From assembly GCF_003337435.1 (NCBI RefSeq), contig NZ_QPJS01000002.1, positions 124,001-188,000 of the forward strand: DNA of 64,000 bases, read 5' to 3'. The notes under the pieces are model-generated. The model ran no database searches, was not told the DNA's origin, and was given only the letters and a program-made list of their open reading frames with translations. Below, piece by piece: positions 1 to 64,000 of this stretch. A program made the translations under genes and the position numbers. Position 1 is the stretch's first letter, and every line of letters starts with the position of its first letter. Source of the DNA: Schleiferia thermophila (GTDB lineage: Bacteria > Bacteroidota > Bacteroidia > Flavobacteriales > Schleiferiaceae).

Positions 1-1138
1 ACCTCTGTAGCCAGAAGGCTCTTCCTTTGTTGTTGATGAGAAAATGTTCCTGATCGATGATGGGTGTGCCCTCGTTCAGTACCTGGTGGTCGTCTTCGTT
101 GAAGATGGAGGCATGTTCTGATGGATAAATTTCGTCGTTTGTTTTGCCAATCATGGCATCGATGCTGTCGAGTCCGGCAAATTCGGCATCTTTGGCATTG
201 GAGATAATTCTCCGGCCATTGCTGTCTTTTACAAATATTGCGTCGGGGATCAGGCTGATGACGGTTTTCAGCAGTTTGCTTTCGCGTTCCAATTCGTGCT
301 GAAGGTTGTAGATGGGGGTTACGTCGTAGGCTTCTACTAAGGCGGCTTTGGTATGGGAGTCTTCGTAAAGGATTGGGGTGATGGTCAGGTCAAAGTGGTA
401 TATTTTGTCATCATACCCTGATTGTATGTGGAGGTGTTGTTTTTTTTGTGTGTTGAGGGCTTTTTGCAGGGTGCTTAAGAGAAGCTTTTTGTCTTCTTTG
501 GGGTTGATGAAGTTGATTTGGTCGATGGATGCTTTTTGAATCAGATGGGCGGAGTCGCCGGCCAAGGTTTTGAACTTATTGTTGCAATTGAGTATTTGTC
601 CGTTTTCATCGACAAGGGCGGTTATGGCGGTGGATGAGTCGAAGAGGGACTTGAAGCGTTTTTTTTCGTTTTCGAGTTCTTCGAAAAGTTCGCAGTTGCG
701 ACAGGCAAGGGCTAGTTTTTGAAGGGGGATGGAGAGGGATTTGACAAAGTTGTCGGAGTGGCTAAGGGTGTCGGCAGAGAGCAACAGAAAACCGTAGTCG
801 TTGAGTTCCCAGATGGTGGTTTGTGGGTTGATTTGTCCGGGTTTGGTGGGAAGATGGTGTTTGAACGTATGGGTTGGGTTTTTAATCAGGTTGGTGGTCC
901 ATTGGATGGCTTGGGCGATATGTGGCTGGTCGTCGTAGGGTTTTACGGAGTAGAATACTTTGATTTGATTTTCGGGTAGATGGTGCTTTAGGACGAGTGC
1001 ATTGTTGAGTCTGAGTATTTTTACCAGGGGGGCGAGGCTTTGGGAGAGCATATCGTGCAGGTGATTGGAGTTTCCGATGCTGTTGGAAAATTCAAATGCT
1101 GAATGCAGGTCCCATAGGAAATCGATATCTGCTGACAT
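1..1138 (-). CDS. PAS-domain sensor protein (3' part outside the window)
   Basis: An open frame starts with ATG at 1138 (MSADIDFLWDLHSAFEF) and runs without a stop to the left edge, giving about 379 residues of a longer protein. The first 170 residues form a mixed alpha/beta region that looks like a GAF-type or other sensory domain. A helical linker (FEELENEKKRFKSLFDSS) leads into a PAS domain (ALVDENGQILNCNNKF), and a second PAS domain follows (LIPDAIFVKDSNGRRIISNA). There is no signal peptide or membrane helix, so it is probably cytosolic. The output domain lies outside the window; a histidine kinase is the usual ending for this arrangement, but that is inference. It is the first gene of its strand after the repeat at 1236-1409. 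Confidence 0.8.
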   Translation of the reverse strand, partial: MSADIDFLWDLHSAFEFSNSIGNSNHLHDMLSQSLAPLVKILRLNNALVLKHHLPENQIKVFYSVKPYDDQPHIAQAIQWTTNLIKNPTHTFKHHLPTKPGQINPQTTIWELNDYGFLLLSADTLSHSDNFVKSLSIPLQKLALACRNCELFEELENEKKRFKSLFDSSTAITALVDENGQILNCNNKFKTLAGDSAHLIQKASIDQINFINPKEDKKLLLSTLQKALNTQKKQHLHIQSGYDDKIYHFDLTITPILYEDSHTKAALVEAYDVTPIYNLQHELERESKLLKTVISLIPDAIFVKDSNGRRIISNAKDAEFAGLDSIDAMIGKTNDEIYPSEHASIFNEDDHQVLNEGTPIIDQEHFLINNKGRAFWLQR

Positions 1139-1235
1139 AAGGAGGAGCTTTTCTACGTGCAAATATTGAAACTAATTTTCATTGGTGTGTTTAGGAGGTA
1201 AATTTTGTTGTGGGATGTATGTACAGTGGGGTAAT

Positions 1236-1409
1236 GCGCCAGGGCGGAGGCGGATATGAGCCGCAGCAGGCGGGCTTAGTGGCACACGGGCGAGGAGGCG
1301 GAGCGGTAGCAAGCCACCGCAGCCCAATGTGCCAGGCCTGCCTGCAAGGGGAATAGGAGCCGCAGACCGGCCCCCGGCCGCCGGTCGGAAGCGGCCGGGG
1401 GAGGCGCCC
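1236..1409 (-). repeat. GC-rich structured repeat, family A, copy 1
   Basis: Read on the minus strand it opens with TTGGGCGCCTCCCCC, forms an 11-bp stem (CCCCCGGCCGC with GCGGCCGGGGG) and ends with CGCCCTGGCGC. It is nearly identical by eye to 9591-9766 and 22832-23006. It begins 48 nt downstream of the stop codon of the DUF4286 gene, in the same direction. Open frames across it on both strands are by-products of its base composition. It fills most of the otherwise gene-free stretch 1139-1457. Confidence 0.85.
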
Positions 1410-1457
1410 AAGGTTCTAAAGGAAGTATTTTGTTTTTGGAGTGTTGAGTGAGTGGGT

Positions 1458-1775
1458 TCAGAATTCGTCGATGATTTCGAGGATGGTGCGGAAGGCGACG
1501 AATTTGTCGGCGTATCGTTGGGTATGTTCGTTTTGGAGGTCCGGGGCGAAGAGGTTTTGATACAGGGTAAGGGATTCGCGGTCTTTGGCGATGTACTGGA
1601 TGGCGTAGGTAGTGCCTTGGGGGTCGTCGGCCAGGACTTTGGATATTTTGCATTCGTCGAACATGCCGGTGGCCAGTACATCGGGGATGTGTCTGGTGCG
1701 CATCCAGTGGAGCCAGTCGTCGTGGACGGTGTCGTCGATGTTGATGGTGACGTTGTAGATGTATCGTTTTTTCAT
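1458..1775 (-). CDS. DUF4286 family protein
   Basis: This 105-residue protein starts MKKRYIYNVTINIDDTVHDD and contains the pattern typical of DUF4286: a strand, then WLHWMRTRHIPDVLATGMFD, then a short ferredoxin-like fold with YAIQYIAKDRESLTLYQ. The function of the family is unknown; the fold resembles dimeric alpha/beta-barrel proteins. Its ATG overlaps the stop codon of the upstream TPR gene (ATGA at 1775-1772), so the two are translationally coupled and probably belong to one transcript. A family A repeat follows it. The family assignment comes from sequence resemblance only. Confidence 0.85.
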   Translation of the reverse strand: MKKRYIYNVTINIDDTVHDDWLHWMRTRHIPDVLATGMFDECKISKVLADDPQGTTYAIQYIAKDRESLTLYQNLFAPDLQNEHTQRYADKFVAFRTILEIIDEF

Positions 1776-3574
1776 GATGGGTTTTGACTAAGGAGTGTGC
1801 GCAGGCGCATGCGGGCCTGATGGTGGAGGAAGCTATCGGTAAATTCGAGGACAATGAGTTCGAGTAGTTCTATGGCCCGGCGTGGGTTGTTGAGTTTTTC
1901 CTGGTGCAGGACTGCTGCTTTGTAGATGGCCTGGTCGGCCAGGAGGTCGTAGCCGAAGATGGTGTAGACGCGTTCGTACCATTCTACGGCCTGCTGGTAG
2001 TGGCCCTGGGCTTCGTAGGTCATGGCTTTGAGCAGATAGGCGTCGTCTTGTATGGGGTGGTTGGTGTATGTGTTGATGATGTAGTCGAGGATTTTGTGGG
2101 TGTTTTGATATTCGCCTACGTGGTAGAACATGTCGGCGTGGGCGTAGAGGGTCATGGCTTCGTAGGTGGTGTCGCCTCCTGAATTGAGCATTATTTTGGA
2201 GGCGTAGTAGCTTGCCTGGTTTGAGGTAGGTTTGGAGGTGCTCTCCTGGAGGATTTCAAATATTTCGAGAGCCCAGGGTATATCGCCGTTGTAGTAGATG
2301 GCGCGTGCGCGTGCGAGTTTGGCGTTGTCTTTTAAGGTTTCGGATTCGGCGATTTCTTCGGCTCTTGCATAGGCTACGATGGCGATCATGGGTTCTTTCA
2401 TGGAGAGGTAGATGTCGCCTTTGAGCATGAGGAGTCGGGCTTTTTCGTCGGCGGGTTGGCCGGGTAATTTTACGAGGCTTTCAATGAGTTCGAGGGCCTG
2501 GGTTTTTTGTCCGGTGCGTTGGGCCATGAGTTTGGCGGTTGCTTCGGCCAGTGAGGAGGTGTTGAAGCTAAGGCCCTGAGTTTGCAGGAGTTTTTGGTTT
2601 TCGTCGATGATGGTTTGAACGTGTGAGAGGGGCCACTGGGGGTCAAGTGCCTGACGGGCGCGTGCTTCATGCAAGGCAAGGGTGGCGCGGTGGAGGTAGC
2701 TGGCGTTGGTGGTATGGCTGAGCACCCAGGTGAGGGCGTCGATGGCGTGGTGATAATCTTGTTGTTTTATGGCATGGAGGGCGAGTTGGTAAATTTCGCC
2801 TATGGTGCCAAATTCGGTGCGTTGGTGCCATTCTTTCAGAAAGGCGAGGGCTGATGGGTAGTCGTTTTTTTCGGTGTAGATAAAGGTAAGTACATCGGCC
2901 ATTACAGGGTTTTTGAGCTGAAAGGCGCGTGTGTACAGGTGGGAGGCAATGTAGGAGAGGTCGTCTTCACCACCTTCGGCTGCCATGGCGCGTGCCAGTA
3001 GGCTTTTGATGGTCGGAGCCATGGAGGGAGTGCGTTCGAGGATTTCGATGTAGGCATCGTACATTTTTTCGAGTTGGCCGAGGTCTGCGTAGAGGAGGGC
3101 TTTTTGGTAGGTGAAGTTGAAGGAAGGATTGGCTTTTTCGGCGATTTCATAGGTGCGCAGAGCGGCTTCGAAGTATCCTTTGTCGCTGAGGGCCTGACCT
3201 ACCTGATAGGCGTTTTGGGGATTTTTAGCGATGGATTCGAGGATTCGGTTGATGATTTTCGACTCGGCTTTTGAGTCGCCCATCCTGGCTTTGGCAAATG
3301 CGACGTCAGCCAGGTAAATGCCTTCGGGTTCGTTGGTGCGTTGGAGGTGTTTTTCGGCGAGGGTGGCGGCTTCCTTGTATTCTTTGAGCTCGAGGTGGCA
3401 CTGATACATCCGCAGGTAAAAAAGGCGCTGTGGACTGCGCTTGTAGAGTTCGCGGTATTCGGCCAGGGCTTTGTCGTATTCTTTATTTTCGAAATAGGTA
3501 TCGGCCAGCTGTGGATTTTGTGCAGCTGTTTGTACGGTGACTGCTGAGACTATTGATATCAAAAGGGTTCTCAA
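1772..3574 (-). CDS. Exported tetratricopeptide-repeat protein
   Basis: From the chosen start this protein has 600 residues and is almost entirely TPR-like helix pairs, for example LADTYFENKEYDKALAEYRE and LLKAMTYEAQGHYQQAVEWY. The N-terminus LRTLLISIVSAVTVQTAAQ is a signal peptide, so the protein is likely periplasmic or outer-membrane associated. I prefer the TTG start at 3574: it overlaps the stop of the upstream gene as TTGA and places the signal peptide at the very N-terminus. The ATG at 3637 would add 21 polar residues and a 67-nt overlap. It is coupled to the preceding lipoprotein gene and to the DUF4286 gene. The role is unknown; scaffolding or envelope assembly is typical of such proteins. 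Confidence 0.8.
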   Translation of the reverse strand: MRTLLISIVSAVTVQTAAQNPQLADTYFENKEYDKALAEYRELYKRSPQRLFYLRMYQCHLELKEYKEAATLAEKHLQRTNEPEGIYLADVAFAKARMGDSKAESKIINRILESIAKNPQNAYQVGQALSDKGYFEAALRTYEIAEKANPSFNFTYQKALLYADLGQLEKMYDAYIEILERTPSMAPTIKSLLARAMAAEGGEDDLSYIASHLYTRAFQLKNPVMADVLTFIYTEKNDYPSALAFLKEWHQRTEFGTIGEIYQLALHAIKQQDYHHAIDALTWVLSHTTNASYLHRATLALHEARARQALDPQWPLSHVQTIIDENQKLLQTQGLSFNTSSLAEATAKLMAQRTGQKTQALELIESLVKLPGQPADEKARLLMLKGDIYLSMKEPMIAIVAYARAEEIAESETLKDNAKLARARAIYYNGDIPWALEIFEILQESTSKPTSNQASYYASKIMLNSGGDTTYEAMTLYAHADMFYHVGEYQNTHKILDYIINTYTNHPIQDDAYLLKAMTYEAQGHYQQAVEWYERVYTIFGYDLLADQAIYKAAVLHQEKLNNPRRAIELLELIVLEFTDSFLHHQARMRLRTLLSQNPS

Positions 3575-4131
3575 GGCAATGGATTTTGGAGGTCGTATTG
3601 CATGGCGCTGTCGAGTCTGCGTTTCAGTTCGGGCCATTTGTCTTTGTAGTTTAGAGGGTTTCGAATGCGTTTGTAAAATTTGGTCATGGTTTCCTGCATG
3701 GCGATCGATTCGTGGTCGATGTACATGCGGAGGGTATCGTTAAGCGAATCGGCTGAACGAATCATGTTTTTTAGTGCTTTTATCTGTTTTTCGTTGAAGT
3801 CAAGTTCGTGGATGATTTTTTGATATTCGGGTAGGGATTTGGTGAGCGTACGGCGAGTGTCTTCAAGGCCTGAGAGGTCGTAAATAAAGAACTCACGCGA
3901 GTATTGCCTGGGGCTGGTTTTGAAGTGCTGGTAGTACACTTCCAATTCAGCCAGGATGGTTTTCATGCGCTCGGGATTGTATTGTCTGGCTATTTTTTTT
4001 GCTTCGGCTATCTGGGCTTCGAGGGTATCGAGGTAGTAAATCACCTGTAGGTCTTCTTCCGGTAGGCTATCGATGGATTTGCTGCTGCAAGCGGATATCA
4101 TCAACACTATTGGGAGCAGGAGGCGATGCAT
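3571..4131 (-). CDS. Putative lipoprotein, coiled-coil rich
   Basis: A start at 4131 gives 186 residues beginning MHRLLLPIVLMISACSSKS, a lipoprotein signal peptide with a lipobox ending in ISAC. The rest is charged and helical (AQIAEAKKIARQYNPERMKT, YQKIIHELDFNEKQIKALKN), which suggests a coiled coil lying in the periplasm. Longer starts up to 4212 exist but would bury the lipoprotein signal. The C-terminus overlaps the start of the TPR gene, and the omega-amidase-like gene ends 55 nt upstream. No family was recognised; a role together with the TPR protein is inferred only from coupling. Confidence 0.75.
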   Translation of the reverse strand: MHRLLLPIVLMISACSSKSIDSLPEEDLQVIYYLDTLEAQIAEAKKIARQYNPERMKTILAELEVYYQHFKTSPRQYSREFFIYDLSGLEDTRRTLTKSLPEYQKIIHELDFNEKQIKALKNMIRSADSLNDTLRMYIDHESIAMQETMTKFYKRIRNPLNYKDKWPELKRRLDSAMQYDLQNPLP

Positions 4132-4186
4132 GTGGAGTGATTGTTTTAAGAGATAAAGGTACATCATGGGCAAAAGTTTAAAAACT

Positions 4187-4969
4187 TCACTGTATGGAAA
4201 ATGCATCGGCATCGTTGAGAAAGCCGAGATTGTGCCTGAGTTCGCGCAGTTCGGACAGGGAGAGGGTTGCGCTTAGAATGCATTCGGTGTCGCTGGCCGG
4301 TTGAGTGATTTGCTGGCCAAGCACATCATACACAGCCGAGTCACCACTGTGAAACACCCCGGAGGCATCGTAGCCTACGCGGTTGACGCCTGCTGTATAG
4401 GCCATGTTTTCGATGGCTCTTGCTGGCAGAAGGGTGCGCCATGCATGGCTACGGCGCTGCGGCCAGTTGGCTACATAGAGCAGCAGGTCATACGGGTTTT
4501 CAGGTGATTGGCGCGACCAGACCGGAAATCGCAAGTCATAGCAAATCAGTGGCAGGATTTTCCAGCCCCGATACGATATGCTGATCTTGTGGCGCCCGGC
4601 TGTATAGTGCTGATGCTCGCCGGCCAGGGTAAAGAGATGGCGTTTGTCGTAGGTGTACTCCTGGCCATCTGGTGTGAGGAAGTAAAGCCGGTTGTAGTAG
4701 CGGCCGTTATCTTCTGCGATAAGGGAGCCACAAACGGCTGTGCGATACACCTGAGTGAGCTCGTGCATAAAATCCAGTCCGGCGTGTGCAGCTCGGTTTC
4801 CAAAGGTTGCCGGCTGCATACTAAAGCCAGTGTTAAACATCTCAGGGAGCACCAGCAGATGACAGAAGGGCATATCTTCGCACAGTTTTTGAATTTTGGC
4901 GTGATTGCCTTCGATATCGTGCCAGGCTATATCGTATTGTACCAGGTTGATGCGAAATTCATTATTCAT
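4187..4969 (-). CDS. Carbon-nitrogen hydrolase, omega-amidase-like
   Basis: This 260-residue protein is a nitrilase-superfamily hydrolase. The catalytic triad is visible as Glu43 (LLVLPEMFNTGFS), Lys109 (YTYDKRHLFTLAGEH) and Cys143 (LPLICYDLRFPVW). Length and motifs match the YafV/Nit2 branch, which hydrolyses alpha-ketoglutaramate or alpha-ketosuccinamate to the keto acid and ammonia; this closes the methionine-salvage transamination cycle in other bacteria. The enzyme is cytosolic. Its start codon lies inside the 5' end of the divergent TPR gene (20-nt overlap). Substrate is inferred from the subfamily, not shown by the sequence. Confidence 0.87.
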   Translation of the reverse strand: MNNEFRINLVQYDIAWHDIEGNHAKIQKLCEDMPFCHLLVLPEMFNTGFSMQPATFGNRAAHAGLDFMHELTQVYRTAVCGSLIAEDNGRYYNRLYFLTPDGQEYTYDKRHLFTLAGEHQHYTAGRHKISISYRGWKILPLICYDLRFPVWSRQSPENPYDLLLYVANWPQRRSHAWRTLLPARAIENMAYTAGVNRVGYDASGVFHSGDSAVYDVLGQQITQPASDTECILSATLSLSELRELRHNLGFLNDADAFSIQ

Positions 4970-6008
4970 CTGCTTTATAAGTTTTTTTCATCTGATTTCA
5001 TTGTCCACAAAGGTACGCGCACAAGATATCAGCAGGCTGCATGCGGCCGGGCAATATTCCAGGTTGCTGGCCTATGGCAACAAGATCGATTCACTTCGAG
5101 GAGAGGAAGCTCTGCTGGTAGCGGATGCATATTTCAGGCACAAAAATCCCGGAAAAGCTGAAGACATCTTGTACAAGGTCATCAAGCGTGGATATACCAC
5201 GGAAGAGGCCTACTGGCAGATGGCACAGGTGCTTCTGGCGCAGGAGAAGTGGGTGGAAGCGCTGGAATACACCGAAAAGGCCCTTAAATACGACCTTCGA
5301 AATTACACCTATCTAAAGACACGTGCCGGAATACTCCTGCAACTAGGTAAAAACCGCGAAGCCGAGGCTGAGTACAGAATGCTTATCAAGCTGCGTCCGG
5401 GAGATGAAAGCCTCTACTGGCTAGCCTACCAGGCCATGGCTGAGCAGGAAGATTACCGGAGGGGAAAGGCATTTCTGCTGCAGCATTTGTCAAAATTCAA
5501 AACTCCGGGGTTCCAAAACAGTGCGTACGACGCCTTGATACGCACCTACCTTTACACGCTGAAAATGCCCGACAGTGCTTACTATTTTATAAAAAAGTGG
5601 CAGAATGCTACCGGTATCTCCAATGAAAATTTATCTGCTGAAATACTTGTGCTCACCCGAAAGGGAAACTTCACTCAGGCCATGGGGTTAATCGATGCAC
5701 ACAAAAGCCAAATAAAAATGACGAATCTAGGTGTACTGTTTGACGAAATAGACGGTGGCAGTGACTTCGCTCTGCAGGTTTACTACCATCCTGGCAAAAA
5801 AGAATATACGGCCTTTGTCATGGACAGTGAGAAGCAATATTTTCAAGGTAAAATTCATTGGAAAACGACTCCTGACCGAGGCTCTAAAGTCAGAATAGAG
5901 CTGCCGAGGCAATTGGAGGAACGCACCTACGCCATTAATCCAGCAAATTACCATGAGGTAAGGGCAAAATTTTTACACATAGCCCGTGCGATCAACAATT
6001 TGGAATAA
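4950..6008 (+). CDS. Exported TPR protein
   Basis: The ATG at 4950 gives 352 residues with an N-terminal signal peptide (MRNSLFICFISFFHLISLS, cleavage after KVRAQ). TPR-like helix pairs follow to about residue 240, for example LLVADAYFRHKNPGKAEDIL and LEYTEKALKYDLRNYTYLKT. The C-terminal 110 residues look like a beta-rich domain (GSDFALQVYYHPGKKEYTAF). An upstream ATG at 4905 would bury the signal peptide. The gene is divergent from the omega-amidase-like gene, and the two 5' ends overlap by 20 nt. The function is unknown; it is probably periplasmic. Confidence 0.78.
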   Translation: MRNSLFICFISFFHLISLSTKVRAQDISRLHAAGQYSRLLAYGNKIDSLRGEEALLVADAYFRHKNPGKAEDILYKVIKRGYTTEEAYWQMAQVLLAQEKWVEALEYTEKALKYDLRNYTYLKTRAGILLQLGKNREAEAEYRMLIKLRPGDESLYWLAYQAMAEQEDYRRGKAFLLQHLSKFKTPGFQNSAYDALIRTYLYTLKMPDSAYYFIKKWQNATGISNENLSAEILVLTRKGNFTQAMGLIDAHKSQIKMTNLGVLFDEIDGGSDFALQVYYHPGKKEYTAFVMDSEKQYFQGKIHWKTTPDRGSKVRIELPRQLEERTYAINPANYHEVRAKFLHIARAINNLE

Positions 6009-6034
6009 AAAGACCCGCTGGTTCGCAGCGGGTC
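6004..6034 (-). terminator. Intrinsic terminator for the isocitrate dehydrogenase gene
   Basis: A 9-bp perfect stem (GACCCGCTG / CAGCGGGTC, 6012-6034) has a 5-nt loop and is followed on the minus strand by TTTTTATT. It sits 28 nt beyond the dehydrogenase stop codon and just after the converging TPR gene. Confidence 0.85.
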
Positions 6035-6062
6035 AGTGTATTCATGCTATAGGTGGGAACGA

Positions 6063-7505
6063 TTACTGTCCCTGGCCTAGAGAGAAAGCTCTTTCGCCGT
6101 TGAAATAATACAGATTTTCTGTTTTAATTACATCGATACCTGCCGCTTCTGCGCGTGTAAGCAGGTCGATGATCTGGTGCTTGGTCAGGTTCTGGCCATT
6201 GTTGGTTTTAAATCGGCAGCGCCAGTGATCGGTGCAGAAAGTAGCTTCAAACCCGTCGGGATACACCTTCACACCGCGATTGGTAATCATGTCCAGATAA
6301 ACATTGTCTTTGTTGAGGGTTTCCAGCTTCTTGCCGATTTCATTGGCGTTGAATCCGGACCAGTGTACGAAGAGATCCACACCCACTAGGTCTTTCTTGG
6401 CCGGTGCTTTGCGTTCGTATTTAGGCAGCTTGAAGGCAGTGCCAGCCTTAAAGCTCACGGGTTTCAGGGTTTGTGGTTTCTGACCAAGCCTTTCGATTAC
6501 GGCATCTGCAAAATCGCTTGTGCTTACTTTCTTTTTGCTGATGCCTTCTTTGTAGATGTCGTAGGTGTGTATACCGTCTTCCAGTGTCTTGAGCCATGCA
6601 TTTTGTACTTTTTCAGCCACATCACCTTGTCCTATGTGAATGAGCATGAGAATGGCACCCTGCAGCAGCCCGGAGGGATTGGCCACATTCTGACCTGCGC
6701 GACGGGGAGCTGAGCCGTGAATGGCCTCAAACATCGCATATTCATCGCCGATATTAGCCGAGCCGGCCAGTCCTACTGAGCCGGTGATTTGTGCAGCTAC
6801 ATCCGACAGCACGTCCCCATACAGATTGGGCATTACGATTACATCAAAGGCTTCAGGGGTATCGGCAAGTTTTGCAGCACCGATGTCCACAATCCAGTGT
6901 TCTTTTTCGATGTCCGGATATTCAGCACCTATTTCGTCAAATACTTTATGAAAGAGTCCATCGGTCTGCTTCATGATGTTGTCTTTTGTGAAGCAGGTTA
7001 CCTTTTTTCGGTTGTAAGCACGGGCATATTCAAAGGCATAACGCACGATTTTCTCGCTTCCGGGGCGGCTTATGAGTTTCAGACATTGCACCACTTCGTC
7101 GGTTTGCTGGTGCTCAATGCCGGCATAGAGGTCCTCTTCGTTTTCCCTGATGATGACTACGTCCATCACCGGATGTTTGGTCTCTACAAAGGGATGAAGA
7201 CTTCGGCATGGGCGCACATTGGCATAGAGTCCAAGTGTTTTCCGGGTGGTTACGTTCAGAGATTTGTAACCTCCACCCTGCGGGGTGGTGATGGGTGCTT
7301 TCAAAAAAATCTTATTGCGGATGATGATATCCCAGGCTTCCTTTGAAATACCAGCCGTATTGCCCGACAAGTATACTTTTTCACCTACTTCGATCTCGTC
7401 TATTTCGATTTGAGCTCCGGCAGCCATGATGATTTTCAATGTGGCATCCATGATTTCCGGACCTATGCCATCTCCTTTAGCTACGGTAATTCTTGTTTTT
7501 GACAT
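6063..7505 (-). CDS. icd: NADP-dependent isocitrate dehydrogenase, long Thermus-type
   Basis: This 480-residue enzyme of the TCA cycle converts isocitrate to 2-oxoglutarate and CO2. The first 335 residues are the isocitrate/isopropylmalate dehydrogenase fold, with VAKGDGIGPEIMDATLKI at the N-terminus, the substrate-binding segment RKTLGLYANVRPCRS, the metal-binding motif MPNLYGDVLSDVAAQITGS and the cofactor segment AIHGSAPRRAGQNVANPSG. About 145 extra C-terminal residues (from KLPKYERKAPAKKDLVGVD) match the extension known from the Thermus thermophilus type. The gene is monocistronic, with its own terminator. A near-consensus -7 element (GATATTTG, minus strand 7547-7540) lies upstream. NADP preference is inferred from the family. 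Confidence 0.93.
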   Translation of the reverse strand: MSKTRITVAKGDGIGPEIMDATLKIIMAAGAQIEIDEIEVGEKVYLSGNTAGISKEAWDIIIRNKIFLKAPITTPQGGGYKSLNVTTRKTLGLYANVRPCRSLHPFVETKHPVMDVVIIRENEEDLYAGIEHQQTDEVVQCLKLISRPGSEKIVRYAFEYARAYNRKKVTCFTKDNIMKQTDGLFHKVFDEIGAEYPDIEKEHWIVDIGAAKLADTPEAFDVIVMPNLYGDVLSDVAAQITGSVGLAGSANIGDEYAMFEAIHGSAPRRAGQNVANPSGLLQGAILMLIHIGQGDVAEKVQNAWLKTLEDGIHTYDIYKEGISKKKVSTSDFADAVIERLGQKPQTLKPVSFKAGTAFKLPKYERKAPAKKDLVGVDLFVHWSGFNANEIGKKLETLNKDNVYLDMITNRGVKVYPDGFEATFCTDHWRCRFKTNNGQNLTKHQIIDLLTRAEAAGIDVIKTENLYYFNGERAFSLGQGQ

Positions 7506-7781
7506 ATTTGGTGATTTATTTAATTAGTTGCTCATTGGGCAAATATCGCAATCCGTGGCCAAACAAATCCCATCAAAGGGCTAAAAATTTTGTTATCAAT
7601 CAATTACAAACGGTGTACATCATACACGATCCCTTTACAAAATACTTGTGCCCCAAAGCTTTTATCCGGTGTATTCTTACCCTTTTCCGCGCCGTATTTG
7701 TAGCCTCCTGCTACATTTACTTTCTTTTTGCGCTTTTCCTCAGGCTGCAGGCGGATATTTGCATGGCAATTAGTAGTTTGA

Positions 7782-8297
7782 ATGAAGCCTAAAAAGCCCT
7801 CCGAATCCCTTACCATCATGACCGAGTTGGTACTTCCCAACGATACCAACAATCTCAAGAATCTCTTCGGTGGCCAGCTATTGAGCTGGATGGACCGCTG
7901 TGCGGCCATTGCAGCCCATCGTCATTGCAAGCGGATAGTAGTGACGGCCTCTGTCAATCACGTCTCTTTTCAGCATCCGATTCCCGAAGGCAGTATTGTG
8001 ACGCTCGAGGCCAAAGTAAGCCGTGCATTTTATTCGTCTATGGAAGTATTTGTAGATGTGTTCATCGAAGAAAATGCACGGGGTGAACGCATCAAAGCCA
8101 ACGAAGCCATTTACACCTTCGTAGCCGTAGACCAGCTCGGCAATCCCATACAGGTACCGCCTGTGGAGCCCGAAACTGAGCTTGAAAAAAAACGCTACGA
8201 TGGAGCCTTGCGCCGGCGCCAGCTAGCCCTTATACTCTCCGGAAAAATGAAACCCGAAGAGGCTACAGAGCTCAAAGCTCTCTTTATCAAAGAGTAA
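7782..8297 (+). CDS. Acyl-CoA thioesterase, hotdog fold
   Basis: This 171-residue protein hydrolyses acyl-CoA thioesters to free CoA and fatty acid. The hotdog-fold signature of the YciA/ACOT family is clear: VLPNDTNNLKNLFGGQLLSW, with the asparagine and the central glycine-rich helix (MDRCAAIAAHRH), followed by VTASVNHVSFQHPIPEGSIV. The C-terminal 30 residues form a charged helix (YDGALRRRQLALIL). It is cytosolic and usually hexameric. It lies 12 nt before purD and is probably co-transcribed with it. The 276 nt upstream of it hold no gene. Confidence 0.9.
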   Translation: MKPKKPSESLTIMTELVLPNDTNNLKNLFGGQLLSWMDRCAAIAAHRHCKRIVVTASVNHVSFQHPIPEGSIVTLEAKVSRAFYSSMEVFVDVFIEENARGERIKANEAIYTFVAVDQLGNPIQVPPVEPETELEKKRYDGALRRRQLALILSGKMKPEEATELKALFIKE

Positions 8298-8309
8298 ATC
8301 AAGACATTC

Positions 8310-9581
8310 ATGAAAAAAATCCTCCTCCTGGGTAGCGGTGGCCGTGAGTATACGATGGCCTGGAAGATCTCCCAAAGCACCATAACTCACCAGCTTTTCA
8401 TTGCACCTGGCAATGGAGGCACACATGCTTTTGGCACCAATCTGCCTTTTGGTTACAACGACTTCGACTCCATCATCGGCTTTGCCCGCAAGCATTCAAT
8501 CGATCTGGTAATTGCAGGGCCCGAAGAGCCACTGGTCAACGGCATTGCCGACCGGCTGTCCACAGAGGGAATACTTGTTTGCGGCCCCGTGGCCCAGGCA
8601 GCCATGCTGGAGGGCAGTAAGTCTTTTGCCAAGGATTTTATGCAAGCAATGGGCATACCTACAGCAGCCTATCGCGCATTTGAATCCCGTCAAATAGACG
8701 AAGCCCGGCAATTTCTCCACACCCTTACCCCACCTTATGTGCTCAAAGCCGATGGTCTGGCCGCTGGCAAAGGTGTGGTCATTTGCCACACACTCACCGA
8801 AGCAACCGATACGCTCGATGCCATGCTTCTCGGTGAGCAATTTGGGCAGGCAGGCAGGCGTGTGGTCATTGAAGAGTTTTTATCAGGGATTGAATTTTCC
8901 GTCTTTATTGCCACCGATGGAGCGCACTATGTCCTATTGCCCGAGGCCAAAGACTACAAGCGCATTGGTGAGGGCGATACCGGCCCCAATACCGGAGGCA
9001 TGGGCGCCATCAGTCCCGTCCCCTTTTTCAATGAATCACTTCGCCACAAAGTCATTACCCGCATCATCGAGCCTACCCTGCAAGGCCTCCGGCAAAGGCA
9101 AATTCCGTATCGAGGTTTCATCTTCTTTGGCCTCATCTCCGTAGCCGGCGAACCCTATCTGATCGAATACAACTGCCGCCTCGGAGACCCTGAGACAGAA
9201 GTCATTCTGCCTCGCCTCGACGAAGATTTTCTCCAACTCTGTTTCGACATAGCAAACGGCCAACTCGGCTCCTCCCGTACCGCCCTGGCCACTGCTCAGG
9301 CAGCAGCCACGGTCATGGTCGTATCCGGCGGATATCCCTCCACGTACCAGAGAGGTTTTCCCATCACGTTGCCCGACACATTGCCACGCGACACCCACAT
9401 CATCAACGCCGGTACCAATCGCCAGGCAAACCTACTTACCACATCAGGTGGCCGTGTACTGGCCGTCACATCCCTTGCACCTGACATCCGCCAGGCCTTG
9501 CAGCTCAGCTACAGCACCATAGAGCACATTACTTTTGAGCAGATGTACTATCGGCGCGATATCGGATACGAATTTCTGTAA
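8310..9581 (+). CDS. purD: Phosphoribosylamine--glycine ligase
   Basis: This 423-residue ATP-grasp enzyme performs the second step of purine synthesis, joining glycine to phosphoribosylamine. It begins MKKILLLGSGGREYTMAWKI (the family motif is usually GGREHA). The ATP-grasp core shows PPYVLKADGLAAGKGVVIC, VVIEEFLSGIEFS, the TGPNTGGMGAISPVP loop and the metal-binding segment YLIEYNCRLGDPETEVILPR. Length agrees with the family. It follows the thioesterase gene by 12 nt, and its stop codon lies 9 nt before the family A repeat copy 2; no ordinary terminator was found. Confidence 0.95.
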   Translation: MKKILLLGSGGREYTMAWKISQSTITHQLFIAPGNGGTHAFGTNLPFGYNDFDSIIGFARKHSIDLVIAGPEEPLVNGIADRLSTEGILVCGPVAQAAMLEGSKSFAKDFMQAMGIPTAAYRAFESRQIDEARQFLHTLTPPYVLKADGLAAGKGVVICHTLTEATDTLDAMLLGEQFGQAGRRVVIEEFLSGIEFSVFIATDGAHYVLLPEAKDYKRIGEGDTGPNTGGMGAISPVPFFNESLRHKVITRIIEPTLQGLRQRQIPYRGFIFFGLISVAGEPYLIEYNCRLGDPETEVILPRLDEDFLQLCFDIANGQLGSSRTALATAQAAATVMVVSGGYPSTYQRGFPITLPDTLPRDTHIINAGTNRQANLLTTSGGRVLAVTSLAPDIRQALQLSYSTIEHITFEQMYYRRDIGYEFL

Positions 9582-9590
9582 TGTTTTTTT

Positions 9591-9766
9591 GGGCGCCTCC
9601 CCCGGCCGCTTTCCGCGAGCGGCCGGGGGCCGGTCTGCGGCTCCTATTCCCCTTGCGGATCGGGCGTGGCACAGCGGGCTGCGGTGGCTTGCTCTCGCTC
9701 CGCCTCCTCGCCCGTGTGCCACACAGGCCCGCCCGCTGCGGCTCATATCCGCCTTCGCCCTGGCGC
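9591..9766 (+). repeat. GC-rich structured repeat, family A, copy 2
   Basis: The element starts TTGGGCGCCTCCCCC right after a T-run following purD. It contains a 12-bp stem (9600-9611 region, CCCCCGGCCGCT with AGCGGCCGGGGG) and a second long-range pairing of GTGGCACA (about 9664) with TGTGCCAC (about 9715), and ends CGCCCTGGCGC. It has the same orientation relative to the preceding gene as copies 1 and 3. Copies differ in length by 1-2 nt, so no common reading frame is kept. Confidence 0.85.
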
Positions 9767-10469
9767 ATCAGACACGTCCATCCTCCGTCCAAATGCTCGA
9801 AAATCAAAAAACCTGAAACTAGAATTCTGAAAAACAATCCAACGGAAGTTACCTCTTTCCTGACCGTTGTTACTGCTGAAACCGTCGCACGAGGCTTAAA
9901 AATGTTTTAAAGAGGTTCTGACCGGTCCTACACAATTTTATCTCTAAATTTTGCATCCCGTCAAAGGATACTTTCGCCATCAGGGAGCGCAAGTCCATTA
10001 AGCCTCCCCGGCTCGTTCTGCAAGTCCATAAAGTGAACTGAAGAACAAATGCTTCCCTGATTCCATTCAAACACCCTGCGCGCAAATATCCCTGTTCGCC
10101 AACATCCCGCACCCAAAAAATTTTGCTCAAAACAATGAGGTACAGATTTAATTGCAGTGCATTCTACTATCGATACCAATACAGAGCCGGCCACTGCCCT
10201 CAGAAGCTTCGTCTCTCAATCAGTGGCAGAAACCGTGTAAAAAATCACCCACATAGTAATGACAAAAAACATCGGTTCCCGGAGAGATTGTCCCGGCAAC
10301 CTGCAAAACCGGATCCTGTAATCCGAAAAAAACACCCTGGTATTTGCATTTCCTTGCAGATTTAATGATTTAAAGCAAGAACATCAGAAAGCCCACAGGC
10401 ATAAAAAACTCATGCAATTAACTTTGCCCATCAGGCCACCCATACAGATTTCACTTTAAATGATAAAAA
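9767..10469. other. Gene-free stretch
   Basis: About 700 nt contain only short open frames with low-complexity or unconvincing translations (the longest, about 10123-10365, has no recognisable features). A possible -7 element TAACTTTG lies at 10419-10426, upstream of the sigma factor gene. I see no RNA gene or repeat here. Confidence 0.55.
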
Positions 10470-11009
10470 ATGCCATTAAAACCCGCATTCATAAAAGATG
10501 ATTTGGCACAAGCTCTGAAAACCAAAAGTCAAGGTGCGTTTAATCAAGTATATGAGATGTACGCCCCGACTTTATACGGTATCATCTTAAAAATCGTAAA
10601 ATCAGAAGAAAACGCACAAGACGTATTGCAAGAGTCCTTTATTAAAATTTGGAAAAATATCGATGCATACGACGCATCAAAAGGAACATTATTCACCTGG
10701 ATGCTTCGCATCGCAAGAAATACAGCCATCGACTACACACGCTCAAAAAAAAATCAGGACAAAATCCGAATGGATGATCATTTCGTACATATACAGAAAA
10801 TACCAACTGATGAAATAACATCCGATCACATAGGACTAAGAGACGTAATTTCCAATCTAAAACCCGAATACCAACATGTAATTGAGACCGTTTACATCTA
10901 TGGCTACACACAGGAACAGGCTTCAGAAAAGTTAAATTTGCCAATAGGCACTGTAAAATCGAGAATAAGGAAAGCTATAAAAATTTTAAAAGAAATTTTA
11001 AACGATTAA
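10470..11009 (+). CDS. ECF-type RNA polymerase sigma factor
   Basis: This 179-residue protein has the two-domain layout of group 4 sigma factors. Region 2 spans about residues 25-95 (VYEMYAPTLYGIILKIVKSE, DVLQESFIKIWKNID, FTWMLRIARNTAIDYTRSKK). Region 4 spans about 122-175 (LKPEYQHVIETVYIYGYTQE and LPIGTVKSRIRKAIKILKE, the helix-turn-helix). The anti-sigma gene begins 3 nt after its stop, so the two are one operon. The pairing with an RskA-type anti-sigma factor places it near the SigK-like ECF group. A likely target is the CHRD gene that follows (inference). Confidence 0.93.
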   Translation: MPLKPAFIKDDLAQALKTKSQGAFNQVYEMYAPTLYGIILKIVKSEENAQDVLQESFIKIWKNIDAYDASKGTLFTWMLRIARNTAIDYTRSKKNQDKIRMDDHFVHIQKIPTDEITSDHIGLRDVISNLKPEYQHVIETVYIYGYTQEQASEKLNLPIGTVKSRIRKAIKILKEILND

Positions 11010-11012
11010 TCC

Positions 11013-11840
11013 ATGAACCTTAAAGAGCTTATTATATCATCTGGCATACTTGAGGATTATGCTCTGGGAAGTGCATCAGAAACCGATGCAAAAGGAGTAG
11101 AATGTCTGGCCAGATGTTATCCGGAGATACAAGAAGAAATCTTTCTCATACAAAATTCACTGCAGCGGTATGCCGAGCAGTACAAGGTCAATCCTCCCGA
11201 GGGCCTTAAAGAAAAAATCTGGTTATCCATCCAAAACGACACGGCACCAACGGCACAATCAGCAAAACCACACTTCAAAGGCGCTTCCGGAAACCTTACC
11301 GCCATAATGGTCAAACACAAAAAATGGATAGCCGCTGCGTCCGTTCTGTTTGTATTCACGGGTCTTTTGCTATACAGCTTGTATCTGCACAGCCAGCTAA
11401 AAGAAACTAACAACCGATTTGCCCTGCTGGAAACAGAATCAAAATTGTATCAAAAAGAACTACAGGCGCAGAAAGAAGCATACACCCTGGTCCGATCTCA
11501 ATTTGATTTTCTGCTCGATCCCTTTACAGAAAAAGTTGTGCTCAGAGGAACCAGCATCCAACCAGAGGCCCTTGCCACCGTATACTGGAACAAAAATTCG
11601 CAGGAAGTTTACGTAGCTATCAATAACCTGCCACAGCCACCTGAAGACAAGCAATTTCAGCTGTGGGCATTGGTAGATGGGCGCCCCTTCGATGCAGGAC
11701 TCATAGAAGAGGTTTCTGCCTTAAATGTCCAGAAAATGAAAAGCTTCAAAGATGCAGATGCTTTTGCCATTACATTGGAAAAAAAAGGTGGTAGTCAGGT
11801 GCCCACGCTCGAAGCCATGTATGTGATAGGCACTATTTAA
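11013..11840 (+). CDS. RskA-type anti-sigma factor
   Basis: This 275-residue protein has an N-terminal cytosolic part (ILEDYALGSASETDAKGVEC), which resembles an anti-sigma domain but lacks the zinc-binding HxxxCxxC motif. One membrane helix follows (WIAAASVLFVFTGLLLYSLY, about residues 110-130), then a coiled coil (NRFALLETESKLYQKELQAQ) and a C-terminal RskA domain (PQPPEDKQFQLWALVDGRPF) in the periplasm. It should hold the adjacent ECF sigma factor inactive at the membrane until a signal triggers proteolysis. The position directly behind the sigma gene supports this. Confidence 0.88.
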   Translation: MNLKELIISSGILEDYALGSASETDAKGVECLARCYPEIQEEIFLIQNSLQRYAEQYKVNPPEGLKEKIWLSIQNDTAPTAQSAKPHFKGASGNLTAIMVKHKKWIAAASVLFVFTGLLLYSLYLHSQLKETNNRFALLETESKLYQKELQAQKEAYTLVRSQFDFLLDPFTEKVVLRGTSIQPEALATVYWNKNSQEVYVAINNLPQPPEDKQFQLWALVDGRPFDAGLIEEVSALNVQKMKSFKDADAFAITLEKKGGSQVPTLEAMYVIGTI

Positions 11841-12079
11841 GAAACACTTCTATTTAACATCCATTCTACAGCAGGACAAAGCCCAGATTTCCTTTCCAAC
11901 TGGTTTGTTTTTCATGGACAGCAATTGTTCCGTATCCAGCCAATTTTAGAATGTATGAGCAGCAATTACCACATGTGCTCCTGTTCTTGTGCCCTATAAA
12001 ATTTTTGAAAAAACATATCATCAGTAATCCAAAATCTGATTTTATCCGTAGGTATTACTGAAATTCAAAAATCAAAAAA

Positions 12080-13921
12080 ATGAAAAAGCAAAAACTCTTT
12101 TCTTTAGCAATTGGAATGTTGCTGAATGCTCTAAATGCAGTAACCGGCCATCTCACCGAAAAACTGCTAATGTCAGCAAAACTGGATGGTTCTCAGGAAG
12201 TGCCGGCAGTAAGTACCAATGCGTTGGGGGTGGCCGGCATTCTGCTTAATTCCACGCGCGATACGGCATGTATCGACATTACAGTTACCGGGTTGAGCGG
12301 CCCCATTACAGGGATTCATATCCATGAAGGTGACCCGGGGATGAATGGACCGGTAGTAATAGACCTTACACCTTTTGTTTCCGGATTTAGAATTTCCACT
12401 ATTTTAACCGGAATGCAACTGACCCAGCAAACCATTTCAAAATTACTAAGTGGCAAGTATTACATAAATGTACATACAGCCGCTCATCCGGCCGGAGAAA
12501 TTAGAGGACAAATTTATCTGGAGACAGACTGGGCGTTTTCCACCAAATTGGATGGCAGTCAGGAGGTGCCACCGGTCATGACCCCGGCATACGGAGTCGG
12601 CTTTTTTAATTTGTCAAAAGACTTGTCAAAAATTACCTATCAAATTGTAACACAAAATCTGAGTGGCCCCATCACCGCTGCGCATCTGCATTATGGTGCT
12701 ATTGGTGTTAATGGGGGTGTTGCAGTAGATCTAACCTCCAATATCAACGGCAATGTAATTAGCGGGGTCATTAACAATCCCTCTCAGATGTTACTGGACA
12801 GCCTGATGTCATCAAAAATTTATATCAATGTTCACACAAACATGCATCCCGGAGGTGAAATCAGGGGCCAATTGATGAATGAAAAGAGGTATTTGTACTT
12901 CGATGCCATCATTGACGGAATGCAGGAAGTGCCACCCGTTGCTACCAATGCCAAAGGAGTGGCCACAGTGATGTTAAACACTACCTTAGATACATTGTGG
13001 TATGACATCGTTGCGGACGGTTTGAGCGGTCCCATTACCAGCGCGCATTTTCACAATGCTCCCATGGGAAGTAATGGACCAGTAGCTGTCGACCTCACAT
13101 CCTCAATAATGGGCAACAGAATTTCAGGAATGGTGACAGGTGCTGCTCTTTCCAATGCATTTATCAACCAATTACTAGTCGGAGATATCTACATTAACAT
13201 TCATACAGCTGCACATCCTTCCGGTGAAATCAGAGGTCAGGTATACCGGGTGGCAAGAGAAGGGTACACCATTTCTTTGGATGGCATGCAGGAGGTGCCC
13301 CCGGTTATGACTTCTGCATTTGGCACAGGGATAGTATCAATCGATCGCAATCAAGACAATGCTCATTTTATGATTGTATCCCATGGTTTGGAGAGCAACG
13401 CAATACACTTTCACAAAGGTGTGGCAGGTCAAAATGGCCCTGTTATTTTTGATATTACCCCACTTTGGATGAACAACGGTGCTTTTGGATTTTGGAAAAG
13501 TTCTGACCAGATGCCTTTTACACTTCAAAACTCCATACAATTCAGGCACGACAGCGTGTATGTCAATGTACATACCATGGCTCATCCCAACGGGGAGATC
13601 AGAGGACAAGTAACCAGAAATTCCAGCTGCTTAAGTCAAACAATTGGAATAGATGAAGAATTTTTTACCGAAGCAGACGCAATTAAAATTTATCCCAATC
13701 CAGCTGCAGAATGGCTTAATGTGCAAATAGAAAACACATTTGATAAAAATTCTTTTCTATCAATCAGCGATGTAACCGGCAAAATTGTCTATTCGCAACA
13801 ATTACCTTCAGGTTCCGCTATTGTACATAAAATAAATGTACAAAACCTAAATAGTGGGGTCTACATAATCAAAGTGCAAACAAGCAATAAAGCGATTCAA
13901 AAGAAGTTTGTCAAAAAGTAA
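12080..13921 (+). CDS. Secreted protein with four CHRD domains and a T9SS sorting domain
   Basis: This 613-residue protein has a signal-like N-terminus and four tandem CHRD domains of about 115-120 residues (roughly 33-148, 152-270, 275-395 and 398-515). Each begins with a DGSQEVPPV or DGMQEVPPV motif and ends with NVHTAAHPAGEIRGQ or a close variant. Internal histidine motifs such as ITGIHIHEGDPG and ITSAHFHNAPMG recur; the fourth repeat is more diverged. The last 75 residues (IKIYPNPAAEWLNVQIENTF to KKFVKK) are a type IX secretion C-terminal sorting domain, so the protein is expected on the cell surface or outside the cell. CHRD domains were first described in chordin; their bacterial role is unknown. 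The gene follows the sigma/anti-sigma pair by 239 nt. Confidence 0.9.
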   Translation: MKKQKLFSLAIGMLLNALNAVTGHLTEKLLMSAKLDGSQEVPAVSTNALGVAGILLNSTRDTACIDITVTGLSGPITGIHIHEGDPGMNGPVVIDLTPFVSGFRISTILTGMQLTQQTISKLLSGKYYINVHTAAHPAGEIRGQIYLETDWAFSTKLDGSQEVPPVMTPAYGVGFFNLSKDLSKITYQIVTQNLSGPITAAHLHYGAIGVNGGVAVDLTSNINGNVISGVINNPSQMLLDSLMSSKIYINVHTNMHPGGEIRGQLMNEKRYLYFDAIIDGMQEVPPVATNAKGVATVMLNTTLDTLWYDIVADGLSGPITSAHFHNAPMGSNGPVAVDLTSSIMGNRISGMVTGAALSNAFINQLLVGDIYINIHTAAHPSGEIRGQVYRVAREGYTISLDGMQEVPPVMTSAFGTGIVSIDRNQDNAHFMIVSHGLESNAIHFHKGVAGQNGPVIFDITPLWMNNGAFGFWKSSDQMPFTLQNSIQFRHDSVYVNVHTMAHPNGEIRGQVTRNSSCLSQTIGIDEEFFTEADAIKIYPNPAAEWLNVQIENTFDKNSFLSISDVTGKIVYSQQLPSGSAIVHKINVQNLNSGVYIIKVQTSNKAIQKKFVKK

Positions 13922-13931
13922 AATTAAAAGG

Positions 13932-13961
13932 AAACCGCCCCGTATTTTGGGGCGGTTTTTT
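13932..13961 (+). terminator. Intrinsic terminator after the CHRD gene
   Basis: A perfect stem AAACCGCCCC / GGGGCGGTTT (13932-13958) has a 7-nt loop and continues into a run of T. It lies 10 nt past the stop codon and closes the sigma / anti-sigma / CHRD unit. Confidence 0.92.
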
Positions 13962-14476
13962 ATCTGAAAATAACGAAGAACCGACTGCAGAACATTCAAA
14001 ATGTTTCTTGAAACCCACTCTCTATTTTTCGATTTTATTTTAAAAAGAACCGGCCAAATAGCAGAAAAAACTTGCTAATCCTGCCCATATCAGGCCGCGA
14101 TGTACTTATAGGAACTACGCACCAGTCAGCTACAACTCAGCTTAGCCATCCAATGCATCATCCCATTCACTGCATATCGCTTTAATTCCTGAAACCTCGC
14201 TTTTGTTAATCTAAGTAATTTTAGGTTTATTGTGTAGCAAATCAAAGCAAACGACAAAGAAATCGGTCAATTATGACATTTCGTTCAACGTAGAAAAACA
14301 ACTTATATTAAAGTAACAAGTATTCGTGCTCAGGCTACTTTTCAAGTTATCCAGTGTTTCGTTTTTAGATGCCTGAATTTCGGTTCAGAGGTCGAGCTTG
14401 AAAGTTTACCAGTATAAAATTTTAAAGAATAAGTGCATATTGCAATCACGCATGCAAAAATTGACTTTTGGCACCT
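13962..14476. other. Gene-free stretch
   Basis: About 500 AT-rich nt separate the CHRD terminator from the metH promoter. No open frame with protein character and no hairpin of note was seen. Confidence 0.6.
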
Positions 14477-14484
14477 TACATTTG
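14477..14484 (+). promoter_or_regulatory. Promoter -7 element of the metH riboswitch transcript
   Basis: TACATTTG matches the Bacteroidota -7 consensus TAnnTTTG. It ends 4 nt before the first stem of the SAM riboswitch, so transcription would begin at or next to the aptamer. A -33 element at the usual spacing was not found. Confidence 0.6.
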
Positions 14485-14488
14485 CTTT

Positions 14489-14671
14489 GCTTATCAAGAA
14501 AGACGGAGGGACCGGCCCTGTGAAGTCTTAGCAACCCTGAACCTACGGGCAGCAGGGTGCTAATTCCGGTTCTGAGCTCTCTAGGGCTCAGATGCAGATG
14601 AGCGCCAGACCAGATTGGTCAAATGCAAATCTGACATACTGGAAAGCGGTTGACCCCGGCTCTTGATAGGC
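14489..14671 (+). promoter_or_regulatory. SAM-I (S-box) riboswitch with an enlarged P4 region
   Basis: The conserved core is unmistakable: P1 strand GCTTATCAAGA, P2 with the kink-turn segment GGAGGGACCGGCCCTGTGA flanked by AAGAC/GTCTT, then P3 (AGCAACCCTG with CAGGGTGCT) and the AATTCC joint. The 3' strand of P1 is TCTTGATAGGC at 14661-14671, giving 11 pairs including one G-U. Between P3 and this strand lie about 95 nt, more than the usual single P4 hairpin. They include the hairpins TCTGAGC/GCTCAGA and GACCA/TGGTC. The start codon of metH is 24 nt further on, and no terminator is evident, so control of translation is plausible. Confidence 0.88.
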
Positions 14672-14694
14672 AAAAGACCTAAATAAAGAGCCTG

Positions 14695-17600
14695 ATGAAA
14701 GCAAAGGTAGCCACCCCAAGTCTCAACCGCAGCGAAATCCTTCAAAAAATACTCTCTGAACGTATTTTGGTACTCGATGGTGCTATGGGCACCATGATTC
14801 AGCAATACAATCTGAGCGAAGAGGATTACCGAGGAGAGCGCTTTGCTCAATGGCCACATCCGTTGAAAGGCAACAATGACCTGCTCGTTCTCACACAGCC
14901 ACACATCATCGAAGAAATTCACAGAAAATACCTCGAAGCAGGAGCGGATATTTTGGAAACCAATACTTTCAACAGCCAGCGAGTCTCCATGGCTGACTAT
15001 CATATGGAAGAGCTTGTTTACGAGCTCAATGTGGAAGCTGCACGGTTGGCCCGGAAGGCAGCAGACCAATTTACGGAGCGGACTCCTCACAAGCCCAGAT
15101 TTGTAGCCGGATCCATCGGACCTACCAATCGTACAGCCTCGCTATCGCCGGATGTAAACAGACCTGGCTACCGGGCCATAACCTTCGACGAATTGGTAGA
15201 TGCCTACTACGAACAGGTAGCAGGTTTGGTAGAAGGTGGGGTAGACATTCTCCTGGTTGAAACAATTTTTGATACCCTGAACGCCAAAGCTGCCCTGTAT
15301 GCCATTCGCAGGTATTTCAAAGACCACCATCGTGAAATGCTCCCCATAATGGTGAGCGGAACCATCACAGACAATAGCGGACGCACCCTATCCGGCCAGA
15401 CCGTTGAGGCATTTCTCTATTCGCTCTCACATATACCTCTGCTCAGCATTGGGCTCAACTGCGCATTGGGAGCCAGACAAATGCAGCCTTATCTGGCGGA
15501 TTTGGCTCGACACGCTGAATTTCACATTTCGGCACATCCCAATGCCGGATTGCCCAATGCCTTTGGACAATATGATGAAACCCCTGAAATGATGCGGGCG
15601 CAAATCAGGGAATTTCTCCAGGGAAATCTGGTCAACATCATAGGTGGGTGCTGTGGCACTACCCCTGAGCACATCAGACTGATTGCAGAAGAAGCGGCCA
15701 GGTACAAGCCCAGACCCCTGCCAAAGCTGCCGCACTATCTGAAGCTCAGCGGACTTGAGCCAATGGTTGTAAGGCCGGAAGTCAACTTTGTAAACATAGG
15801 AGAGCGCACCAATGTGACAGGGTCTCGTCAGTTTGCCAGGCTTATTCGCGAAGGAAACTACCAAAAAGCCCTAGAAATAGCCAGACAACAGGTAGAAAAC
15901 GGCGCCCAAATCATCGATGTCAATATGGACGAAGGTATGCTGGACAGCGAAGCAGTCATGACCACTTTTTTGAATCTCATCGCCTCCGAACCCGATATAT
16001 CCAGAGTGCCGATCATGATCGACTCTTCGAAATGGTCGGTGATAGAGGCCGGTCTGAAATGCGTACAGGGCAAAGCGATCGTAAATTCCATTTCACTGAA
16101 AGAAGGAGAGGAAAAATTTATTGATTACGCCGAAAAAATTAGAGATTACGGGGCTGCAGTAGTGGTCATGGCCTTTGATGAGCAAGGACAAGCCGATACT
16201 TTTGAGCGAAGAATAGCCATCTGCCAAAGGGCCTATGACATATTGGTCAATCGCGTAAATTTTCCCCCTGAAGACATCATCTTTGATCCCAACATTCTCA
16301 CCGTTGCGACCGGCATACCTGAGCACAACAATTACGCGATCGATTTCATTCGTGCTACGCGGTGGATCAAAGAAAATCTTCCCGGAGCCAAGGTAAGCGG
16401 TGGAATCTCCAACATCTCCTTCTCATTTCGAGGCAATGAGCCGGTCAGAGAAGCGATGCATACAGCTTTTTTGTATCATGCCATTCAGGCTGGACTCGAC
16501 ATGGGAATAGTAAATGCCGGTCAAATCGGAGTGTATGAAGAAATAGAACCAGAACTGAAGGAACGCATCGAGGATGTGCTTTTTAACCGCAGGCCGGATG
16601 CAACCGATAGACTCATTGAGTATGCAGAGAAATTCAGAGGTACAGAAATAACCAAGTCTGTGCAGGAGGAGTGGCGCTCATGGCCTGTAGAAGAGCGGCT
16701 GAAACACGCCCTGATCAAAGGCATCGATGAATATATCGAGCAGGATACTGCTGAAGCATTGAAGAAGTTAGGCCGTCCCCTCGATGTGATCGAAGGCCCT
16801 CTGATGGCAGGCATGAACGTGGTAGGCGATCTGTTTGGAGAAGGAAAAATGTTTCTTCCACAGGTGGTAAAGAGTGCACGTGTGATGAAAAAATCTGTAG
16901 CATGGCTTGAACCATATCTGCTCCAGGAAAAAAACAAGAACCAAAGTCAAAACCAGTCATCAGGCGCAGGCAAAATTCTTTTGGCTACCGTAAAAGGCGA
17001 TGTCCACGACATAGGAAAAAATATTGTAGGAGTGGTTTTGGCCTGCAACAATTTCGAGGTAATAGACCTGGGTGTGATGGTTCCGATGGATAAAATCCTG
17101 GATACAGCACAGCGCGAGGCAGTAGATATCATCGGATTATCAGGATTGATTACTCCCAGTCTGGACGAAATGGTGTATGTAGCGCGCGAAATGGAAAAGC
17201 GTAAAATGAGGATTCCCCTGCTGATTGGCGGAGCTACCACGTCCAGAGCTCACACAGCCGTCAAAATAGCGCCTGAATATTCAGGTCCGGTAGTTCACGT
17301 GCTCGATGCCTCAAGGTCTGTACCCGTTGCTGCTTCGTTGATAAGCAGCGAACAAAAGCACATTTTTATACAGCAAGTAAAAGAAGAATATCAGCGATTG
17401 CGTGACGGATACCTGAAAAAGCAATCCGAAAAAGACTTATTGCCCATCGATAAGGCAAGAGAAAATAAACTTAAAATAGACCTTCGAAACTTCAGAACGT
17501 TGCATCCCAACATGGAAGGCAACAGAGTACTGTCAGATTTTCCTGCCGAGATACTCAGAAACTACATCGATTGGACACCTTTTTTTCAAGCGTGGGAATT

Positions 17601-18402
17601 GGCAGGACGTTTTCCGAAAATCCTCAGCGACCCCATAGTAGGTGCAGAAGCCAGAAAATTGTATTCGGACGCCAATCAGATGCTTGACCGGATTGTAAAC
17701 GAAAAAATGCTGGTGGCCAAGGCGGTTTTTGGCATTTACCCGGCAAATAGTGTGGATGACGATGATATTCTAGTATTTCAAAACAATGGGGATGTGCTTA
17801 AATTTCATACACTCAGACAGCAAACACCGAAACCTTCTGGACATCCCAATCTAGCTCTGGCTGATTTCGTAGCGCCTGTCGACAGCGGACATACAGACTA
17901 TCTCGGGGCCTTTTGCGTATCGATTTTTGGAGCGGATGAGCTTGCCGGTAAGTTTGAAAGCGAAAAGGATGACTATTCGGCCATCATTGTCAAAGCTCTG
18001 GCGGACCGATTGGCAGAGGCATTTGCCGAGTATTTGCACGAGAGGGTGAGAAAAGAATACTGGGGGTATGCACCAAATGAAAAATTAGACAACGAGGCAC
18101 TCATCCGTGAGCAATATCAAGGTATAAGGCCAGCTCCGGGATATCCGGCCTGTCCTGACCACACCGAAAAACTGACGATTTGGAAGCTCCTGAAGGTAGA
18201 AGCTTCCATCGGTACCACCCTGACCGAAAGCCTTGCTATGTGGCCTGCTTCCTCGGTGTGCGGATGGTACTTCTCTCATCCGGAATCCCGATACTTTGGA
18301 ATAGGTAAAATTGACCAGTCCCAGCTTGCGGAGTATGCCTGTAGAAAAGGTTGGGATCTGGAAACCGCAAAACGCTGGCTGCAACCCATTTTAAACTTTT
18401 AA
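14695..18402 (+). CDS. metH: Cobalamin-dependent methionine synthase
   Basis: This 1235-residue full-length enzyme transfers the methyl group of 5-methyltetrahydrofolate to homocysteine through cobalamin. The domains run in the standard order. The homocysteine domain spans about 1-330 ([20 protein letters not shown], with zinc cysteines in [11 protein letters not shown] and [10 protein letters not shown]). The pterin domain spans about 355-620 ([20 protein letters not shown]). The B12 domain has its histidine in [20 protein letters not shown], near residue 770, and the SAM-dependent reactivation domain carries [17 protein letters not shown]. It is preceded by a SAM riboswitch and followed 16 nt later by metF, which supplies its folate substrate. 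Confidence 0.97.
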
Positions 18403-18418
18403 AAATCCCCGCTTTTTG

Positions 18419-19372
18419 ATGAAAATCATTGACATCATTAAAAACACTCAAAAAACACTGTTCACCTTTGAAATCCTTCCACCTCTCAAAGGAGACAACA
18501 TCTTCGATGTGTATGGCAACATTGACCCATTGATGGAATTCAACCCTCCCTTTATCAATGTGACCTACCACCGGGAAGAAACTGTGCTGAAACCTCTTCC
18601 CAACGGTTTGTACCAGAAAAAAGTAATCCGAAAACGACCAGGCACAGTTGGGCTCTGCGCTGCTATTATGCACCGCTACAAAGTAGAAGCCGTTCCCCAC
18701 CTGCTATGTGGAGGTTTTACCCGGGAGGAAACAGAGAACGTGCTCATTGAACTGGACTTTCTGGGCATACAAAACGTCCTTGCACTTCGAGGTGACTCTC
18801 AAAAAGGACAACGCTACTTCATCCCGGAGCCCGATGGCAATCACTACGCCTATCAACTGGTCGAACAAATACAAAACTTAAATAAGGGAATTTATCTCGA
18901 TGAAGAAATCGAAAACAACACACCCACCAACTTTTGTATCGGAGTGGCGGGTTATCCCGAAAAACATTTTGAAGCTCCGAATCTTCACATCGACATTCAA
19001 AACCTGAAGAGAAAGGTGGATGCCGGTGCAGATTACATCATCACCCAATTGTTTTTTGACAATCAGAAGTATTTTGATTTTGTAGACAAATGCAGAAATG
19101 CCGGTATCGGTGTTCCCATCATTCCGGGATTGAAGCCACTATCCACTAAAAAGCAACTTTCGCTGATTCCGCACATGTTTCACGTAGATATACCAGATGA
19201 ATTGTCCATTGAAATTCTGAAAGCAAAGGACAACCGGGCTGTCCGGCAGATTGGTATTGAGTGGACCATTCAGCAGTCAAAAGAGTTGATTAAGGCAGGT
19301 GTTCCTGTATTGCATTATTACTCGATGGGGAAAAGCGACAATATTTACCAGGTAGCTAAATCTGTGTTTTGA
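18419..19372 (+). CDS. metF: Methylenetetrahydrofolate reductase
   Basis: This 317-residue flavoenzyme reduces 5,10-methylenetetrahydrofolate to the 5-methyl form used by MetH. Family motifs are FTFEILPPLKGDNIFDVYGN at the start, PFINVTYHREE, HLLCGGFTREETENVLIELD, NVLALRGDS, and AGADYIITQLFFDNQKYFDF for flavin and folate contacts. The ATG at 18419 is preferred over the overlapping TTG at 18416. It lies 16 nt after metH and is therefore expected to be under the same SAM riboswitch. Length agrees with the bacterial family. Confidence 0.95.
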   Translation: MKIIDIIKNTQKTLFTFEILPPLKGDNIFDVYGNIDPLMEFNPPFINVTYHREETVLKPLPNGLYQKKVIRKRPGTVGLCAAIMHRYKVEAVPHLLCGGFTREETENVLIELDFLGIQNVLALRGDSQKGQRYFIPEPDGNHYAYQLVEQIQNLNKGIYLDEEIENNTPTNFCIGVAGYPEKHFEAPNLHIDIQNLKRKVDAGADYIITQLFFDNQKYFDFVDKCRNAGIGVPIIPGLKPLSTKKQLSLIPHMFHVDIPDELSIEILKAKDNRAVRQIGIEWTIQQSKELIKAGVPVLHYYSMGKSDNIYQVAKSVF

Positions 19373-19448
19373 TAAGGAAAAGCACAGTTACCCGAGATAA
19401 AAAGGTGTCTTGAAAATATAAAGTCCTCACATCGGAAGACTTAGGGAG

Positions 19449-19522
19449 TGGAGAATATCGGATTCGAACCGATGACCTCTACAATGCCATTGTAGCGCTC
19501 TAGCCAACTGAGCTAATTCCCC
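19449..19522 (-). tRNA. tRNA-Ala (anticodon GGC)
   Basis: The minus strand reads GGGGAATTAGCTCAGTTGG at the 5' end, an anticodon arm CTACA-ATGGCAT-TGTAG with anticodon GGC, the T-arm ATCGGTTCGAATCCGAT, and a 7-bp acceptor stem with one G-U pair followed by discriminator A. CCA is not encoded. It is a single tRNA gene with its own promoter at 19540-19570. Confidence 0.95.
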
Positions 19523-19539
19523 ATTCTGAAAAACGGCGG

Positions 19540-19570
19540 CAAAAGTAACAATCAGTATTTTTAAATCAAA
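19540..19570 (-). promoter_or_regulatory. Promoter of tRNA-Ala, TTTG-N19-TACTTTTG
   Basis: On the minus strand a -33 TTTG (19570-19567) and a -7 TACTTTTG (19547-19540) are separated by 19 nt, a full match to the Bacteroidota housekeeping promoter. The tRNA begins 17 nt downstream. Confidence 0.78.
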
Positions 19571-19671
19571 ACAAAATCCATGACCGTAGAATATTTTCAA
19601 AGATTCACCGGAATATTTAGGTGATTGTGAGGGAAAAGCCCCTATTTTCACGGCCATAAATTCAATCGTCT

Positions 19672-20541
19672 ATGAAAGGTATTGTATTGGCAGGCGGAAG
19701 CGGTACGCGACTTCACCCCCTTACACTAGCAGTGAGCAAACAGTTGATGCCGGTATACGATAAACCCATGATTTACTATCCGCTATCCACACTGCTATTG
19801 GCAGGAATTCGAGACATCCTGATCATCACCACTCCTCATGATATGCCTTTGTTTCAGAGATTGCTGGGTGATGGAAGCCGGATAGGCTGTACTTTTCAGT
19901 ACACTGTACAGCACCAACCCAATGGGCTTGCACAGGCATTTGTGCTGGGGAGGGATTTTATCGGTCACGACAGTGCAGCCCTAGTTTTAGGTGATAACAT
20001 TTTCTATGGTCAAGGGATGGGACGCCTGCTGGCCACCTGCGAAAATCCAAATGGGGGAATTGTATTTGCTTATCATGTGAGCGATCCGGAGCGCTATGGT
20101 GTAGTGGAATTTGACGAAAACAACAGGGTTCTTTCTATTGAAGAGAAACCAAAAAAACCTAAGTCCAACTATGCGGTGCCGGGTCTGTATTTTTACGACA
20201 ACGATGTAGTAAGAATTGCTGCCGAAATAAAACCCAGTGCCAGAGGTGAGTATGAGATCACGGACGTAAACAACGTGTATTTGCAGCAAGGTAGACTGGA
20301 GGTTCGCAAGCTCGAGCGTGGAACGGCATGGCTCGATACGGGAACTTTTACTTCACTGATGCAGGCGGGTCAGTTTGTACAAGTCATCGAAGAACGCCAA
20401 GGCCTTAAGATTGGCTGTATAGAGGAAATTGCCTGGCGCAAGGGATTTATCAACGATCAGGAGCTGGAGTCAGCGGCTGCTCCATTAATGAAAAGCGGGT
20501 ATGGGCAGTATCTGTTGAATTTACTCAAATTCAAAACTTAG
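19672..20541 (+). CDS. rfbA: Glucose-1-phosphate thymidylyltransferase
   Basis: This 289-residue nucleotidyltransferase makes dTDP-glucose from glucose-1-phosphate and dTTP, the first step toward dTDP-rhamnose for surface polysaccharides. Signature segments are [20 protein letters not shown] (nucleotide binding), [33 protein letters not shown], the catalytic-site segment [20 protein letters not shown], and [20 protein letters not shown]. Length is standard. The other dTDP-rhamnose genes are not beside it, which is common when this pathway is scattered in Bacteroidota. Confidence 0.95.
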
Positions 20542-20568
20542 TCTGTCAATGAATGATAGACATCCGTT

Positions 20569-20601
20569 TTTGTGGGGTAAAACCTTGAGCGGTTATCTTT
20601 G
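20569..20601 (+). promoter_or_regulatory. Promoter of the superoxide dismutase gene
   Basis: TTTG (20569-20572) and TATCTTTG (20594-20601) are separated by 21 nt and match the -33/-7 pattern of Bacteroidota. The start codon lies 33 nt after the -7 element. Confidence 0.72.
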
Positions 20602-20634
20602 TTGCTCTTGTAAAACCAAAAAAACCAAATACCT

Positions 20635-21246
20635 ATGGCATTCACCTTACCATCCCTGCCGTATGACAAGGCAGCTTTAGAGCCTCACATAGATGCTATG
20701 ACCATGGAAATACACCATGGAAAGCACCATGCTGCTTATGTCAACAATCTCAATGCTGCCATTCAGGGCACTGAGTATGAAAACAAAAGCATCGAAGAGC
20801 TGATGTCTATGGTCAGCAAACTCTCTGTAGCCGTGAGAAACAATGGTGGAGGGCATTATAACCACACGCTATTCTGGACCATTATGGCGCCAAATGGAGG
20901 AGGTACTCCATCCGGTGAACTGGCCGCAGCTATCGATAGTCAGTTTGGTTCATTTGACAAGATGAAGGAAGATTTCAACAAGGCAGCTGCTACACGCTTC
21001 GGTTCCGGTTGGGCATGGCTCTGTGTAGGTGCTGACAAGAAGCTCTTCATCACCAGTACACCGAATCAGGACAATCCTCTGATGGATATTGCTGAGCAGA
21101 AGGGGACCCCAATACTTGGCCTGGATGTTTGGGAGCATGCTTATTATCTAAAATACCAAAACCGGCGACCAGAATATATTGCAGCTTTTTGGAATGTAGT
21201 TAACTGGCCGGAAGTAGCGCGTCGTTATCAGGAAGCCGTTAAATAG
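20635..21246 (+). CDS. sodA: Superoxide dismutase, Mn/Fe type
   Basis: This 203-residue enzyme converts superoxide to oxygen and hydrogen peroxide. It begins with the N-terminal helix [20 protein letters not shown]. Metal ligands are visible in [17 protein letters not shown] (first His), [12 protein letters not shown] (second His) and the C-terminal [19 protein letters not shown] (Asp and His). The segment [12 protein letters not shown] carries the outer-sphere glutamine in the position typical of Mn enzymes, so Mn or cambialistic use is likely. There is no signal peptide, so it is cytosolic. It is a single-gene transcript with its own promoter and terminator. Confidence 0.95.
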
Positions 21247-21270
21247 AACATCCAATAGGACAAACTTCAA

Positions 21271-21297
21271 AAGCCCCATAGTTTGGGGCTTTTTTTG
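21271..21297 (+). terminator. Intrinsic terminator after superoxide dismutase
   Basis: Stem AAGCCCC / GGGGCTT (21271-21291) with a 7-nt loop is followed by a T-run. It lies 24 nt past the stop codon. Confidence 0.92.
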
Positions 21298-21340
21298 TGC
21301 AATCATGGGCATGTAGTTTTGTGCTTTTATTTTGTTGCAA

Positions 21341-22336
21341 ATGAATAGAAAACCTTGTGTAGCCGTTTTTTACGGGGGGTATAGCGCTGAACGAGAAATT
21401 TCTTTGAAATCTGGAAAGGTGGTCTATGAGCATCTATCGGATGAGAAATTCAGAAAGTATCTGGTAGATGTGCGAGAGGAGGGGTTGTTTGTTCAGACAG
21501 ACAGAGGTGAAGTGCCGTTGAGTTTGCAGCCTTTTGGATTTGGATCTGAGAGTGGTTTTGTGAGGTTTGACGTCGTGTTTATTGCCATACATGGCACACC
21601 CGGAGAGGATGGTATCTTGCAGGGGATGCTTGATTTGCTGCGGATTCCTTATACTACTGCAGGGGTGCTGCCGATGGCACTTACCTTCAGCAAAGCGGAA
21701 TGTAATGCATACCTTCAAAAAATGGGCATTGCGGTGCCTAAAGGAATTTATACTACTTCGATGCCATCTGAAAGAGATATTGAAAGAGACCTTAGCTATC
21801 CGGTCTTTGTAAAGCCGTCAAGGAGCGGTAGCAGTATAGGAGTATCGAAGGTAACGGATGCTGCCGGTTTGATGCCGGCCTTTGAAAAAGCCTATCGTAT
21901 TGATCGGCTGGTATTGATAGAAGAAATGGTAAAAGGCATAGAGGTTTCCTGTGGTGTTTCGGATGTATTTGGTCAGGTACTGGCTATGGAGACTACCGAA
22001 ATTGTTCCGGCTGGGGAGTTTTTTGACTACCATGCCAAATACAGTGGCCAGTCGCAGGAAATCACTCCGGCTCGTATCAGTAGAGAGGCTTCGGAATTTG
22101 TAAAGAGGACCTCTGAAATTGTCTATAAAGTACTAGGGCTGAGGGGTTTGGTCAGAATAGATTATATTGTGCCTGAGGCGGGCACTCCGATATTAATAGA
22201 AATAAACACGGTACCTGGCTTGTCCGGGCAGTCCATTTTACCGAAACAGGCTCAATATCTGGGAATTTCTCTGGAGGAGTTGTTTGATGCCTGTATCTTT
22301 AGTGCACTGAAAAAAAATCCTCAATGGAGCGAATAG
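21341..22336 (+). CDS. ddl: D-alanine--D-alanine ligase
   Basis: This ATP-grasp ligase makes the D-Ala-D-Ala dipeptide for peptidoglycan. From ATG 21341 it has 331 residues (MNRKPCVAVFYGGYSAEREI); the TTG at 21332 adds only three. Core motifs are VVFIAIHGTPGEDGILQGML, YPVFVKPSRSGSSIGVSKV, VLIEEMVKGIEVSCGVSD, LRGLVRIDYIVPEAG and LIEINTVPGLSGQSILPKQA. The C-terminus overlaps coaD by 13 nt. Pairing a cell-wall gene with coaD is a chance-looking but tight operon. The enzyme is cytosolic. Confidence 0.95.
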   Translation: MNRKPCVAVFYGGYSAEREISLKSGKVVYEHLSDEKFRKYLVDVREEGLFVQTDRGEVPLSLQPFGFGSESGFVRFDVVFIAIHGTPGEDGILQGMLDLLRIPYTTAGVLPMALTFSKAECNAYLQKMGIAVPKGIYTTSMPSERDIERDLSYPVFVKPSRSGSSIGVSKVTDAAGLMPAFEKAYRIDRLVLIEEMVKGIEVSCGVSDVFGQVLAMETTEIVPAGEFFDYHAKYSGQSQEITPARISREASEFVKRTSEIVYKVLGLRGLVRIDYIVPEAGTPILIEINTVPGLSGQSILPKQAQYLGISLEELFDACIFSALKKNPQWSE

Positions 22337-22782
22337 CGGTATTTCCAGGTTCATTTGATCCGATCACCAAAGGTCATTATGATGTGATTTGCAGGGCTGC
22401 CGAGCTTTTTGACAGAATCATTGTGGCGGTGGGAGTTAATTCGAGCAAGACGTATATGTTTTCGCTTGAGCAGCGCATGGAATGGATCAGGAAAACATTT
22501 CAAAACAGACCAAATATTGCGGTGGACTCTTATGAGGGACTAACGGTAAACTACTGCAAGCGTGTAAATGCCCGTTTTATTTTGAGGGGTTTGCGGAATC
22601 CGGCTGATTTTGAGTTTGAGAAAGCTGTGGCGCAGACCAACAGGAAGTTGATGCCTGAAATCGATACGGTGTTTTTATTGACTTCGGCCGGTCATTCATC
22701 TATTTCGAGCAGCATTGTGCGGGATGTAATCAGGAACGGAGGTGATTACACTTTGCTGGTGCCGGAGGCTGTACGTTTGTAG
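22324..22782 (+). CDS. coaD: Phosphopantetheine adenylyltransferase
   Basis: This 152-residue enzyme catalyses the penultimate step of coenzyme A synthesis, joining 4'-phosphopantetheine and ATP. The nucleotidyltransferase motif is AVFPGSFDPITKGHYDVICR, followed by IIVAVGVNSSKTYMFSLEQR, the conserved NARFILRGLRNPADFEFEKA and SSISSSIVRDVIRNGGD. Length agrees with the family. Its ATG is inside the end of ddl, so translation is coupled. A family A repeat lies downstream but in the opposite direction; it belongs to the converging folE gene. Confidence 0.95.
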   Translation: MERIAVFPGSFDPITKGHYDVICRAAELFDRIIVAVGVNSSKTYMFSLEQRMEWIRKTFQNRPNIAVDSYEGLTVNYCKRVNARFILRGLRNPADFEFEKAVAQTNRKLMPEIDTVFLLTSAGHSSISSSIVRDVIRNGGDYTLLVPEAVRL

Positions 22783-22831
22783 ATGGTTGCTGCAGGAAAT
22801 GCAGTGTAGGGGGTGGAGGATTGGGGGTTAA

Positions 22832-23006
22832 GCGCCAGGGCGGAGGCGGATATGAGCCGCAGCGGGCGGGTGATATGGCACACGGGCGAGGAGGCGGAGC
22901 GGGAGCGAGCCACCGCAGCCCGATGTGCTATACCCGATCCGCAAGGGGAATAGGAGCCGTAGACCGGCCCCCGGCCGCTCGCGGAAAGCGGCCGGGGGAG
23001 GCGCCC
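22832..23006 (-). repeat. GC-rich structured repeat, family A, copy 3
   Basis: Read on the minus strand it begins TTGGGCGCCTCCCCC 29 nt after the folE stop codon and ends CGCCCTGGCGC. The first hairpin is identical to that of copy 2 (CCCCCGGCCGCT, loop TTCCGCG). The second stem has changed bases on both arms relative to copy 2 (TATAGCACA against TGTGCCATA, one mismatch), so the pairing is largely kept. It occupies most of the coaD-folE gap. Confidence 0.85.
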
Positions 23007-23034
23007 AATAAAAACAGGATTTTGAAATTTGAGT

Positions 23035-23721
23035 TTAAACTCCGAATTGTGTATTGAGGCCGATGAGGTCAAGGAATTCTTTTTTCACGGCTTCTTGCTG
23101 GAAGCGTCCGCCATATTCGGCTGTGACGGTGGAGGAGTCGATATCGCGAATTCCGCGGGAGTTGACGCAGAGGTGCTTGGCGTCGATGACACAGGCTACA
23201 TCCGGGGTTCCGAGGGCATGCTGTAGGGTACGGACGATTTGCTTGGTCATGCGCTCCTGAACCTGGGGCCGCCGGGCGTAGTAATCGACGATACGGTTCA
23301 TCTTGCTTAGGCCAATGACGGTGCCTGCGCTGATGTAACCGATGTGTGCACGGCCCACGATGGGCAGGAAGTGATGCTCGCAGGTGCTGTACACGACGAT
23401 GTTTTTTTCTACGAGCATTTCGCCGTATTTGTATTTGTTTTCGAAGGTGCTCAGGGTGGGCATGTTGGCCGGGTCTAGTCCAGCAAAGAGTTCGTTGACC
23501 ATCATTTCGGCGACTCGAAGTGGGGTGCCTCTGAGGCTGTCGTCGGTCAGGTCGAGGCCGAGGGTTTCCATGATGGCGCGAAAGTGGTCTTGGATTTTTT
23601 GTATTTTTACTTCGTTGGGAATGCTGAAGGCGTCGGGTCTGAGGGGGTTCTCAGGGCTTGAGGCGGTGTGAGTATCTCCGAAGTAGTCTTCGCGTTGGTC
23701 TTTCAAAGGCTTGAGTTCCAT
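23035..23721 (-). CDS. folE: GTP cyclohydrolase I
   Basis: This 228-residue enzyme converts GTP to dihydroneopterin triphosphate, the entry to folate synthesis. The zinc and catalytic residues are visible in VVYSTCEHHFLPIVGRAHIG (Cys and two His) and VACVIDAKHLCVNSRGI. The other conserved block is GLSKMNRIVDYYARRPQVQE. A charged N-terminal extension of about 40 residues precedes the catalytic domain. Upstream is a -7 element at 23745-23752; downstream is a family A repeat. Folate made here would feed the MetF/MetH pair in the window, although the genes are unlinked in transcription. Confidence 0.95.
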   Translation of the reverse strand: MELKPLKDQREDYFGDTHTASSPENPLRPDAFSIPNEVKIQKIQDHFRAIMETLGLDLTDDSLRGTPLRVAEMMVNELFAGLDPANMPTLSTFENKYKYGEMLVEKNIVVYSTCEHHFLPIVGRAHIGYISAGTVIGLSKMNRIVDYYARRPQVQERMTKQIVRTLQHALGTPDVACVIDAKHLCVNSRGIRDIDSSTVTAEYGGRFQQEAVKKEFLDLIGLNTQFGV

Positions 23722-23744
23722 TTAAATCCTTTTGAAAATGTACG

Positions 23745-23752
23745 CAAAGGTA
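23745..23752 (-). promoter_or_regulatory. Promoter -7 element of folE
   Basis: TACCTTTG on the minus strand matches TAnnTTTG. A TTTG upstream (23780-23777) is 24 nt away, longer than the 19-21 nt seen for other promoters here, so the -33 element is uncertain. Confidence 0.55.
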
Positions 23753-23785
23753 GCTGTAATGTTTGTGAAGCTGTTACAAATATTT

Positions 23786-24820
23786 TCAGTGTATAATGTT
23801 AACTTCTGGTTGTAGGGTTATGCCGAATTTGTGTTGGATATCGGCCATAATGGTTTGTGCGTGGTTCCAGAGTTCTTTTCCGGTGGCGTTGCCGTAGTTT
23901 ACGAGTACGAGGGCTTGTTTTTCATGCATTCCTACGTTTCCGATGCGTCGGCCTTTCCAACCGGCTTTTTCGATGAGCCATCCGGCGGGGATTTTCGTTC
24001 CTTCGGGGGTGGGATAGGTGGGCAGGTCGGGGTAATGGGATTTGAGTTGGTTGGCTTTTTCGGCTGATATGATGGGGTTTTTAAAGAAACTTCCGCAGTT
24101 GCCCAGGATGGCCGGGTCGGGGAGTTTGCTTTGTCGGATGGCAATGACTGCTTGGCTGATGTGGTGTATGGTGGGGTTGGTCACGTTCATTTTTTGCAGT
24201 TCGTCGGTTATGGTGCCGTAGTGGGTGTGGAGTTGGTGGTTTTTGGTTGTGAGTTTTAGGGTGATGGAGGTAATGGCAAAGCGGTCTTTGAGCTGATGTT
24301 TGAAGATAGATTCCCGGTAGCCGAAATGGCATTCCTGGTTGGAGAGGGTGATTTTTTCACCGGTTAATAAATGAATGCCGGATACGGATTCGAGCACCTG
24401 AGAGAGTTCTACGCCATATGCACCGATGTTTTGTACGGGTGCCGTGCCGCAATTGCCGGGGATGAGGCTGAGATTTTCGATGCCGCCCAGGTTGTTTTCA
24501 AGGGCATATAGGACGGTTTGGTGCCAGTTTTCACCGGCGGCTGCGGTGAGTGTGGCCATGGAGTTTTGAGAAGGGCGGATGTGGCGGCCGCGGAGGTCGA
24601 GGTGAAGGATGGCTCCGTCATAGAAATCGTTGACGAAGAGCATATTGCTGCCACCTCCGAGAAGCAGGTATTTATTTTGTCGGAAAAATCCTGATGAGGC
24701 TAATGTGAGGAGCTGGTGTTCGTGGGTGATGTGGTAAAACAGAGCACAATGAAGCTGAAGTCCGAATGTATTGTGTCTGGAAAGGTCATAGTGGTAGTGC
24801 GGTATGGGCGGGTGTGGCAT
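23786..24820 (-). CDS. murB: UDP-N-acetylmuramate dehydrogenase
   Basis: This 344-residue flavoenzyme reduces UDP-GlcNAc-enolpyruvate to UDP-MurNAc in peptidoglycan synthesis. It starts with the FAD-binding module (LSRHNTFGLQLHCALFYHI, LLGGGSNMLF, then LSLIPGNCGTAPVQNIGAYG). The active-site tyrosine (FGYRESIFK) and the catalytic serine (LGNCGSFFKNP) follow, with the C-terminal glutamate in GITLQPEVNII. Length and the tyrosine loop identify it as type I, like the Escherichia coli enzyme. Its ATG overlaps the stop of the aminotransferase gene by one base (TGATG), so the two are co-translated. Confidence 0.95.
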   Translation of the reverse strand: MPHPPIPHYHYDLSRHNTFGLQLHCALFYHITHEHQLLTLASSGFFRQNKYLLLGGGSNMLFVNDFYDGAILHLDLRGRHIRPSQNSMATLTAAAGENWHQTVLYALENNLGGIENLSLIPGNCGTAPVQNIGAYGVELSQVLESVSGIHLLTGEKITLSNQECHFGYRESIFKHQLKDRFAITSITLKLTTKNHQLHTHYGTITDELQKMNVTNPTIHHISQAVIAIRQSKLPDPAILGNCGSFFKNPIISAEKANQLKSHYPDLPTYPTPEGTKIPAGWLIEKAGWKGRRIGNVGMHEKQALVLVNYGNATGKELWNHAQTIMADIQHKFGITLQPEVNIIH

Positions 24821-26016
24821 CAGGCTTTGTTTGGGTAGTGGGTAAGGGCATGTCTGAGGATTTCGACGGAGTGTTGTAAATCGTCAGCTTTGAGCACATA
24901 AGCCAGGCGGACTTCATTTTCACCTTTGTGGGGTGTGGCATAGAATCCATTGGCGGGGGCGACCATCACGGTGTGTTCCTGGTAAGAAAATTCGGCGAGT
25001 AGCCAGCGGGCAAAATCTTCGGCATTGTGTACCGGTAGTTTGGCTACACAGTAGAAGGCGCCTTTAGGTTTGGGACAGTAGACTCCCGGGATGCTGTTGA
25101 GTCCGTCAACGAGGATGTTTCGTCTGTGGGTGTATTCGCTGATGACGGCATCGAAGTAGCTCTGAGGTGTATCGAGTGCTGCTTCGGCGGCAATTTGTCC
25201 GAGTGTGGGTGGGCTTAGTCTGGCCTGGGCAAATTTCAGTGCTGTGGCCATGAGTTTTTTGTTGCGGCTGATGAGGGTCCCGATTCTGACGCCACACATG
25301 GAGTATCTTTTTGATACGGAGTCAATGACGATGGCGTGCTCTTCCAATCCTTCCAGGTTGAGGATGGAGTGATGTCGGGTGCCGTCGTATGCAAATTCGC
25401 GGTATACTTCGTCGGCTATGAGAAAGAGGTCGTGTTTCAGGCATAGGTCGCGCAGCTTGAGCAATTCTTGAAGGCTATAGAGATAACCGGTCGGATTACC
25501 TGGATTGCAGATAATAATTGCGCGGGTGCGAGGTGTGATCCAGCTTTCAAATTGCTCAATGTCGGGGAGAGCAAACCCGGTGTCGATGGTGCTTGTGACG
25601 GGGATTACCTTCACGCCGGCTGAGATGGCAAATCCGTTGTAATTGGCATAGAATGGTTCTGGAACAATGACTTCATCGCCGAGGTCGCAAATGGAATTTA
25701 GGGCGAAGGTAATGGCTTCGGAACCGCCGGTTGTAATCATCAAGTCGGTATATTCGATGCCAATGCCGTAAATGGCGTAGTAGTCTGCCAGTTTTCGACG
25801 GTAGTTTTCTATGCCAGCGGAGTGGCTGTATTCGATGACTTTGTGGTTGAAGTTTCGAATAGCTTCGAGGGCTACTTCAGGAGTAGGGATATCGGGCTGG
25901 CCGATATTGAGATGGTATACCTTGGTTCCTTTTCGCTTGGCGGCTTCAGCAAAGGGTACCAGCTTTCGGATGGGGGATTCGGGCATTTGAAGACCCTTCT
26001 TAGATATTCCTGGCAT
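24820..26016 (-). CDS. Pyridoxal-phosphate aminotransferase, class I/II
   Basis: This 398-residue protein belongs to fold-type I aminotransferases of the aspartate aminotransferase group. It starts with KGLQMPESPIRKLVPFAEAA. It shows the substrate-loop segment YHLNIGQPDIPTPEVALEAI, the aspartate-binding motif IICNPGNPTGYLYS and LIADEVYREFAYDG, and the PLP lysine in DSVSKRYSMCGVRIG. The C-terminal arginine lies in GENEVRLAYVLK. The amino acid it uses cannot be told from sequence alone. It is coupled to murB. An intrinsic terminator of the upstream DUF1573 gene ends only about 14 nt before its start codon. Confidence 0.9.
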   Translation of the reverse strand: MPGISKKGLQMPESPIRKLVPFAEAAKRKGTKVYHLNIGQPDIPTPEVALEAIRNFNHKVIEYSHSAGIENYRRKLADYYAIYGIGIEYTDLMITTGGSEAITFALNSICDLGDEVIVPEPFYANYNGFAISAGVKVIPVTSTIDTGFALPDIEQFESWITPRTRAIIICNPGNPTGYLYSLQELLKLRDLCLKHDLFLIADEVYREFAYDGTRHHSILNLEGLEEHAIVIDSVSKRYSMCGVRIGTLISRNKKLMATALKFAQARLSPPTLGQIAAEAALDTPQSYFDAVISEYTHRRNILVDGLNSIPGVYCPKPKGAFYCVAKLPVHNAEDFARWLLAEFSYQEHTVMVAPANGFYATPHKGENEVRLAYVLKADDLQHSVEILRHALTHYPNKA

Positions 26017-26030
26017 ATGATGGATTTTTT

Positions 26031-26056
26031 AAAAAACAAACCCGCCTGATGGCGGG
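26031..26056 (-). terminator. Intrinsic terminator after the DUF1573 gene
   Basis: The minus strand reads CCCGCC-ATCA-GGCGGG followed by TTTGTTTTTT. It sits between the DUF1573 stop (26085) and the aminotransferase start (26016). It leaves almost no room for a separate leader. Confidence 0.88.
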
Positions 26057-26064
26057 CGAAGTTA
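26057..26064 (-). promoter_or_regulatory. Possible -7 element of the aminotransferase-murB operon
   Basis: TAACTTCG (minus strand) resembles the -7 consensus with one difference, the same one seen in TACTTTCG before lpd. It abuts the terminator hairpin, so a transcript started here would begin within or after the first arm and would escape termination. Confidence 0.35.
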
Positions 26065-26084
26065 ATTATGAAAAGGGTGATGGT

Positions 26085-26528
26085 TTACCGGTTCATTACT
26101 GGGCTGGTTTCCTGATTGATGGGTGCAGCCTGAGCAGATGGTGTAAGTACTTCGCCTTTTACGGTAAAGCTTACTGTGCCGTCCGGTCCGTTGTTAATGG
26201 CGTTGGAATAGATTTTTACGGTTTTGCTGAAGGGTCCTATGCGGGAAGTATCGTAATTAACGCGCAGTACGGCTTTCTTTTTGGGCATGATAGGTTCTTT
26301 TGGCCACTCGGGCACTGTACAGCCACAACTTCCTGTGGCATTTTGAATGATCAGGGGTTCATTGCCTGTATTTACAATGACAAATTCACGAACGCGCTCA
26401 CTGTTTTGAGCTATTTTTCCGTAGTCCAATTCAGATTTTTCGAAGGTGATAATCGGTCCGTTTTTCTTCTGGGCATAAGCTGCGGCTGCCAACAGAACGA
26501 CTAATGCGGTTGAAAGTAATTTTTTCAT
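26085..26528 (-). CDS. Exported DUF1573 protein
   Basis: This 147-residue protein has a signal peptide (MKKLLSTALVVLLAAAAYAQ) and one DUF1573 domain. The domain is an immunoglobulin-like beta-sandwich of the type often called ASH/MSP-like, with ITFEKSELDYGKIAQ, FVIVNTGNEPLIIQNATGSC, the CGC pair and TVKIYSNAINNGPDGTVSFT. Such proteins are abundant in the Bacteroidota periplasm, with no defined biochemical role. The last 20 residues are a proline- and glutamine-rich tail. It has a consensus -7 element upstream and its own terminator. Confidence 0.9.
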   Translation of the reverse strand: MKKLLSTALVVLLAAAAYAQKKNGPIITFEKSELDYGKIAQNSERVREFVIVNTGNEPLIIQNATGSCGCTVPEWPKEPIMPKKKAVLRVNYDTSRIGPFSKTVKIYSNAINNGPDGTVSFTVKGEVLTPSAQAAPINQETSPVMNR

Positions 26529-26555
26529 GGGGATCGAAGTTTTTTAGTTTTTAAA

Positions 26556-26563
26556 CAAAATTA
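26556..26563 (-). promoter_or_regulatory. Promoter -7 element of the DUF1573 gene
   Basis: TAATTTTG on the minus strand matches TAnnTTTG and lies 27 nt before the start codon. No clear -33 element was found. Confidence 0.5.
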
Positions 26564-26604
26564 CAACTACAATGCCATTGTCACATGTAAAAAAGCAAAT
26601 GGAA

Positions 26605-28719
26605 TTAAATGTCTTTTTTTCCCATACAGAAGAGTGTAAAAGCCAGCCGGTCGGTGGTCTCCTGTAGTATCATACGTGTAGGTTTTCCGGCACCATGACC
26701 GGCATTGGTCTCAATTCGGATAAGAGTGGGATTGGGTCCGTCGTTTACAGCCTGGAGTCTGGCTGCAAATTTGAAGGAGTGTGCTGGTACCACCCGGTCG
26801 TCGTGGTCTGCGGTGGTAATCAGAGTAGCCGGATAGTTCATGCCTTTGCGCAGGTTGTGGTATGGGGAGTATCTGTACAGGTATTCAAACATTTCCTTGC
26901 TGTCGTCGGCTGTGCCGTAGTCATATGCCCAGCCTGCACCTGCGGTAAATTTGTGATATCGGAGCATGTCGAGTACACCTACTGCGGGAAGAGCTACTTT
27001 AAAGAGTTCTGGTCTTTGGGTCATTGTAGCTCCTACGAGGAGGCCACCGTTTGAACCACCAGCGATGGCCAGAAAATCGGGGGAAGTGTATTTGTTTGCT
27101 ATCAGCCATTCGGCTGCAGCTATGAAGTCGTTGAATACATTTTGTTTGTTGAACTGACGGCCTGCATCGTGCCATTTTTTGCCATATTCACCGCCTCCGC
27201 GTAAGTTGGGGACTGCATAGACTCCTCCCATTTCCATCCATACCAGGTTTGAAACGCTGAAAGAAGGAGTAAGGCTGATGTTGAAGCCTCCGTATCCGTA
27301 AAGAATTGTGGGATTTTTGCCATTTAGTTTAAGTCCTTTTTTGTAAGAGATGATCATTGGGATACGAGTACCGTCTTTGGAGGTGTAGAAGATTTGTTTG
27401 GATTCGTAATCATCGGGGTTGAATTTTACATCCGGTTTGCGATACAGATTGGATTCACCGCTTGTGGGGTCGAAGCTGTAGATGGTAGGGGGTATTACAT
27501 AGTTGGTAAATGTGTAGTACAGGATGGTGTCGTTCCATTTACCTGAGAAGCCAGATGCAGTACCTATGGCAGGCAGCTTGATATCCCGGATTTTGTTGCC
27601 ATTCAGGTCGTATTGTTCGATGAGAGAGGTTGCGTCTTTGAGATATGAGGCAAAGAGATATCCTGCGCCGGTACTAACGCTTAGAGGCATATCGCGTTCT
27701 GGAATTACATCAGTCCAATTTTCTGGTGCGGGACTGGAGAGTGGGGCTTTTACCAATCTTCTGTTGGGTGCGTTCAGATTGGTAAGTATATAGAGGTGTT
27801 CGTCTTGAAAGTGGACAACGGAATGTGAGTTGTCAAAATTTCCAATTAAGGTTACAATTTCGGATTTTGGATTTCTAAGGTCTTTGTAGTATAATTCATT
27901 ACCGGTAGTAGTATTGGCGGCAGAGATGATCAGAAGGCTGTTGTCTTCTGTGACGTAGCCTCCAACATATCTTCTCTTAATGGTATTTCCGAAAATGGGC
28001 TGATCGTCCGATTGTTTTGTACCGATTTTGTGGTAATAAAGTTTGTGCTGGTCGGTTTTGGCCGAGAGGATGCTTCCATCCTCAGGTACGTCGTAGCTTG
28101 AGTAGAAAAATCCTTCGCTTTTATTCCAGCTAAGGCCGGAAAACTTGATATTGAACAGAGTGTCTTCGAGGATTTCTTTCGTCAAAGCATTGATCAGAAT
28201 CACTTTTCGCCAATCCGATCCGGCTTCTGAAATTTGGTAAACTGCGAGGGAACCATCCTTTGTGAAAGATATGCCAGCAAGTGAGGTAGTACCGTCTGCT
28301 GAAAAGTTGTTGGGGTCTATAAAGACTTCGGTATTTCCAGACTTGTCGGTGCGATATAAAACAGATTGATTCTGCAGCCCGTCGTTTTTGTAGAAATAGG
28401 TAAATTCCCCTTCTGTGAAAGGGGGGCTTACTTTTTCATAATTCCAGAGTTCTTCAAGTCGGTTGAAGATTTTACCACGAAAGGGAATTCTGTTTAGAAA
28501 TTCTGCAGTAACCTCGTTTTGCTGTTGGACCCAATCTGCGGTTTTTTCGCTCATGTCGTCTTCAAGCCAGCGATAGGGATCGGAAACCTGGATTCCGAAA
28601 TAAGTATCGGAAATGTCTACCGTTTCTGTGATAGGATATTGGACTTTGAGATTGTTCTCATTTTCACAGCCTAATAGAAATAAAGAACACAGTGCCAGAC
28701 CGTAGTAATTTCTCTGCAT
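26605..28719 (-). CDS. Prolyl oligopeptidase (S9A) lipoprotein
   Basis: From ATG 28719 this is a 704-residue serine peptidase with a lipoprotein signal (MQRNYYGLALCSLFLLGCEN). The N-terminal beta-propeller starts at VSDPYRWLEDDMSEKTADWV. The C-terminal alpha/beta-hydrolase domain shows ILYGYGGFNISLTPSFSVSN, the nucleophile serine in AIAGGSNGGLLVGA, the aspartate in TTADHDDRVVPAHSFK and the histidine in IETNAGHGAGKPT. It cleaves short peptides after proline. The lipid anchor places it in the periplasm or at the outer membrane, where it would process peptide nutrients. The start at 28770 would hide the lipoprotein signal. Confidence 0.93.
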   Translation of the reverse strand: MQRNYYGLALCSLFLLGCENENNLKVQYPITETVDISDTYFGIQVSDPYRWLEDDMSEKTADWVQQQNEVTAEFLNRIPFRGKIFNRLEELWNYEKVSPPFTEGEFTYFYKNDGLQNQSVLYRTDKSGNTEVFIDPNNFSADGTTSLAGISFTKDGSLAVYQISEAGSDWRKVILINALTKEILEDTLFNIKFSGLSWNKSEGFFYSSYDVPEDGSILSAKTDQHKLYYHKIGTKQSDDQPIFGNTIKRRYVGGYVTEDNSLLIISAANTTTGNELYYKDLRNPKSEIVTLIGNFDNSHSVVHFQDEHLYILTNLNAPNRRLVKAPLSSPAPENWTDVIPERDMPLSVSTGAGYLFASYLKDATSLIEQYDLNGNKIRDIKLPAIGTASGFSGKWNDTILYYTFTNYVIPPTIYSFDPTSGESNLYRKPDVKFNPDDYESKQIFYTSKDGTRIPMIISYKKGLKLNGKNPTILYGYGGFNISLTPSFSVSNLVWMEMGGVYAVPNLRGGGEYGKKWHDAGRQFNKQNVFNDFIAAAEWLIANKYTSPDFLAIAGGSNGGLLVGATMTQRPELFKVALPAVGVLDMLRYHKFTAGAGWAYDYGTADDSKEMFEYLYRYSPYHNLRKGMNYPATLITTADHDDRVVPAHSFKFAARLQAVNDGPNPTLIRIETNAGHGAGKPTRMILQETTDRLAFTLFCMGKKDI

Positions 28720-28786
28720 AATTCCTGGGTTTAAAAACTTGTTACAAATTTTAATTTTTACTTCTTTCAAAATGTAAAAACCTCTG

Positions 28787-30259
28787 TTAAAACCAACCTC
28801 CTCCTAAAGATTGGTACAGTCTGACACGGGCAATTTTTCTGTTCAGGGTGGCTTCTACATGTTCGAGTTGGGTCTTCAGCACTTCTCTTCTTACGGTGAG
28901 CAGGTCCAGATAGGATACATATCCGTTTAGAAACAACTCGTTTGCTACAGTTTCTGAAATTTTTAGAGTCGAGGTCTCTTCTCCTTTGATTTTAGATATT
29001 TTTAAATATTCTTCAAAAGAGACCAAATTGGTGTTTACTTCATTCAGTGCATTGACGATGGATTTCTGGTACTCGGCTTGTGCCTGCTGTAGCCTGGCAT
29101 TTTGGAATCGGTAATTGGCTTTAAGTTGATTTTGCTGAAAGATGGGAATAATACCATTTCCAAAAGCAGCAAAAGCCAGGGAAGCAGGATTAAGAAACAA
29201 GTTGGATTTAAATGCATTTAGTCCGATAAACGGATTTACAGTCAACTGAGGGAAAAACGCCAGCCGTGCGGCATTTACATCAGCACCAGCTGCCCGAAGC
29301 AATGCTTCAGATTGCCTGATGTCAGGTCTGTTGAAAAGCAGCTGTAGCGGAGTTGAGAGTACGATGGTACTGTCCATTGAGGCATCAAACAGTTCCTGGT
29401 TTCTTTTCACCGGGCCCGGGGGCTGCATTTTAAGGGTGTTGATTGCATTTTCTGTGGCGTTGATCTCTATCAAAACCTTTCTCAGCAGTGCCTCGGTGTT
29501 GAGGATTTGCGCTTCAAATTGTTTTACGGCTAGTTCGGTTGTGCGCCCGGATGACTTTAATATTTTTGTTTTTTCCAGCCCGTCTTTTTGAAGTTTCAAT
29601 TCATTTTCAATAATTTCTCTTTCGTCATCCAGGGCTTGAAGGGTAAAATAGAGTTCGGCGATAGTGGTTACTATCATGGTTTTTATCAGATGCAAACCTT
29701 CTTCAGAGGCTAAGATTTCCAGTTGTCTGGCCTTACGAGCTTGTCGAAGTTTCCCCCATACATCTAATTCCCAGGAGCTTTCGAAGGCAAGGAAAAAATC
29801 GGGGGTAAAATTTTCATTTACGCGTTGGTCATCGGAAATTCTTTCGGAGAGATTTGTATCAAAATTTCCCACACCATTCATTGTGTATTTTCCAAAGCGT
29901 TCACCGCCGGCTCTGCCACGGACTTGTAGAGAGGGTAAAAGGGCTCCAGTAGCAGCCAGATATTGAGCTTTGGATTGACTGATTCTTGCAACAGCTTGAA
30001 TCAAATCGGCATTAACCTGAAGAGCTTCTTCGATGTGGCGTACGAGAATGGTATCGAGAAAGTATTTTCTCCAACTAATGCTGCCGGTGTGCAGGGAGTC
30101 TGTGGGATATGAGGAATGAAGTGCGTCCGGAAGTTGTGTTGTAGCAATAGTAAGAGGGATTTTTTTTGGAGTCGAACAGGACCCGAATACTCCGGTTAGT
30201 ATTGCTGTGAACAACAACTTCAAGCAAGGCAGGCAAAACGAATACAGTCTATCTATCAT
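28787..30259 (-). CDS. Outer-membrane efflux lipoprotein (TolC/NodT family)
   Basis: This 490-residue protein is the outer-membrane channel of a tripartite RND pump. It has a lipoprotein signal with the box GVFGSC, then two repeated helical halves of the outer-membrane efflux family (INADLIQAVARISQSKAQYL-like and NARLQQAQAEYQKSIVNALN) and the LFNRPDIRQSEALLRAAGAD motif. Its start codon is inside the 3' end of the transporter gene (11-nt overlap). It is the last of three genes (adaptor, pump, channel). Confidence 0.93.
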   Translation of the reverse strand: MIDRLYSFCLPCLKLLFTAILTGVFGSCSTPKKIPLTIATTQLPDALHSSYPTDSLHTGSISWRKYFLDTILVRHIEEALQVNADLIQAVARISQSKAQYLAATGALLPSLQVRGRAGGERFGKYTMNGVGNFDTNLSERISDDQRVNENFTPDFFLAFESSWELDVWGKLRQARKARQLEILASEEGLHLIKTMIVTTIAELYFTLQALDDEREIIENELKLQKDGLEKTKILKSSGRTTELAVKQFEAQILNTEALLRKVLIEINATENAINTLKMQPPGPVKRNQELFDASMDSTIVLSTPLQLLFNRPDIRQSEALLRAAGADVNAARLAFFPQLTVNPFIGLNAFKSNLFLNPASLAFAAFGNGIIPIFQQNQLKANYRFQNARLQQAQAEYQKSIVNALNEVNTNLVSFEEYLKISKIKGEETSTLKISETVANELFLNGYVSYLDLLTVRREVLKTQLEHVEATLNRKIARVRLYQSLGGGWF

Positions 30260-33200
30260 TTTTTTTCAATAACACAATGAGACCCGGAATGAGAAGAAGC
30301 CCCACCATGGTGCCGGTAAGCATACCTCCTGCTGCTGTAGTGCCGATGGTTTTATTGCCTATGGCTCCGGCACCTGAGGATATGATCAATGGAATTAGAC
30401 CGGCGATAAAAGCAAACGATGTCATCAGAATAGGTCTCAAGCGCGCGACGGCTCCTTCAATAGATGCTTTAAAGGGTGGTTTACCACTTTTCATGGCCTG
30501 ATTGGCAAATTCTACAATAAGGATGGCATTTTTTCCCAGCAATCCGATGAGCATTACGATGGAAACCTGTGCGTAGATGTTGTTTTCAAGTCCGGCAAAT
30601 TTTAGAAACATAAAAGATCCAAAAATCCCTGCGGGGAGAGACAGGAGCACGGGCAAAGGCAGAATAAAGCTCTCATACTGCGCAGACAGTAATAGGTAAA
30701 CAAACAAAACTACCAGTAAATAGATAAAAATGGTTTGATTGCCAGCCAGTATTTCTTCTCTGGTGATGCCGGCCCATTCAATAGCATATCCTTTTGGGAG
30801 AATTTTTTTTGCCTCTTCGCCAATAGCCCGGATGGCATCTCCGGAGGAAAAGCCTTTGGCAGCTTCACCGTTGAACATGGCGGCAGTATACATGTTGTAT
30901 CGCGTAATCTGCTCAGCCCCAAAAACTTTTTGCGCTTTAATAAATGTGTTGAGCTGAACCATTTCTCCCTTGTCATTCTTTACGTAATGTTTTAGGATGT
31001 TTTCGGGCGTAGTAATGTACTCTGGTGAAGCCTGTAGCATGACTTTGTAGGTCATCCCAAATCGGATAAAGTTTGAAGCGTAGTAACTTCCGACCAGTGT
31101 TTGTAAGGTGCTCATGGCATTGGCAATGGTTACGCCGTTTTTGGCAGCAAGTTCCTGATCTACTACCAGTAAATATTGAGGAAAAGTCGGGTCGAAGCCG
31201 GTAAAAATGTTATCAATTTCAACTCTGTTTTTAAGAGCAAATAGAAAGGTATCGACCACATCTTTAATTTTCATCAGGTCTTCTTCACCGGCTTTTTCTA
31301 CCAATCTGAATTCAAACCCTGCTGCATTTCCAAAGCCGGGAACAGCCGGCGGAGGGAGAAATTCGATTTTAGCATCTGTGATGTATTTGACATCATGTTG
31401 CAGGGATTCGATGAGTTGAGGAACAGTTCTCTTTCGTTGATCCCAAGGAATAAGGCTAATTGTCCCCATACCAAAAGAGGAGGCGTTTGACTCCGTGATT
31501 ACGGAATAACCTGCAAGGGTAGAAAAGTTTTCGACTTCTGGATATGTTCGGATGATGGAGTCCAATTGTCGAAGCGCGTCTTGGGTTCGGTCGATGGTAG
31601 CACCCGCAGGCGTAGTAACGTTTACATAGATCATTCCTTGGTCTTCAGTGGGAATAAAACCCGTAGGTAAAACTGAATTGAACCCCCAGGTGGCTATGAA
31701 TGAAGCCGCCAACAGAGCAAGAGTTACAGTTTTTCTGCCTGCCATGAAAATTAGGGATCGACGATAGAGCCGTGTTAATTTATGGAAATATCTGTTGAAC
31801 AAGAAGAAGAATTTACCGGATACAGTTTTAGGCACTTTGTGTTCGGTGTGCGCATGAGGTTTAAGTAGAAGGGCACAAAGAGCGGGTGTGAGCGTTACGG
31901 CATTGATCCCCGATAAAATGATGGATATGGCCATGGTCACTGAAAACTGGCGATAAAAAATCCCCACAGGACCCGATAAAAAAGCAACCGGTACAAACAC
32001 AGCCGTCATAACTATTGTAATGGATATCAGGGCCCCTCGGATATCGCGCATGGCCTCAAAAGTGGCCTGTCGAGCATCGATTTTTTTTATCTCCATATAG
32101 GAATGCACTGCTTCGACCACAACTATGGCGTTGTCTACCACAATTCCGATGGCCAATACCATGGCAAAAAGGGTCAGCAGATTAATAGAAAAACCAAGAA
32201 CGGACATGAAGGCGAATGTGCCGATAAGGGAGACAGGCACTGCCAGAGCCGGGATCAGTGTGGAACGGAAATCCTGTAAAAAGATAAAAACTACCAGAGA
32301 TACAAGAACAAATGCTTCCAATAGGGTTTTTAACACTTCTTTGATGGAAGCATCCAAAAATCGGCTTACATCATAGGCAATGTTGTATTGCATCCCATCG
32401 GGAAAGTTTTCTGTTTCTAGTTCGATAAGCCGTTTTTTGACATCCGTTATCACTTTACGAGCATTGGAGCCGGGTCTCTGTTTGATCATTATTGTGGCTG
32501 AAGGACGACCGTCAGTCCTGGAAATCATGCCATAGTCAAATGCGCCAAACTGAATATCTGTCAAGTCCTTTAGTTTAAGCAGTGAACCATCAGGCATGGC
32601 CCTGATTACCAGATTTTCAAATTGTTCCGGTTGGTTGAATTTACCGGTATATTTCAGTACATATTCCTGCTGCTGGGGCAATTTTCCCAGTGATTGTCCG
32701 GATTTACCGGGTGCTGCTTCAATGTTTTGTTCTCTGATGATGGCGATCAGTTCATCTGTGGAAATTTTGTGAATGGCCAGTTTTTCGGGTTTTAACCAGA
32801 TGCGCATGGAGTAATTCCTGTTGCCCAGTATATCGCAAAATCCGACACCGTCAATGCGTTTTAATTCCCTGATTATGTTAATGTTGGCGAAGTTGTATAC
32901 AAATTCTTCATCTACTGTGGAGTCTGTGCTGAATACGTTGAGAAACATTAAAATAGAATTGACCTCTTTTTCGGACGTTACACCAGCTTTTACTACTTCT
33001 TCAGGCAGCTCGTCCAGTACGGTTGTTACTCTATTCTGAACGTTGACCGCTGCTACGTCAGGGTCCGTACCTACTTTAAAAAATACCTGTATGAGCGTAG
33101 TGCCGTTGTTGGAGGTTACGGTGTTCATATATGTCATACCAGGTACCCCGTTGATGGCTCTTTCCAGGGGATTGGCCACAGCTTTGGTACATACTTCAGC

Positions 33201-33359
33201 GTTGGCGCCCGTATATTTGGCCGTTACCACTACCGAAGGTGGCACAATATCGGGAAATTGAGTTATAGGAAGGCTAAAGATGGCCAACAGGCCCAATAAT
33301 ACGAGGAATATATTGATTACAGCCGAAAGAATGGGCCTTTTTATAAATGTATCGAGCAT
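30249..33359 (-). CDS. RND efflux transporter, HAE1/AcrB type
   Basis: This 1036-residue inner-membrane proton-driven pump has 12 predicted membrane helices and two large periplasmic loops. It begins MLDTFIKRPILSAVINIFLV and shows AcrB-type features. These are the porter-domain segment YTGANAEVCTKAVANPLERA, the TM4 proton-relay aspartates (MVLAIGIVVDNAIVVVEAV) and the second-half motif LLGKNAILIVEFANQAMK near TM10. It exports hydrophobic or amphiphilic compounds; specificity cannot be read from sequence. It is the middle gene of the operon, 8 nt after the adaptor gene. Confidence 0.96.
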   Translation of the reverse strand: MLDTFIKRPILSAVINIFLVLLGLLAIFSLPITQFPDIVPPSVVVTAKYTGANAEVCTKAVANPLERAINGVPGMTYMNTVTSNNGTTLIQVFFKVGTDPDVAAVNVQNRVTTVLDELPEEVVKAGVTSEKEVNSILMFLNVFSTDSTVDEEFVYNFANINIIRELKRIDGVGFCDILGNRNYSMRIWLKPEKLAIHKISTDELIAIIREQNIEAAPGKSGQSLGKLPQQQEYVLKYTGKFNQPEQFENLVIRAMPDGSLLKLKDLTDIQFGAFDYGMISRTDGRPSATIMIKQRPGSNARKVITDVKKRLIELETENFPDGMQYNIAYDVSRFLDASIKEVLKTLLEAFVLVSLVVFIFLQDFRSTLIPALAVPVSLIGTFAFMSVLGFSINLLTLFAMVLAIGIVVDNAIVVVEAVHSYMEIKKIDARQATFEAMRDIRGALISITIVMTAVFVPVAFLSGPVGIFYRQFSVTMAISIILSGINAVTLTPALCALLLKPHAHTEHKVPKTVSGKFFFLFNRYFHKLTRLYRRSLIFMAGRKTVTLALLAASFIATWGFNSVLPTGFIPTEDQGMIYVNVTTPAGATIDRTQDALRQLDSIIRTYPEVENFSTLAGYSVITESNASSFGMGTISLIPWDQRKRTVPQLIESLQHDVKYITDAKIEFLPPPAVPGFGNAAGFEFRLVEKAGEEDLMKIKDVVDTFLFALKNRVEIDNIFTGFDPTFPQYLLVVDQELAAKNGVTIANAMSTLQTLVGSYYASNFIRFGMTYKVMLQASPEYITTPENILKHYVKNDKGEMVQLNTFIKAQKVFGAEQITRYNMYTAAMFNGEAAKGFSSGDAIRAIGEEAKKILPKGYAIEWAGITREEILAGNQTIFIYLLVVLFVYLLLSAQYESFILPLPVLLSLPAGIFGSFMFLKFAGLENNIYAQVSIVMLIGLLGKNAILIVEFANQAMKSGKPPFKASIEGAVARLRPILMTSFAFIAGLIPLIISSGAGAIGNKTIGTTAAGGMLTGTMVGLLLIPGLIVLLKKNDR

Positions 33360-33367
33360 AGGAAAAA

Positions 33368-34447
33368 TTAAAAAGTAACCAGAGAGTTGTTTTTAATTTT
33401 CTGAATACCTTCTGTAATCAGAAGATTGCCGGGCTGCAGACCACTCTCAATCCAATAAAAATTTGTGATTCTCTTTTTGGGTTTTATGGCAATCATTTTG
33501 GCTCTTTTGTTGGTATCCACTATATAAACATAATACTTGTCCTGAATCTCCATTACTGCCCGCTGAGGAATAAAAATGCCATCCCGCACTTGTCGGCTGA
33601 AAATGATTCTACCCGTAGAACCGTGTTTAAGTATCCTTCGGGAATTTGGAAAGACAGCTCTAACTGAAATATTCCCCGTACTTGCCTCAAATTCGCTCTC
33701 CATGGTTTCAATCATCCCCGCTTCCGGATATACGTTTCCGTCTACAAGTTTCAGATAGACTTTCTGACCAATAAACGAATTGTCGCTAAACTCATTTTTT
33801 AATTGCAAGTACTCTCTTTCAGATATATTGAAATAAGCATAGACTTTATCCAACTCGCTTATTGTAGTGAGCAGGGTACCTTCGTCCACCAGACTACCTT
33901 GTCGTTGATTGATTCGGTCAATTAAACCGGAAAACGGGGCTTTGATCAAGGTAAAATTTAGTTGAAAAAGTGCCATTTTTTCTTCTGCTTCAGCTTCTTC
34001 TACATCAGCCTTTGCGGCTGTGTATTTGCTTTCTGCCAAAGTCAATTCACTAGGTGAGACAATACTGGATTCTGCAAGTCGTCGCACTCTTTCCAGCTCA
34101 AGAGCTGCATTTTTCTCAGCAGCTATAGCATTTTTCACTTTTGCTGTAGCTTTAGCCAGATTGAGTTTGTATTCTTCGTCGTTGATTTTAAACATTGGCT
34201 GACCTTTGACCACAGGTTTACCTTCATCCACATAAATTTCTTCCAGATAACCCTTTAGCCTGCTGCGAATTTCCACATTCTTCAAGGCTTTGATCTCAGC
34301 AATAAATTCTTCATCCAGTGTAGTGTCTGTAGTAGATACTTTCATTACCTTTACGTATTCTGCTGTATCTACATTTTCTTGTACATTTTGGCACGACATC
34401 AAGACCAGCAAGCTGCCGATAGCTTTACAAAAGTGACGTATCTTCAT
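33368..34447 (-). CDS. RND efflux periplasmic adaptor subunit
   Basis: From ATG 34447 the protein has 359 residues with a lipoprotein signal (MKIRHFCKAIGSLLVLMSCQ). The lipoyl/barrel-sandwich halves (EIRSRLKGYLEEIYVDEGKP and LIKAPFSGLIDRINQRQGSL) flank a coiled-coil hairpin (residues about 85-155, rich in AKATAKVKNAIAAEKNAALE). Beta-barrel and membrane-proximal domains follow. It bridges pump and channel. A longer start at 34618 would add 57 residues before the lipoprotein signal and lie upstream of the promoter element at 34463-34470. It is the first gene of the operon; no regulator gene is adjacent. Confidence 0.93.
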   Translation of the reverse strand: MKIRHFCKAIGSLLVLMSCQNVQENVDTAEYVKVMKVSTTDTTLDEEFIAEIKALKNVEIRSRLKGYLEEIYVDEGKPVVKGQPMFKINDEEYKLNLAKATAKVKNAIAAEKNAALELERVRRLAESSIVSPSELTLAESKYTAAKADVEEAEAEEKMALFQLNFTLIKAPFSGLIDRINQRQGSLVDEGTLLTTISELDKVYAYFNISEREYLQLKNEFSDNSFIGQKVYLKLVDGNVYPEAGMIETMESEFEASTGNISVRAVFPNSRRILKHGSTGRIIFSRQVRDGIFIPQRAVMEIQDKYYVYIVDTNKRAKMIAIKPKKRITNFYWIESGLQPGNLLITEGIQKIKNNSLVTF

Positions 34448-34462
34448 ATTGAATTCAAACCG

Positions 34463-34470
34463 CAAAAGTA
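34463..34470 (-). promoter_or_regulatory. Promoter -7 element of the RND efflux operon
   Basis: TACTTTTG on the minus strand matches TAnnTTTG and ends 16 nt before the adaptor start codon at 34447. Its position supports that start over the upstream one. A -33 TTTG at the usual spacing is missing, which may mean that the promoter is weak or needs an activator. Confidence 0.58.
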
Positions 34471-34677
34471 TAGATAGGCTAACCTTTCCTTTTTCTGTAA
34501 TGTGTGTTAAATTCCACAATTTAAGTGACTTCAAAATTTTAAAATCAAAATCGTAGGTGCTGATGAGTAAAAAAATTATAGAAATTATAATTGTCCGAAT
34601 AATCCAAACTTTTTGCATTGATAAAAATTTTTATCGGTTTTTAAAAGTGATTATTTTTGAAAGATCATAATACACAG

Positions 34678-34848
34678 GTGAAAAAAGTACTCTTTATTTC
34701 CTTTACGTATGTAGCTTTTAGCATAGCCTGGATATTGATAACAGATTCTTTAGAAAGGGAATTTTCAACGTATTTTACAACCAGCAACTATCAAACGATA
34801 AAAGGTTTACTTTTCGTCAGTTTATCAGGATTGCTGATCTTTTTTTAA
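34678..34848 (+). CDS. N-terminal membrane segment of the PAS sensor (fragment)
   Basis: This fragment begins at GTG 34678 (VKKVLFISFTYVAFSIAWIL); an in-frame TTG at 34657 overlaps a TATTTTTG promoter-like element. It holds two hydrophobic helices (about residues 4-20 and 41-56) separated by a short periplasmic loop, then stops at TAA in the T7 tract. It is the first piece of the broken sensor described at 34657-36981. Confidence 0.45.
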   Translation: MKKVLFISFTYVAFSIAWILITDSLEREFSTYFTTSNYQTIKGLLFVSLSGLLIFF

Positions 34849-34922
34849 CCTTCATTTCTCATAAAAATCTCTCCGGATTACTAAATAAGCTTAGCATAAT
34901 TGAAGCTCTTAAAAACAATGCA

Positions 34923-36470
34923 TTGGAACAAAATTTCTCCTTTACCTGGATTTATAACATCAATAGTGACGAAGTGTATTTTCAGGGATATTTTAAAAAT
35001 CAATTTTTCAACAACAAAAAAAATGGTAAAATTAAGTTAATAAACTTTTATGAACTCCTTAGTGATTTTGCAGAATTTGAGGAAGTTTTAAATGAGCTAA
35101 TCACAGGTAAAATAAATTCGTGTTCAAAAGAAATTAGCATTCGTTATGACCAAACTTCATTTCAATATAATTGCTCTTTAGATAGGATTGTACAGAAGGG
35201 AAGTGTGTACATCATTTGCTATTGCAATAACATAACTGAAATTAAGCATTTATTTGCAGAAGTTTCGAAAAGCAAAAAGATGCTTTCATCAGTAATGCAA
35301 TCTATACCTGACATATTGTTATTAATAGAAAATACATCGCATAAAATAAATTTTTTTTATTACCACGATGAAGACGATATTCTCGTAAAGAAAGAGGACC
35401 TGTTGGGTCAGGATTTAACTCTTTTTCTGCCGGAACACATTGCTGATGAGCTCAAAAGACGGCTGGGGAAAGATGATGAATACAAGGAATCCTACCGATA
35501 TGAATTGGAGGTAAACAATAAACGTCAATGGTATGAAGCCAGATTTGTAGCACATGATGCCAATAACACTTTATTGATTGTAAGAAATATTACCAAGGAA
35601 TTTATAGCTCAGAGAGAGCGCGATCTTTATTTCGAACAACTAAAAAATGCAGAGGAGGTTTTGAATTTTGCTTTTTGGTCATACAATTCGGGCGAGGGTG
35701 AAAGATTTGTCTCCCAAAAGATAGTTGAAGTTTTTGAATGTGAATTTACCGATGAGCATGATGTGAAACGAATTCTTCAATTTGTGCACAAAGATGACCT
35801 CGCTTTTGTGAACGAAAATTACAGAAGATTTCTCAATAAAGAACCTTTACTAGATGGAATATTTCGTCTGGAGGTTTCCGGAGGAAGATATAAGTATATT
35901 TTACAGAGGGTTAAAAGTCAAAAGATCGCCGAAAATATTAGTTATACCGGAGTATTTGTGGACGTAACTAATGAAGTAACTATTAAAGCAGATTTAAAGG
36001 AAAAAACCCGGTTGCTCAATGTATTATCTCTTTATACAAATGACATCATATTTGTTTATGATCCGGGCAAGGGATTTATAGAATACATTAGCGAATCAGC
36101 AAAGAAATATATAGCGGAGGAAGATATATCAGAAGTCAGAAAATCTTTCTTTAAAGGATACTTTGAAGAGAGACATTATAAAACTTTATCCACAATTGTA
36201 ACAAAAAAGAATGGGAGTTTATTTAAAGCACTGAAAGACAATTTTAAATCAGAACTGTTGTTTTTTAAATACAAACAGAGGCCAGTTTGGGTGGAATGTT
36301 CACTTTATTTACATAAAGACGAGGAGAATGTGTATATTCTTGGGGTGATAAAAGACATCAATGATGCAAAACTGAACCTTGAGAAATTGCAAATGGCCAA
36401 TATGCGATTTAGCATTGCTTCTAAGGCCAGCACAGATGCTATCTGGGATTGGGATCTCGTGGACAATTGA
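34923..36470 (+). CDS. PAS-domain central part of the sensor (fragment)
   Basis: This frame of 515 codons can start only at TTG 34923, in the middle of a linker; the frame is open upstream to the T7 tract. It contains a diverged PAS domain (FTWIYNINSDEVYFQGYFKN), a PAS domain (VMQSIPDILLLIENTSHKI), a PAC-like segment, another PAS (AEEVLNFAFWSYNSGEG), a fourth (LNVLSLYTNDIIFVYDPGKG) and the beginning of a fifth (STDAIWDWDLVDN). It ends at a premature TGA. Confidence 0.6.
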   Translation: MEQNFSFTWIYNINSDEVYFQGYFKNQFFNNKKNGKIKLINFYELLSDFAEFEEVLNELITGKINSCSKEISIRYDQTSFQYNCSLDRIVQKGSVYIICYCNNITEIKHLFAEVSKSKKMLSSVMQSIPDILLLIENTSHKINFFYYHDEDDILVKKEDLLGQDLTLFLPEHIADELKRRLGKDDEYKESYRYELEVNNKRQWYEARFVAHDANNTLLIVRNITKEFIAQRERDLYFEQLKNAEEVLNFAFWSYNSGEGERFVSQKIVEVFECEFTDEHDVKRILQFVHKDDLAFVNENYRRFLNKEPLLDGIFRLEVSGGRYKYILQRVKSQKIAENISYTGVFVDVTNEVTIKADLKEKTRLLNVLSLYTNDIIFVYDPGKGFIEYISESAKKYIAEEDISEVRKSFFKGYFEERHYKTLSTIVTKKNGSLFKALKDNFKSELLFFKYKQRPVWVECSLYLHKDEENVYILGVIKDINDAKLNLEKLQMANMRFSIASKASTDAIWDWDLVDN

Positions 36471-36981
36471 ATGGACTGAGAATGTTGAATTGTTTTTCGG
36501 GCATCCTGTAAGTGAAATACCACCTGAACCGGAGGGATGGTTTTCTCTTTGTCATCCTGAAGATCGTGAAAAAGTATCCAACAGTATACGGAGCGCCATT
36601 GATGATAAGAAGAATTACTGGGAGTCAGAGTATAAAATTATTGATGGCTCTGGCAACTACAGATATGTGCTCAACAGGGCTATTTTATTGACTGAGAATG
36701 GGCAAGTGGTCAGAATTATAGGGGCGATACATGACATCACTGCAGAAAAGGAAACGATGAATAAACTATCGGAACAGAATAAAAAACTTCGAGAGATTGC
36801 CTGGACCCAGTCACATCTTGTCAGAGCACCACTGGCCAGGATCTTAGGTCTGATTGAAATGTATGATGAAGTGGAAAAAAACATCGATTCCAAAAGTATT
36901 AATCAACTTATCTATGCATCGGCTAAAGAACTGGACGAAATAATCCACCTCATCAATGACAAAACACAGGATGTCTCATGA
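36379..36981 (+). CDS. C-terminal PAS and HisKA-like part of the sensor (fragment)
   Basis: Only the part from about 36463 (TIEWTENVELFFGHPVSEIP) is homologous; the residues before it are an out-of-frame shadow of the central fragment. It completes a PAS domain (SLCHPEDREKVSNSIRSAID, YRYVLNRAILLTENGQVVRI) and carries the histidine-containing helix SHLVRAPLARILGLIEMYDE. It ends with ELDEIIHLINDKTQDVS, without any ATP-binding N, G1 or G2 box. The last 4 nt overlap the receiver gene. Confidence 0.6.
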   Translation: MRNCKWPICDLALLLRPAQMLSGIGISWTIEWTENVELFFGHPVSEIPPEPEGWFSLCHPEDREKVSNSIRSAIDDKKNYWESEYKIIDGSGNYRYVLNRAILLTENGQVVRIIGAIHDITAEKETMNKLSEQNKKLREIAWTQSHLVRAPLARILGLIEMYDEVEKNIDSKSINQLIYASAKELDEIIHLINDKTQDVS

Positions 36982-37385
36982 AACGATATGAAGTTTTAAA
37001 TATTGATGATGACAAAATCACTTTGATGCTGCATAACATTATAGTCAAATCGACTAAATTACCTCTCGATATAAAAGACTTTGAAAGTGCAGAGACCACT
37101 GTAGAGTATCTCAAAGCGCATAGCGGGATCGAGGATACGTTTTTTTTTATCATGCTTGATATCAATATGCCAGGAATGAGCGGATGGGACTTTTTGGAGT
37201 ATTTGGAAGGAAGACCGGAGATTCAGTGTTCTGTGGCAATGATTACATCCTCGATTGATGGCCGCGACAAGGAAATAGCATCACAGCACAAGCTGGTTAC
37301 GGCTTTTTATGTAAAGCCAATTAACCGCGAAGACGTAATAAAATTTTTTACACAAGGGGGTATTTTTTCGGAGTTGCAATTTTGA
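36978..37385 (+). CDS. Stand-alone response regulator receiver protein
   Basis: This 135-residue CheY-like protein has only a receiver domain. Acidic residues lie near the N-terminus (VLNIDDDKITLMLH), the phosphorylation aspartate in FIMLDINMPGMSGWDFLEYL near residue 57, the conserved Ser/Thr in AMITSSIDGRD and the lysine in TAFYVKPINREDVIKFF. It has no output domain. The ATG overlaps the stop of the sensor (ATGA), so the two would be made together. It probably passes phosphate to or from another kinase, because its partner sensor lacks an ATPase domain. A bidirectional terminator follows. Confidence 0.9.
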   Translation: MKRYEVLNIDDDKITLMLHNIIVKSTKLPLDIKDFESAETTVEYLKAHSGIEDTFFFIMLDINMPGMSGWDFLEYLEGRPEIQCSVAMITSSIDGRDKEIASQHKLVTAFYVKPINREDVIKFFTQGGIFSELQF

Positions 37386-37400
37386 ATATATGGCCAACAA

Positions 37401-37429
37401 AAAGGCCGCCTCATTTCGAGGCGGCCTTT
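37401..37429. terminator. Bidirectional terminator between receiver and glutamine synthetase genes
   Basis: A perfect 11-bp stem AAAGGCCGCCT / AGGCGGCCTTT has a 7-nt loop. It lies between two converging genes that end at 37385 and 37454, and A/T-rich arms on both sides can serve either strand. Confidence 0.85.
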
Positions 37430-37453
37430 AAGCAGAAGTGGGGTTTATCAGGA

Positions 37454-39646
37454 TTATTTAGAAAAGAGCAGTTCCCTGTATTTTGGAAGAGGCCATAGCT
37501 GGTCGTCGATCAGGAGTTCGAGTTTGTCGACTTCATATCTGATTTTCTGGAAGTAGGGTAGCACTTTTTCACAATATGCTATAGCGCGTTCTTCGGCATC
37601 TTCTATTTTGTTACAAACCTTTCGGGTTTCGATCATTTCTTCTTTGAGCGCAATAATGGTGGAGACTCGCCTAGAGATTTCTTTAATCATATCGAGCTGC
37701 TCTTTAGCTACGAGGTTGTATTCGTTTTCGGGCAGAATCAGCTTAAGCGAACGCACATTTTCGATCAAAGTATTTTGATACTTAATGGCAACGGGCACAA
37801 TGTGATTTCCGGCCATGTCACCGAGTACACGACTTTCAATTTGAATTTTTTTGAAGTACATTTCCTGCATAATATCGTAGCGGGCGTGCACTTCGCGCTC
37901 GTTCATCACGTCTTGATTTTCAAAAAGTTTAATCGCTTTTGGGTCGATATAGGCCTTGAGGGCGTGAGGTGTTGTCTTGATGTTGTTTAAACCTCGGCGA
38001 GCGGCCTCCTCTACCCATTCCTCGCTGTAGCCATCGCCTTCAAAGAGGATAGGTTTTGATGTGATGATGTACTTTTTAAGCACATTGAAGATGGCATCGT
38101 CTTTTTTCATTCCACTATCGACGAGCTTATCAACTTCGACTTTAAAGTCAGAAAGCTGTTGAGCCATTATGGTATTGAGTACTGTCATAGGCCCTGCACA
38201 GTTGGCCGAGGCCCCTACGGCGCGGAACTCAAATTTGTTTCCGGTGAAAGCAAAAGGAGAGGTTCGGTTTCGGTCGGTATTGTCGAGCAGGATTTCCGGA
38301 ATCCTGCCTACTACATTGAGTTTTAGTTCAGTTTTTTGTTCCGGGGAGAGTTTACCTTCTTCTACTTTCTCAAGCTCGTTGAGCACGGAGGTGAGGAACT
38401 CTCCGATAAAAACTGAGATTATAGCCGGAGGAGCTTCGTTGGCACCAAGGCGATGGTCATTTTGTGCAGAGGCGATGGATGCCCGGAGCAGATCGGCGTA
38501 TTCGTAAACGGCCTTGATGGTGTTTACAAAGAATGTTAGGAACATCAGATTGCTCTTTGGTGTACGACCGGGTGAGAGCAGGTTTTTGCCGGTGTTGGTG
38601 GCTAAGCTCCAGTTGTTGTGTTTACCGCTTCCGTTGATTCCGGCGAATGGTTTTTCGTGGAGAAGTACCCTGAAATTGTGCCGTCGGGCTACCTTGTCCA
38701 TCAGGTCCATCAGAAGGGAGTTGTGGTCTACGGCTATGTTTGACTCTTCGAAAATGGGTGCCAGTTCGTATTGACTGGGAGCAACTTCGTTGTGTCGTGT
38801 ACGGACCGGAATGCCGAGTTTATAGCATTCGAATTCGAGCTCTTGAATAAATTTTATTACCCGCTCCGGTATGGAGCCGAAGTAGTGGTCTTCCAGTTGC
38901 TGGCCTTTGGCTGGCGCATGACCCAGCAGGGTGCGTCCTGTCATAACCAGGTCGGGGCGGGCATTGTACAAAGCTGTGTCGATGAGGAAGTATTCCTGTT
39001 CCCAGCCAAGGGTCGAGTATACTTTCGTTACATTTTTATCGAAATACTGACATACGGCTGTAGCCGCTTTGTCGAGGGCATTCATGGATTTGAGCAGTGG
39101 GGTTTTGTAGTCGAGCGCTTCGCCGGTATAGGACACAAAAACTGTGGGGATACAGAGGGTATTTCCCATGACAAAGGCAGGAGAGGTGGGGTCCCATGCG
39201 GTGTAGCCGCGTGCCTCGAAAGTATTTCGGATGCCTCCGGATGGAAAGGACGATGCATCAGGTTCTTGTTGGACGAGTTGGCCTCCGTTGAATTTCTCTA
39301 TGGCGCGTCCTTCGCCGGTTGGCTCGAAGAAAGAGTCGTGTTTTTCGGCTGTGGCACCGGTGAGTGGCTGAAACCAGTGGGTATAGTGGGTAGCACCCAG
39401 GCTTGTAGCCCAGGCTTTCATGCCGGCTGCTATTTGGTCAGCTTTTTCACGTGAGATTTTAGAGCCATTGATGATGGCGTCCAATACGGCTTCATAAGCT
39501 TCTGAGGTTAGAAATTCTTTCATCGCCCTATCGTTGAATACATGGCTGCCAAATACCGCGCTTACTTTGGCTGTTGGGAGTGAAAACTCTACAGGTTTTC
39601 GCTTGATACTTTCAAAAAGTGCTGTGAATCGAAGGCTTGTCATCAT
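37454..39646 (-). CDS. glnN: Glutamine synthetase type III
   Basis: This 730-residue enzyme joins ammonia to glutamate, the main route of ammonia assimilation in this phylum. Length and motifs identify GSIII: an N-terminal domain (PVEFSLPTAKVSAVFGSHVF), the segment GWEQEYFLIDTALYNARPDL with metal-binding glutamate, RHNEVAPSQYELAPIFEESN, the nucleotide and substrate segment AGINGSGKHNNWSLATNTGK, and DRNRTSPFAFTGNKFEFRAV. The C-terminal helical region is typical of GSIII. It is transcribed alone, from a TTTG-N19 promoter upstream to a bidirectional terminator downstream. The start may be either of two adjacent ATG codons. Confidence 0.96.
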   Translation of the reverse strand: MMTSLRFTALFESIKRKPVEFSLPTAKVSAVFGSHVFNDRAMKEFLTSEAYEAVLDAIINGSKISREKADQIAAGMKAWATSLGATHYTHWFQPLTGATAEKHDSFFEPTGEGRAIEKFNGGQLVQQEPDASSFPSGGIRNTFEARGYTAWDPTSPAFVMGNTLCIPTVFVSYTGEALDYKTPLLKSMNALDKAATAVCQYFDKNVTKVYSTLGWEQEYFLIDTALYNARPDLVMTGRTLLGHAPAKGQQLEDHYFGSIPERVIKFIQELEFECYKLGIPVRTRHNEVAPSQYELAPIFEESNIAVDHNSLLMDLMDKVARRHNFRVLLHEKPFAGINGSGKHNNWSLATNTGKNLLSPGRTPKSNLMFLTFFVNTIKAVYEYADLLRASIASAQNDHRLGANEAPPAIISVFIGEFLTSVLNELEKVEEGKLSPEQKTELKLNVVGRIPEILLDNTDRNRTSPFAFTGNKFEFRAVGASANCAGPMTVLNTIMAQQLSDFKVEVDKLVDSGMKKDDAIFNVLKKYIITSKPILFEGDGYSEEWVEEAARRGLNNIKTTPHALKAYIDPKAIKLFENQDVMNEREVHARYDIMQEMYFKKIQIESRVLGDMAGNHIVPVAIKYQNTLIENVRSLKLILPENEYNLVAKEQLDMIKEISRRVSTIIALKEEMIETRKVCNKIEDAEERAIAYCEKVLPYFQKIRYEVDKLELLIDDQLWPLPKYRELLFSK

Positions 39647-39665
39647 AAAGTTTAAATTTTAGCTG

Positions 39666-39696
39666 CAAATGAAGCATCTTTTGAAAGCCCCACAAA
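39666..39696 (-). promoter_or_regulatory. Promoter of glnN
   Basis: On the minus strand TTTG (39696-39693) and TTCATTTG (39673-39666, one mismatch to TAnnTTTG) are separated by 19 nt. The start codon lies 20 nt downstream. Confidence 0.55.
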
Positions 39697-39727
39697 AAAA
39701 ATTTACCAAAAAAATGGTTTAACACAC

Positions 39728-39782
39728 AAAAAAAAGGGGGGGTATAATCAAAAAAAAGCATTTTTACAACAAGACCCCCCCT
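39728..39782 (-). terminator. Homopolymer terminator after the CoA-transferase gene
   Basis: On the minus strand a run of seven G (39782-39776) can pair with eight C (39743-39736), directly followed by eight T. The loop of 32 nt contains its own small A/T hairpin (AAAAATGCTTTTT). It is placed 49 nt after the stop codon. The stem is pure G:C homopolymer, an unusual form. Confidence 0.6.
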
Positions 39783-39830
39783 AAAAATTTTTGTGGAAAG
39801 TACCGCGACAATCCAAAAATTAAAAAATTT

Positions 39831-41117
39831 TCAATAAGCCGATTTTTTTATTTTGAATCTTTCGTAGATGGCTTTGTCGAGCATTTCTCTGTGGTCGGGG
39901 TGGGCTATATCGCGCAATGCCAAAGCTCGCTGATGTAGGTTTTTTCCATAGAGGTATGCGATTCCGTATTCGGTGACGACGTAGTGCACATGTGCTCTGG
40001 TGGTTACTACTCCGGCGCCTGATTTTAGGGTCGGGACGATTTTGCTGTGTCCTTTGCTGGTAGTAGTTCCTATGGCGATAATGGGTTTACCCCCTTCTGA
40101 AAGGGCGGCTCCTCGCATAAAGTCCATTTGTCCGCCGACTCCCGAATACTGATACGTACCAATTGAATCAGCGCATACCTGGCCGGTCAGGTCTATTTCT
40201 ATGGCCGAGTTGATGGAGACCATTTTTGGATTCTGGCGAATAACGGCCCCATCGTTTACGTAATTCGCTTCCAGAAACCTGAATGAGGGATTGTCATCGA
40301 GAAAGTCGTAGAGCTCTCTGCTGCCAATGGCAAATGTACTGACGACTTTGCCGCGATGTTTTTTCTTATAGGTATTGGTGATGACTCCCTTTTTGATCAG
40401 ATCCACTACCCCATTGGAAAACATTTCGGTGTGGATGCCGAGGTCTTTGTGGTTGCCCAATGCCATAAGTACGGCATCGGGGATGCTGCCAATGCCCAGC
40501 TGTAAGGTGGATCGGTCGTCAACGAGGGTGGCTATGTGCTGCGCAATTTTTTGTTCACAATCGCCGATTTCTTTTCTGTAATCTATTTCGGGGAGGTCGT
40601 CTTCGCACCATACGGCCATTTCTATATCGGACTGATGAATGATGCCATCGCCGTGTGTTCGTGGCATTTTAGGGTTGATTTGAGCTATGACTTTTTTGGC
40701 GTGTTTTACAGCCGAACGGGCGACATCGATACTGGTGCCTAGTGAGCAAAAGCCGTGTTTATCTGGTGGGGAAACATGAATGAATGCCACATCGATAGGT
40801 AAAATTCCAAGTTCAAAAAGGCGATTGATTTCGCTTAAAAAAATGGGAATATAGTCACCTCGCGGGCTGTTGACGGCATCGCGTATATTGGCAGATACGA
40901 AGAGGGAATTGATGTAAAAATGGCCTTCCATATCGGGTGCTGCCAGGGGCATTTGGCCAAGGGTGGAAATGCTGATGACTTCTACATCGGACAATTCATT
41001 TTTTCGTTCGGCCAGTGCTTTGGCAAGCTTCTGCGGTGTGGCTGCACTTCCGTGTAAGAAAATTCTCTGACTTGACTGCACTACTGATACAGCTTCTGCC
41101 GGTGATACGTATCTCAT
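39831..41117 (-). CDS. Acetyl-CoA hydrolase / 4-hydroxybutyrate CoA-transferase family protein
   Basis: This 428-residue protein belongs to the acetyl-CoA hydrolase/transferase family, which moves coenzyme A between acetyl-CoA and short acids such as butyrate or 4-hydroxybutyrate, or hydrolyses acetyl-CoA. Typical segments are RIFLHGSAATPQKLAKALAE at the N-terminus, DVAFIHVSPPDKHGFCSLGT, TLQLGIGSIPDAVLMALG, HTEMFSNGVVDLIKKGVIT and the C-terminal GVGGQMDFMRGAALSEGGKP. The exact substrate cannot be read from the sequence. It is cytosolic, stands alone and is followed by an unusual homopolymer terminator. Confidence 0.9.
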   Translation of the reverse strand: MRYVSPAEAVSVVQSSQRIFLHGSAATPQKLAKALAERKNELSDVEVISISTLGQMPLAAPDMEGHFYINSLFVSANIRDAVNSPRGDYIPIFLSEINRLFELGILPIDVAFIHVSPPDKHGFCSLGTSIDVARSAVKHAKKVIAQINPKMPRTHGDGIIHQSDIEMAVWCEDDLPEIDYRKEIGDCEQKIAQHIATLVDDRSTLQLGIGSIPDAVLMALGNHKDLGIHTEMFSNGVVDLIKKGVITNTYKKKHRGKVVSTFAIGSRELYDFLDDNPSFRFLEANYVNDGAVIRQNPKMVSINSAIEIDLTGQVCADSIGTYQYSGVGGQMDFMRGAALSEGGKPIIAIGTTTSKGHSKIVPTLKSGAGVVTTRAHVHYVVTEYGIAYLYGKNLHQRALALRDIAHPDHREMLDKAIYERFKIKKSAY

Positions 41118-41137
41118 AAAGTATTGTAAATTGACAA

Positions 41138-41145
41138 CAAAGGTA
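41138..41145 (-). promoter_or_regulatory. Promoter -7 element of the CoA-transferase gene
   Basis: TACCTTTG on the minus strand matches TAnnTTTG, 20 nt before the start codon. The -33 element is not clear. Confidence 0.52.
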
Positions 41146-41313
41146 TGGGGCCTGAATAGCGATAAAACTGACTTTTCTAAGGTTCAGGGTGGTTTAACGG
41201 GCGTTTAGTTATTCAGTGGTGTAGTTAAGACTGGTCATGGCTAACCTAAGTCATTTTTCAGTAAGGTGATTTGTCTTCCTTTTGCCAGGGATTGGAAGGT
41301 AGTCTTTTCGCAT

Positions 41314-42336
41314 ATGGACACAGCAAGCATCAAAAGGTATTTAAGCAAGCGCTTTGGGCGAGCATCATGGATTTGGAGGTGGACCAGGATAAGTTCTGCT
41401 GCATTGTTTCAAATGGAGTACTGGTTACAATATACGAGAGGAAATCCATCGAGGAGTTTTCGAGAGCTCTACATTGAACCTGTAAGCTACTGCAATCTGC
41501 GATGTCGGTGGTGTGCTCTGGACCATTCAAAATCCAAGAAGAGATTGGATGTAGATATTTTCAGAGAGGCACTTAATCAGATTGTCTTTGATGAACGATT
41601 GCAATATTTGAGATGGATTCACTTGCACAATGGAGGAGAAAGCACCTTGCATCCAAATATTGTGGAGATGTTGTCTTTGGTAGAAAAAGCTAAGGAAAAG
41701 GCACTGGAGCATGGGAGGAGGTTTCCAAAGGTGAGTTTACTGACCAATGGTACGGTGGGGCGATGGGATTTACTCCAAGCATTGAAGGAAACAAGGGCCA
41801 TTGATGTATTGAGAATCAGCATGGATGGGGGTAGTCCACAGCAGTATGAATACATCCGGGGAAGGGCCAGTTGGGGCGACTTCAGCAAGACTGCACGTGA
41901 GCTGATAGCTGCGGTACGCACTAATCCAAATGCAGTGCGTGTAGAATTTATTTCGCTGATAGAAGATGACCAGTTGCCTGGCGCCTTGCGAAAGAATCGA
42001 GAATTTGCCGATTTGCTGGGACTGGCGGATGATTATGAGGTGAGGTACAATCATGGCTGGGGAGGGCAGCTGGAGGATGAACCGAAAAGACTTCCAAATC
42101 CACTGCCTTGGTATCAGCGTGGATGCAGGCTGCTGCTACATTCTTTGGTATTGCTTGCTGACGGGTATGTGACGGTGTGCTGTGCGGATTTAAATGGAAG
42201 AGGGGTTATTGGGAGATTTCCACAGGAGCGTCTTGTGGATATTTACATGAAGGCGAAGCGCCAATGGATGCTGAAAAAGGTGTCGGAGGGCAAAAATGCT
42301 GAGGTGCCTTTATGTGCATCGTGTGAGGGGTTTTGA
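41314..42336 (+). CDS. Radical SAM protein with a SPASM-like C-terminus
   Basis: From ATG 41314 the protein has 340 residues. The radical SAM cluster motif is CNLRCRWC (within VSYCNLRCRWCALDHSK), followed by the glycine-rich segment IHLHNGGESTLHP and LRISMDGGSPQQYEYIRGRA for SAM binding. The C-terminus has further cysteines (RGCRLLLHS, VTVCCADLNGRGVIG and LCASCEGF), which resemble a SPASM-type auxiliary Fe-S site. The reaction is unknown; SPASM relatives modify peptides, sugars or proteins. A GTG start at 41266 is also possible. A Wzz-like and a ligase gene follow after a family B repeat, so a polysaccharide link is possible but unproven. Confidence 0.85.
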   Translation: MDTASIKRYLSKRFGRASWIWRWTRISSAALFQMEYWLQYTRGNPSRSFRELYIEPVSYCNLRCRWCALDHSKSKKRLDVDIFREALNQIVFDERLQYLRWIHLHNGGESTLHPNIVEMLSLVEKAKEKALEHGRRFPKVSLLTNGTVGRWDLLQALKETRAIDVLRISMDGGSPQQYEYIRGRASWGDFSKTARELIAAVRTNPNAVRVEFISLIEDDQLPGALRKNREFADLLGLADDYEVRYNHGWGGQLEDEPKRLPNPLPWYQRGCRLLLHSLVLLADGYVTVCCADLNGRGVIGRFPQERLVDIYMKAKRQWMLKKVSEGKNAEVPLCASCEGF

Positions 42337-42337
42337 A

Positions 42338-42502
42338 GGGGGCGGCTCAGGTGAGCCCGATGTGGGGAGGCTGCACGGCTTGCATGAGGTGGCCGTAGAG
42401 CCCCGACAGGGGGTCCCGGCTGTATCAGCCGGGACGGAAGCGAAGCGTACCTCGGAGGACACCGACCCCCGCCGGCCTTTAAGCCGGCGGGGGGCATGCC
42501 CC
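42338..42502 (-). repeat. GC-rich structured repeat, family B, copy 1
   Basis: Read on the minus strand it opens GGGGCATGCCCC, then an 11-bp stem CCCCCGCCGGC / GCCGGCGGGGG, TCGG, and GTACGCTTCGCTTCCG. A 10-bp stem GTCCCGGCTG / CAGCCGGGAC and a GGCTCA / TGAGCC hairpin follow. It aligns with 58382-58545. It lies directly after the radical SAM gene but points against it. It is strikingly GC-rich compared with its surroundings. Confidence 0.75.
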
Positions 42503-42552
42503 TAAATAAAAAGGGATTGAAAAAAATATTACAATGTATTGAATGTCGGAAT

Positions 42553-42584
42553 TTTGGGTGATGAGTCGCGTTTTTGTAGGTTTG
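42553..42584 (+). promoter_or_regulatory. Promoter of the Wzz-like / ligase operon, TTTG-N20-TAGGTTTG
   Basis: TTTG (42553-42556) and TAGGTTTG (42577-42584) are 20 nt apart, a full match to the Bacteroidota -33/-7 pattern. The start codon is 26 nt after the -7 element, so the leader is very short. Confidence 0.75.
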
Positions 42585-42610
42585 GCGGAAAATTTTAGTT
42601 TTTCAATGCA

Positions 42611-43642
42611 ATGAAAAGTGGCAAAAAGAAGAAAAATATATTTGATTCATCGGGGATTGTGCTGTTTGCCTGGAGGTGGCGCAGGCCATTGCTGGTCATA
42701 TCCTTGTCTGCCGCAGTATTGTCGTTTATTTTTTCCTCACCTCCTTTTGTATATCCGAGGTACAAGAGTACGGTAATTCTTTTTCCGTCGACTACCTACT
42801 CGGTTTCTAAGGCGCTGCTGCCTCAGCAGTTTGGGGTGAATCAGGATGTGCTACAGTTTGGGGAGGAGCAGCAAGCCGAGCAGTTGCTTCAGATTTTGAA
42901 TTCGGATGAGATTAAAAACAGGATAATTGAAGAATTTGATCTGATGCGCCACTACCGGATTAATCCGAAGGCAAGGTACAAATACACAAAACTCAACAAG
43001 AGGTATGCAAAGAACATTTCCTTTCGCAGGACGGAGTTTATGTCGGTGGAAATCAAGGTGCTGGATGAGTCACCGGATACGGCTGCCATGATAGCCAACA
43101 GGATCGCTGAACTACTGGATGAGGTAAAAAACAAAATTCAGAAAGAACGCGCGGTAAAGGCCCTTGCCATCGTGGAAAATGAGTACTATAGCCTGGCAAA
43201 GGAGATCGAGGAGAAGGAAAACCGCCTGACCGAACTGAGGTTTAAGGGGGTACATGACTATGAGCGGCAGGTAGCTGCTCTGACGGAGCAGTTGGGTAGC
43301 GCTATAGTGAAGGAAGGTCCCGGAAGCAGGAAAGCAAGGGAGATTCAGAACATGCTGGATACTCTGGCTAAGTATGGTGGGCTATATGTATCGCTCAGGG
43401 ATGAGCTGTCGCTTCTGAAGGAAGAACTTGTGAAGTTGAAAACCAAATATGACCAGGCCAAAGTGGATGTGAATGAGTTTTTGCCAGCGACGTTTAAGGT
43501 AAACATGGCTTATCCTGCTGAGCGGAAGACGTATCCGGTCAGGAGTCTGATTGTGCTGTTGAGTTTTCTGAGTGCATTTGTATTTACTATGATTGTAATT
43601 GCTGCAGCGGAAAGTATTCGAAATTCGAAGCTGGAGGGTTGA
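42611..43642 (+). CDS. Wzz-type polysaccharide chain-length / export protein
   Basis: This 343-residue inner-membrane protein has two membrane helices, about 30-48 (PLLVISLSAAVLSFIFSSPP) and 313-333 (SLIVLLSFLSAFVFTMIVIA). They enclose a periplasmic domain with the Wzz entry motif YPRYKSTVILFPS and a long coiled coil (about 180-285, NEYYSLAKEIEEKENRLTEL). A proline-rich PAERKTYPVRS motif precedes the second helix. Such proteins set the length of O-antigen or take part in capsule and exopolysaccharide export. No tyrosine kinase domain is attached. The following ligase-like gene starts within its stop codon (TTGA). Confidence 0.88.
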   Translation: MKSGKKKKNIFDSSGIVLFAWRWRRPLLVISLSAAVLSFIFSSPPFVYPRYKSTVILFPSTTYSVSKALLPQQFGVNQDVLQFGEEQQAEQLLQILNSDEIKNRIIEEFDLMRHYRINPKARYKYTKLNKRYAKNISFRRTEFMSVEIKVLDESPDTAAMIANRIAELLDEVKNKIQKERAVKALAIVENEYYSLAKEIEEKENRLTELRFKGVHDYERQVAALTEQLGSAIVKEGPGSRKAREIQNMLDTLAKYGGLYVSLRDELSLLKEELVKLKTKYDQAKVDVNEFLPATFKVNMAYPAERKTYPVRSLIVLLSFLSAFVFTMIVIAAAESIRNSKLEG

Positions 43643-45069
43643 GGGCGACTGTTTTACATCGACTGATTTACGGTTCAGGACTTTTGTATCTGATCTGTGT
43701 AGCGGTGTTTACTGCTACTGAGAATTATTTGCTCATGGTCATTCCATTTGGTTTGGCTCTTGCGGCTCTTGCGTTTTTGGCTATGGACAAGGTGCTTTGG
43801 TTTCTGTTGCTGAGCACTCCTTTTTCCGTTGAGATATATTTTGAGGACCTGAAGTTTGCGGTGGGAGTACCGGGAGAGCCTTTTATGGCTGGGCTTTTGA
43901 TATTATTTATACTCAAGCTGATTGTGGAGGGGAAGTTTCATCCTCGGTTTTCTGCTCATCCGATGTCAATGACGTTGATGCTGTATCTGGTCTGGATGTT
44001 TATATCGGCAATGGCCAGTTCGATGCCTTATGTATCGATGAAGTATTTTCTGGCCAGACTTTGGTTTGTGGTTGTTTTTTATTACTTGTTTTCGCTCTTA
44101 CTGAAAAAGGAAGAAAACCTTAAAAAGTTTTATTGGTTTTATTTGGCTCCTTTGGTGATTGTAATTCTTTATACCATAGCGCGACACATCGAGTACGGAC
44201 TGACCAAACAGGCCAGTACCTGGGTGATGACGCCTTTTTTCAGGGAACATACGAACTATGGTGCGGCATTGGCCATGTATTTTCCGGTGAGTTTTGTGTT
44301 TGCTTTTTTGATCAAGGACCAACCTTGGATAAAGGGAATTTACATAGGAGTTTTTTTGATTTTAACAGTTGGACTAATCCTGTCGTTTACAAGAGCGGCA
44401 TGGCTTAGTGTGGTAGTAGCTTTTGGAGTGCTGATGGTGTTAATACTTCGTATCAAATGGTATGTAGTATTGGGTGGTGTAGTGCTGGCAGCTGGTCTGA
44501 TTTTATACAATTGGTCGGATATATATATGTCCTTGTCAAAGAATCAGAAGGTATCGAGTGATGATTTGGGAGAGCATGTGACTTCTGCTACCAACATCAG
44601 TACAGATGTTTCGAATCTGGAGCGAATCAATCGCTGGAAGTCGGCCATACGTATGTTTAAAGAGAGGCCGGTGCTAGGTTGGGGCCCAGGGACATATATG
44701 TTTCAATATGCCCCTTTTCAAAAGCCCCATGAAAAAACCATAATATCGACAAACAATGCGGACCTGGGCAATGCTCACAGTGAATATCTGGGGCCATTGG
44801 CTGAAATGGGATTTCCTGGGTTGCTTTTTGTGCTTGCGATTGTACTTCAAATATTCCTACTTGGTCACAAAATTTACAATTCTGCGTTAAAATCGGAGAC
44901 GAGGTATTTGGTTTTGGCGGCATTTTTTGGGCTTATTACATACTTTTCCCATGGTTTGCTGAACAATTTTTTGGATTTGGATAAATCAGCAGTATCAGTA
45001 TTTTCTTTCATTTCGGTTTTAGTTTGTGCCGATTTATACTATCGCCAGAGGGCTGGAAAAAATGTTTAA
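43639..45069 (+). CDS. O-antigen ligase-like membrane protein
   Basis: This 476-residue protein has about a dozen membrane helices (for example LYLICVAVFTATENYLLMVI and VVLGGVVLAAGLILYNW). A large periplasmic loop between about residues 295 and 385 carries the WaaL/Wzy-type motif ERINRWKSAIRMFKERPVLG followed by GWGPGTYMFQYAPF and NAHSEYLGPLAEMGFPG. These are the conserved arginine and histidine regions of the family. It would join polysaccharide chains to lipid A or polymerise repeat units. It starts with TTG overlapping the wzz-like stop as TTGA, so it is translated with that gene. Confidence 0.9.
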   Translation: MRATVLHRLIYGSGLLYLICVAVFTATENYLLMVIPFGLALAALAFLAMDKVLWFLLLSTPFSVEIYFEDLKFAVGVPGEPFMAGLLILFILKLIVEGKFHPRFSAHPMSMTLMLYLVWMFISAMASSMPYVSMKYFLARLWFVVVFYYLFSLLLKKEENLKKFYWFYLAPLVIVILYTIARHIEYGLTKQASTWVMTPFFREHTNYGAALAMYFPVSFVFAFLIKDQPWIKGIYIGVFLILTVGLILSFTRAAWLSVVVAFGVLMVLILRIKWYVVLGGVVLAAGLILYNWSDIYMSLSKNQKVSSDDLGEHVTSATNISTDVSNLERINRWKSAIRMFKERPVLGWGPGTYMFQYAPFQKPHEKTIISTNNADLGNAHSEYLGPLAEMGFPGLLFVLAIVLQIFLLGHKIYNSALKSETRYLVLAAFFGLITYFSHGLLNNFLDLDKSAVSVFSFISVLVCADLYYRQRAGKNV

Positions 45070-45274
45070 TTTCAATTAGTTACTTTTTTAATTTTTTTGA
45101 AACCGACACTAACTCAAATCTCCTATATGATTAGGATCGAAGCATTTTATTAAAGATTTGGTAACAAAAACCGCATTTATATCAAATTTCGGTTAAAAAA
45201 ATTTTATGCAAGCATTGCATTATTCACGGTTTCAATGCAATTTCGCCCTTGCGTTTAACACAAAATTTACACAA

Positions 45275-48200
45275 ATGAAAAAAAGGAGAAGTTTACTCAT
45301 GACCCTTCTCTTATTACTGGGTATGGCTTCGGCACATGCTCAGGAGTTAAGAGTTACAGGTGTAGTAAGGGCAGCCAACACTGGGGAGACCCTGCCTGGA
45401 GCTACAGTGGTAGAAAAAGGCACAAAAAATGCTGTGGCGACCAATTTTGATGGTCGTTTTGAAATCCGTGTCAAGCAAGGTGCCATCCTAGTGGTCAGCT
45501 CATTGGGGATGCAGACTCGTGAAGTAGCCGCACAGCCTAATATGGTCATTGACCTGCAACCTCAGACCCAACAACTAAAAGAAGTAGTAGTATCGGCTCT
45601 GGGTATAGAGAGGGAGCGAAAAGCGGTAGGCTACTCTGTAGAGGAAGTAAGCGGAAATGCTGTGTCTGCATCAGGAGAAGCAAATATGGTATCTGGACTT
45701 TCAGCAAAGGCAGCAGGAATCCAGGTGATAAACTCAAGTGGTGCAGCCGGTGCCTCCAGTTACATCAGAGTACGCGGTCAGTCTACTTTCACTCAAAACG
45801 ACAATCAACCTCTCTTTGTAGTGGACGGTGTACCGATCAACAACTCACAGCTTTTGACCCAAGACTTAAGGGGAGGGGTGGCACTTTCGAACAGGGCTAT
45901 TGACATCAACCCTGACGATATTGAAAGTGTGACAGTGCTCAAAGGTGGTGCAGCAGCCGCGCTTTATGGTACAAGGGGTGCAAATGGCGTAATTTTAATT
46001 ACAACCAAAAAAGGAGCCTTCAACAGGCCTTTCCAGATAGAATACTCAGGTTCAGTGGAGATCTTGGAAGTAAACAAATTGCCCAAACTTCAGAACGAGT
46101 ATGCACAAGGTTATGGAGGTCAGCTTCGCTTGTTTGGACAGCCACTATCTCAGTTTTCATGGGGACCGAGAATCAGTGAATTGGGATTTTTGCCCAACGG
46201 TCAGTTGACTGATGTTGTTTCTTTGATGGTACCTGGCTCAAAAGGAACCGCCAAAGCCTATGATCCCTATGAGTTTTTCCAGAGAGGAAGCAGAATCAAT
46301 AACAGTGTAAGCTTATCCGGAGGAAATGATAGAACCAGCTATGCACTATCGATTGCAAATCTCACTGAAAACGGCGTAATTCCATTGAATACCTTTCAGC
46401 GTACTACCGTCAGGCTTTCGGGTGGTGCAAGGGTGTCCAATTCATTAAAAGTATCGGCTTCTGCCAACTATGCAAACTCTGGCGGTCGCAGAATCCAGCA
46501 AGGTTCCAATACTTCTGGTCTGATGCTTGGTCTGCTGAGAACACCCCCATCTTTCGACAACTCCAATGGGGTAAAGGACCCAACTGATGAAAAGGCATTC
46601 CTGAGCCCGGATGGTACTCAGAGGAGATATTTTACAGGATACGACAACCCATACTGGACCATCAATAGAAACCCATTCTTTGACAATGTAAATCGTCTTC
46701 AGGGGAATGTTCAGATTGACTACGTGCCAGTGGAGTGGTTGAGCGTAATGTGGAGACTAGGTACTGATTTTTATCAGGATAGACGTACTCAGATTATAGC
46801 GCGCCAGTCAAGAGCTGCTGTAAACGGACGTTTGTTGGAAGACAATTACAAATACCACGAATGGAACAGTGACCTGATAGTCACCGCCAGGAAAAATTAC
46901 GAGCGACTGAAGACACAATATCTTGTGGGTTGGAATTTAAACCAAAGATTGCTGGACAATGTCTTCGTGCAGGGAGATAATCTGGCAGTAGAAGAGTTTT
47001 ATAATCTGAGCAATGCGTCCACTATTATTGCAAGTCAGGGTATTGATCGTCGCCGGATAGCAGGTATTTTTGGTGAAGTACAGCTTTCCTGGGATGATCA
47101 ACACTTTATTACCTTAACAGCCCGTGGCGACCAAGCTTCTACTTTTGGCGATGTAAGTACAGTAATTTTTTATCCTTCGGCGAGCTACTCTTGGTTATTT
47201 AGCGAAACATTGGGACTTAATGAAGGACTACTTTCGAGAGGTAAGTTCAGGGCTTCATGGGCCAAAGTAGGTCTTGAGCCGGCCTTTGGTAGCAACCGCA
47301 CTTACTATAGTCGCGCATCTTCTCTTTCGGGTTGGATTGATGGAATTCAATTTCCCTTTAGAGGTGCAACAGGATTTACCTTGGGAAATACAGCCGGCAA
47401 CCCTGCGCTCGGACCAGAATTTACTACTACCACAGAGTTTGGTCTTGACCTAGGATTTTTTGACAACAAACTCAATCTGGATGTTACCTGGTACGACAAG
47501 CTTTCTACCGATCTTATTGTAGCCGTCCCGGTGGCATCATCTTCTGGTTTCAACCAGCTCTTTCAAAACATAGGTAGAATGAGAAACAGAGGATGGGAAA
47601 TTTCTGCAAACTACAGAATATTTGAAAACAACAACTGGGGTGTAGACCTGGGGGCAGTGTATACCTGGTATCGCAATAAAGTGCTAGAGCTTGCCCCTGG
47701 TGTAGATGTTATCAATCTTCCATGGGGATTCTTTGGAGCAAATCAGCGCCTGATGGTTGGGGAGGCATATGGAACCCTCTTTGGCGATGATTGGCAAAGA
47801 GATGCTGATGGAAATGTGCTAGTAGATGAAAACGGTTATCCCATTTACTCGCCTACTGAAGTAAAAGTAGGGGACCCCAACCCGGATTGGCTACTTGGTA
47901 TCACCGGTGGAGTAACCTACAAAAACTGGACGCTCAACATGGTATGGGATATCCGTAGAGGTGGCGACATTTGGAATGGAACCCGAGGTGCACTCTATTA
48001 CTTTGGTACGCATGCCGATGTGGGTGGCGATAGAAATGGTACTATTGTTTTCAACGACGTAGTAAAAGGCAATAGCGGTGTATATGCTCCTGGTACCATC
48101 ATTAATGGCGAGGATGTGTCCGGAAAGCCAAATACCACTCCAATTCCCAACAACCACCTCTCATACGCTGCCGGTCCGTTATCAGGTTTTACAGGTGCCA

Positions 48201-48466
48201 GCCGTCCGTTTATTGAAGATGGTTCTTGGGTGCGTCTGCGTCAGCTGACCATTGGATATACGTTGCCAAACAAAGTGTTTGAAGGTTCTAAATTTATCAA
48301 AGGATTGAGCATTAACTTTACCGGAAGAAACCTGCTGCTCTTTACCAAATACACCGGTATTGATCCTGAAACCAATCTTTCCGGCGCTACCAACAGCCAA
48401 GGTGCTGACTACTTCAATATGCCAAACACTAGAGGGTACATCCTTGGTGTAAGAGCTAATTTCTAA
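45275..48466 (+). CDS. SusC/RagA TonB-linked outer-membrane transporter 1
   Basis: From ATG 45275 the protein has 1063 residues with a signal peptide (MKKRRSLLMTLLLLLGMASA, ending HAQ). A carboxypeptidase-regulatory-like domain (about 25-105, RVTGVVRAANTGETLPGATV) is followed by the TonB box region and the SusC plug (VRGQSTFTQNDNQPLFVVDG, VTVLKGGAAAALYGTRGANG). The 22-strand barrel ends with the outer-membrane terminal phenylalanine (RGYILGVRANF). It imports glycans or peptides together with the SusD protein that starts 18 nt downstream. No degrading enzyme is adjacent, so the substrate is unknown. The upstream ATG at 45206 would bury the signal peptide. Confidence 0.95.
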   Translation: MKKRRSLLMTLLLLLGMASAHAQELRVTGVVRAANTGETLPGATVVEKGTKNAVATNFDGRFEIRVKQGAILVVSSLGMQTREVAAQPNMVIDLQPQTQQLKEVVVSALGIERERKAVGYSVEEVSGNAVSASGEANMVSGLSAKAAGIQVINSSGAAGASSYIRVRGQSTFTQNDNQPLFVVDGVPINNSQLLTQDLRGGVALSNRAIDINPDDIESVTVLKGGAAAALYGTRGANGVILITTKKGAFNRPFQIEYSGSVEILEVNKLPKLQNEYAQGYGGQLRLFGQPLSQFSWGPRISELGFLPNGQLTDVVSLMVPGSKGTAKAYDPYEFFQRGSRINNSVSLSGGNDRTSYALSIANLTENGVIPLNTFQRTTVRLSGGARVSNSLKVSASANYANSGGRRIQQGSNTSGLMLGLLRTPPSFDNSNGVKDPTDEKAFLSPDGTQRRYFTGYDNPYWTINRNPFFDNVNRLQGNVQIDYVPVEWLSVMWRLGTDFYQDRRTQIIARQSRAAVNGRLLEDNYKYHEWNSDLIVTARKNYERLKTQYLVGWNLNQRLLDNVFVQGDNLAVEEFYNLSNASTIIASQGIDRRRIAGIFGEVQLSWDDQHFITLTARGDQASTFGDVSTVIFYPSASYSWLFSETLGLNEGLLSRGKFRASWAKVGLEPAFGSNRTYYSRASSLSGWIDGIQFPFRGATGFTLGNTAGNPALGPEFTTTTEFGLDLGFFDNKLNLDVTWYDKLSTDLIVAVPVASSSGFNQLFQNIGRMRNRGWEISANYRIFENNNWGVDLGAVYTWYRNKVLELAPGVDVINLPWGFFGANQRLMVGEAYGTLFGDDWQRDADGNVLVDENGYPIYSPTEVKVGDPNPDWLLGITGGVTYKNWTLNMVWDIRRGGDIWNGTRGALYYFGTHADVGGDRNGTIVFNDVVKGNSGVYAPGTIINGEDVSGKPNTTPIPNNHLSYAAGPLSGFTGASRPFIEDGSWVRLRQLTIGYTLPNKVFEGSKFIKGLSINFTGRNLLLFTKYTGIDPETNLSGATNSQGADYFNMPNTRGYILGVRANF

Positions 48467-48484
48467 ATTTAAAATTTCAACGCA

Positions 48485-49804
48485 ATGAAAAAGATCAACC
48501 TACTATTAACATCACTTTTGTTGGCAGGGCTCACAGTGAGCTGTTCAAAAAAGTGGCTTGAAGACTATACCGAAGATCCTACAAGGCCCATAGATGTGTC
48601 CGTGAGAGTGCTTTTACCAAGTGCACAGGTATCATATGCCATGGCACAAGGCGATGTGCTCCCCCGAATGACCTCATTGTTTATTCAACAAATGACCGGA
48701 ACAGACCGCCAGTCGCTAGCACATCAGCGATATGCGCAAATTGGTGAAGGTGACTTTAATCAAACATGGGGGTCCAACGGATATTCGGGTGGAATGAAAG
48801 ACCTTAAAATCATCATTGAAAAGACAGAAGGAACGTCGCCAAACTACTCCGGTGTTGCTAAAGTAATGATGGCTATGTATCTGGGGCTTTTCACCGATAT
48901 ATGGGGTGACATTCCGTATTCTGAAGCCTTACAAGGAACAGACAATTTGAATCCCAGATACGACACCCAACAGCAAATCTATCAAACCATCCAATCATTG
49001 CTCGATGAAGCTATAAATGAGCTACAGGCCACTACCAGCGCACTGAAGCCAGGAGCTGAAGATTTGGTACATGGAGGAAATCTAACCAAATGGGTTAAAA
49101 CAGCATATTCCCTAAAAGCTAGATATGCACTTCATCTTAGCAAAAAGCCTGGCTTTAATCCAAATGATGTGATCACTCTGGCCAATCAAGGCATTGATGC
49201 AAATGCCGACAATGCGATGATGGTGTTTGCGGGTCCCCCCAATACCAACCCCTGGTTTCAATTCAATACACAACGTTTGGCGTATATCACCCAGACTGGA
49301 ACTATGTACGACATGATGAAGGCCAAGAATGATCCTCGGATTTCGGTGTATAGATCAGCCGATTCAGCAACTATGCCCTTCTACGGAAGCCAAACTTCTC
49401 CACTGCCTTTTATTACCAATCACGAAACAAAATTTATCATTGCGGAAGCCAAATTCAGGGCAGGAAACTTTACAAGAAATGATCTGGTTCAGGCGGTTGA
49501 AGCAAATATGAACTTTTTGGGAATCCCAGCAGTCGATAGAGATGCGTATTTGACTTTACTTCCACTTACACCTACACTGGAAGACATCATGTATGAAAAA
49601 TATATAGCCATGTTCTCACATGTGGAAGCATGGACTGACTGGAGAAGAACAGATTTTCCGACACTTGTACCTGTTCCAGGTGCCAACCTTCCCGCAATTC
49701 CCCGCAGGTTGCCGTATCCTGAAACAGAAAGACTCTACAACGACAACTTTATAAATCTCACCGGAAATGACGCCTTCTTGAAAAGGTTGTGGTGGGATGA
49801 ATAA
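48485..49804 (+). CDS. SusD/RagB-like outer-membrane lipoprotein 1
   Basis: This 439-residue surface lipoprotein has a lipobox (LLLAGLTVSC, Cys20). The body is a SusD_2-type helical fold with TPR-like units (SGVAKVMMAMYLGLFTDIWG, DIPYSEALQGTDNLNPRYDT, LSLKARYALHLSKKPG-like) and the C-terminal EKYIAMFSHVEAWTDWRRT motif of this branch. It acts as the lid that captures substrate for the SusC partner encoded 18 nt upstream. A strong terminator 18 nt after it closes this operon. It is a different SusD branch from the second copy at 53259. Confidence 0.93.
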   Translation: MKKINLLLTSLLLAGLTVSCSKKWLEDYTEDPTRPIDVSVRVLLPSAQVSYAMAQGDVLPRMTSLFIQQMTGTDRQSLAHQRYAQIGEGDFNQTWGSNGYSGGMKDLKIIIEKTEGTSPNYSGVAKVMMAMYLGLFTDIWGDIPYSEALQGTDNLNPRYDTQQQIYQTIQSLLDEAINELQATTSALKPGAEDLVHGGNLTKWVKTAYSLKARYALHLSKKPGFNPNDVITLANQGIDANADNAMMVFAGPPNTNPWFQFNTQRLAYITQTGTMYDMMKAKNDPRISVYRSADSATMPFYGSQTSPLPFITNHETKFIIAEAKFRAGNFTRNDLVQAVEANMNFLGIPAVDRDAYLTLLPLTPTLEDIMYEKYIAMFSHVEAWTDWRRTDFPTLVPVPGANLPAIPRRLPYPETERLYNDNFINLTGNDAFLKRLWWDE

Positions 49805-49822
49805 ATTCGTATAACCGAAAAG

Positions 49823-49847
49823 GCCGGGCTAAGTCCCGGCTTTTTTT
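49823..49847 (+). terminator. Intrinsic terminator of the first SusC/SusD operon
   Basis: A perfect stem GCCGGG / CCCGGC with a 6-nt loop (49823-49840) is followed by seven T. It lies 18 nt after the SusD stop codon. Confidence 0.92.
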
Positions 49848-50150
49848 ATTTCCATTCCATCAAATATTTTTTTAAAACTGCAATTTCATTAATACAAACG
49901 TTTTATCAGACCAATGTAAATTGGTAAAACAAGTAACAGTAAAACAATGGTTAAACACGAAGTAGATACCTATGCGAACTTCGTGCTGGAATTATTTCCT
50001 ACTATATTGAAGAGCAATGGAGCATGAAGATTTAATAGAAATAGTGTAAAGGATACAATTTGAATCTGAATGATAAAAGTCAGCCTACTCAAAGCAAAAC
50101 AAGATTTTATTTGTGTTCGAAAATCGATTTTTGGCAATTGAATGTGTAAT
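49848..50150. other. Gene-free AT-rich leader between the two SusCD operons
   Basis: These 300 nt are AT-rich and hold no open frame with protein character. The promoter of the second operon lies at their downstream end. Confidence 0.6.
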
Positions 50151-50182
50151 ATATACACTAACTGAAAAGTGGTGTATATTTG
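50151..50182 (+). promoter_or_regulatory. -7 element overlapping an inverted repeat upstream of SusC 2
   Basis: TATATTTG (50175-50182) matches the -7 consensus. An inverted repeat ATATACAC (50151-50158) / GTGTATAT (50172-50179) with a 13-nt spacer overlaps it and could be an operator or a DNA/RNA hairpin at the promoter. The start codon of SusC 2 is 31 nt downstream. Confidence 0.5.
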
Positions 50183-50213
50183 GCGCTTAAAGATTCATTA
50201 ACACATATAAACC

Positions 50214-53200
50214 ATGAATGGAAAATTTACCCCAATGATGGTTTTTCTGCTAATAACCTGTTTTACCTCAGGAATTTATGCGCAGGCTATTAAAGGAAAA
50301 ATCAGCGACAAATCCGGTCCGCTTCCCGGCGTAAATGTTCTTGTAGAAGGTACTGGTAAAGGTGCTGTGTCCGACATGGATGGCTCATACGAGGTGAGAG
50401 GACTTCCGGCAAATACTAATCTGACCGTAGTGTACTCTTTTGTTGGTTACCGCACGGAGCGCAGGCCCATCAATCTTAAACCAGGTCAGACACTCGAAAT
50501 CAACATTACTATGGCAGAAGAAATCAGTCGCCTCGATGAGGTGGTAGTCGTAGGTTATGGGGTTCAACGAAGACGTGATGTAACGGGTTCAGTCGTTAAA
50601 CTGGGTGCCAAGGAAGTAACAGATATGCCGACACCCAGCTTCGAGACAGCTATACAAGGTAAAGCTGCGGGGGTTCAAATTATAACCGGCAGCGGATTAG
50701 CTGGATCCGGTTCTGTAGTGCGAATTAGAGGTATAGCCTCCATCTCAGGGTCTGGTGATCCGTTGTATGTTGTGGATGGGATACCAATCACACAGGACTT
50801 TTTTATTAAAGGCAATGCTGGAGCAATGAACAACAACCCACTAGCTGTACTTAACCCTGGCGATATCGAGTCTATTGAAATACTCAAAGATGCTTCAGCT
50901 ACTGGTATTTTTGGCTCAAGAGGTGCCAATGGAGTTATTTTAATTACCACAAAGAGAGGAAAAACACCAGATTGGACGTTTAATTTTTCTACAAGAGTCG
51001 GTACATCTTCTCCGGTGGCAAGACCCAATATGTTAAGCGGACCCGAATTCCTTCAAATGTATAAAGAGGCCTGGATCAACGATGGAAAGGTAGGTGTACC
51101 TGTGCTACCTGGTGGCATTAAATGGGAGGATGCCCAGAATATTAATACAAATTGGGTAGATGAAGTAATTAGAGTCGGTGTAAAACAGCGCTATGACCTC
51201 TCTGCAGGAAGACAAACCAATAAATATGACTTTTTTGCAGGAATTTCATTTGATGGCAACCAGAGTTATCTGACCGGTAACAACTATGATCGCTCCAGTA
51301 TTCGGCTCAACGGGGGCTATAATATCACCAGTAAACTAAAAATTTCTGCGAATCTCTCGCTCATAGAGGGGATCAACAATCGTGTAGATGAAGGTTGGGC
51401 AGGCGGTTTAGGCGCGGCCATGTCCACAGCTCTTCCCATTTATCCAATTAGAAATCCAGATGGCTCCTATTTTATAGGTGGCACAAATCCCGTGAGACTT
51501 CGTGAATTAAAAGAATGGAGAACCCGTGAGTTGAGATCCATCTCAGGAATTACCCTCACCTACAATCCTGCTAAAAATCTTTACATCAATCTAAATACCA
51601 ATTATGACTACATGAATCTGGTCGAAGATATCTATGAACCGGCAGAATTGCTGCTGGTAACGGATAGGGTTGGTGACTCAAGAAGATTTACAAACATTAT
51701 AAACAACTGGAACACCTTCCTGACAGCTACCTATGACTGGAAAGTAAATGAAAAAAATCGTTTAAACATAATGGCTGGATTAGAGTTTCAGGAACAGGCT
51801 AGAGGGGGGATGAGCTATTTCTCTACAGTTGCGGGTGCACCCTTCTGGAAAGCTCGCGACATGCTGGACAACAGACAAGATTTCACTCCCGAAAAATCCC
51901 GATTCGGATCCGTATTCAGTCGAATTAATTTTACCAATCAAGAAAAGTATATTGTCCAGGGAGTGATCAGAGCAGATGCCTCTTCCAAATTTGGCCCTGA
52001 CAATCGAGTCGGCTTCTTCCCCTCTGTGAGTGGAGGCTGGATTGTATCAGAAGAAGCCTTTATGAAATACAATCCGGTAATCAACTTTATGAAGGTAAAA
52101 GCATCTTACGGAATAGCTGGTGTAGCACCTCCAGGCAATAGAGACCTGTGGCGATCTTCCTTTGGAATAGATTCCGTGCGCGGTTACAATGGTCAGCCCA
52201 TCCTCTTTCCCTTACTTCTCGAAAACCCAACCCTCAAATGGGAAACTTCCCAAATCTTTGATGCCGGCGTGGAAATGGGATTGTGGGAAGACCGCATCAC
52301 CACCGAGTTCAGTTATTACTACAAATATTCAACCGATGTATTTCTCAATGTATCACTGCCGGGCTACGCCGGATTTGATAACTTTTTTGATAATCTGGCC
52401 ACCATTTACAACCAGGGAGTCGAATGGGTCGTAAAGTCCAAAAACATCGCAAAACAAAATTTTAGCTGGACCACCGAATTCAATATTGCCAGAAACTGGA
52501 ATAAAATTACCGATATCAGTGGTTTCAACGAAGAAGCAGTTTCAGGAGGTACCAACGATACTCGCGTAGTACTTGGCTATCCGGTAGGAACAAACTTTCT
52601 GGTGCGATTCTCCCATGTAGATCCGGCCACAGGCCGTCCTGTGTATCTAGACATCAACGGAGAACCTACCTTTGAGTGGAATCCAGCCAACAGGGTGCCG
52701 GCAGGCCGTGTACTGCCTGATGCCATCGGTGGAGTCACCAACATTCTGAGATACAAAAATTACGACCTCAGTTTTCTGTTTGTGTTCACAATTGGTGGAA
52801 ACATATACGACTCTTCATCCAAGCGACAACTCGGCACATTCGACTCCGATGGATGGAATCATCGTACAGATCAATTTGATCGCTGGAGAAAACCTGGTGA
52901 CGTAGCTACCTATCCTAGACTGACAACTACCCCTGAGACATATGGAACCGGTACACCCTGGATCAACACAACACTCTGGCTGCACGACGCTTCCTATGCA
53001 CGCCTTAGAAACCTGACCATCGGCTATACACTCCCACAAGAAGCAGCGCGTAAGCTCAAAGTCAGAAATGCAAGAATATATTTCACAGGCACTAACCTGC
53101 TTACTTTCACACGTTTTATTGGTCTTGATCCTGAAATTGCACGCGATTTTGAAAACGTAACCGACCGTAATATGAGTGTAAACATCACGTTCCTCACCCC

Positions 53201-53246
53201 ACCTCAGGAGAAAACCTTCAACCTTGGAATTGACATCAGTTTCTAA
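50214..53246 (+). CDS. SusC/RagA TonB-linked outer-membrane transporter 2
   Basis: This 1010-residue protein has a signal peptide (FTPMMVFLLITCFTSGIYAQ). The carboxypeptidase-regulatory-like domain follows (IKGKISDKSGPLPGVNVLVE, about 25-100). After the linker RLDEVVVVGYGVQRRRDVTG comes the plug (VVRIRGIASISGSGDPLYVV and IEILKDASATGIFGSRGANG) and then a barrel ending in NLGIDISF. It forms a pump with the SusD protein encoded 12 nt downstream. Sequence and domain pattern differ from transporter 1 (the TonB-box consensus VVVGYG is present here, VVVSALG there), so this is not a recent duplicate. Confidence 0.95.
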   Translation: MNGKFTPMMVFLLITCFTSGIYAQAIKGKISDKSGPLPGVNVLVEGTGKGAVSDMDGSYEVRGLPANTNLTVVYSFVGYRTERRPINLKPGQTLEINITMAEEISRLDEVVVVGYGVQRRRDVTGSVVKLGAKEVTDMPTPSFETAIQGKAAGVQIITGSGLAGSGSVVRIRGIASISGSGDPLYVVDGIPITQDFFIKGNAGAMNNNPLAVLNPGDIESIEILKDASATGIFGSRGANGVILITTKRGKTPDWTFNFSTRVGTSSPVARPNMLSGPEFLQMYKEAWINDGKVGVPVLPGGIKWEDAQNINTNWVDEVIRVGVKQRYDLSAGRQTNKYDFFAGISFDGNQSYLTGNNYDRSSIRLNGGYNITSKLKISANLSLIEGINNRVDEGWAGGLGAAMSTALPIYPIRNPDGSYFIGGTNPVRLRELKEWRTRELRSISGITLTYNPAKNLYINLNTNYDYMNLVEDIYEPAELLLVTDRVGDSRRFTNIINNWNTFLTATYDWKVNEKNRLNIMAGLEFQEQARGGMSYFSTVAGAPFWKARDMLDNRQDFTPEKSRFGSVFSRINFTNQEKYIVQGVIRADASSKFGPDNRVGFFPSVSGGWIVSEEAFMKYNPVINFMKVKASYGIAGVAPPGNRDLWRSSFGIDSVRGYNGQPILFPLLLENPTLKWETSQIFDAGVEMGLWEDRITTEFSYYYKYSTDVFLNVSLPGYAGFDNFFDNLATIYNQGVEWVVKSKNIAKQNFSWTTEFNIARNWNKITDISGFNEEAVSGGTNDTRVVLGYPVGTNFLVRFSHVDPATGRPVYLDINGEPTFEWNPANRVPAGRVLPDAIGGVTNILRYKNYDLSFLFVFTIGGNIYDSSSKRQLGTFDSDGWNHRTDQFDRWRKPGDVATYPRLTTTPETYGTGTPWINTTLWLHDASYARLRNLTIGYTLPQEAARKLKVRNARIYFTGTNLLTFTRFIGLDPEIARDFENVTDRNMSVNITFLTPPQEKTFNLGIDISF

Positions 53247-53258
53247 ATACAATTAACG

Positions 53259-54641
53259 ATGAAAAAGTTTCTACCCATAACCCTCACAGCAGCTGGAGTG
53301 ATTTTTCTAAGCTCCTGCTCAAAATTATTTGACGTAAGGCCCGAAGGAGTACTTTTGATCGAAGATGCCTTGAAAACTCCCGAAGACTTTGAAAAAGTGC
53401 TTAATTCCTGCTACGACGTTGCAGCCAACTACTACAACGGGCGCATTCAAATGTTAAACGAAGTATTAAGCGACAATCTGGCAGCGCCCATTAACAACAA
53501 CGACTTAAATGAAGTTTACCTGCGAAGGGTGAATTTCTTTAACGGAACCACCAATGGAGTATACCGGGAACCCTACCGCTCCATTTTCCGGATCAATTTT
53601 ATGATTGAAAACTTCGGAATGGTAGAAATGCCCGAATCCCGAAGGCTGACCTTCGAGGCCGAAGGCAGATTTCTCAGAGCTCTTGGACATTTCGAAATCA
53701 TCAAATTATGGGCACAGCCCTATGGATACACAACAGACAACAGTCACCTGGGAATCCGGATACAGAATCAAAATACAGGAACTCAGCTTCAGATACGCAG
53801 CACAGTAAAAGAAGGATACGACGCTATACTACAAGACTTATGGTTTGCTAAAAACCACCTTCCTGCCACCAATGGCAATTATGCAACAAAATATTCCGCC
53901 ATGGCAGCCTTGGCCAAAGTGTACTTTCAAATGAATAAGTTTGACAGTGCAGCCTTCTATGCCGGTCAGGTGATTAATTCAGGCCAGTTTACACTTGAAG
54001 GTATTGATCGATTCAAACTAGGTCCAATTTCAGAAGGAATTTTTATTACAGTTTCCACCCAAACGCCCACCTTACTCGATGGTCGAAGTGGAGCTTTCAC
54101 AGGCAATTATCGTTCTGACAACAATCCCAACCCTACCCTCCGTGCGTCCAAAGAATTTTACAACTTGGTGGCACAAAGACCCAACGACACTCGTTTGTCT
54201 TTTTTTGAAGTCCGAGACGAAGGCCTGCCCACTGAATTTGTAGCAGTTACAAAATTTAATAAAGACGCCTTTAGTATTCCTGTTTTACACCTTACCGAAA
54301 TGATGCTCATCCGTGCTGAATCGTTAGCTGAGCTTAGCCAGAATTTGCCTGAAGCCATCAATCTCATCAATCAAATAAGAGAAAGAGCTTTCGGAGATGA
54401 CAGCGAAAACCTTCCTGCTACTGCCACAGCCATTGAAATTCGCGATGCAGCACGTCTGGAGCGACGAATTGAAATGTTCGCTGAAGGAGACCGCATACAA
54501 GACCTCAAACGCCGTGGGACAAAAGGAGAAAACATCACCGTACGCGGAGCAGCATGGAATTGCCCCGGAATGGTACTTCAATTTCCGGCCAGCGATATCA
54601 ATGAAACATTTCTTGGAAATCCCGAAGGAGGATGTAATTAA
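53259..54641 (+). CDS. SusD/RagB-like outer-membrane lipoprotein 2
   Basis: This 460-residue lipoprotein has a lipobox (AAGVIFLSSC, Cys20). The RagB/SusD fold is recognised from FDVRPEGVLLIEDALKTPED, the TPR-like unit RRLTFEAEGRFLRALGHFEI with KLWAQPYGYT, and NYATKYSAMAALAKVYFQMN. The C-terminal motif is RLERRIEMFAEGDRIQDLKR. It pairs with the SusC encoded 12 nt upstream. Two further exported proteins follow closely and probably complete a nutrient-uptake operon on the cell surface. Confidence 0.93.
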   Translation: MKKFLPITLTAAGVIFLSSCSKLFDVRPEGVLLIEDALKTPEDFEKVLNSCYDVAANYYNGRIQMLNEVLSDNLAAPINNNDLNEVYLRRVNFFNGTTNGVYREPYRSIFRINFMIENFGMVEMPESRRLTFEAEGRFLRALGHFEIIKLWAQPYGYTTDNSHLGIRIQNQNTGTQLQIRSTVKEGYDAILQDLWFAKNHLPATNGNYATKYSAMAALAKVYFQMNKFDSAAFYAGQVINSGQFTLEGIDRFKLGPISEGIFITVSTQTPTLLDGRSGAFTGNYRSDNNPNPTLRASKEFYNLVAQRPNDTRLSFFEVRDEGLPTEFVAVTKFNKDAFSIPVLHLTEMMLIRAESLAELSQNLPEAINLINQIRERAFGDDSENLPATATAIEIRDAARLERRIEMFAEGDRIQDLKRRGTKGENITVRGAAWNCPGMVLQFPASDINETFLGNPEGGCN

Positions 54642-54662
54642 TAATCTTAAAACACTAATCCA

Positions 54663-55139
54663 ATGAAAAAATCCTTACTAACAATTTGTACAATATATCT
54701 GGCAATTGCTTGTCGCCCCGAACGCAAAGGCGAACTTGGCCCGGACCCGGATCTTGCCTTTGGAATAGTTGGCAGATGGCAGGCTGCTGAACTCATTATT
54801 GAAGATTTTAAATCTCCACTTGGAGACCAGCTCAACGTTTCAGAAGACTTTCCAACCCTCGGACAGCCAATGGAAATTATTTTCAACAATGATAATACCT
54901 ATCAGATTATCACTTCGGGAAAAGTACCCCACAAATTTGGCACCTCAGGCACATGGGCATTCAACAATCCGGAATTTCCCACTAAAATGGGCATCTTCAA
55001 CAACAACGGTGAATCCGACACAATATACCTCTTATCAATGGCTCGCGACTATGACCCGGTCTGGAAAATTCAAATTCGCCGAAACGATTGCAATGACGAA
55101 CTCTACGTCGGTTATAATCTAACCCTAATCAGAAAATGA
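54663..55139 (+). CDS. Putative lipoprotein, lipocalin-like
   Basis: This 158-residue protein starts MKKSLLTICTIYLAIACRPE, a lipoprotein signal with Cys17. The rest is a small beta-barrel pattern resembling bacterial lipocalin-like domains: GIVGRWQAAELIIEDF, then IIFNNDNTYQIITSG and FGTSGTWAFNNPE, and a final KIQIRRNDCNDELYVGYNLT strand pair. It is 21 nt after the second SusD gene, and its stop codon overlaps the next start (ATGA). It likely sits in the outer membrane as an accessory of the uptake system. The ligand is unknown, and the family assignment is by pattern only. Confidence 0.72.
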   Translation: MKKSLLTICTIYLAIACRPERKGELGPDPDLAFGIVGRWQAAELIIEDFKSPLGDQLNVSEDFPTLGQPMEIIFNNDNTYQIITSGKVPHKFGTSGTWAFNNPEFPTKMGIFNNNGESDTIYLLSMARDYDPVWKIQIRRNDCNDELYVGYNLTLIRK

Positions 55140-56026
55140 ACATGAAAAAAATTTTTCTGGCGTTATTCGCTCCCGTAGTGCTGCATTTTCAGGCAAGCAG
55201 CCAGGTAGTCACCAGCGAACCCCTTGAAATTGATCCCTCCAAACCAGTTAAACTCATTGTAAACCTGGCACTACTCGATCAAAACCTGGATTTTGTTCAA
55301 AACCTGATTCAGGATGCCAACGATGGTAAAGACCTTTATATATGGACCTGGAAACCAAGAGAACATCCTCAAGGTCATCCATTTGTAAATGGCACTGGTA
55401 GCCAACCTTGGAAAAATTCTAATGAAGCACTGAAAATGACTAAAGAATCCAACCTCGTTTATAGTTTTACTTTTGAACCCTCATTAAAAGATTGGTACGA
55501 AGTAGATGCCGCCACCGTATACAAAGAAGATGTACATTTCCTCGTAAAACCAAAAGACGGCGGTGGCTACGGAGAGCCCGACCGCAAGTCTCCCGATCTC
55601 GTACTCAAAGTCGATCCGCCCTCCACAGTCATTCCTCCGGCCTTCTTCTTCCCTTCACAACCACAAAAGGACGACATCGTGGCCGTCATCTATGACAATG
55701 CCCGCGAAGACAAGCCCTCTATGCAAAACCTCGACCCAGACTCAGCATACCTTGCTGTCTCAGTTGTCGATACAGCCGGCATCGTCTACAACCTATCTAC
55801 GGCTTTTAACGCCGGCAACAACCCAAATATGAAGTTAAGCTACAGAGGAAAAGGCATGTTTAGAAAACTACTCATCCCTGACGAGTTTATCAATGAAAAC
55901 AGACCCGCCAACTTGCCGCCCGATGCCGTAATCCAAACCATGCGTATTGTCATCGTCAAAAAGAGATTCCTTACCGGCCTCGATCGCAGCAACTACGAAA
56001 TTGAAATCAAATTCGATTGCCCCTAA
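55136..56026 (+). CDS. Exported two-domain beta protein of the SusCD operon
   Basis: This 296-residue protein has a signal peptide (IFLALFAPVVLHFQASSQ); a second in-frame ATG at 55142 may be the true start. It appears to contain two beta-sandwich domains joined by a proline-rich linker (KVDPPSTVIPPAFFFPSQPQ). The first has DLYIWTWKPREHPQGHPFVN and WKNSNEALKMTKESNLVYSF, a pattern like the starch-binding modules of SusE/SusF-type proteins. The second has DDIVAVIYDNAREDKPSMQN. Its position behind SusC, SusD and a lipoprotein suggests glycan or polymer binding on the surface, but no lipobox is present. This function is inference. Confidence 0.7.
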   Translation: MNMKKIFLALFAPVVLHFQASSQVVTSEPLEIDPSKPVKLIVNLALLDQNLDFVQNLIQDANDGKDLYIWTWKPREHPQGHPFVNGTGSQPWKNSNEALKMTKESNLVYSFTFEPSLKDWYEVDAATVYKEDVHFLVKPKDGGGYGEPDRKSPDLVLKVDPPSTVIPPAFFFPSQPQKDDIVAVIYDNAREDKPSMQNLDPDSAYLAVSVVDTAGIVYNLSTAFNAGNNPNMKLSYRGKGMFRKLLIPDEFINENRPANLPPDAVIQTMRIVIVKKRFLTGLDRSNYEIEIKFDCP

Positions 56027-56052
56027 AAAAGAGCATAGAGATTTTATTCACG

Positions 56053-56084
56053 AAAAAGCTGCCCCTCATAAGGCAGCTTTTTTT
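56053..56084 (+). terminator. Intrinsic terminator of the second SusC/SusD operon
   Basis: Stem AAAAAGCTGCC / GGCAGCTTTTT with an 8-nt loop is followed by T residues, 26 nt after the last gene. The A-rich 5' arm lets it work on both strands. Confidence 0.88.
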
Positions 56085-56085
56085 A

Positions 56086-56115
56086 ATAGAAAAGCCGGCT
56101 AAAACAAGCCGGCTT
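56086..56115 (-). terminator. Intrinsic terminator of the Hsp20 gene
   Basis: The minus strand reads AAGCCGGCT-TGTTT-AGCCGGCTTTTC, a 9-bp inverted repeat followed by T residues. It lies 28 nt beyond the Hsp20 stop codon. Confidence 0.78.
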
Positions 56116-56142
56116 CGAGCTCCAGTGCCATTTTCAACGCTC

Positions 56143-56589
56143 TTATTTGATTTCAATCAATCGGGATACTTTCACTTCTTCCTTGTTCTTCTTCGGCAGT
56201 ACAATTGTTAAAATTCCATCTTTATAGTCACCCGAAATTTTTTCTTCATCAATTTCTCCTTCAGGTAAAGTGAAAGACCTTGAGAAACTTTGATGATAAA
56301 ACTCTCTTCTGGTGTACTTGCCATTCTCTTCTTTATGCTCCTCTTTCTTGTCAAAACTGATGGTCAGAACACTCTTTTCAAGATTTACTTTGATGTCTTC
56401 TCTTTTCAGTCCAGGTACTGCCATCTCAAGTGTATAGTCTTTCTCAGTTTCCTTTATGTTTACAGCCGGATAGGAACTGGACCTTGTCACTACCGCCGGA
56501 AGGCGGAAGAAGTCATCGTTAAAAAACTCATCCAGTATAGATGGGAACATTCCGAAAGCTGTTCCGGGTCTTCTCATTAGTGTGCTCAT
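56143..56589 (-). CDS. Small heat shock protein, Hsp20/alpha-crystallin family
   Basis: This 148-residue ATP-independent chaperone holds unfolding proteins in oligomeric assemblies. The alpha-crystallin domain spans about residues 40-140 (YPAVNIKETEKDYTLEMAVP, GLKREDIKVNLEKSVLTISF, then EFYHQSFSRSFTLPEGEIDE). It ends with the conserved YKDGILTIVLPKKNKEE and a C-terminal V-x-I-like tail (RLIEIK). The N-terminus contains the phenylalanine-rich segment ILDEFFNDDFFRLPAVV. A single gene with its own terminator. No heat-shock-specific promoter motif was recognised upstream. Confidence 0.95.
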   Translation of the reverse strand: MSTLMRRPGTAFGMFPSILDEFFNDDFFRLPAVVTRSSSYPAVNIKETEKDYTLEMAVPGLKREDIKVNLEKSVLTISFDKKEEHKEENGKYTRREFYHQSFSRSFTLPEGEIDEEKISGDYKDGILTIVLPKKNKEEVKVSRLIEIK

Positions 56590-56931
56590 GGTGTTTGAAT
56601 TTTTGGTTAGACTACTCCCTACCAGTCAAACCAAGTGCCCACCCACTTTCCCAGACAATTTTGCCTAATATTTTACCGATTTCAATAAAAAACACGACAT
56701 ATTGACATCTGTTTATCCAACTAACCACAAAAATAAGACATAATGGCATCAATTGGAGAAATAAAGAAAACATCGTCTACAGCACAACAAAGGATATCCA
56801 CCCAGGACCTTTACTTATATTATCCAGATCATTGCTCTCCAATAGGTTCTCAGGATTAACCAACCTTTCTGTCCAGCACTGACATTTATAAGCTACTTTC
56901 GCACCTGTTTTCCCAATTAAAGCCTCTAATT
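56590..56931. other. Divergent intergenic region between Hsp20 and lpd
   Basis: These 342 nt hold no convincing open frame. A near-consensus -7 element TACTTTCG lies at 56894-56901, 30 nt before lpd, without a clear -33 TTTG. Confidence 0.5.
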
Positions 56932-58323
56932 ATGGATTTTGACCTCATCGTATTAGGTACAGGCCCAGGTGGCTATGTAGCAGCTATCAGAGCCTCTCAG
57001 CTCGGTATGAAAGTAGCAGTAGTAGAAAAAGAGTCACTCGGTGGTATCTGCCTCAACTGGGGCTGCATTCCCACCAAAGCACTATTAAAAAGCGCTAACG
57101 TATTCGAATACATCAAGCACGCCAGTGATTACGGTATAGAAATTAAAGGCGAAGCCAGACCCGACTTCAGCTCGGTAATCAAAAGAAGCCGCCAGGTAGC
57201 TGCCGGCATGAGCAATGGTGTAAATTTTCTGATGAAAAAAAACAAAATCACCGTCATATCAGGCTATGGTAAAATTCAGCCAGGCAACAAAGTCGAAGTT
57301 ACCGATTCCCAAGGCACTAGCAAGACCTATTCCGCTCCCCATATCATCATCGCCACCGGAGGCCGCAGTAGACAACTACCCGCACTTCCCCAAGACGGCA
57401 AAAAAATCATTGGCTATCGCGAAGCCATGTCACTTCCAGAACAGCCCCGACGCATGGTAGTCGTAGGCTCAGGCGCTATAGGCGTCGAATTTGCCTATTT
57501 CTACGCCACCATGGGCACCGAAGTCACCATTGTCGAATATATGCCCACAATTGTACCGCTCGAAGATGAAGAAATTTCAAAACAACTTGAGCGCTCCTTC
57601 AAAAAGCAAGGCATTCGCATTCTTACATCTTCCGAAGTCATCGCCTCCGACACCTCCGGCCAGGCAGTTCAAGTAACCGTCAAAACTCCAAAAGGAGAAG
57701 AAACCATCCAATGCGACATCGTTCTGTCTGCAGTTGGCATTGTCGCTAATATCGAAAACATTGGCCTGGAAGAAGTAGGCATTAAAACCGAAAAAGGAAA
57801 AATTACCGTCGACCAATACTATCGCACCAACATTCCGGGTTACTACGCCATTGGCGACTGTGTACCAGGTCAGGCACTTGCCCATGTAGCCTCAGCCGAA
57901 GGCATCATTTGCGTCGAAAAAATCGCAGGCCTTCACCCCGAGCCGCTCAATTACAACAACATCCCGGGCTGTACCTATTGCTCACCCGAAATCGCCAGCG
58001 TAGGCTACACCGAAAAAGCCGCCCGCGAAGCCGGCTACGAAATCAAAGTTGGAAAATTTCCCTTCTCAGCCAGTGGAAAAGCCTCCGCAGCCGGTCATAA
58101 AGACGGCTTTGTCAAAGTCATTTTCGACGCTAAGTATGGCGAATTTCTTGGATGCCACATGATAGGCGCCAACGTCACCGAAATGATTGCCGAAGCCGTT
58201 GTAGCCCGCAAACTTGAAACCACAGGACACGAAATCATAAAATCAGTTCATCCGCATCCCACAATGAGCGAAGCCATCATGGAAGCTACGGCCGATGCAT
58301 ATGGTGAAGTCATACATCTCTGA
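56932..58323 (+). CDS. lpdA: Dihydrolipoyl dehydrogenase
   Basis: This 463-residue flavoenzyme reoxidises lipoamide in 2-oxo-acid dehydrogenase or glycine cleavage complexes. The FAD-binding motif is LIVLGTGPGGYVAAIRASQL. The redox disulfide is Cys40/Cys45 (GGICLNWGCIPTKALL), the NAD-binding motif is MVVVGSGAIGVEFAYFYATM and the second FAD motif is YYAIGDCVPGQALAHVASAE. The C-terminal active-site His-Glu pair lies in SVHPHPTMSEAIMEA. Length is standard. It is not next to other complex subunits, so it may serve several complexes. A terminator and a family B repeat follow. Confidence 0.96.
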   Translation: MDFDLIVLGTGPGGYVAAIRASQLGMKVAVVEKESLGGICLNWGCIPTKALLKSANVFEYIKHASDYGIEIKGEARPDFSSVIKRSRQVAAGMSNGVNFLMKKNKITVISGYGKIQPGNKVEVTDSQGTSKTYSAPHIIIATGGRSRQLPALPQDGKKIIGYREAMSLPEQPRRMVVVGSGAIGVEFAYFYATMGTEVTIVEYMPTIVPLEDEEISKQLERSFKKQGIRILTSSEVIASDTSGQAVQVTVKTPKGEETIQCDIVLSAVGIVANIENIGLEEVGIKTEKGKITVDQYYRTNIPGYYAIGDCVPGQALAHVASAEGIICVEKIAGLHPEPLNYNNIPGCTYCSPEIASVGYTEKAAREAGYEIKVGKFPFSASGKASAAGHKDGFVKVIFDAKYGEFLGCHMIGANVTEMIAEAVVARKLETTGHEIIKSVHPHPTMSEAIMEATADAYGEVIHL

Positions 58324-58347
58324 TTCCATCTTTCGACAAGTCATAAG

Positions 58348-58371
58348 CCCGGCCACACACCGGGTTTTTTT
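58348..58371 (+). terminator. Intrinsic terminator after lpd
   Basis: A 5-bp stem CCCGG / CCGGG (58348-58364) with a 7-nt loop is followed by seven T. It lies between the stop codon and the family B repeat, so the repeat is probably outside the main lpd transcript. Confidence 0.8.
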
Positions 58372-58381
58372 ATTCTTAGCA

Positions 58382-58545
58382 GGGCGTGCCCCCGCGCGCC
58401 GGCCTTGCGGCCTTACCGCGCGGGGTCGGGCTGCTCCGGGGTGCGCTTCGCTCCCGTGCTCCACTGCGCTGCGCACCGCCCTGCGGGCGCCCTCCGCATC
58501 CCTCACGCACCTCCCCAGAAGGCCGCACGCCCCCACATTCCGACC
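58382..58545 (+). repeat. GC-rich structured repeat, family B, copy 2
   Basis: It begins GGGCGTGCCC, followed by a long stem CCCCGCGCG / CGCGCGGGG that encloses GGCC-TTGC-GGCC, then TCGGGCTGCTCCGGGGTGCG and CTTCGCTCCCGTG. It matches copy 1 in order of elements. The first stem uses different bases in the two copies, but both are fully paired. It is downstream of lpd in the sense direction. Open frames through it are composition artefacts. Confidence 0.75.
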
Positions 58546-59529
58546 CGCAAAGGACCTATCCGGCGCCTAAGCCGGAAATTACAGCATCCCACTGACTCAT
58601 CACCATCGGCCTCCCGTATCCTTGCGGACTATTAAAGCCCACACCCGCTCTTTTTCCTGCTGTTCTTTACCTCCACAAATCGGCCACTGCATCAGACCTT
58701 CCTGATTTCAAACCACCGGCCCGCCTGGCCCCGGAAGCCCGGCAATCTCCGAATCCCCGTCCATTTCCAATCCAAATTTTGAACATATTGACCACAGCAT
58801 TCTCTTCCCTTACATCCCTGCCCTTTTCAAGCTCCTCAATCCTCCCCCTCTTTCTAACTTTTTACTTATCTGTGCAGTTGTCAGACCGGCTGCCGGCCGC
58901 GGAGGCATTTTGCCGGGTACGGTCTGTGTTGGTCTCGCTGAACTTTACGATCGTGGTGTCCATCTCTACAATGGTAGGGAAGAAACCTGTCTGATTATCG
59001 AAGACTCTCTTCGGGCGATGCAGGTAAGAGCAAGACGAGAGGGATCGGAATTTCGAAGAGCAATCACATGTGTATTTTAACAAATTGGAATACTGAGCCA
59101 AAAAGCCATTTATTCTCCCGATTGAGCATTTTCAAACCGGCTGTATGCCGGCAATTGGCATCCGATAGAAGACCTTATAAGGTGAGACTTTGTGAAAAAA
59201 CTTTCTGCAGGAAAGAATTTGCTTCACAAATACATCTTACCACGCGCCCCGGCCAGACCGATTTCAGCATGTACCCCATTACCAAAAACCCGTCCGAAAA
59301 GTTACTTCCGACATGCCAGTTAGTAGCCAGATAAACAAACGATCTACATCACTCCAGTCGATTTTGAAAGACCGTTGGACATGTATTTTGGCAAGCCTTG
59401 GTTTTATCCTCTGTTTAAAAAGTCTTTGAAGGGACAGTACTTTGATAAATCTCTTGATGTACTCGTATTTTGAGCTTCCGGCCAATCTTCATTCCTCTAT
59501 CTTTGTGAAAATAAAATTTTCTGTTTGCC
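58546..59529. other. Gene-free or decayed stretch
   Basis: Nearly 1 kb has no start-to-stop open frame that looks like an intact gene. One frame on the plus strand, open from about 58697 to 59079 without a suitable ATG, encodes a protein-like segment (TVCVGLAELYDRGVHLYNG, then EETCLIIEDSLRAMQVRARR). It may be the remnant of a gene. I recognise no family. Confidence 0.45.
59498..59505 (+). promoter_or_regulatory. Promoter -7 element of the class V aminotransferase-like operon
   Basis: TATCTTTG matches TAnnTTTG and lies 24 nt before the start codon. A TTTG (59469-59472) is 25 nt upstream, a longer spacing than usual. Confidence 0.52.
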
Positions 59530-61044
59530 ATGAATAATTCAGGCATATCAGCTTCAGTGGATATACCGGTCTTGCCCTTTGAAGAGCATTTTGCCAGTTT
59601 CAGGTCTGAAATCATTGGCCAAAATCAATTTATTGACACACCTTACGGTCGAAAACCTCTTGTGTATGCAGATTGGATTGCAAGTGGCCGATTATATCGT
59701 CCTATTGAACAATGGTTGCTGGAGTCCGTTGGTCCAATGGTAGCAAATACCCATACCGAGACCAGCTACACAGGAGCAGTGATGACCCATGCATACCACA
59801 TGGCCAGAAACATTATCAAGCGGTCAGTGAATGCCGGTCCTGACGATGTACTTCTGCCGGTCGGCACGGGTATGACGGCTGCAGTAAACAAATTTCAGCG
59901 CATACTTGGTCTGAAATATCCGGATTGCTTACGCGACTATTTTAACATCCCCGATGAGGAACGTCCTGTGGTCTTCATTACCCATATGGAGCACCATAGC
60001 AATCAGACATCGTGGCTTGAGACCATTGCTTATGTGGAACTCATACGCGCTGATGCTCGCGGCCTCGTGGATCTTTCACATCTGGATGAGTTGCTTAAGA
60101 AGCATCAGCATCGAAAATACAAATATGCCTCAGTGACCGGTTGTAGCAATGTGACAGGCATTGAAACTCCTTATTATGAAATTGCCGAGAAGATGCATCG
60201 TGCTGGTGGTTGTTGTTTTGTGGATTTTGCTTGTTCTGGCCCATACGTCTCGATTGATATGCATCCGGCCAATAGGCCAATGGCTTGGCTAGATGCCATT
60301 TTTCTTAGCCCGCATAAATTTCTTGGAGGACCTGGTACACCGGGGATTTTGATTTTCAACAAAAAATATTATCGATTAAAATCTCCTGATATGCCTGGTG
60401 GGGGCACGGTCACTTTTACCAATCCCTGGGGGGCACATAGTTATTTTGAAGATATTGAAGTTCGGGAGGATGGGGGTACACCAGGCTTTTTACAATTGTT
60501 AAGGGCGGCTAAAGCCTTTCAGCTAAAAGAGCAACTGGACCCCGTCAAAATCGTAGAACGTGAACACTCCATGGTTCATTATATGTTTGACCGTCTTAAA
60601 AACGTTCCAGGTCTCAATATTTTAGCCGGAAATAATAGGGAGCGGCTTGGGGCCATTTCGTTTACAGTAGATGGCTTGCACTACAATCTAGGTGTAAAGC
60701 TTCTCAACGACCTTTATGGCATTCAGGTACGTGGAGGATGCAGCTGTGCTGGTACGTACGGACACTACCTGTTGAATCTCGACCAGCAGATATCAAACAT
60801 GATTAAATGCAGAATCGACAATGGCGATATTTCAATTCGACCCGGCTGGATAAGGCTGTCCCTCCATCCGGTAATGTCAGCAGAAGAAATAGTGTATATC
60901 GCAGATGCCATTGCGGACATTGCCATTAACTATACCAGCTACGCAAATGATTATGTCTATCATCAGGCTTCCAACACATTTACACATAAATCAGAAGCTA
61001 ATTCACCTGAACTTCAGGTGGCCCATCAGTGGTTTTTAGATTAA
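59530..61044 (+). CDS. PLP-dependent class V aminotransferase-like protein, cysteine-desulfurase fold
   Basis: This 504-residue protein has the fold of SufS/NifS-type enzymes. The PLP lysine is in FLSPHKFLGGPGTPGILIF (near residue 263). Upstream are the histidine stacking segment VFITHMEHHSNQTSWLETIA and the PLP aspartate in CCFVDFACSGPYVS. A C-terminal cysteine motif VRGGCSCAGTYGHYLLNL lies near residue 403. It is about 100 residues longer than typical SufS. Its substrate is unknown; members act as desulfurases, lyases or aminotransferases. A second class V gene follows 18 nt downstream, which suggests a two-enzyme operon. Confidence 0.85.
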   Translation: MNNSGISASVDIPVLPFEEHFASFRSEIIGQNQFIDTPYGRKPLVYADWIASGRLYRPIEQWLLESVGPMVANTHTETSYTGAVMTHAYHMARNIIKRSVNAGPDDVLLPVGTGMTAAVNKFQRILGLKYPDCLRDYFNIPDEERPVVFITHMEHHSNQTSWLETIAYVELIRADARGLVDLSHLDELLKKHQHRKYKYASVTGCSNVTGIETPYYEIAEKMHRAGGCCFVDFACSGPYVSIDMHPANRPMAWLDAIFLSPHKFLGGPGTPGILIFNKKYYRLKSPDMPGGGTVTFTNPWGAHSYFEDIEVREDGGTPGFLQLLRAAKAFQLKEQLDPVKIVEREHSMVHYMFDRLKNVPGLNILAGNNRERLGAISFTVDGLHYNLGVKLLNDLYGIQVRGGCSCAGTYGHYLLNLDQQISNMIKCRIDNGDISIRPGWIRLSLHPVMSAEEIVYIADAIADIAINYTSYANDYVYHQASNTFTHKSEANSPELQVAHQWFLD

Positions 61045-61062
61045 GTATTAAGTTTTAGTGCC

Positions 61063-62214
61063 TTGATTTATCTCGATTACGCATCTACCACACCACTGTG
61101 CCCCATAGCGCGCGAAGCTATTTCTGAAGCTTTTGAAGTCTGGGGCAACCCCTCATCACTTCATACGGTCGGCCGTAAGGCTAAGGCATTTTTGGAGCTT
61201 TCCAGACGTAAGCTCTCCGAAGCCCTGGGAGTATTACCTGCAGAGCTATATTTTACGTCCGGTGCCACAGAAGCCACAAATTGGGCATTGTGGATAGCGG
61301 CACGTTCTGGCATTAAGCGAATCATCACATCGCCTATCGAACACAAAGCCACTTTAGAACCCCTAAACCAACTGGTTGAAGTTTTCAATATAAGCATAAG
61401 CTGGCTTAATGTTCTTGCAGATGGGCAATATGACCTGGAACATCTGGATAAACTTTTGTCGGACAGTAAAGACCCAACAATGGTTTCTTCGATTTGGGTC
61501 CACAATGAACTAGGAAATATTCAACCTATTAAGGAAATTTCCACCCTATGCCGCCGGTATAAAGCACTTTTGCATGTCGATGCGGTCCAGGCAATTGCCA
61601 AGATACCTGTTGATTTGCACTTGGCCGATTTGGCCTCTGTTTCAGCACATAAATTTTATGGACCAAAAGGCGTGGGAAGCCTCTTTATTCACAAAAATAT
61701 CTCGCACAAATGGCCCTTAATAGCCGGAGGAAGCCAAGAACGAAGCATAAGAGGAGGCACTGAACCCACCCTTCTCATTCCTGGAATGAGTGCTGCACTT
61801 CATCACACCTTAGCCCGACGAGAGGACCATTACAAACAACTTATTAATCTGAAAAGGCTTCTTTTTGAGCGGCTTTCGGATATAAAGGTTGAGTTCAATG
61901 GAGCGGCATCATCTGATGAAAATCATTTTCCGGGAATTGTCAATATCAGTTTGCCTGATGAAGATGACACAGGTCGATTGCTGTTTGAGCTCGATTTAGC
62001 TGGCATAGCAGTGTCAGCGGGCAGTGCGTGCAACAGTGGAAGTCTAAAACCATCCCATGTCATTAGCTATTTGTATCCTCAGCGAGTAAAATATGCAAAC
62101 CTTAGAATATCAATGGGTTCTGAAACCACTTCCAATGAAATCATCGAATTTTGTCAGATACTGAAAAAATGTTTGCCAAAATCATCCCTCACTTCCAGCC
62201 ATCAGCACGGATAA
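61063..62214 (+). CDS. Cysteine desulfurase, NifS/IscS family
   Basis: This 383-residue PLP enzyme takes sulfur from cysteine for Fe-S clusters or tRNA thiolation. It starts (TTG codon) with IYLDYASTTPLCPIAREAIS. The other family motifs are YFTSGATEATNWALWIAARS, LLHVDAVQAIAKIPVDL, the PLP lysine in VSAHKFYGPKGVGSLFIHK (near residue 197), IAGGSQERSIRGGTEPTLLI and the catalytic cysteine SAGSACNSGS near residue 322. It is in one operon with the class V gene before it. Its 3' end overlaps the converging methyltransferase gene by 33 nt. No scaffold protein (IscU) is next to it. Confidence 0.93.
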   Translation: MIYLDYASTTPLCPIAREAISEAFEVWGNPSSLHTVGRKAKAFLELSRRKLSEALGVLPAELYFTSGATEATNWALWIAARSGIKRIITSPIEHKATLEPLNQLVEVFNISISWLNVLADGQYDLEHLDKLLSDSKDPTMVSSIWVHNELGNIQPIKEISTLCRRYKALLHVDAVQAIAKIPVDLHLADLASVSAHKFYGPKGVGSLFIHKNISHKWPLIAGGSQERSIRGGTEPTLLIPGMSAALHHTLARREDHYKQLINLKRLLFERLSDIKVEFNGAASSDENHFPGIVNISLPDEDDTGRLLFELDLAGIAVSAGSACNSGSLKPSHVISYLYPQRVKYANLRISMGSETTSNEIIEFCQILKKCLPKSSLTSSHQHG

Positions 62215-62940
62215 AGCTATTCCTGCAGCTACGGCCACATTAAGCGACGAAGTACTGCCTTTCATCGGAATTTTGACTTCATTCTGACAAAGTTTTCGCA
62301 AATCCGTGGCAATTCCATTTTCTTCATTTCCCATCAATAGGGCGAAAGGTCTTTGTACTTTCAGTTCATAGATTGATTTTTGGGCTTTTTCGGTGCAGGC
62401 TATGGTCTCAAACCCGCTGTCTTTTAAGTACCTGAGAGTGTTTCTCAGATTGTCTTCCCTGCAAATAGGCAAACGTGCCAGTGCACCGGCACTGGTTTTC
62501 ATTGCATCGCTGTTTACGGAGGCACTGCCCTTTTTGGGTATGACTACTGCATGGGCCCCCAGACACTCAGCTGTGCGAACTATAGAGCCAAAGTTTCGGA
62601 CATCACTTACTCTGTCCAGCAGCACTAAAACAGGCAACGTACCATTTGACAACAAACGATTTACCACCTCTTCCGCACGGTAGAACTCAACTTCGGCAAG
62701 CCAAGCTGCTACAAACTGGTGGTTTTTGTCTCTGATAAAAGAGAATTTTTCAGGTGGAACTTCCTGTACAAAAACCCCTGTTGCTTTTGCTTCCGCTTTG
62801 ATTTTTTGTACTATAGGCGGATTGTAGTGTTTTTTTACAATGATTTTATCCAGGCTTATTCCAGCTTTCAGAGCTTCAAGTATGGGTTTAGAACCAAAAA
62901 TAAGGTTGTCGCTGGAGTCTGATTTGTTGGTCTCTTTCAT
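62182..62940 (-). CDS. rlmB: RlmB/TrmH-family RNA 2'-O-methyltransferase
   Basis: From ATG 62940 this SpoU-family enzyme has 252 residues. The N-terminal substrate-binding domain starts LIFGSKPILEALKAGISLDK. The knotted methyltransferase domain has motif 1 (LDRVSDVRNFGSIVRTAECL), motif 2 (FALLMGNEENGI) and motif 3 (IPMKGSTSSLNVAVAAGIAL). RlmB methylates G2251 of 23S rRNA; TrmH-like tRNA methylation is an alternative that sequence alone does not exclude. Upstream in-frame ATGs lie inside the GWxTD gene and precede no conserved sequence. The 5' end overlaps that gene by 53 nt and the 3' end overlaps the desulfurase gene. Confidence 0.9.
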   Translation of the reverse strand: MKETNKSDSSDNLIFGSKPILEALKAGISLDKIIVKKHYNPPIVQKIKAEAKATGVFVQEVPPEKFSFIRDKNHQFVAAWLAEVEFYRAEEVVNRLLSNGTLPVLVLLDRVSDVRNFGSIVRTAECLGAHAVVIPKKGSASVNSDAMKTSAGALARLPICREDNLRNTLRYLKDSGFETIACTEKAQKSIYELKVQRPFALLMGNEENGIATDLRKLCQNEVKIPMKGSTSSLNVAVAAGIALSVLMAGSEG

Positions 62941-64000
62941 CTTGTTCTTTCTTGATGTCCCTGATGGAGTAGATGCGGCCATTACGCCAGGCATCCACTG
63001 CCTGCCCCCAAATGTAGCGGTATTGGTCGTTTCGCTCCAGCACATGGTAAAAACCCGAGAAAGGAAGCCTGATTACATGAAAATTAAATCGATATTGCAT
63101 CGTGCTGTTGTCATCGCCATAAATCCATAGTTCTTTGTCGTTGTATCGGTATACGATGTTGGGAGGTCCAAAGATGATGTATATCATTCCTCTATCTGTC
63201 TTCCACCCCTCTTTAAAAGATGTGAAAAGCTCATTGGCACGCTGTACTCTTCCGTAGTAGGCTTTTACGAGATTTCTGGCTTTTTCCGGATTACCGGCTT
63301 TTAATAGCCAGAATTGGTCTGCAAGGAATTTCAATGAGTCAGGTTCATTGGCCTGCAAGTTGTCAAATTCTCTTTGGGTGGTTAGGTATCGGAGTGGACC
63401 GACCAATTGATTTCGCCTGTTAATTAATGGGTAATCGTCGTTGCGAACCATCAGATAAAACCCCTCCAGACTGGTTGTGTCTATCTGAAAGAGATAAAAT
63501 CCAGATTTTTCTAAACACATACAACTGGAATCCTTAACCAAATATCCAAGATATTTTACCTTTCCAATATTGAGCTCTTCCTGGGAATTGGAAAAGGGAG
63601 GTTGAGCCACATGAAATGGCTCAAAAAGATAGCGCACGAAGATTTTTTCACTCCCGGGATGCGTGACACATATTGTGTCACCTGAATAAAAATACTTGTT
63701 GACCAATGGGTTCCCTTCTGAATCTTCGATGTTAAAAAAGGTACGTGATTGATTTGAAGATCTGTCCAGGTATTCAAAAAAGCTGTATTCTAGATTTCTA
63801 TTAAGGTCTTTGACAGTAAGCAGCCCCAATGGCCTGGGGATGTTTTCATTGGACTTAACTTCGATGGGAATGCTTCCGATGATCTTTCCGTTTTGTTCCG
63901 ATTTTTTAATTTTGATTTTTATACTTCCGCTATCTAGAATTTGAACTGGTGGACTATATCCGGTCACTATGGCATAGTGCAATTCCACATTAGCTATAAA
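62888..64000 (-). CDS. GWxTD domain protein (5' part outside the window)
   Basis: The frame is open to the right edge: the codons before the GTG at 63988 (F-I-A-N) contain no stop, so the true start is beyond the window. About 370 residues are visible. The middle is beta-rich (IPIEVKSNENIPRPLGLLTV). The C-terminal GWxTD domain contains FTSFKEGWKTDRGMIYIIFG followed by PPNIVYRYNDKELWIYGDDN and the aromatic end FSGFYHVLERNDQYRYIWGQ. Proteins of this family are exported in Bacteroidota and related phyla, and their role is not known. It ends IRLQRQPYFWF, overlapping the start of rlmB. Confidence 0.85.
   Translation of the reverse strand, partial: FIANVELHYAIVTGYSPPVQILDSGSIKIKIKKSEQNGKIIGSIPIEVKSNENIPRPLGLLTVKDLNRNLEYSFFEYLDRSSNQSRTFFNIEDSEGNPLVNKYFYSGDTICVTHPGSEKIFVRYLFEPFHVAQPPFSNSQEELNIGKVKYLGYLVKDSSCMCLEKSGFYLFQIDTTSLEGFYLMVRNDDYPLINRRNQLVGPLRYLTTQREFDNLQANEPDSLKFLADQFWLLKAGNPEKARNLVKAYYGRVQRANELFTSFKEGWKTDRGMIYIIFGPPNIVYRYNDKELWIYGDDNSTMQYRFNFHVIRLPFSGFYHVLERNDQYRYIWGQAVDAWRNGRIYSIRDIKKEQDERDQQIRLQRQPYFWF

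Follow-up and report, generated by a model that had tools for sequence, protein, structure and literature searches.

Dispersed Folded Elements of Schleiferia thermophila as Candidate GC-Rich Relatives of Flavo-1

Introduction

The window analyzed here, a stretch of 64,000 nucleotides from Schleiferia thermophila, carries two elements of a family B and three elements of a family A that open with a similar architecture. This raises the question of whether both families belong to one superfamily, how their copies came to lie where they are, and whether their fold is still under selection there. Flavo-1 RNA (RF01705; Weinberg et al. 2010, PMC2864571) bears on this question. Since 2010 it has been a candidate RNA with no function given in the available parts of three sources (PMC2864571, PMC9723704, PMC9029176), and it is also named in PMC3765529 and PMC7682815. 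No description of A, of B, or of Flavo-1 as mobile was found in the portions of the literature that were available.

Element Copies and Their Ends

A reading made from the sequence alone had drawn the two B copies at 42338-42502 (minus strand) and 58382-58545 (plus strand). Both copies are genuine, but their extents were 44 and 37 nt too long at the element 3' side, because alignment with other copies sets the ends at 42382-42501 and 58382-58508 (Table 1). An architecture-only finder (GGG, P1, linker, hairpin, NCGG, C[CT] and the P1 partner) gave five matches in the window, which are the three A and the two B copies; masking these five left no match, and 50 dinucleotide shuffles averaged 0.56 matches, with at most 2 in any one. 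The B covariance model, R1, matched copy 1 at E 1.4e-13, its E-values leaning towards copies 1 and 2 since both are among its source sequences. The copy 1 counterparts of the copy 2 stems P3 and P3b are GGTGTCC/GGCCACC and GAG/CTC.

Table 1. Positions of the elements and their parts in the window
Feature	Positions	Strand	Remark
B element, copy 1	42382-42501	-	GGGCATG ... CTCATGC; R1 match 79.6 bits; ends common to other copies
Copy 1 P1, 5' strand GCATG	42495-42499	-	partner CATGC at 42382-42386; compensatory to copy 2 GCGTG/CACGC
Copy 1 P1, 3' strand CATGC	42382-42386	-	
Copy 1 P2 hairpin	42466-42493	-	CCCCCGCCGGC/GCCGGCGGGGG
B element, copy 2	58382-58508	+	GGGCGTG ... CTCACGC; R1 match 101.2 bits; 40 places in own genome
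Copy 2 P1, 5' strand GCGTG	58384-58388	+	partner CACGC at 58504-58508
Copy 2 P1, 3' strand CACGC	58504-58508	+	
Copy 2 P2 hairpin	58390-58425	+	
Copy 2 P3, 5' strand GGGCTGC	58428-58434	+	partner GCATCCC at 58496-58502, one C.T mismatch
Copy 2 P3b, 5' strand GGG	58438-58440	+	partner CCC at 58490-58492
T-rich 5' flank of copy 2	58365-58381	+	3' part of apparent upstream-gene terminator
Decayed tail after copy 2	58509-58894	+	common to three other B copies (L026, L027, L030)
Family A element	1236-1409	-	
Family A element	9591-9766	+	
Family A element	22832-23006	-	

A Conserved Fold and Its Strand

Covariation shows a fold made of the closing stem P1, the P2 hairpin, the long-range stem P3/P3b and inner hairpins. 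The closing stem that is conserved is the long-range P1, rather than the local GGGC..GCCC palindrome. The self-complementary opening described earlier is present in both copies but does not hold as a general trait, being found in 9/29 A, 55/90 B and 5/18 C-type elements, the last a set from other genomes. P1 is fully paired in 29/29 A, 89/90 B and 16/18 C-type parsed elements, with eight Watson-Crick solutions across elements. A regular expression served to parse the A elements; 29 of 37 scanned loci passed it, some after trimming of a false early start. The 90 B elements are those left after three rows cut by contig ends were dropped. There were 30 C-type loci, at least four of them (L221, L246, L248, L249) without an element by eye; 20 passed the parser and 18 entered the alignment A3, two longer than 130 nt being left out. 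The long GC stem P2 was read correctly from the start: its sequences differ between copies 1 and 2, yet pairing is full in both.

Stem conservation extends to further copies. The B alignment, A2, holds 42 rows from this genome, 26 from G198, 19 from G200 and nine from others, so that most of the weight in its counts comes from three genomes. Over 93 distinct B rows, 96.0% of the cells are paired against 84.8% in shuffled alignments, and 283 cells hold double changes against 77.4. Double changes occur in 24 of 35 pairs, compared with 12.2 when shuffled and 7 to 11 when slid. All these counts, like R1, still include questionable pairs of the inner stem P4: five were drawn at the outset, of which two clash with P3b, for which support is better, and another, at columns 108-123, is doubtful. 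P3 is paired in 98.1% of its cells, and P3b in every B row with letters on both sides. In the C-type alignment, 11 of 20 pairs show double changes against 6.4 when shuffled, while the count of further pair types was equalled in 36 of 500 shuffles.

Such a fold could belong to a functional structured RNA or 3'UTR element. It would be transcribed either independently or along with host genes, its fold would protect or end transcripts, and its copies would come from occasional duplication. We consider this reading possible, though on balance unlikely. Rfam files Flavo-1 as 'Gene; sRNA', and the strand modelled by Rfam beats the other strand against shuffles (z -2.91 and -5.63 versus -1.81 and -4.26; copy 2 on its own strand folds modestly better than its shuffles, z -1.81). 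The conserved internal loops on the Rfam strand are GGA/GGA. The wobble pairs argue otherwise: no G.T occurs in 1727 cells of P1, P3, P5 and P6 in the B rows, which for an RNA means that these stems lack G.U, compared with 25 G.T among the 214 pairs of nine tRNAs folded by computation. Counting against the mobile-element explanation given below, G.T and A.C number 36 and 19 over the whole B structure, and 14 and 19 only without one pair thought to be wrongly drawn. Likewise, T.G stands at one position in 14/18 rows of the C-type alignment, as in an RNA of the strand that Rfam does not model. Transcription also speaks against an RNA, as RNA-seq of Flavobacterium psychrophilum, in the available part of the report, gave no clear strand preference of Flavo-1, with copies apparently sense or antisense alike and many outside transcribed regions (PMC9723704).

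Relation of Families A and B to Flavo-1

The earlier suggestion that A and B are subfamilies of one superfamily is supported by their common parts, by intermediates in the relatives G200 and G218, and by a second covariance model. Both families have P1, a short linker and a T-rich 5' flank in common, and in both the P2 hairpin is variable and has [T/C]CGG behind it. The A elements of G200 and G218 bear B/Flavo-1 ends (GGGCGTG ... TCGGGCT ... TCCCTCACGC) and carry the Flavo-1 core stem P3 with identical sequence, P3 having diverged in the A elements of this genome. The second model, R2, was derived from C-type elements of other genomes only. It returned 12/12 A loci of G200 and G218 (E 1.7e-9 to 3.8e-4) and 6/8 B-type loci (E 3.3e-5 to 0.066; L022 and L061 were missed); it gave copy 1 only at E 0.82, missed copy 2 and returned 0/13 A loci of this genome. 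These own-genome A elements are tied in through DNA similarity to the A elements of G200 and G218, and copy 2 through the B alignment.

Of the 30 C-type loci, 20 were searched with the Flavo-1 model of Rfam; 13 of these reached the gathering score, and two more loci came to 38.4 and 35.9 bits against the required 42. C-type elements share their ends and the P3 core (TCGGGC ... TCCC) with the A and B relatives. The same model had no match to A or B in the window, nor, at E <= 0.5, to six A or B loci elsewhere (L022, L061, L062, L074, L160, L175). A and B differ from Flavo-1 in being GC-rich, mostly longer and equipped with extra inner hairpins, and the Rfam model lacks P1 and P2 because both flanks are left unpaired in it.

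Our best explanation, to which we give a probability of about 0.5 as a whole, is that A and B would be GC-rich branches of the Flavo-1 superfamily (RF01705), and that they constitute a non-autonomous mobile folded element that is under selection in place. For Flavo-1, this would add its ends, its closing stem, GC-rich relatives missed by Rfam, mobility and post-insertion selection on the fold, data with which its function and mobilizer become testable.

Dispersal and Placement of the Copies

With copy 2 as query, the places found in this genome include copy 2 itself; copy 1 as a DNA query returned only itself at full length, and partial matches, covering 35-93 query bases, at a further 15 places. 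This genome holds at least 44 B matches and at least 26 A places, while at least 125 B copies occur in G198 and at least 30 in G200. Over all branches seen, the elements are about 80-250 nt long with no genes inside. They are dispersed beside unrelated genes: 100 neighbor genes gave 139 Pfam families, each in at most three, so that none recurred as a shared mobilizer or common regulated function, and each PADLOC label was carried by at most two of the 100. Copy 2 had no blastn match in plasmids and phages, and the core pattern had no exact match in viral contigs. A B 24-mer matches MAGs of Chitinophagales and Cytophagaceae, and Flavo-1 matches are present in the phylum of this genome.

The elements vary in presence between relatives, as shown by comparing the 3' end of the gene that precedes copy 2 with G200 and G218, and one G200 gene with this genome; these comparisons yielded no empty site with both flanks. 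The sequence-only reading was right that B copies do not keep strictly to sense placement. By gene calls from a simple codon-usage script rather than a gene finder, 27/35 callable B copies and 18/20 callable A copies here lie sense behind the upstream gene (45/55 together). This bias would suit a functional RNA and is not needed by a purely selfish element, which counts against our explanation. In G198, where genes were called by the same script, no more than 10 of 26 copies examined are sense, so the bias that an RNA function would favor is absent there, and sense 3'UTR placement as a general rule fails in that genome.

A T-rich tract precedes B in three genomes and A in this genome; viewed on the Rfam strand, the same elements are followed by an A-rich stretch of about 12-25 nt, whose edge is fairly sharp in G200. 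Target duplications of at least 3 bp were found in 0/39 B copies and 1/20 A copies.

Apparent Selection after Insertion

In copies that stay in place, selection appears to maintain the fold. Between the orthologues L174 of G200 and L145 of G218, three stems have changed with pairing kept, the pairs being read by eye, and pairing is likewise kept in the C-type pairs L243/L244, L222/L223 and L228/L230. Retention of pairing in place is also what a functional RNA would show. Four B copies (copy 2, L026, L027 and L030) have a core 97-100% identical and an attached tail only 65-74% identical. In their six pairwise comparisons, 0-3 differences fall in 107-108 core bases (P2 tip excluded) versus 88-120 in 323-359 tail bases. 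This argument presupposes joint movement of core and tail. A uniform core could also result from gene conversion, although in the same pairs the P2 tips vary (17-19 of 21 identical), which is some evidence to the contrary.

The same data bear on the idea that these are plain, functionless quasi-palindromic repeats in which template switching during replication keeps the two arms complementary. Pairing that is nearly Watson-Crick-only, and P2 tips swapped wholesale yet still paired, are what this process would leave. It would not explain the 88-100% conservation seen at many unpaired positions of the core across the 93 B rows, most of which belong to three genomes of differing kinship, or why the core resists change next to a decaying tail, and we hold it to be highly improbable. 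Under our mobile-element explanation, some copies at least would not be dead after insertion, and their folded core would still be selected because it provides a host service or remains a substrate of the machinery, as we propose.

Possible Routes of Mobilization

In the proposed mechanism, the element would insert beside T-rich single-stranded or nicked DNA, moved by a putative enzyme acting in trans that recognizes the folded strand, more likely the strand modelled by Rfam. Against this explanation, Y1, motif-scan and neighbor searches found no mobilizing enzyme.

Movement of REP-like elements by a RAYT or Y1 (HUH) transposase of the IS200/IS605 superfamily would account for a folded element with a T-rich side and no target duplication. 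G012, G095, G004 and G199, which have 1-3 B copies, own 2-9 Y1 genes, and copies elsewhere can be old, the enzyme having been lost since. In the three copy-rich genomes, however, Y1 transposases are absent or unrelated: G200 (at least 30 B copies) has no Y1_Tnp match at E <= 0.001; G198 has only one 60-aa piece below the cut-off; and the single Y1 gene of this genome has subclass-1.2-like motifs and is adjoined by other hairpins. G218 (70% complete) has no Y1_Tnp match at this cut-off either. One Y1 gene of G199 (L111) is flanked on either side by another kind of hairpin, and six of eight family members without B have 1-3 Y1 matches. With no association between Y1 and copy number across this and 15 other genomes, this mobilizer is disfavored and we judge it quite improbable.

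The A-rich stretch suggests a SINE-like retroposon, from whose Rfam-strand RNA, with an A-rich 3' tail, a reverse transcriptase acting in trans would make copies into T-rich nicks. The 5'-side extension on the Rfam strand shared by four copies, described above as the tail, fits this as well. The tract may just be the target, target duplications are absent, and a crude regular-expression scan of 200 fetched sequences for HUH and reverse-transcriptase motifs found nothing beside the elements; such a retroposon seems decidedly improbable. A broader version of our explanation joins Flavo-1, A and B into a phylum-wide mobile structured class, functional after insertion, possibly SINE-like with an A-rich tail and served by a novel mobilizer; it is tentative and, we think, unlikely.

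Comparison with Known Systems

Similar to MITEs, the elements are short, gene-less and dispersed; they differ in the missing target duplication and in a terminal pairing of only 5 bp that is kept as pairing, not as sequence. HEARO (IscB omega-RNA) elements are of a structured, multicopy kind, and the present ones resemble them in being structured, multicopy and patchy. No Rfam match to HEARO or to a group II intron was found in the window or in 15 further loci. The likeness to REP, BIME and REPIN elements with RAYT lies in many dispersed gene-less copies foldable as a single strand. REPs, as described in the available parts of two sources, are palindromes of 20-40 bp (PMC3733652) that carry a GTAG or GTGG tetranucleotide (PMC6006769), whereas the elements here are much longer, multi-stem and without RAYT linkage.

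Repeats of this kind also break assemblies, and two contigs of this genome terminate inside B copies.

Copy number and relatives

The A and B elements form a GC-rich branch, invisible to Rfam, of an unexplained phylum-wide family. They are ordinary as repeats; what is unusual is this Rfam-unseen branch, together with evidence that the elements have moved and that copies are under selection where they sit. The two B copies read in the sequence hold, but their first intervals overshoot the aligned ends (Table) by 44 and 37 nt. Forty places in the genome match copy 2, itself counted, and 26 belong to family A (one partial), while the B model R1 gives at least 44 matches, copy 1 included. Two contig ends fall inside B copies, so assembly probably failed at the repeat and the count given is a minimum. 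In the window, an architecture-only finder returned the five A and B elements, against a mean of 0.56 matches and a maximum of 2 on shuffled sequence (50 shuffles).

Table. Features located in the window and elsewhere in the genome (G000; C, contig)
Feature	Position	Strand	Remark
B copy 1	window 42382-42501	-	ends from alignment with other copies
B copy 2	window 58382-58508	+	ends from alignment with other copies
SAM riboswitch (RF00162)	window 14488-14604		upstream of a 1235-aa ORF; Rfam match
Y1_Tnp gene (L082)	G000:C1:430618-430959		motifs DHVH ... YIKNQ
Contig end in B copy	G000 C6:63760-63868		
Contig end in B copy	G000 C2:517722-517830		

The third branch, the C-type elements, is largely Rfam Flavo-1 (RF01705), which was found in 13 of 20 loci tried, on the strand opposite to that used here; two orthologous C-type loci (L222, L223) score just under its threshold. 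Both flanks are unpaired in the Rfam model, so the terminal long-range stem P1 and the hairpin P2 are absent from it. Of 296 genomes in the phylum, 33 contain a pattern from the P3 region and 7 its reverse, the latter with one match each; at least four of 30 loci fetched from P3-pattern matches lack an element, so that a match is not always an element. Model R2, built from 18 C-type elements, recognized A elements of genomes G200 and G218 at 12/12 loci (E 1.7e-9 to 3.8e-4) and B at 6/8 (E 3.3e-5 to 0.066). It matched copy 1 weakly (E 0.82 in one run, 0.33 in another) and found neither copy 2 nor any of the 13 own-genome A loci given. By sequence, the own A copies join the superfamily through the G200/G218 A elements, to which their DNA is 72-86% identical along part of the length and on which the B/Flavo-1 ends are present. 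The sequence-only proposal of one superfamily for A and B is supported by the P1 pairing that both share.

Of 88 genomes of the bacterial family, three hold A elements (own, G200, G218). B is present in these three and absent from the eight other members tested; an R1 sweep of the phylum matched at least 4 of 198 genomes. In four G200 A elements (L261, L263, L267, L269), a few dozen extra nt are inserted at about one place in the inner stem, after ACAT. In G199, a Cytophagaceae MAG, two short B-like copies (L144, L148) have both flanks in common, and L144 has ACTTAAA/TTTAAGT as an outer inverted repeat; in this genome the repeat may thus extend beyond its B-like part.

Fold and covariation

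The element opens with GG, P1 (5 nt), a linker, P2, [T/C]C and the long-range stem P3 with one mismatch; an internal loop, P3b, the inner hairpins P5 and P6, and the 3' strands of P3b, P3 and P1 follow. On alignment A2 (96 matches, 93 distinct rows), which leans towards the model structure because rows were aligned to the model, 96.0% of cells pair against 84.8% when shuffled, and 24 of 35 pairs show double changes, where shuffling gives 12.2 and sliding 7 to 11. On alignment A1 (MAFFT), fitted to no structure, the count is 17 of 35, compared with 7.0 after shuffling and 4 to 11 after sliding. P3b, first seen in an RNAalifold prediction and outside the model, is paired in all rows where both sides hold a base (GC, AT, TA and CG types). 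P1 is fully paired in 29/29 A, 89/90 B and 16/18 C-type elements through eight solutions: GCGTG/CACGC, GCATG/CATGC, GGGTG/CACCC, CCGTG/CACGG, GCGCC/GGCGC, GCGCA/TGCGC, GCGTT/AACGC and GCGAT/ATCGC. The local GGGC/GCCC palindrome first read as the common opening is real in only 9/29 A, 55/90 B and 5/18 C-type elements.

Probable movement and selection in place

Genes adjoining the copies are unrelated to one another. The gene upstream of copy 2 has Pyr_redox_2 and Pyr_redox_dim domains, and we take it to be lpd; in G200 and G218, what follows its orthologue is a terminator and a tRNA-like stretch, with no element. In the other direction, the stop codon of one G200 gene is 23 nt before a copy, and the orthologue of that gene here lacks the element. 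Neither case is an exact empty site, since the genes downstream are not the same. No target duplication was found at the copies. The 5' side is T-rich over about 12-25 nt for B in three genomes and A in the own genome, save for a minority. Mostly constant within each genome, the first 3' base (A for 92% of the B and 85% of the A elements here, G for 84% in G198 and in G200) is probably part of the element. As had been read for B, strict sense placement fails: the copy has the same sense as the gene upstream of it in 27/35 callable B cases here, 10/26 in G198 and 11/17 callable (of 19) in G200, beside 18/20 callable for own A and 12/19 callable (of 20) for C-type. Two B copies (L023 on C4, L024 on C2) have a long common 3' region with an opposite-strand gene for a putative PD-(D/E)XK (Rpn-type) nuclease.

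One copy is orthologous in G200 (L174) and G218 (L145), where it lies between one pair of neighbour genes (73% identity over 2.1 kb), and it carries an inner hairpin absent from all other rows among the 96. By eye, compensated changes are seen in P1 (G-C to T-A), P3b (T-A to C-G) and P5 (G-C to A-T), and the P2 tip is swapped for another able to pair; the 3' spacer is unalignable. Pairing is likewise kept in C-type orthologues where P2 and an inner stem (L222/L223), one inner pair (L228/L230), or two P1 pairs and an inner stem (L243/L244) have changed, though the last may reflect replacement by another copy. Four own-genome copies are alike from the element's 5' end over 479-741 aligned nt, with a common tail of about 350-610 nt and unrelated 5' flanks. 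Their cores show 0-3 differences in 107-108 bases (P2 tip excluded, gaps uncounted) beside 88-120 in 323-359 bases of tail, so core identity alone is no sign of recent spread.

RNA or DNA

No G.T pair occurs in 1727 cells of P1, P3, P5 and P6, against 25 of 214 pairs in nine tRNAs (minimum-energy folds, which serve as a rough comparison). Counting every drawn pair gives 36 G.T and 19 A.C, or 14 and 19 minus one doubtful pair; the C-type alignment has one T.G position in 14/18 rows. DNA-fold z-scores are -2.91 and -5.63 on the Rfam strand against -1.81 and -4.26 on the other; by eye, the Rfam-strand fold best recovers the covariation structure, with GGA/GGA internal loops that may form G.A pairs. 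The F. psychrophilum RNA-seq study reports Flavo-1 in either orientation indistinctly and often outside transcribed regions (PMC9723704). We lean towards a DNA-level or folded-substrate role, but the elements may instead act as RNA.

Candidate mobilisers

RAYTs are obvious candidates because the structures flanking subclass 2.6 genes of Bacteroidetes are atypical, according to one survey (PMC6006769). This candidate is disfavoured, since it does not show up in the copy-rich genomes: in a Y1 search G200 and G218 gave no match, and G198 a 60-aa piece. Y1 genes are present in G012, G095, G004 and G199, with 1-3 B copies each (lower bounds), and in 6/8 family members without B. Copies can be old, so a since-lost enzyme may have mobilised them in the past. 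The one Y1_Tnp gene found in the own genome has motifs resembling subclass 1.2 as described in that survey (PMC6006769). The AT-rich AACGATTAAAATCGTT hairpins on both sides of this gene belong to a repeat different from B, and on its 3' side there is also a degenerate element resembling Flavo-1 (R2 E 0.57).
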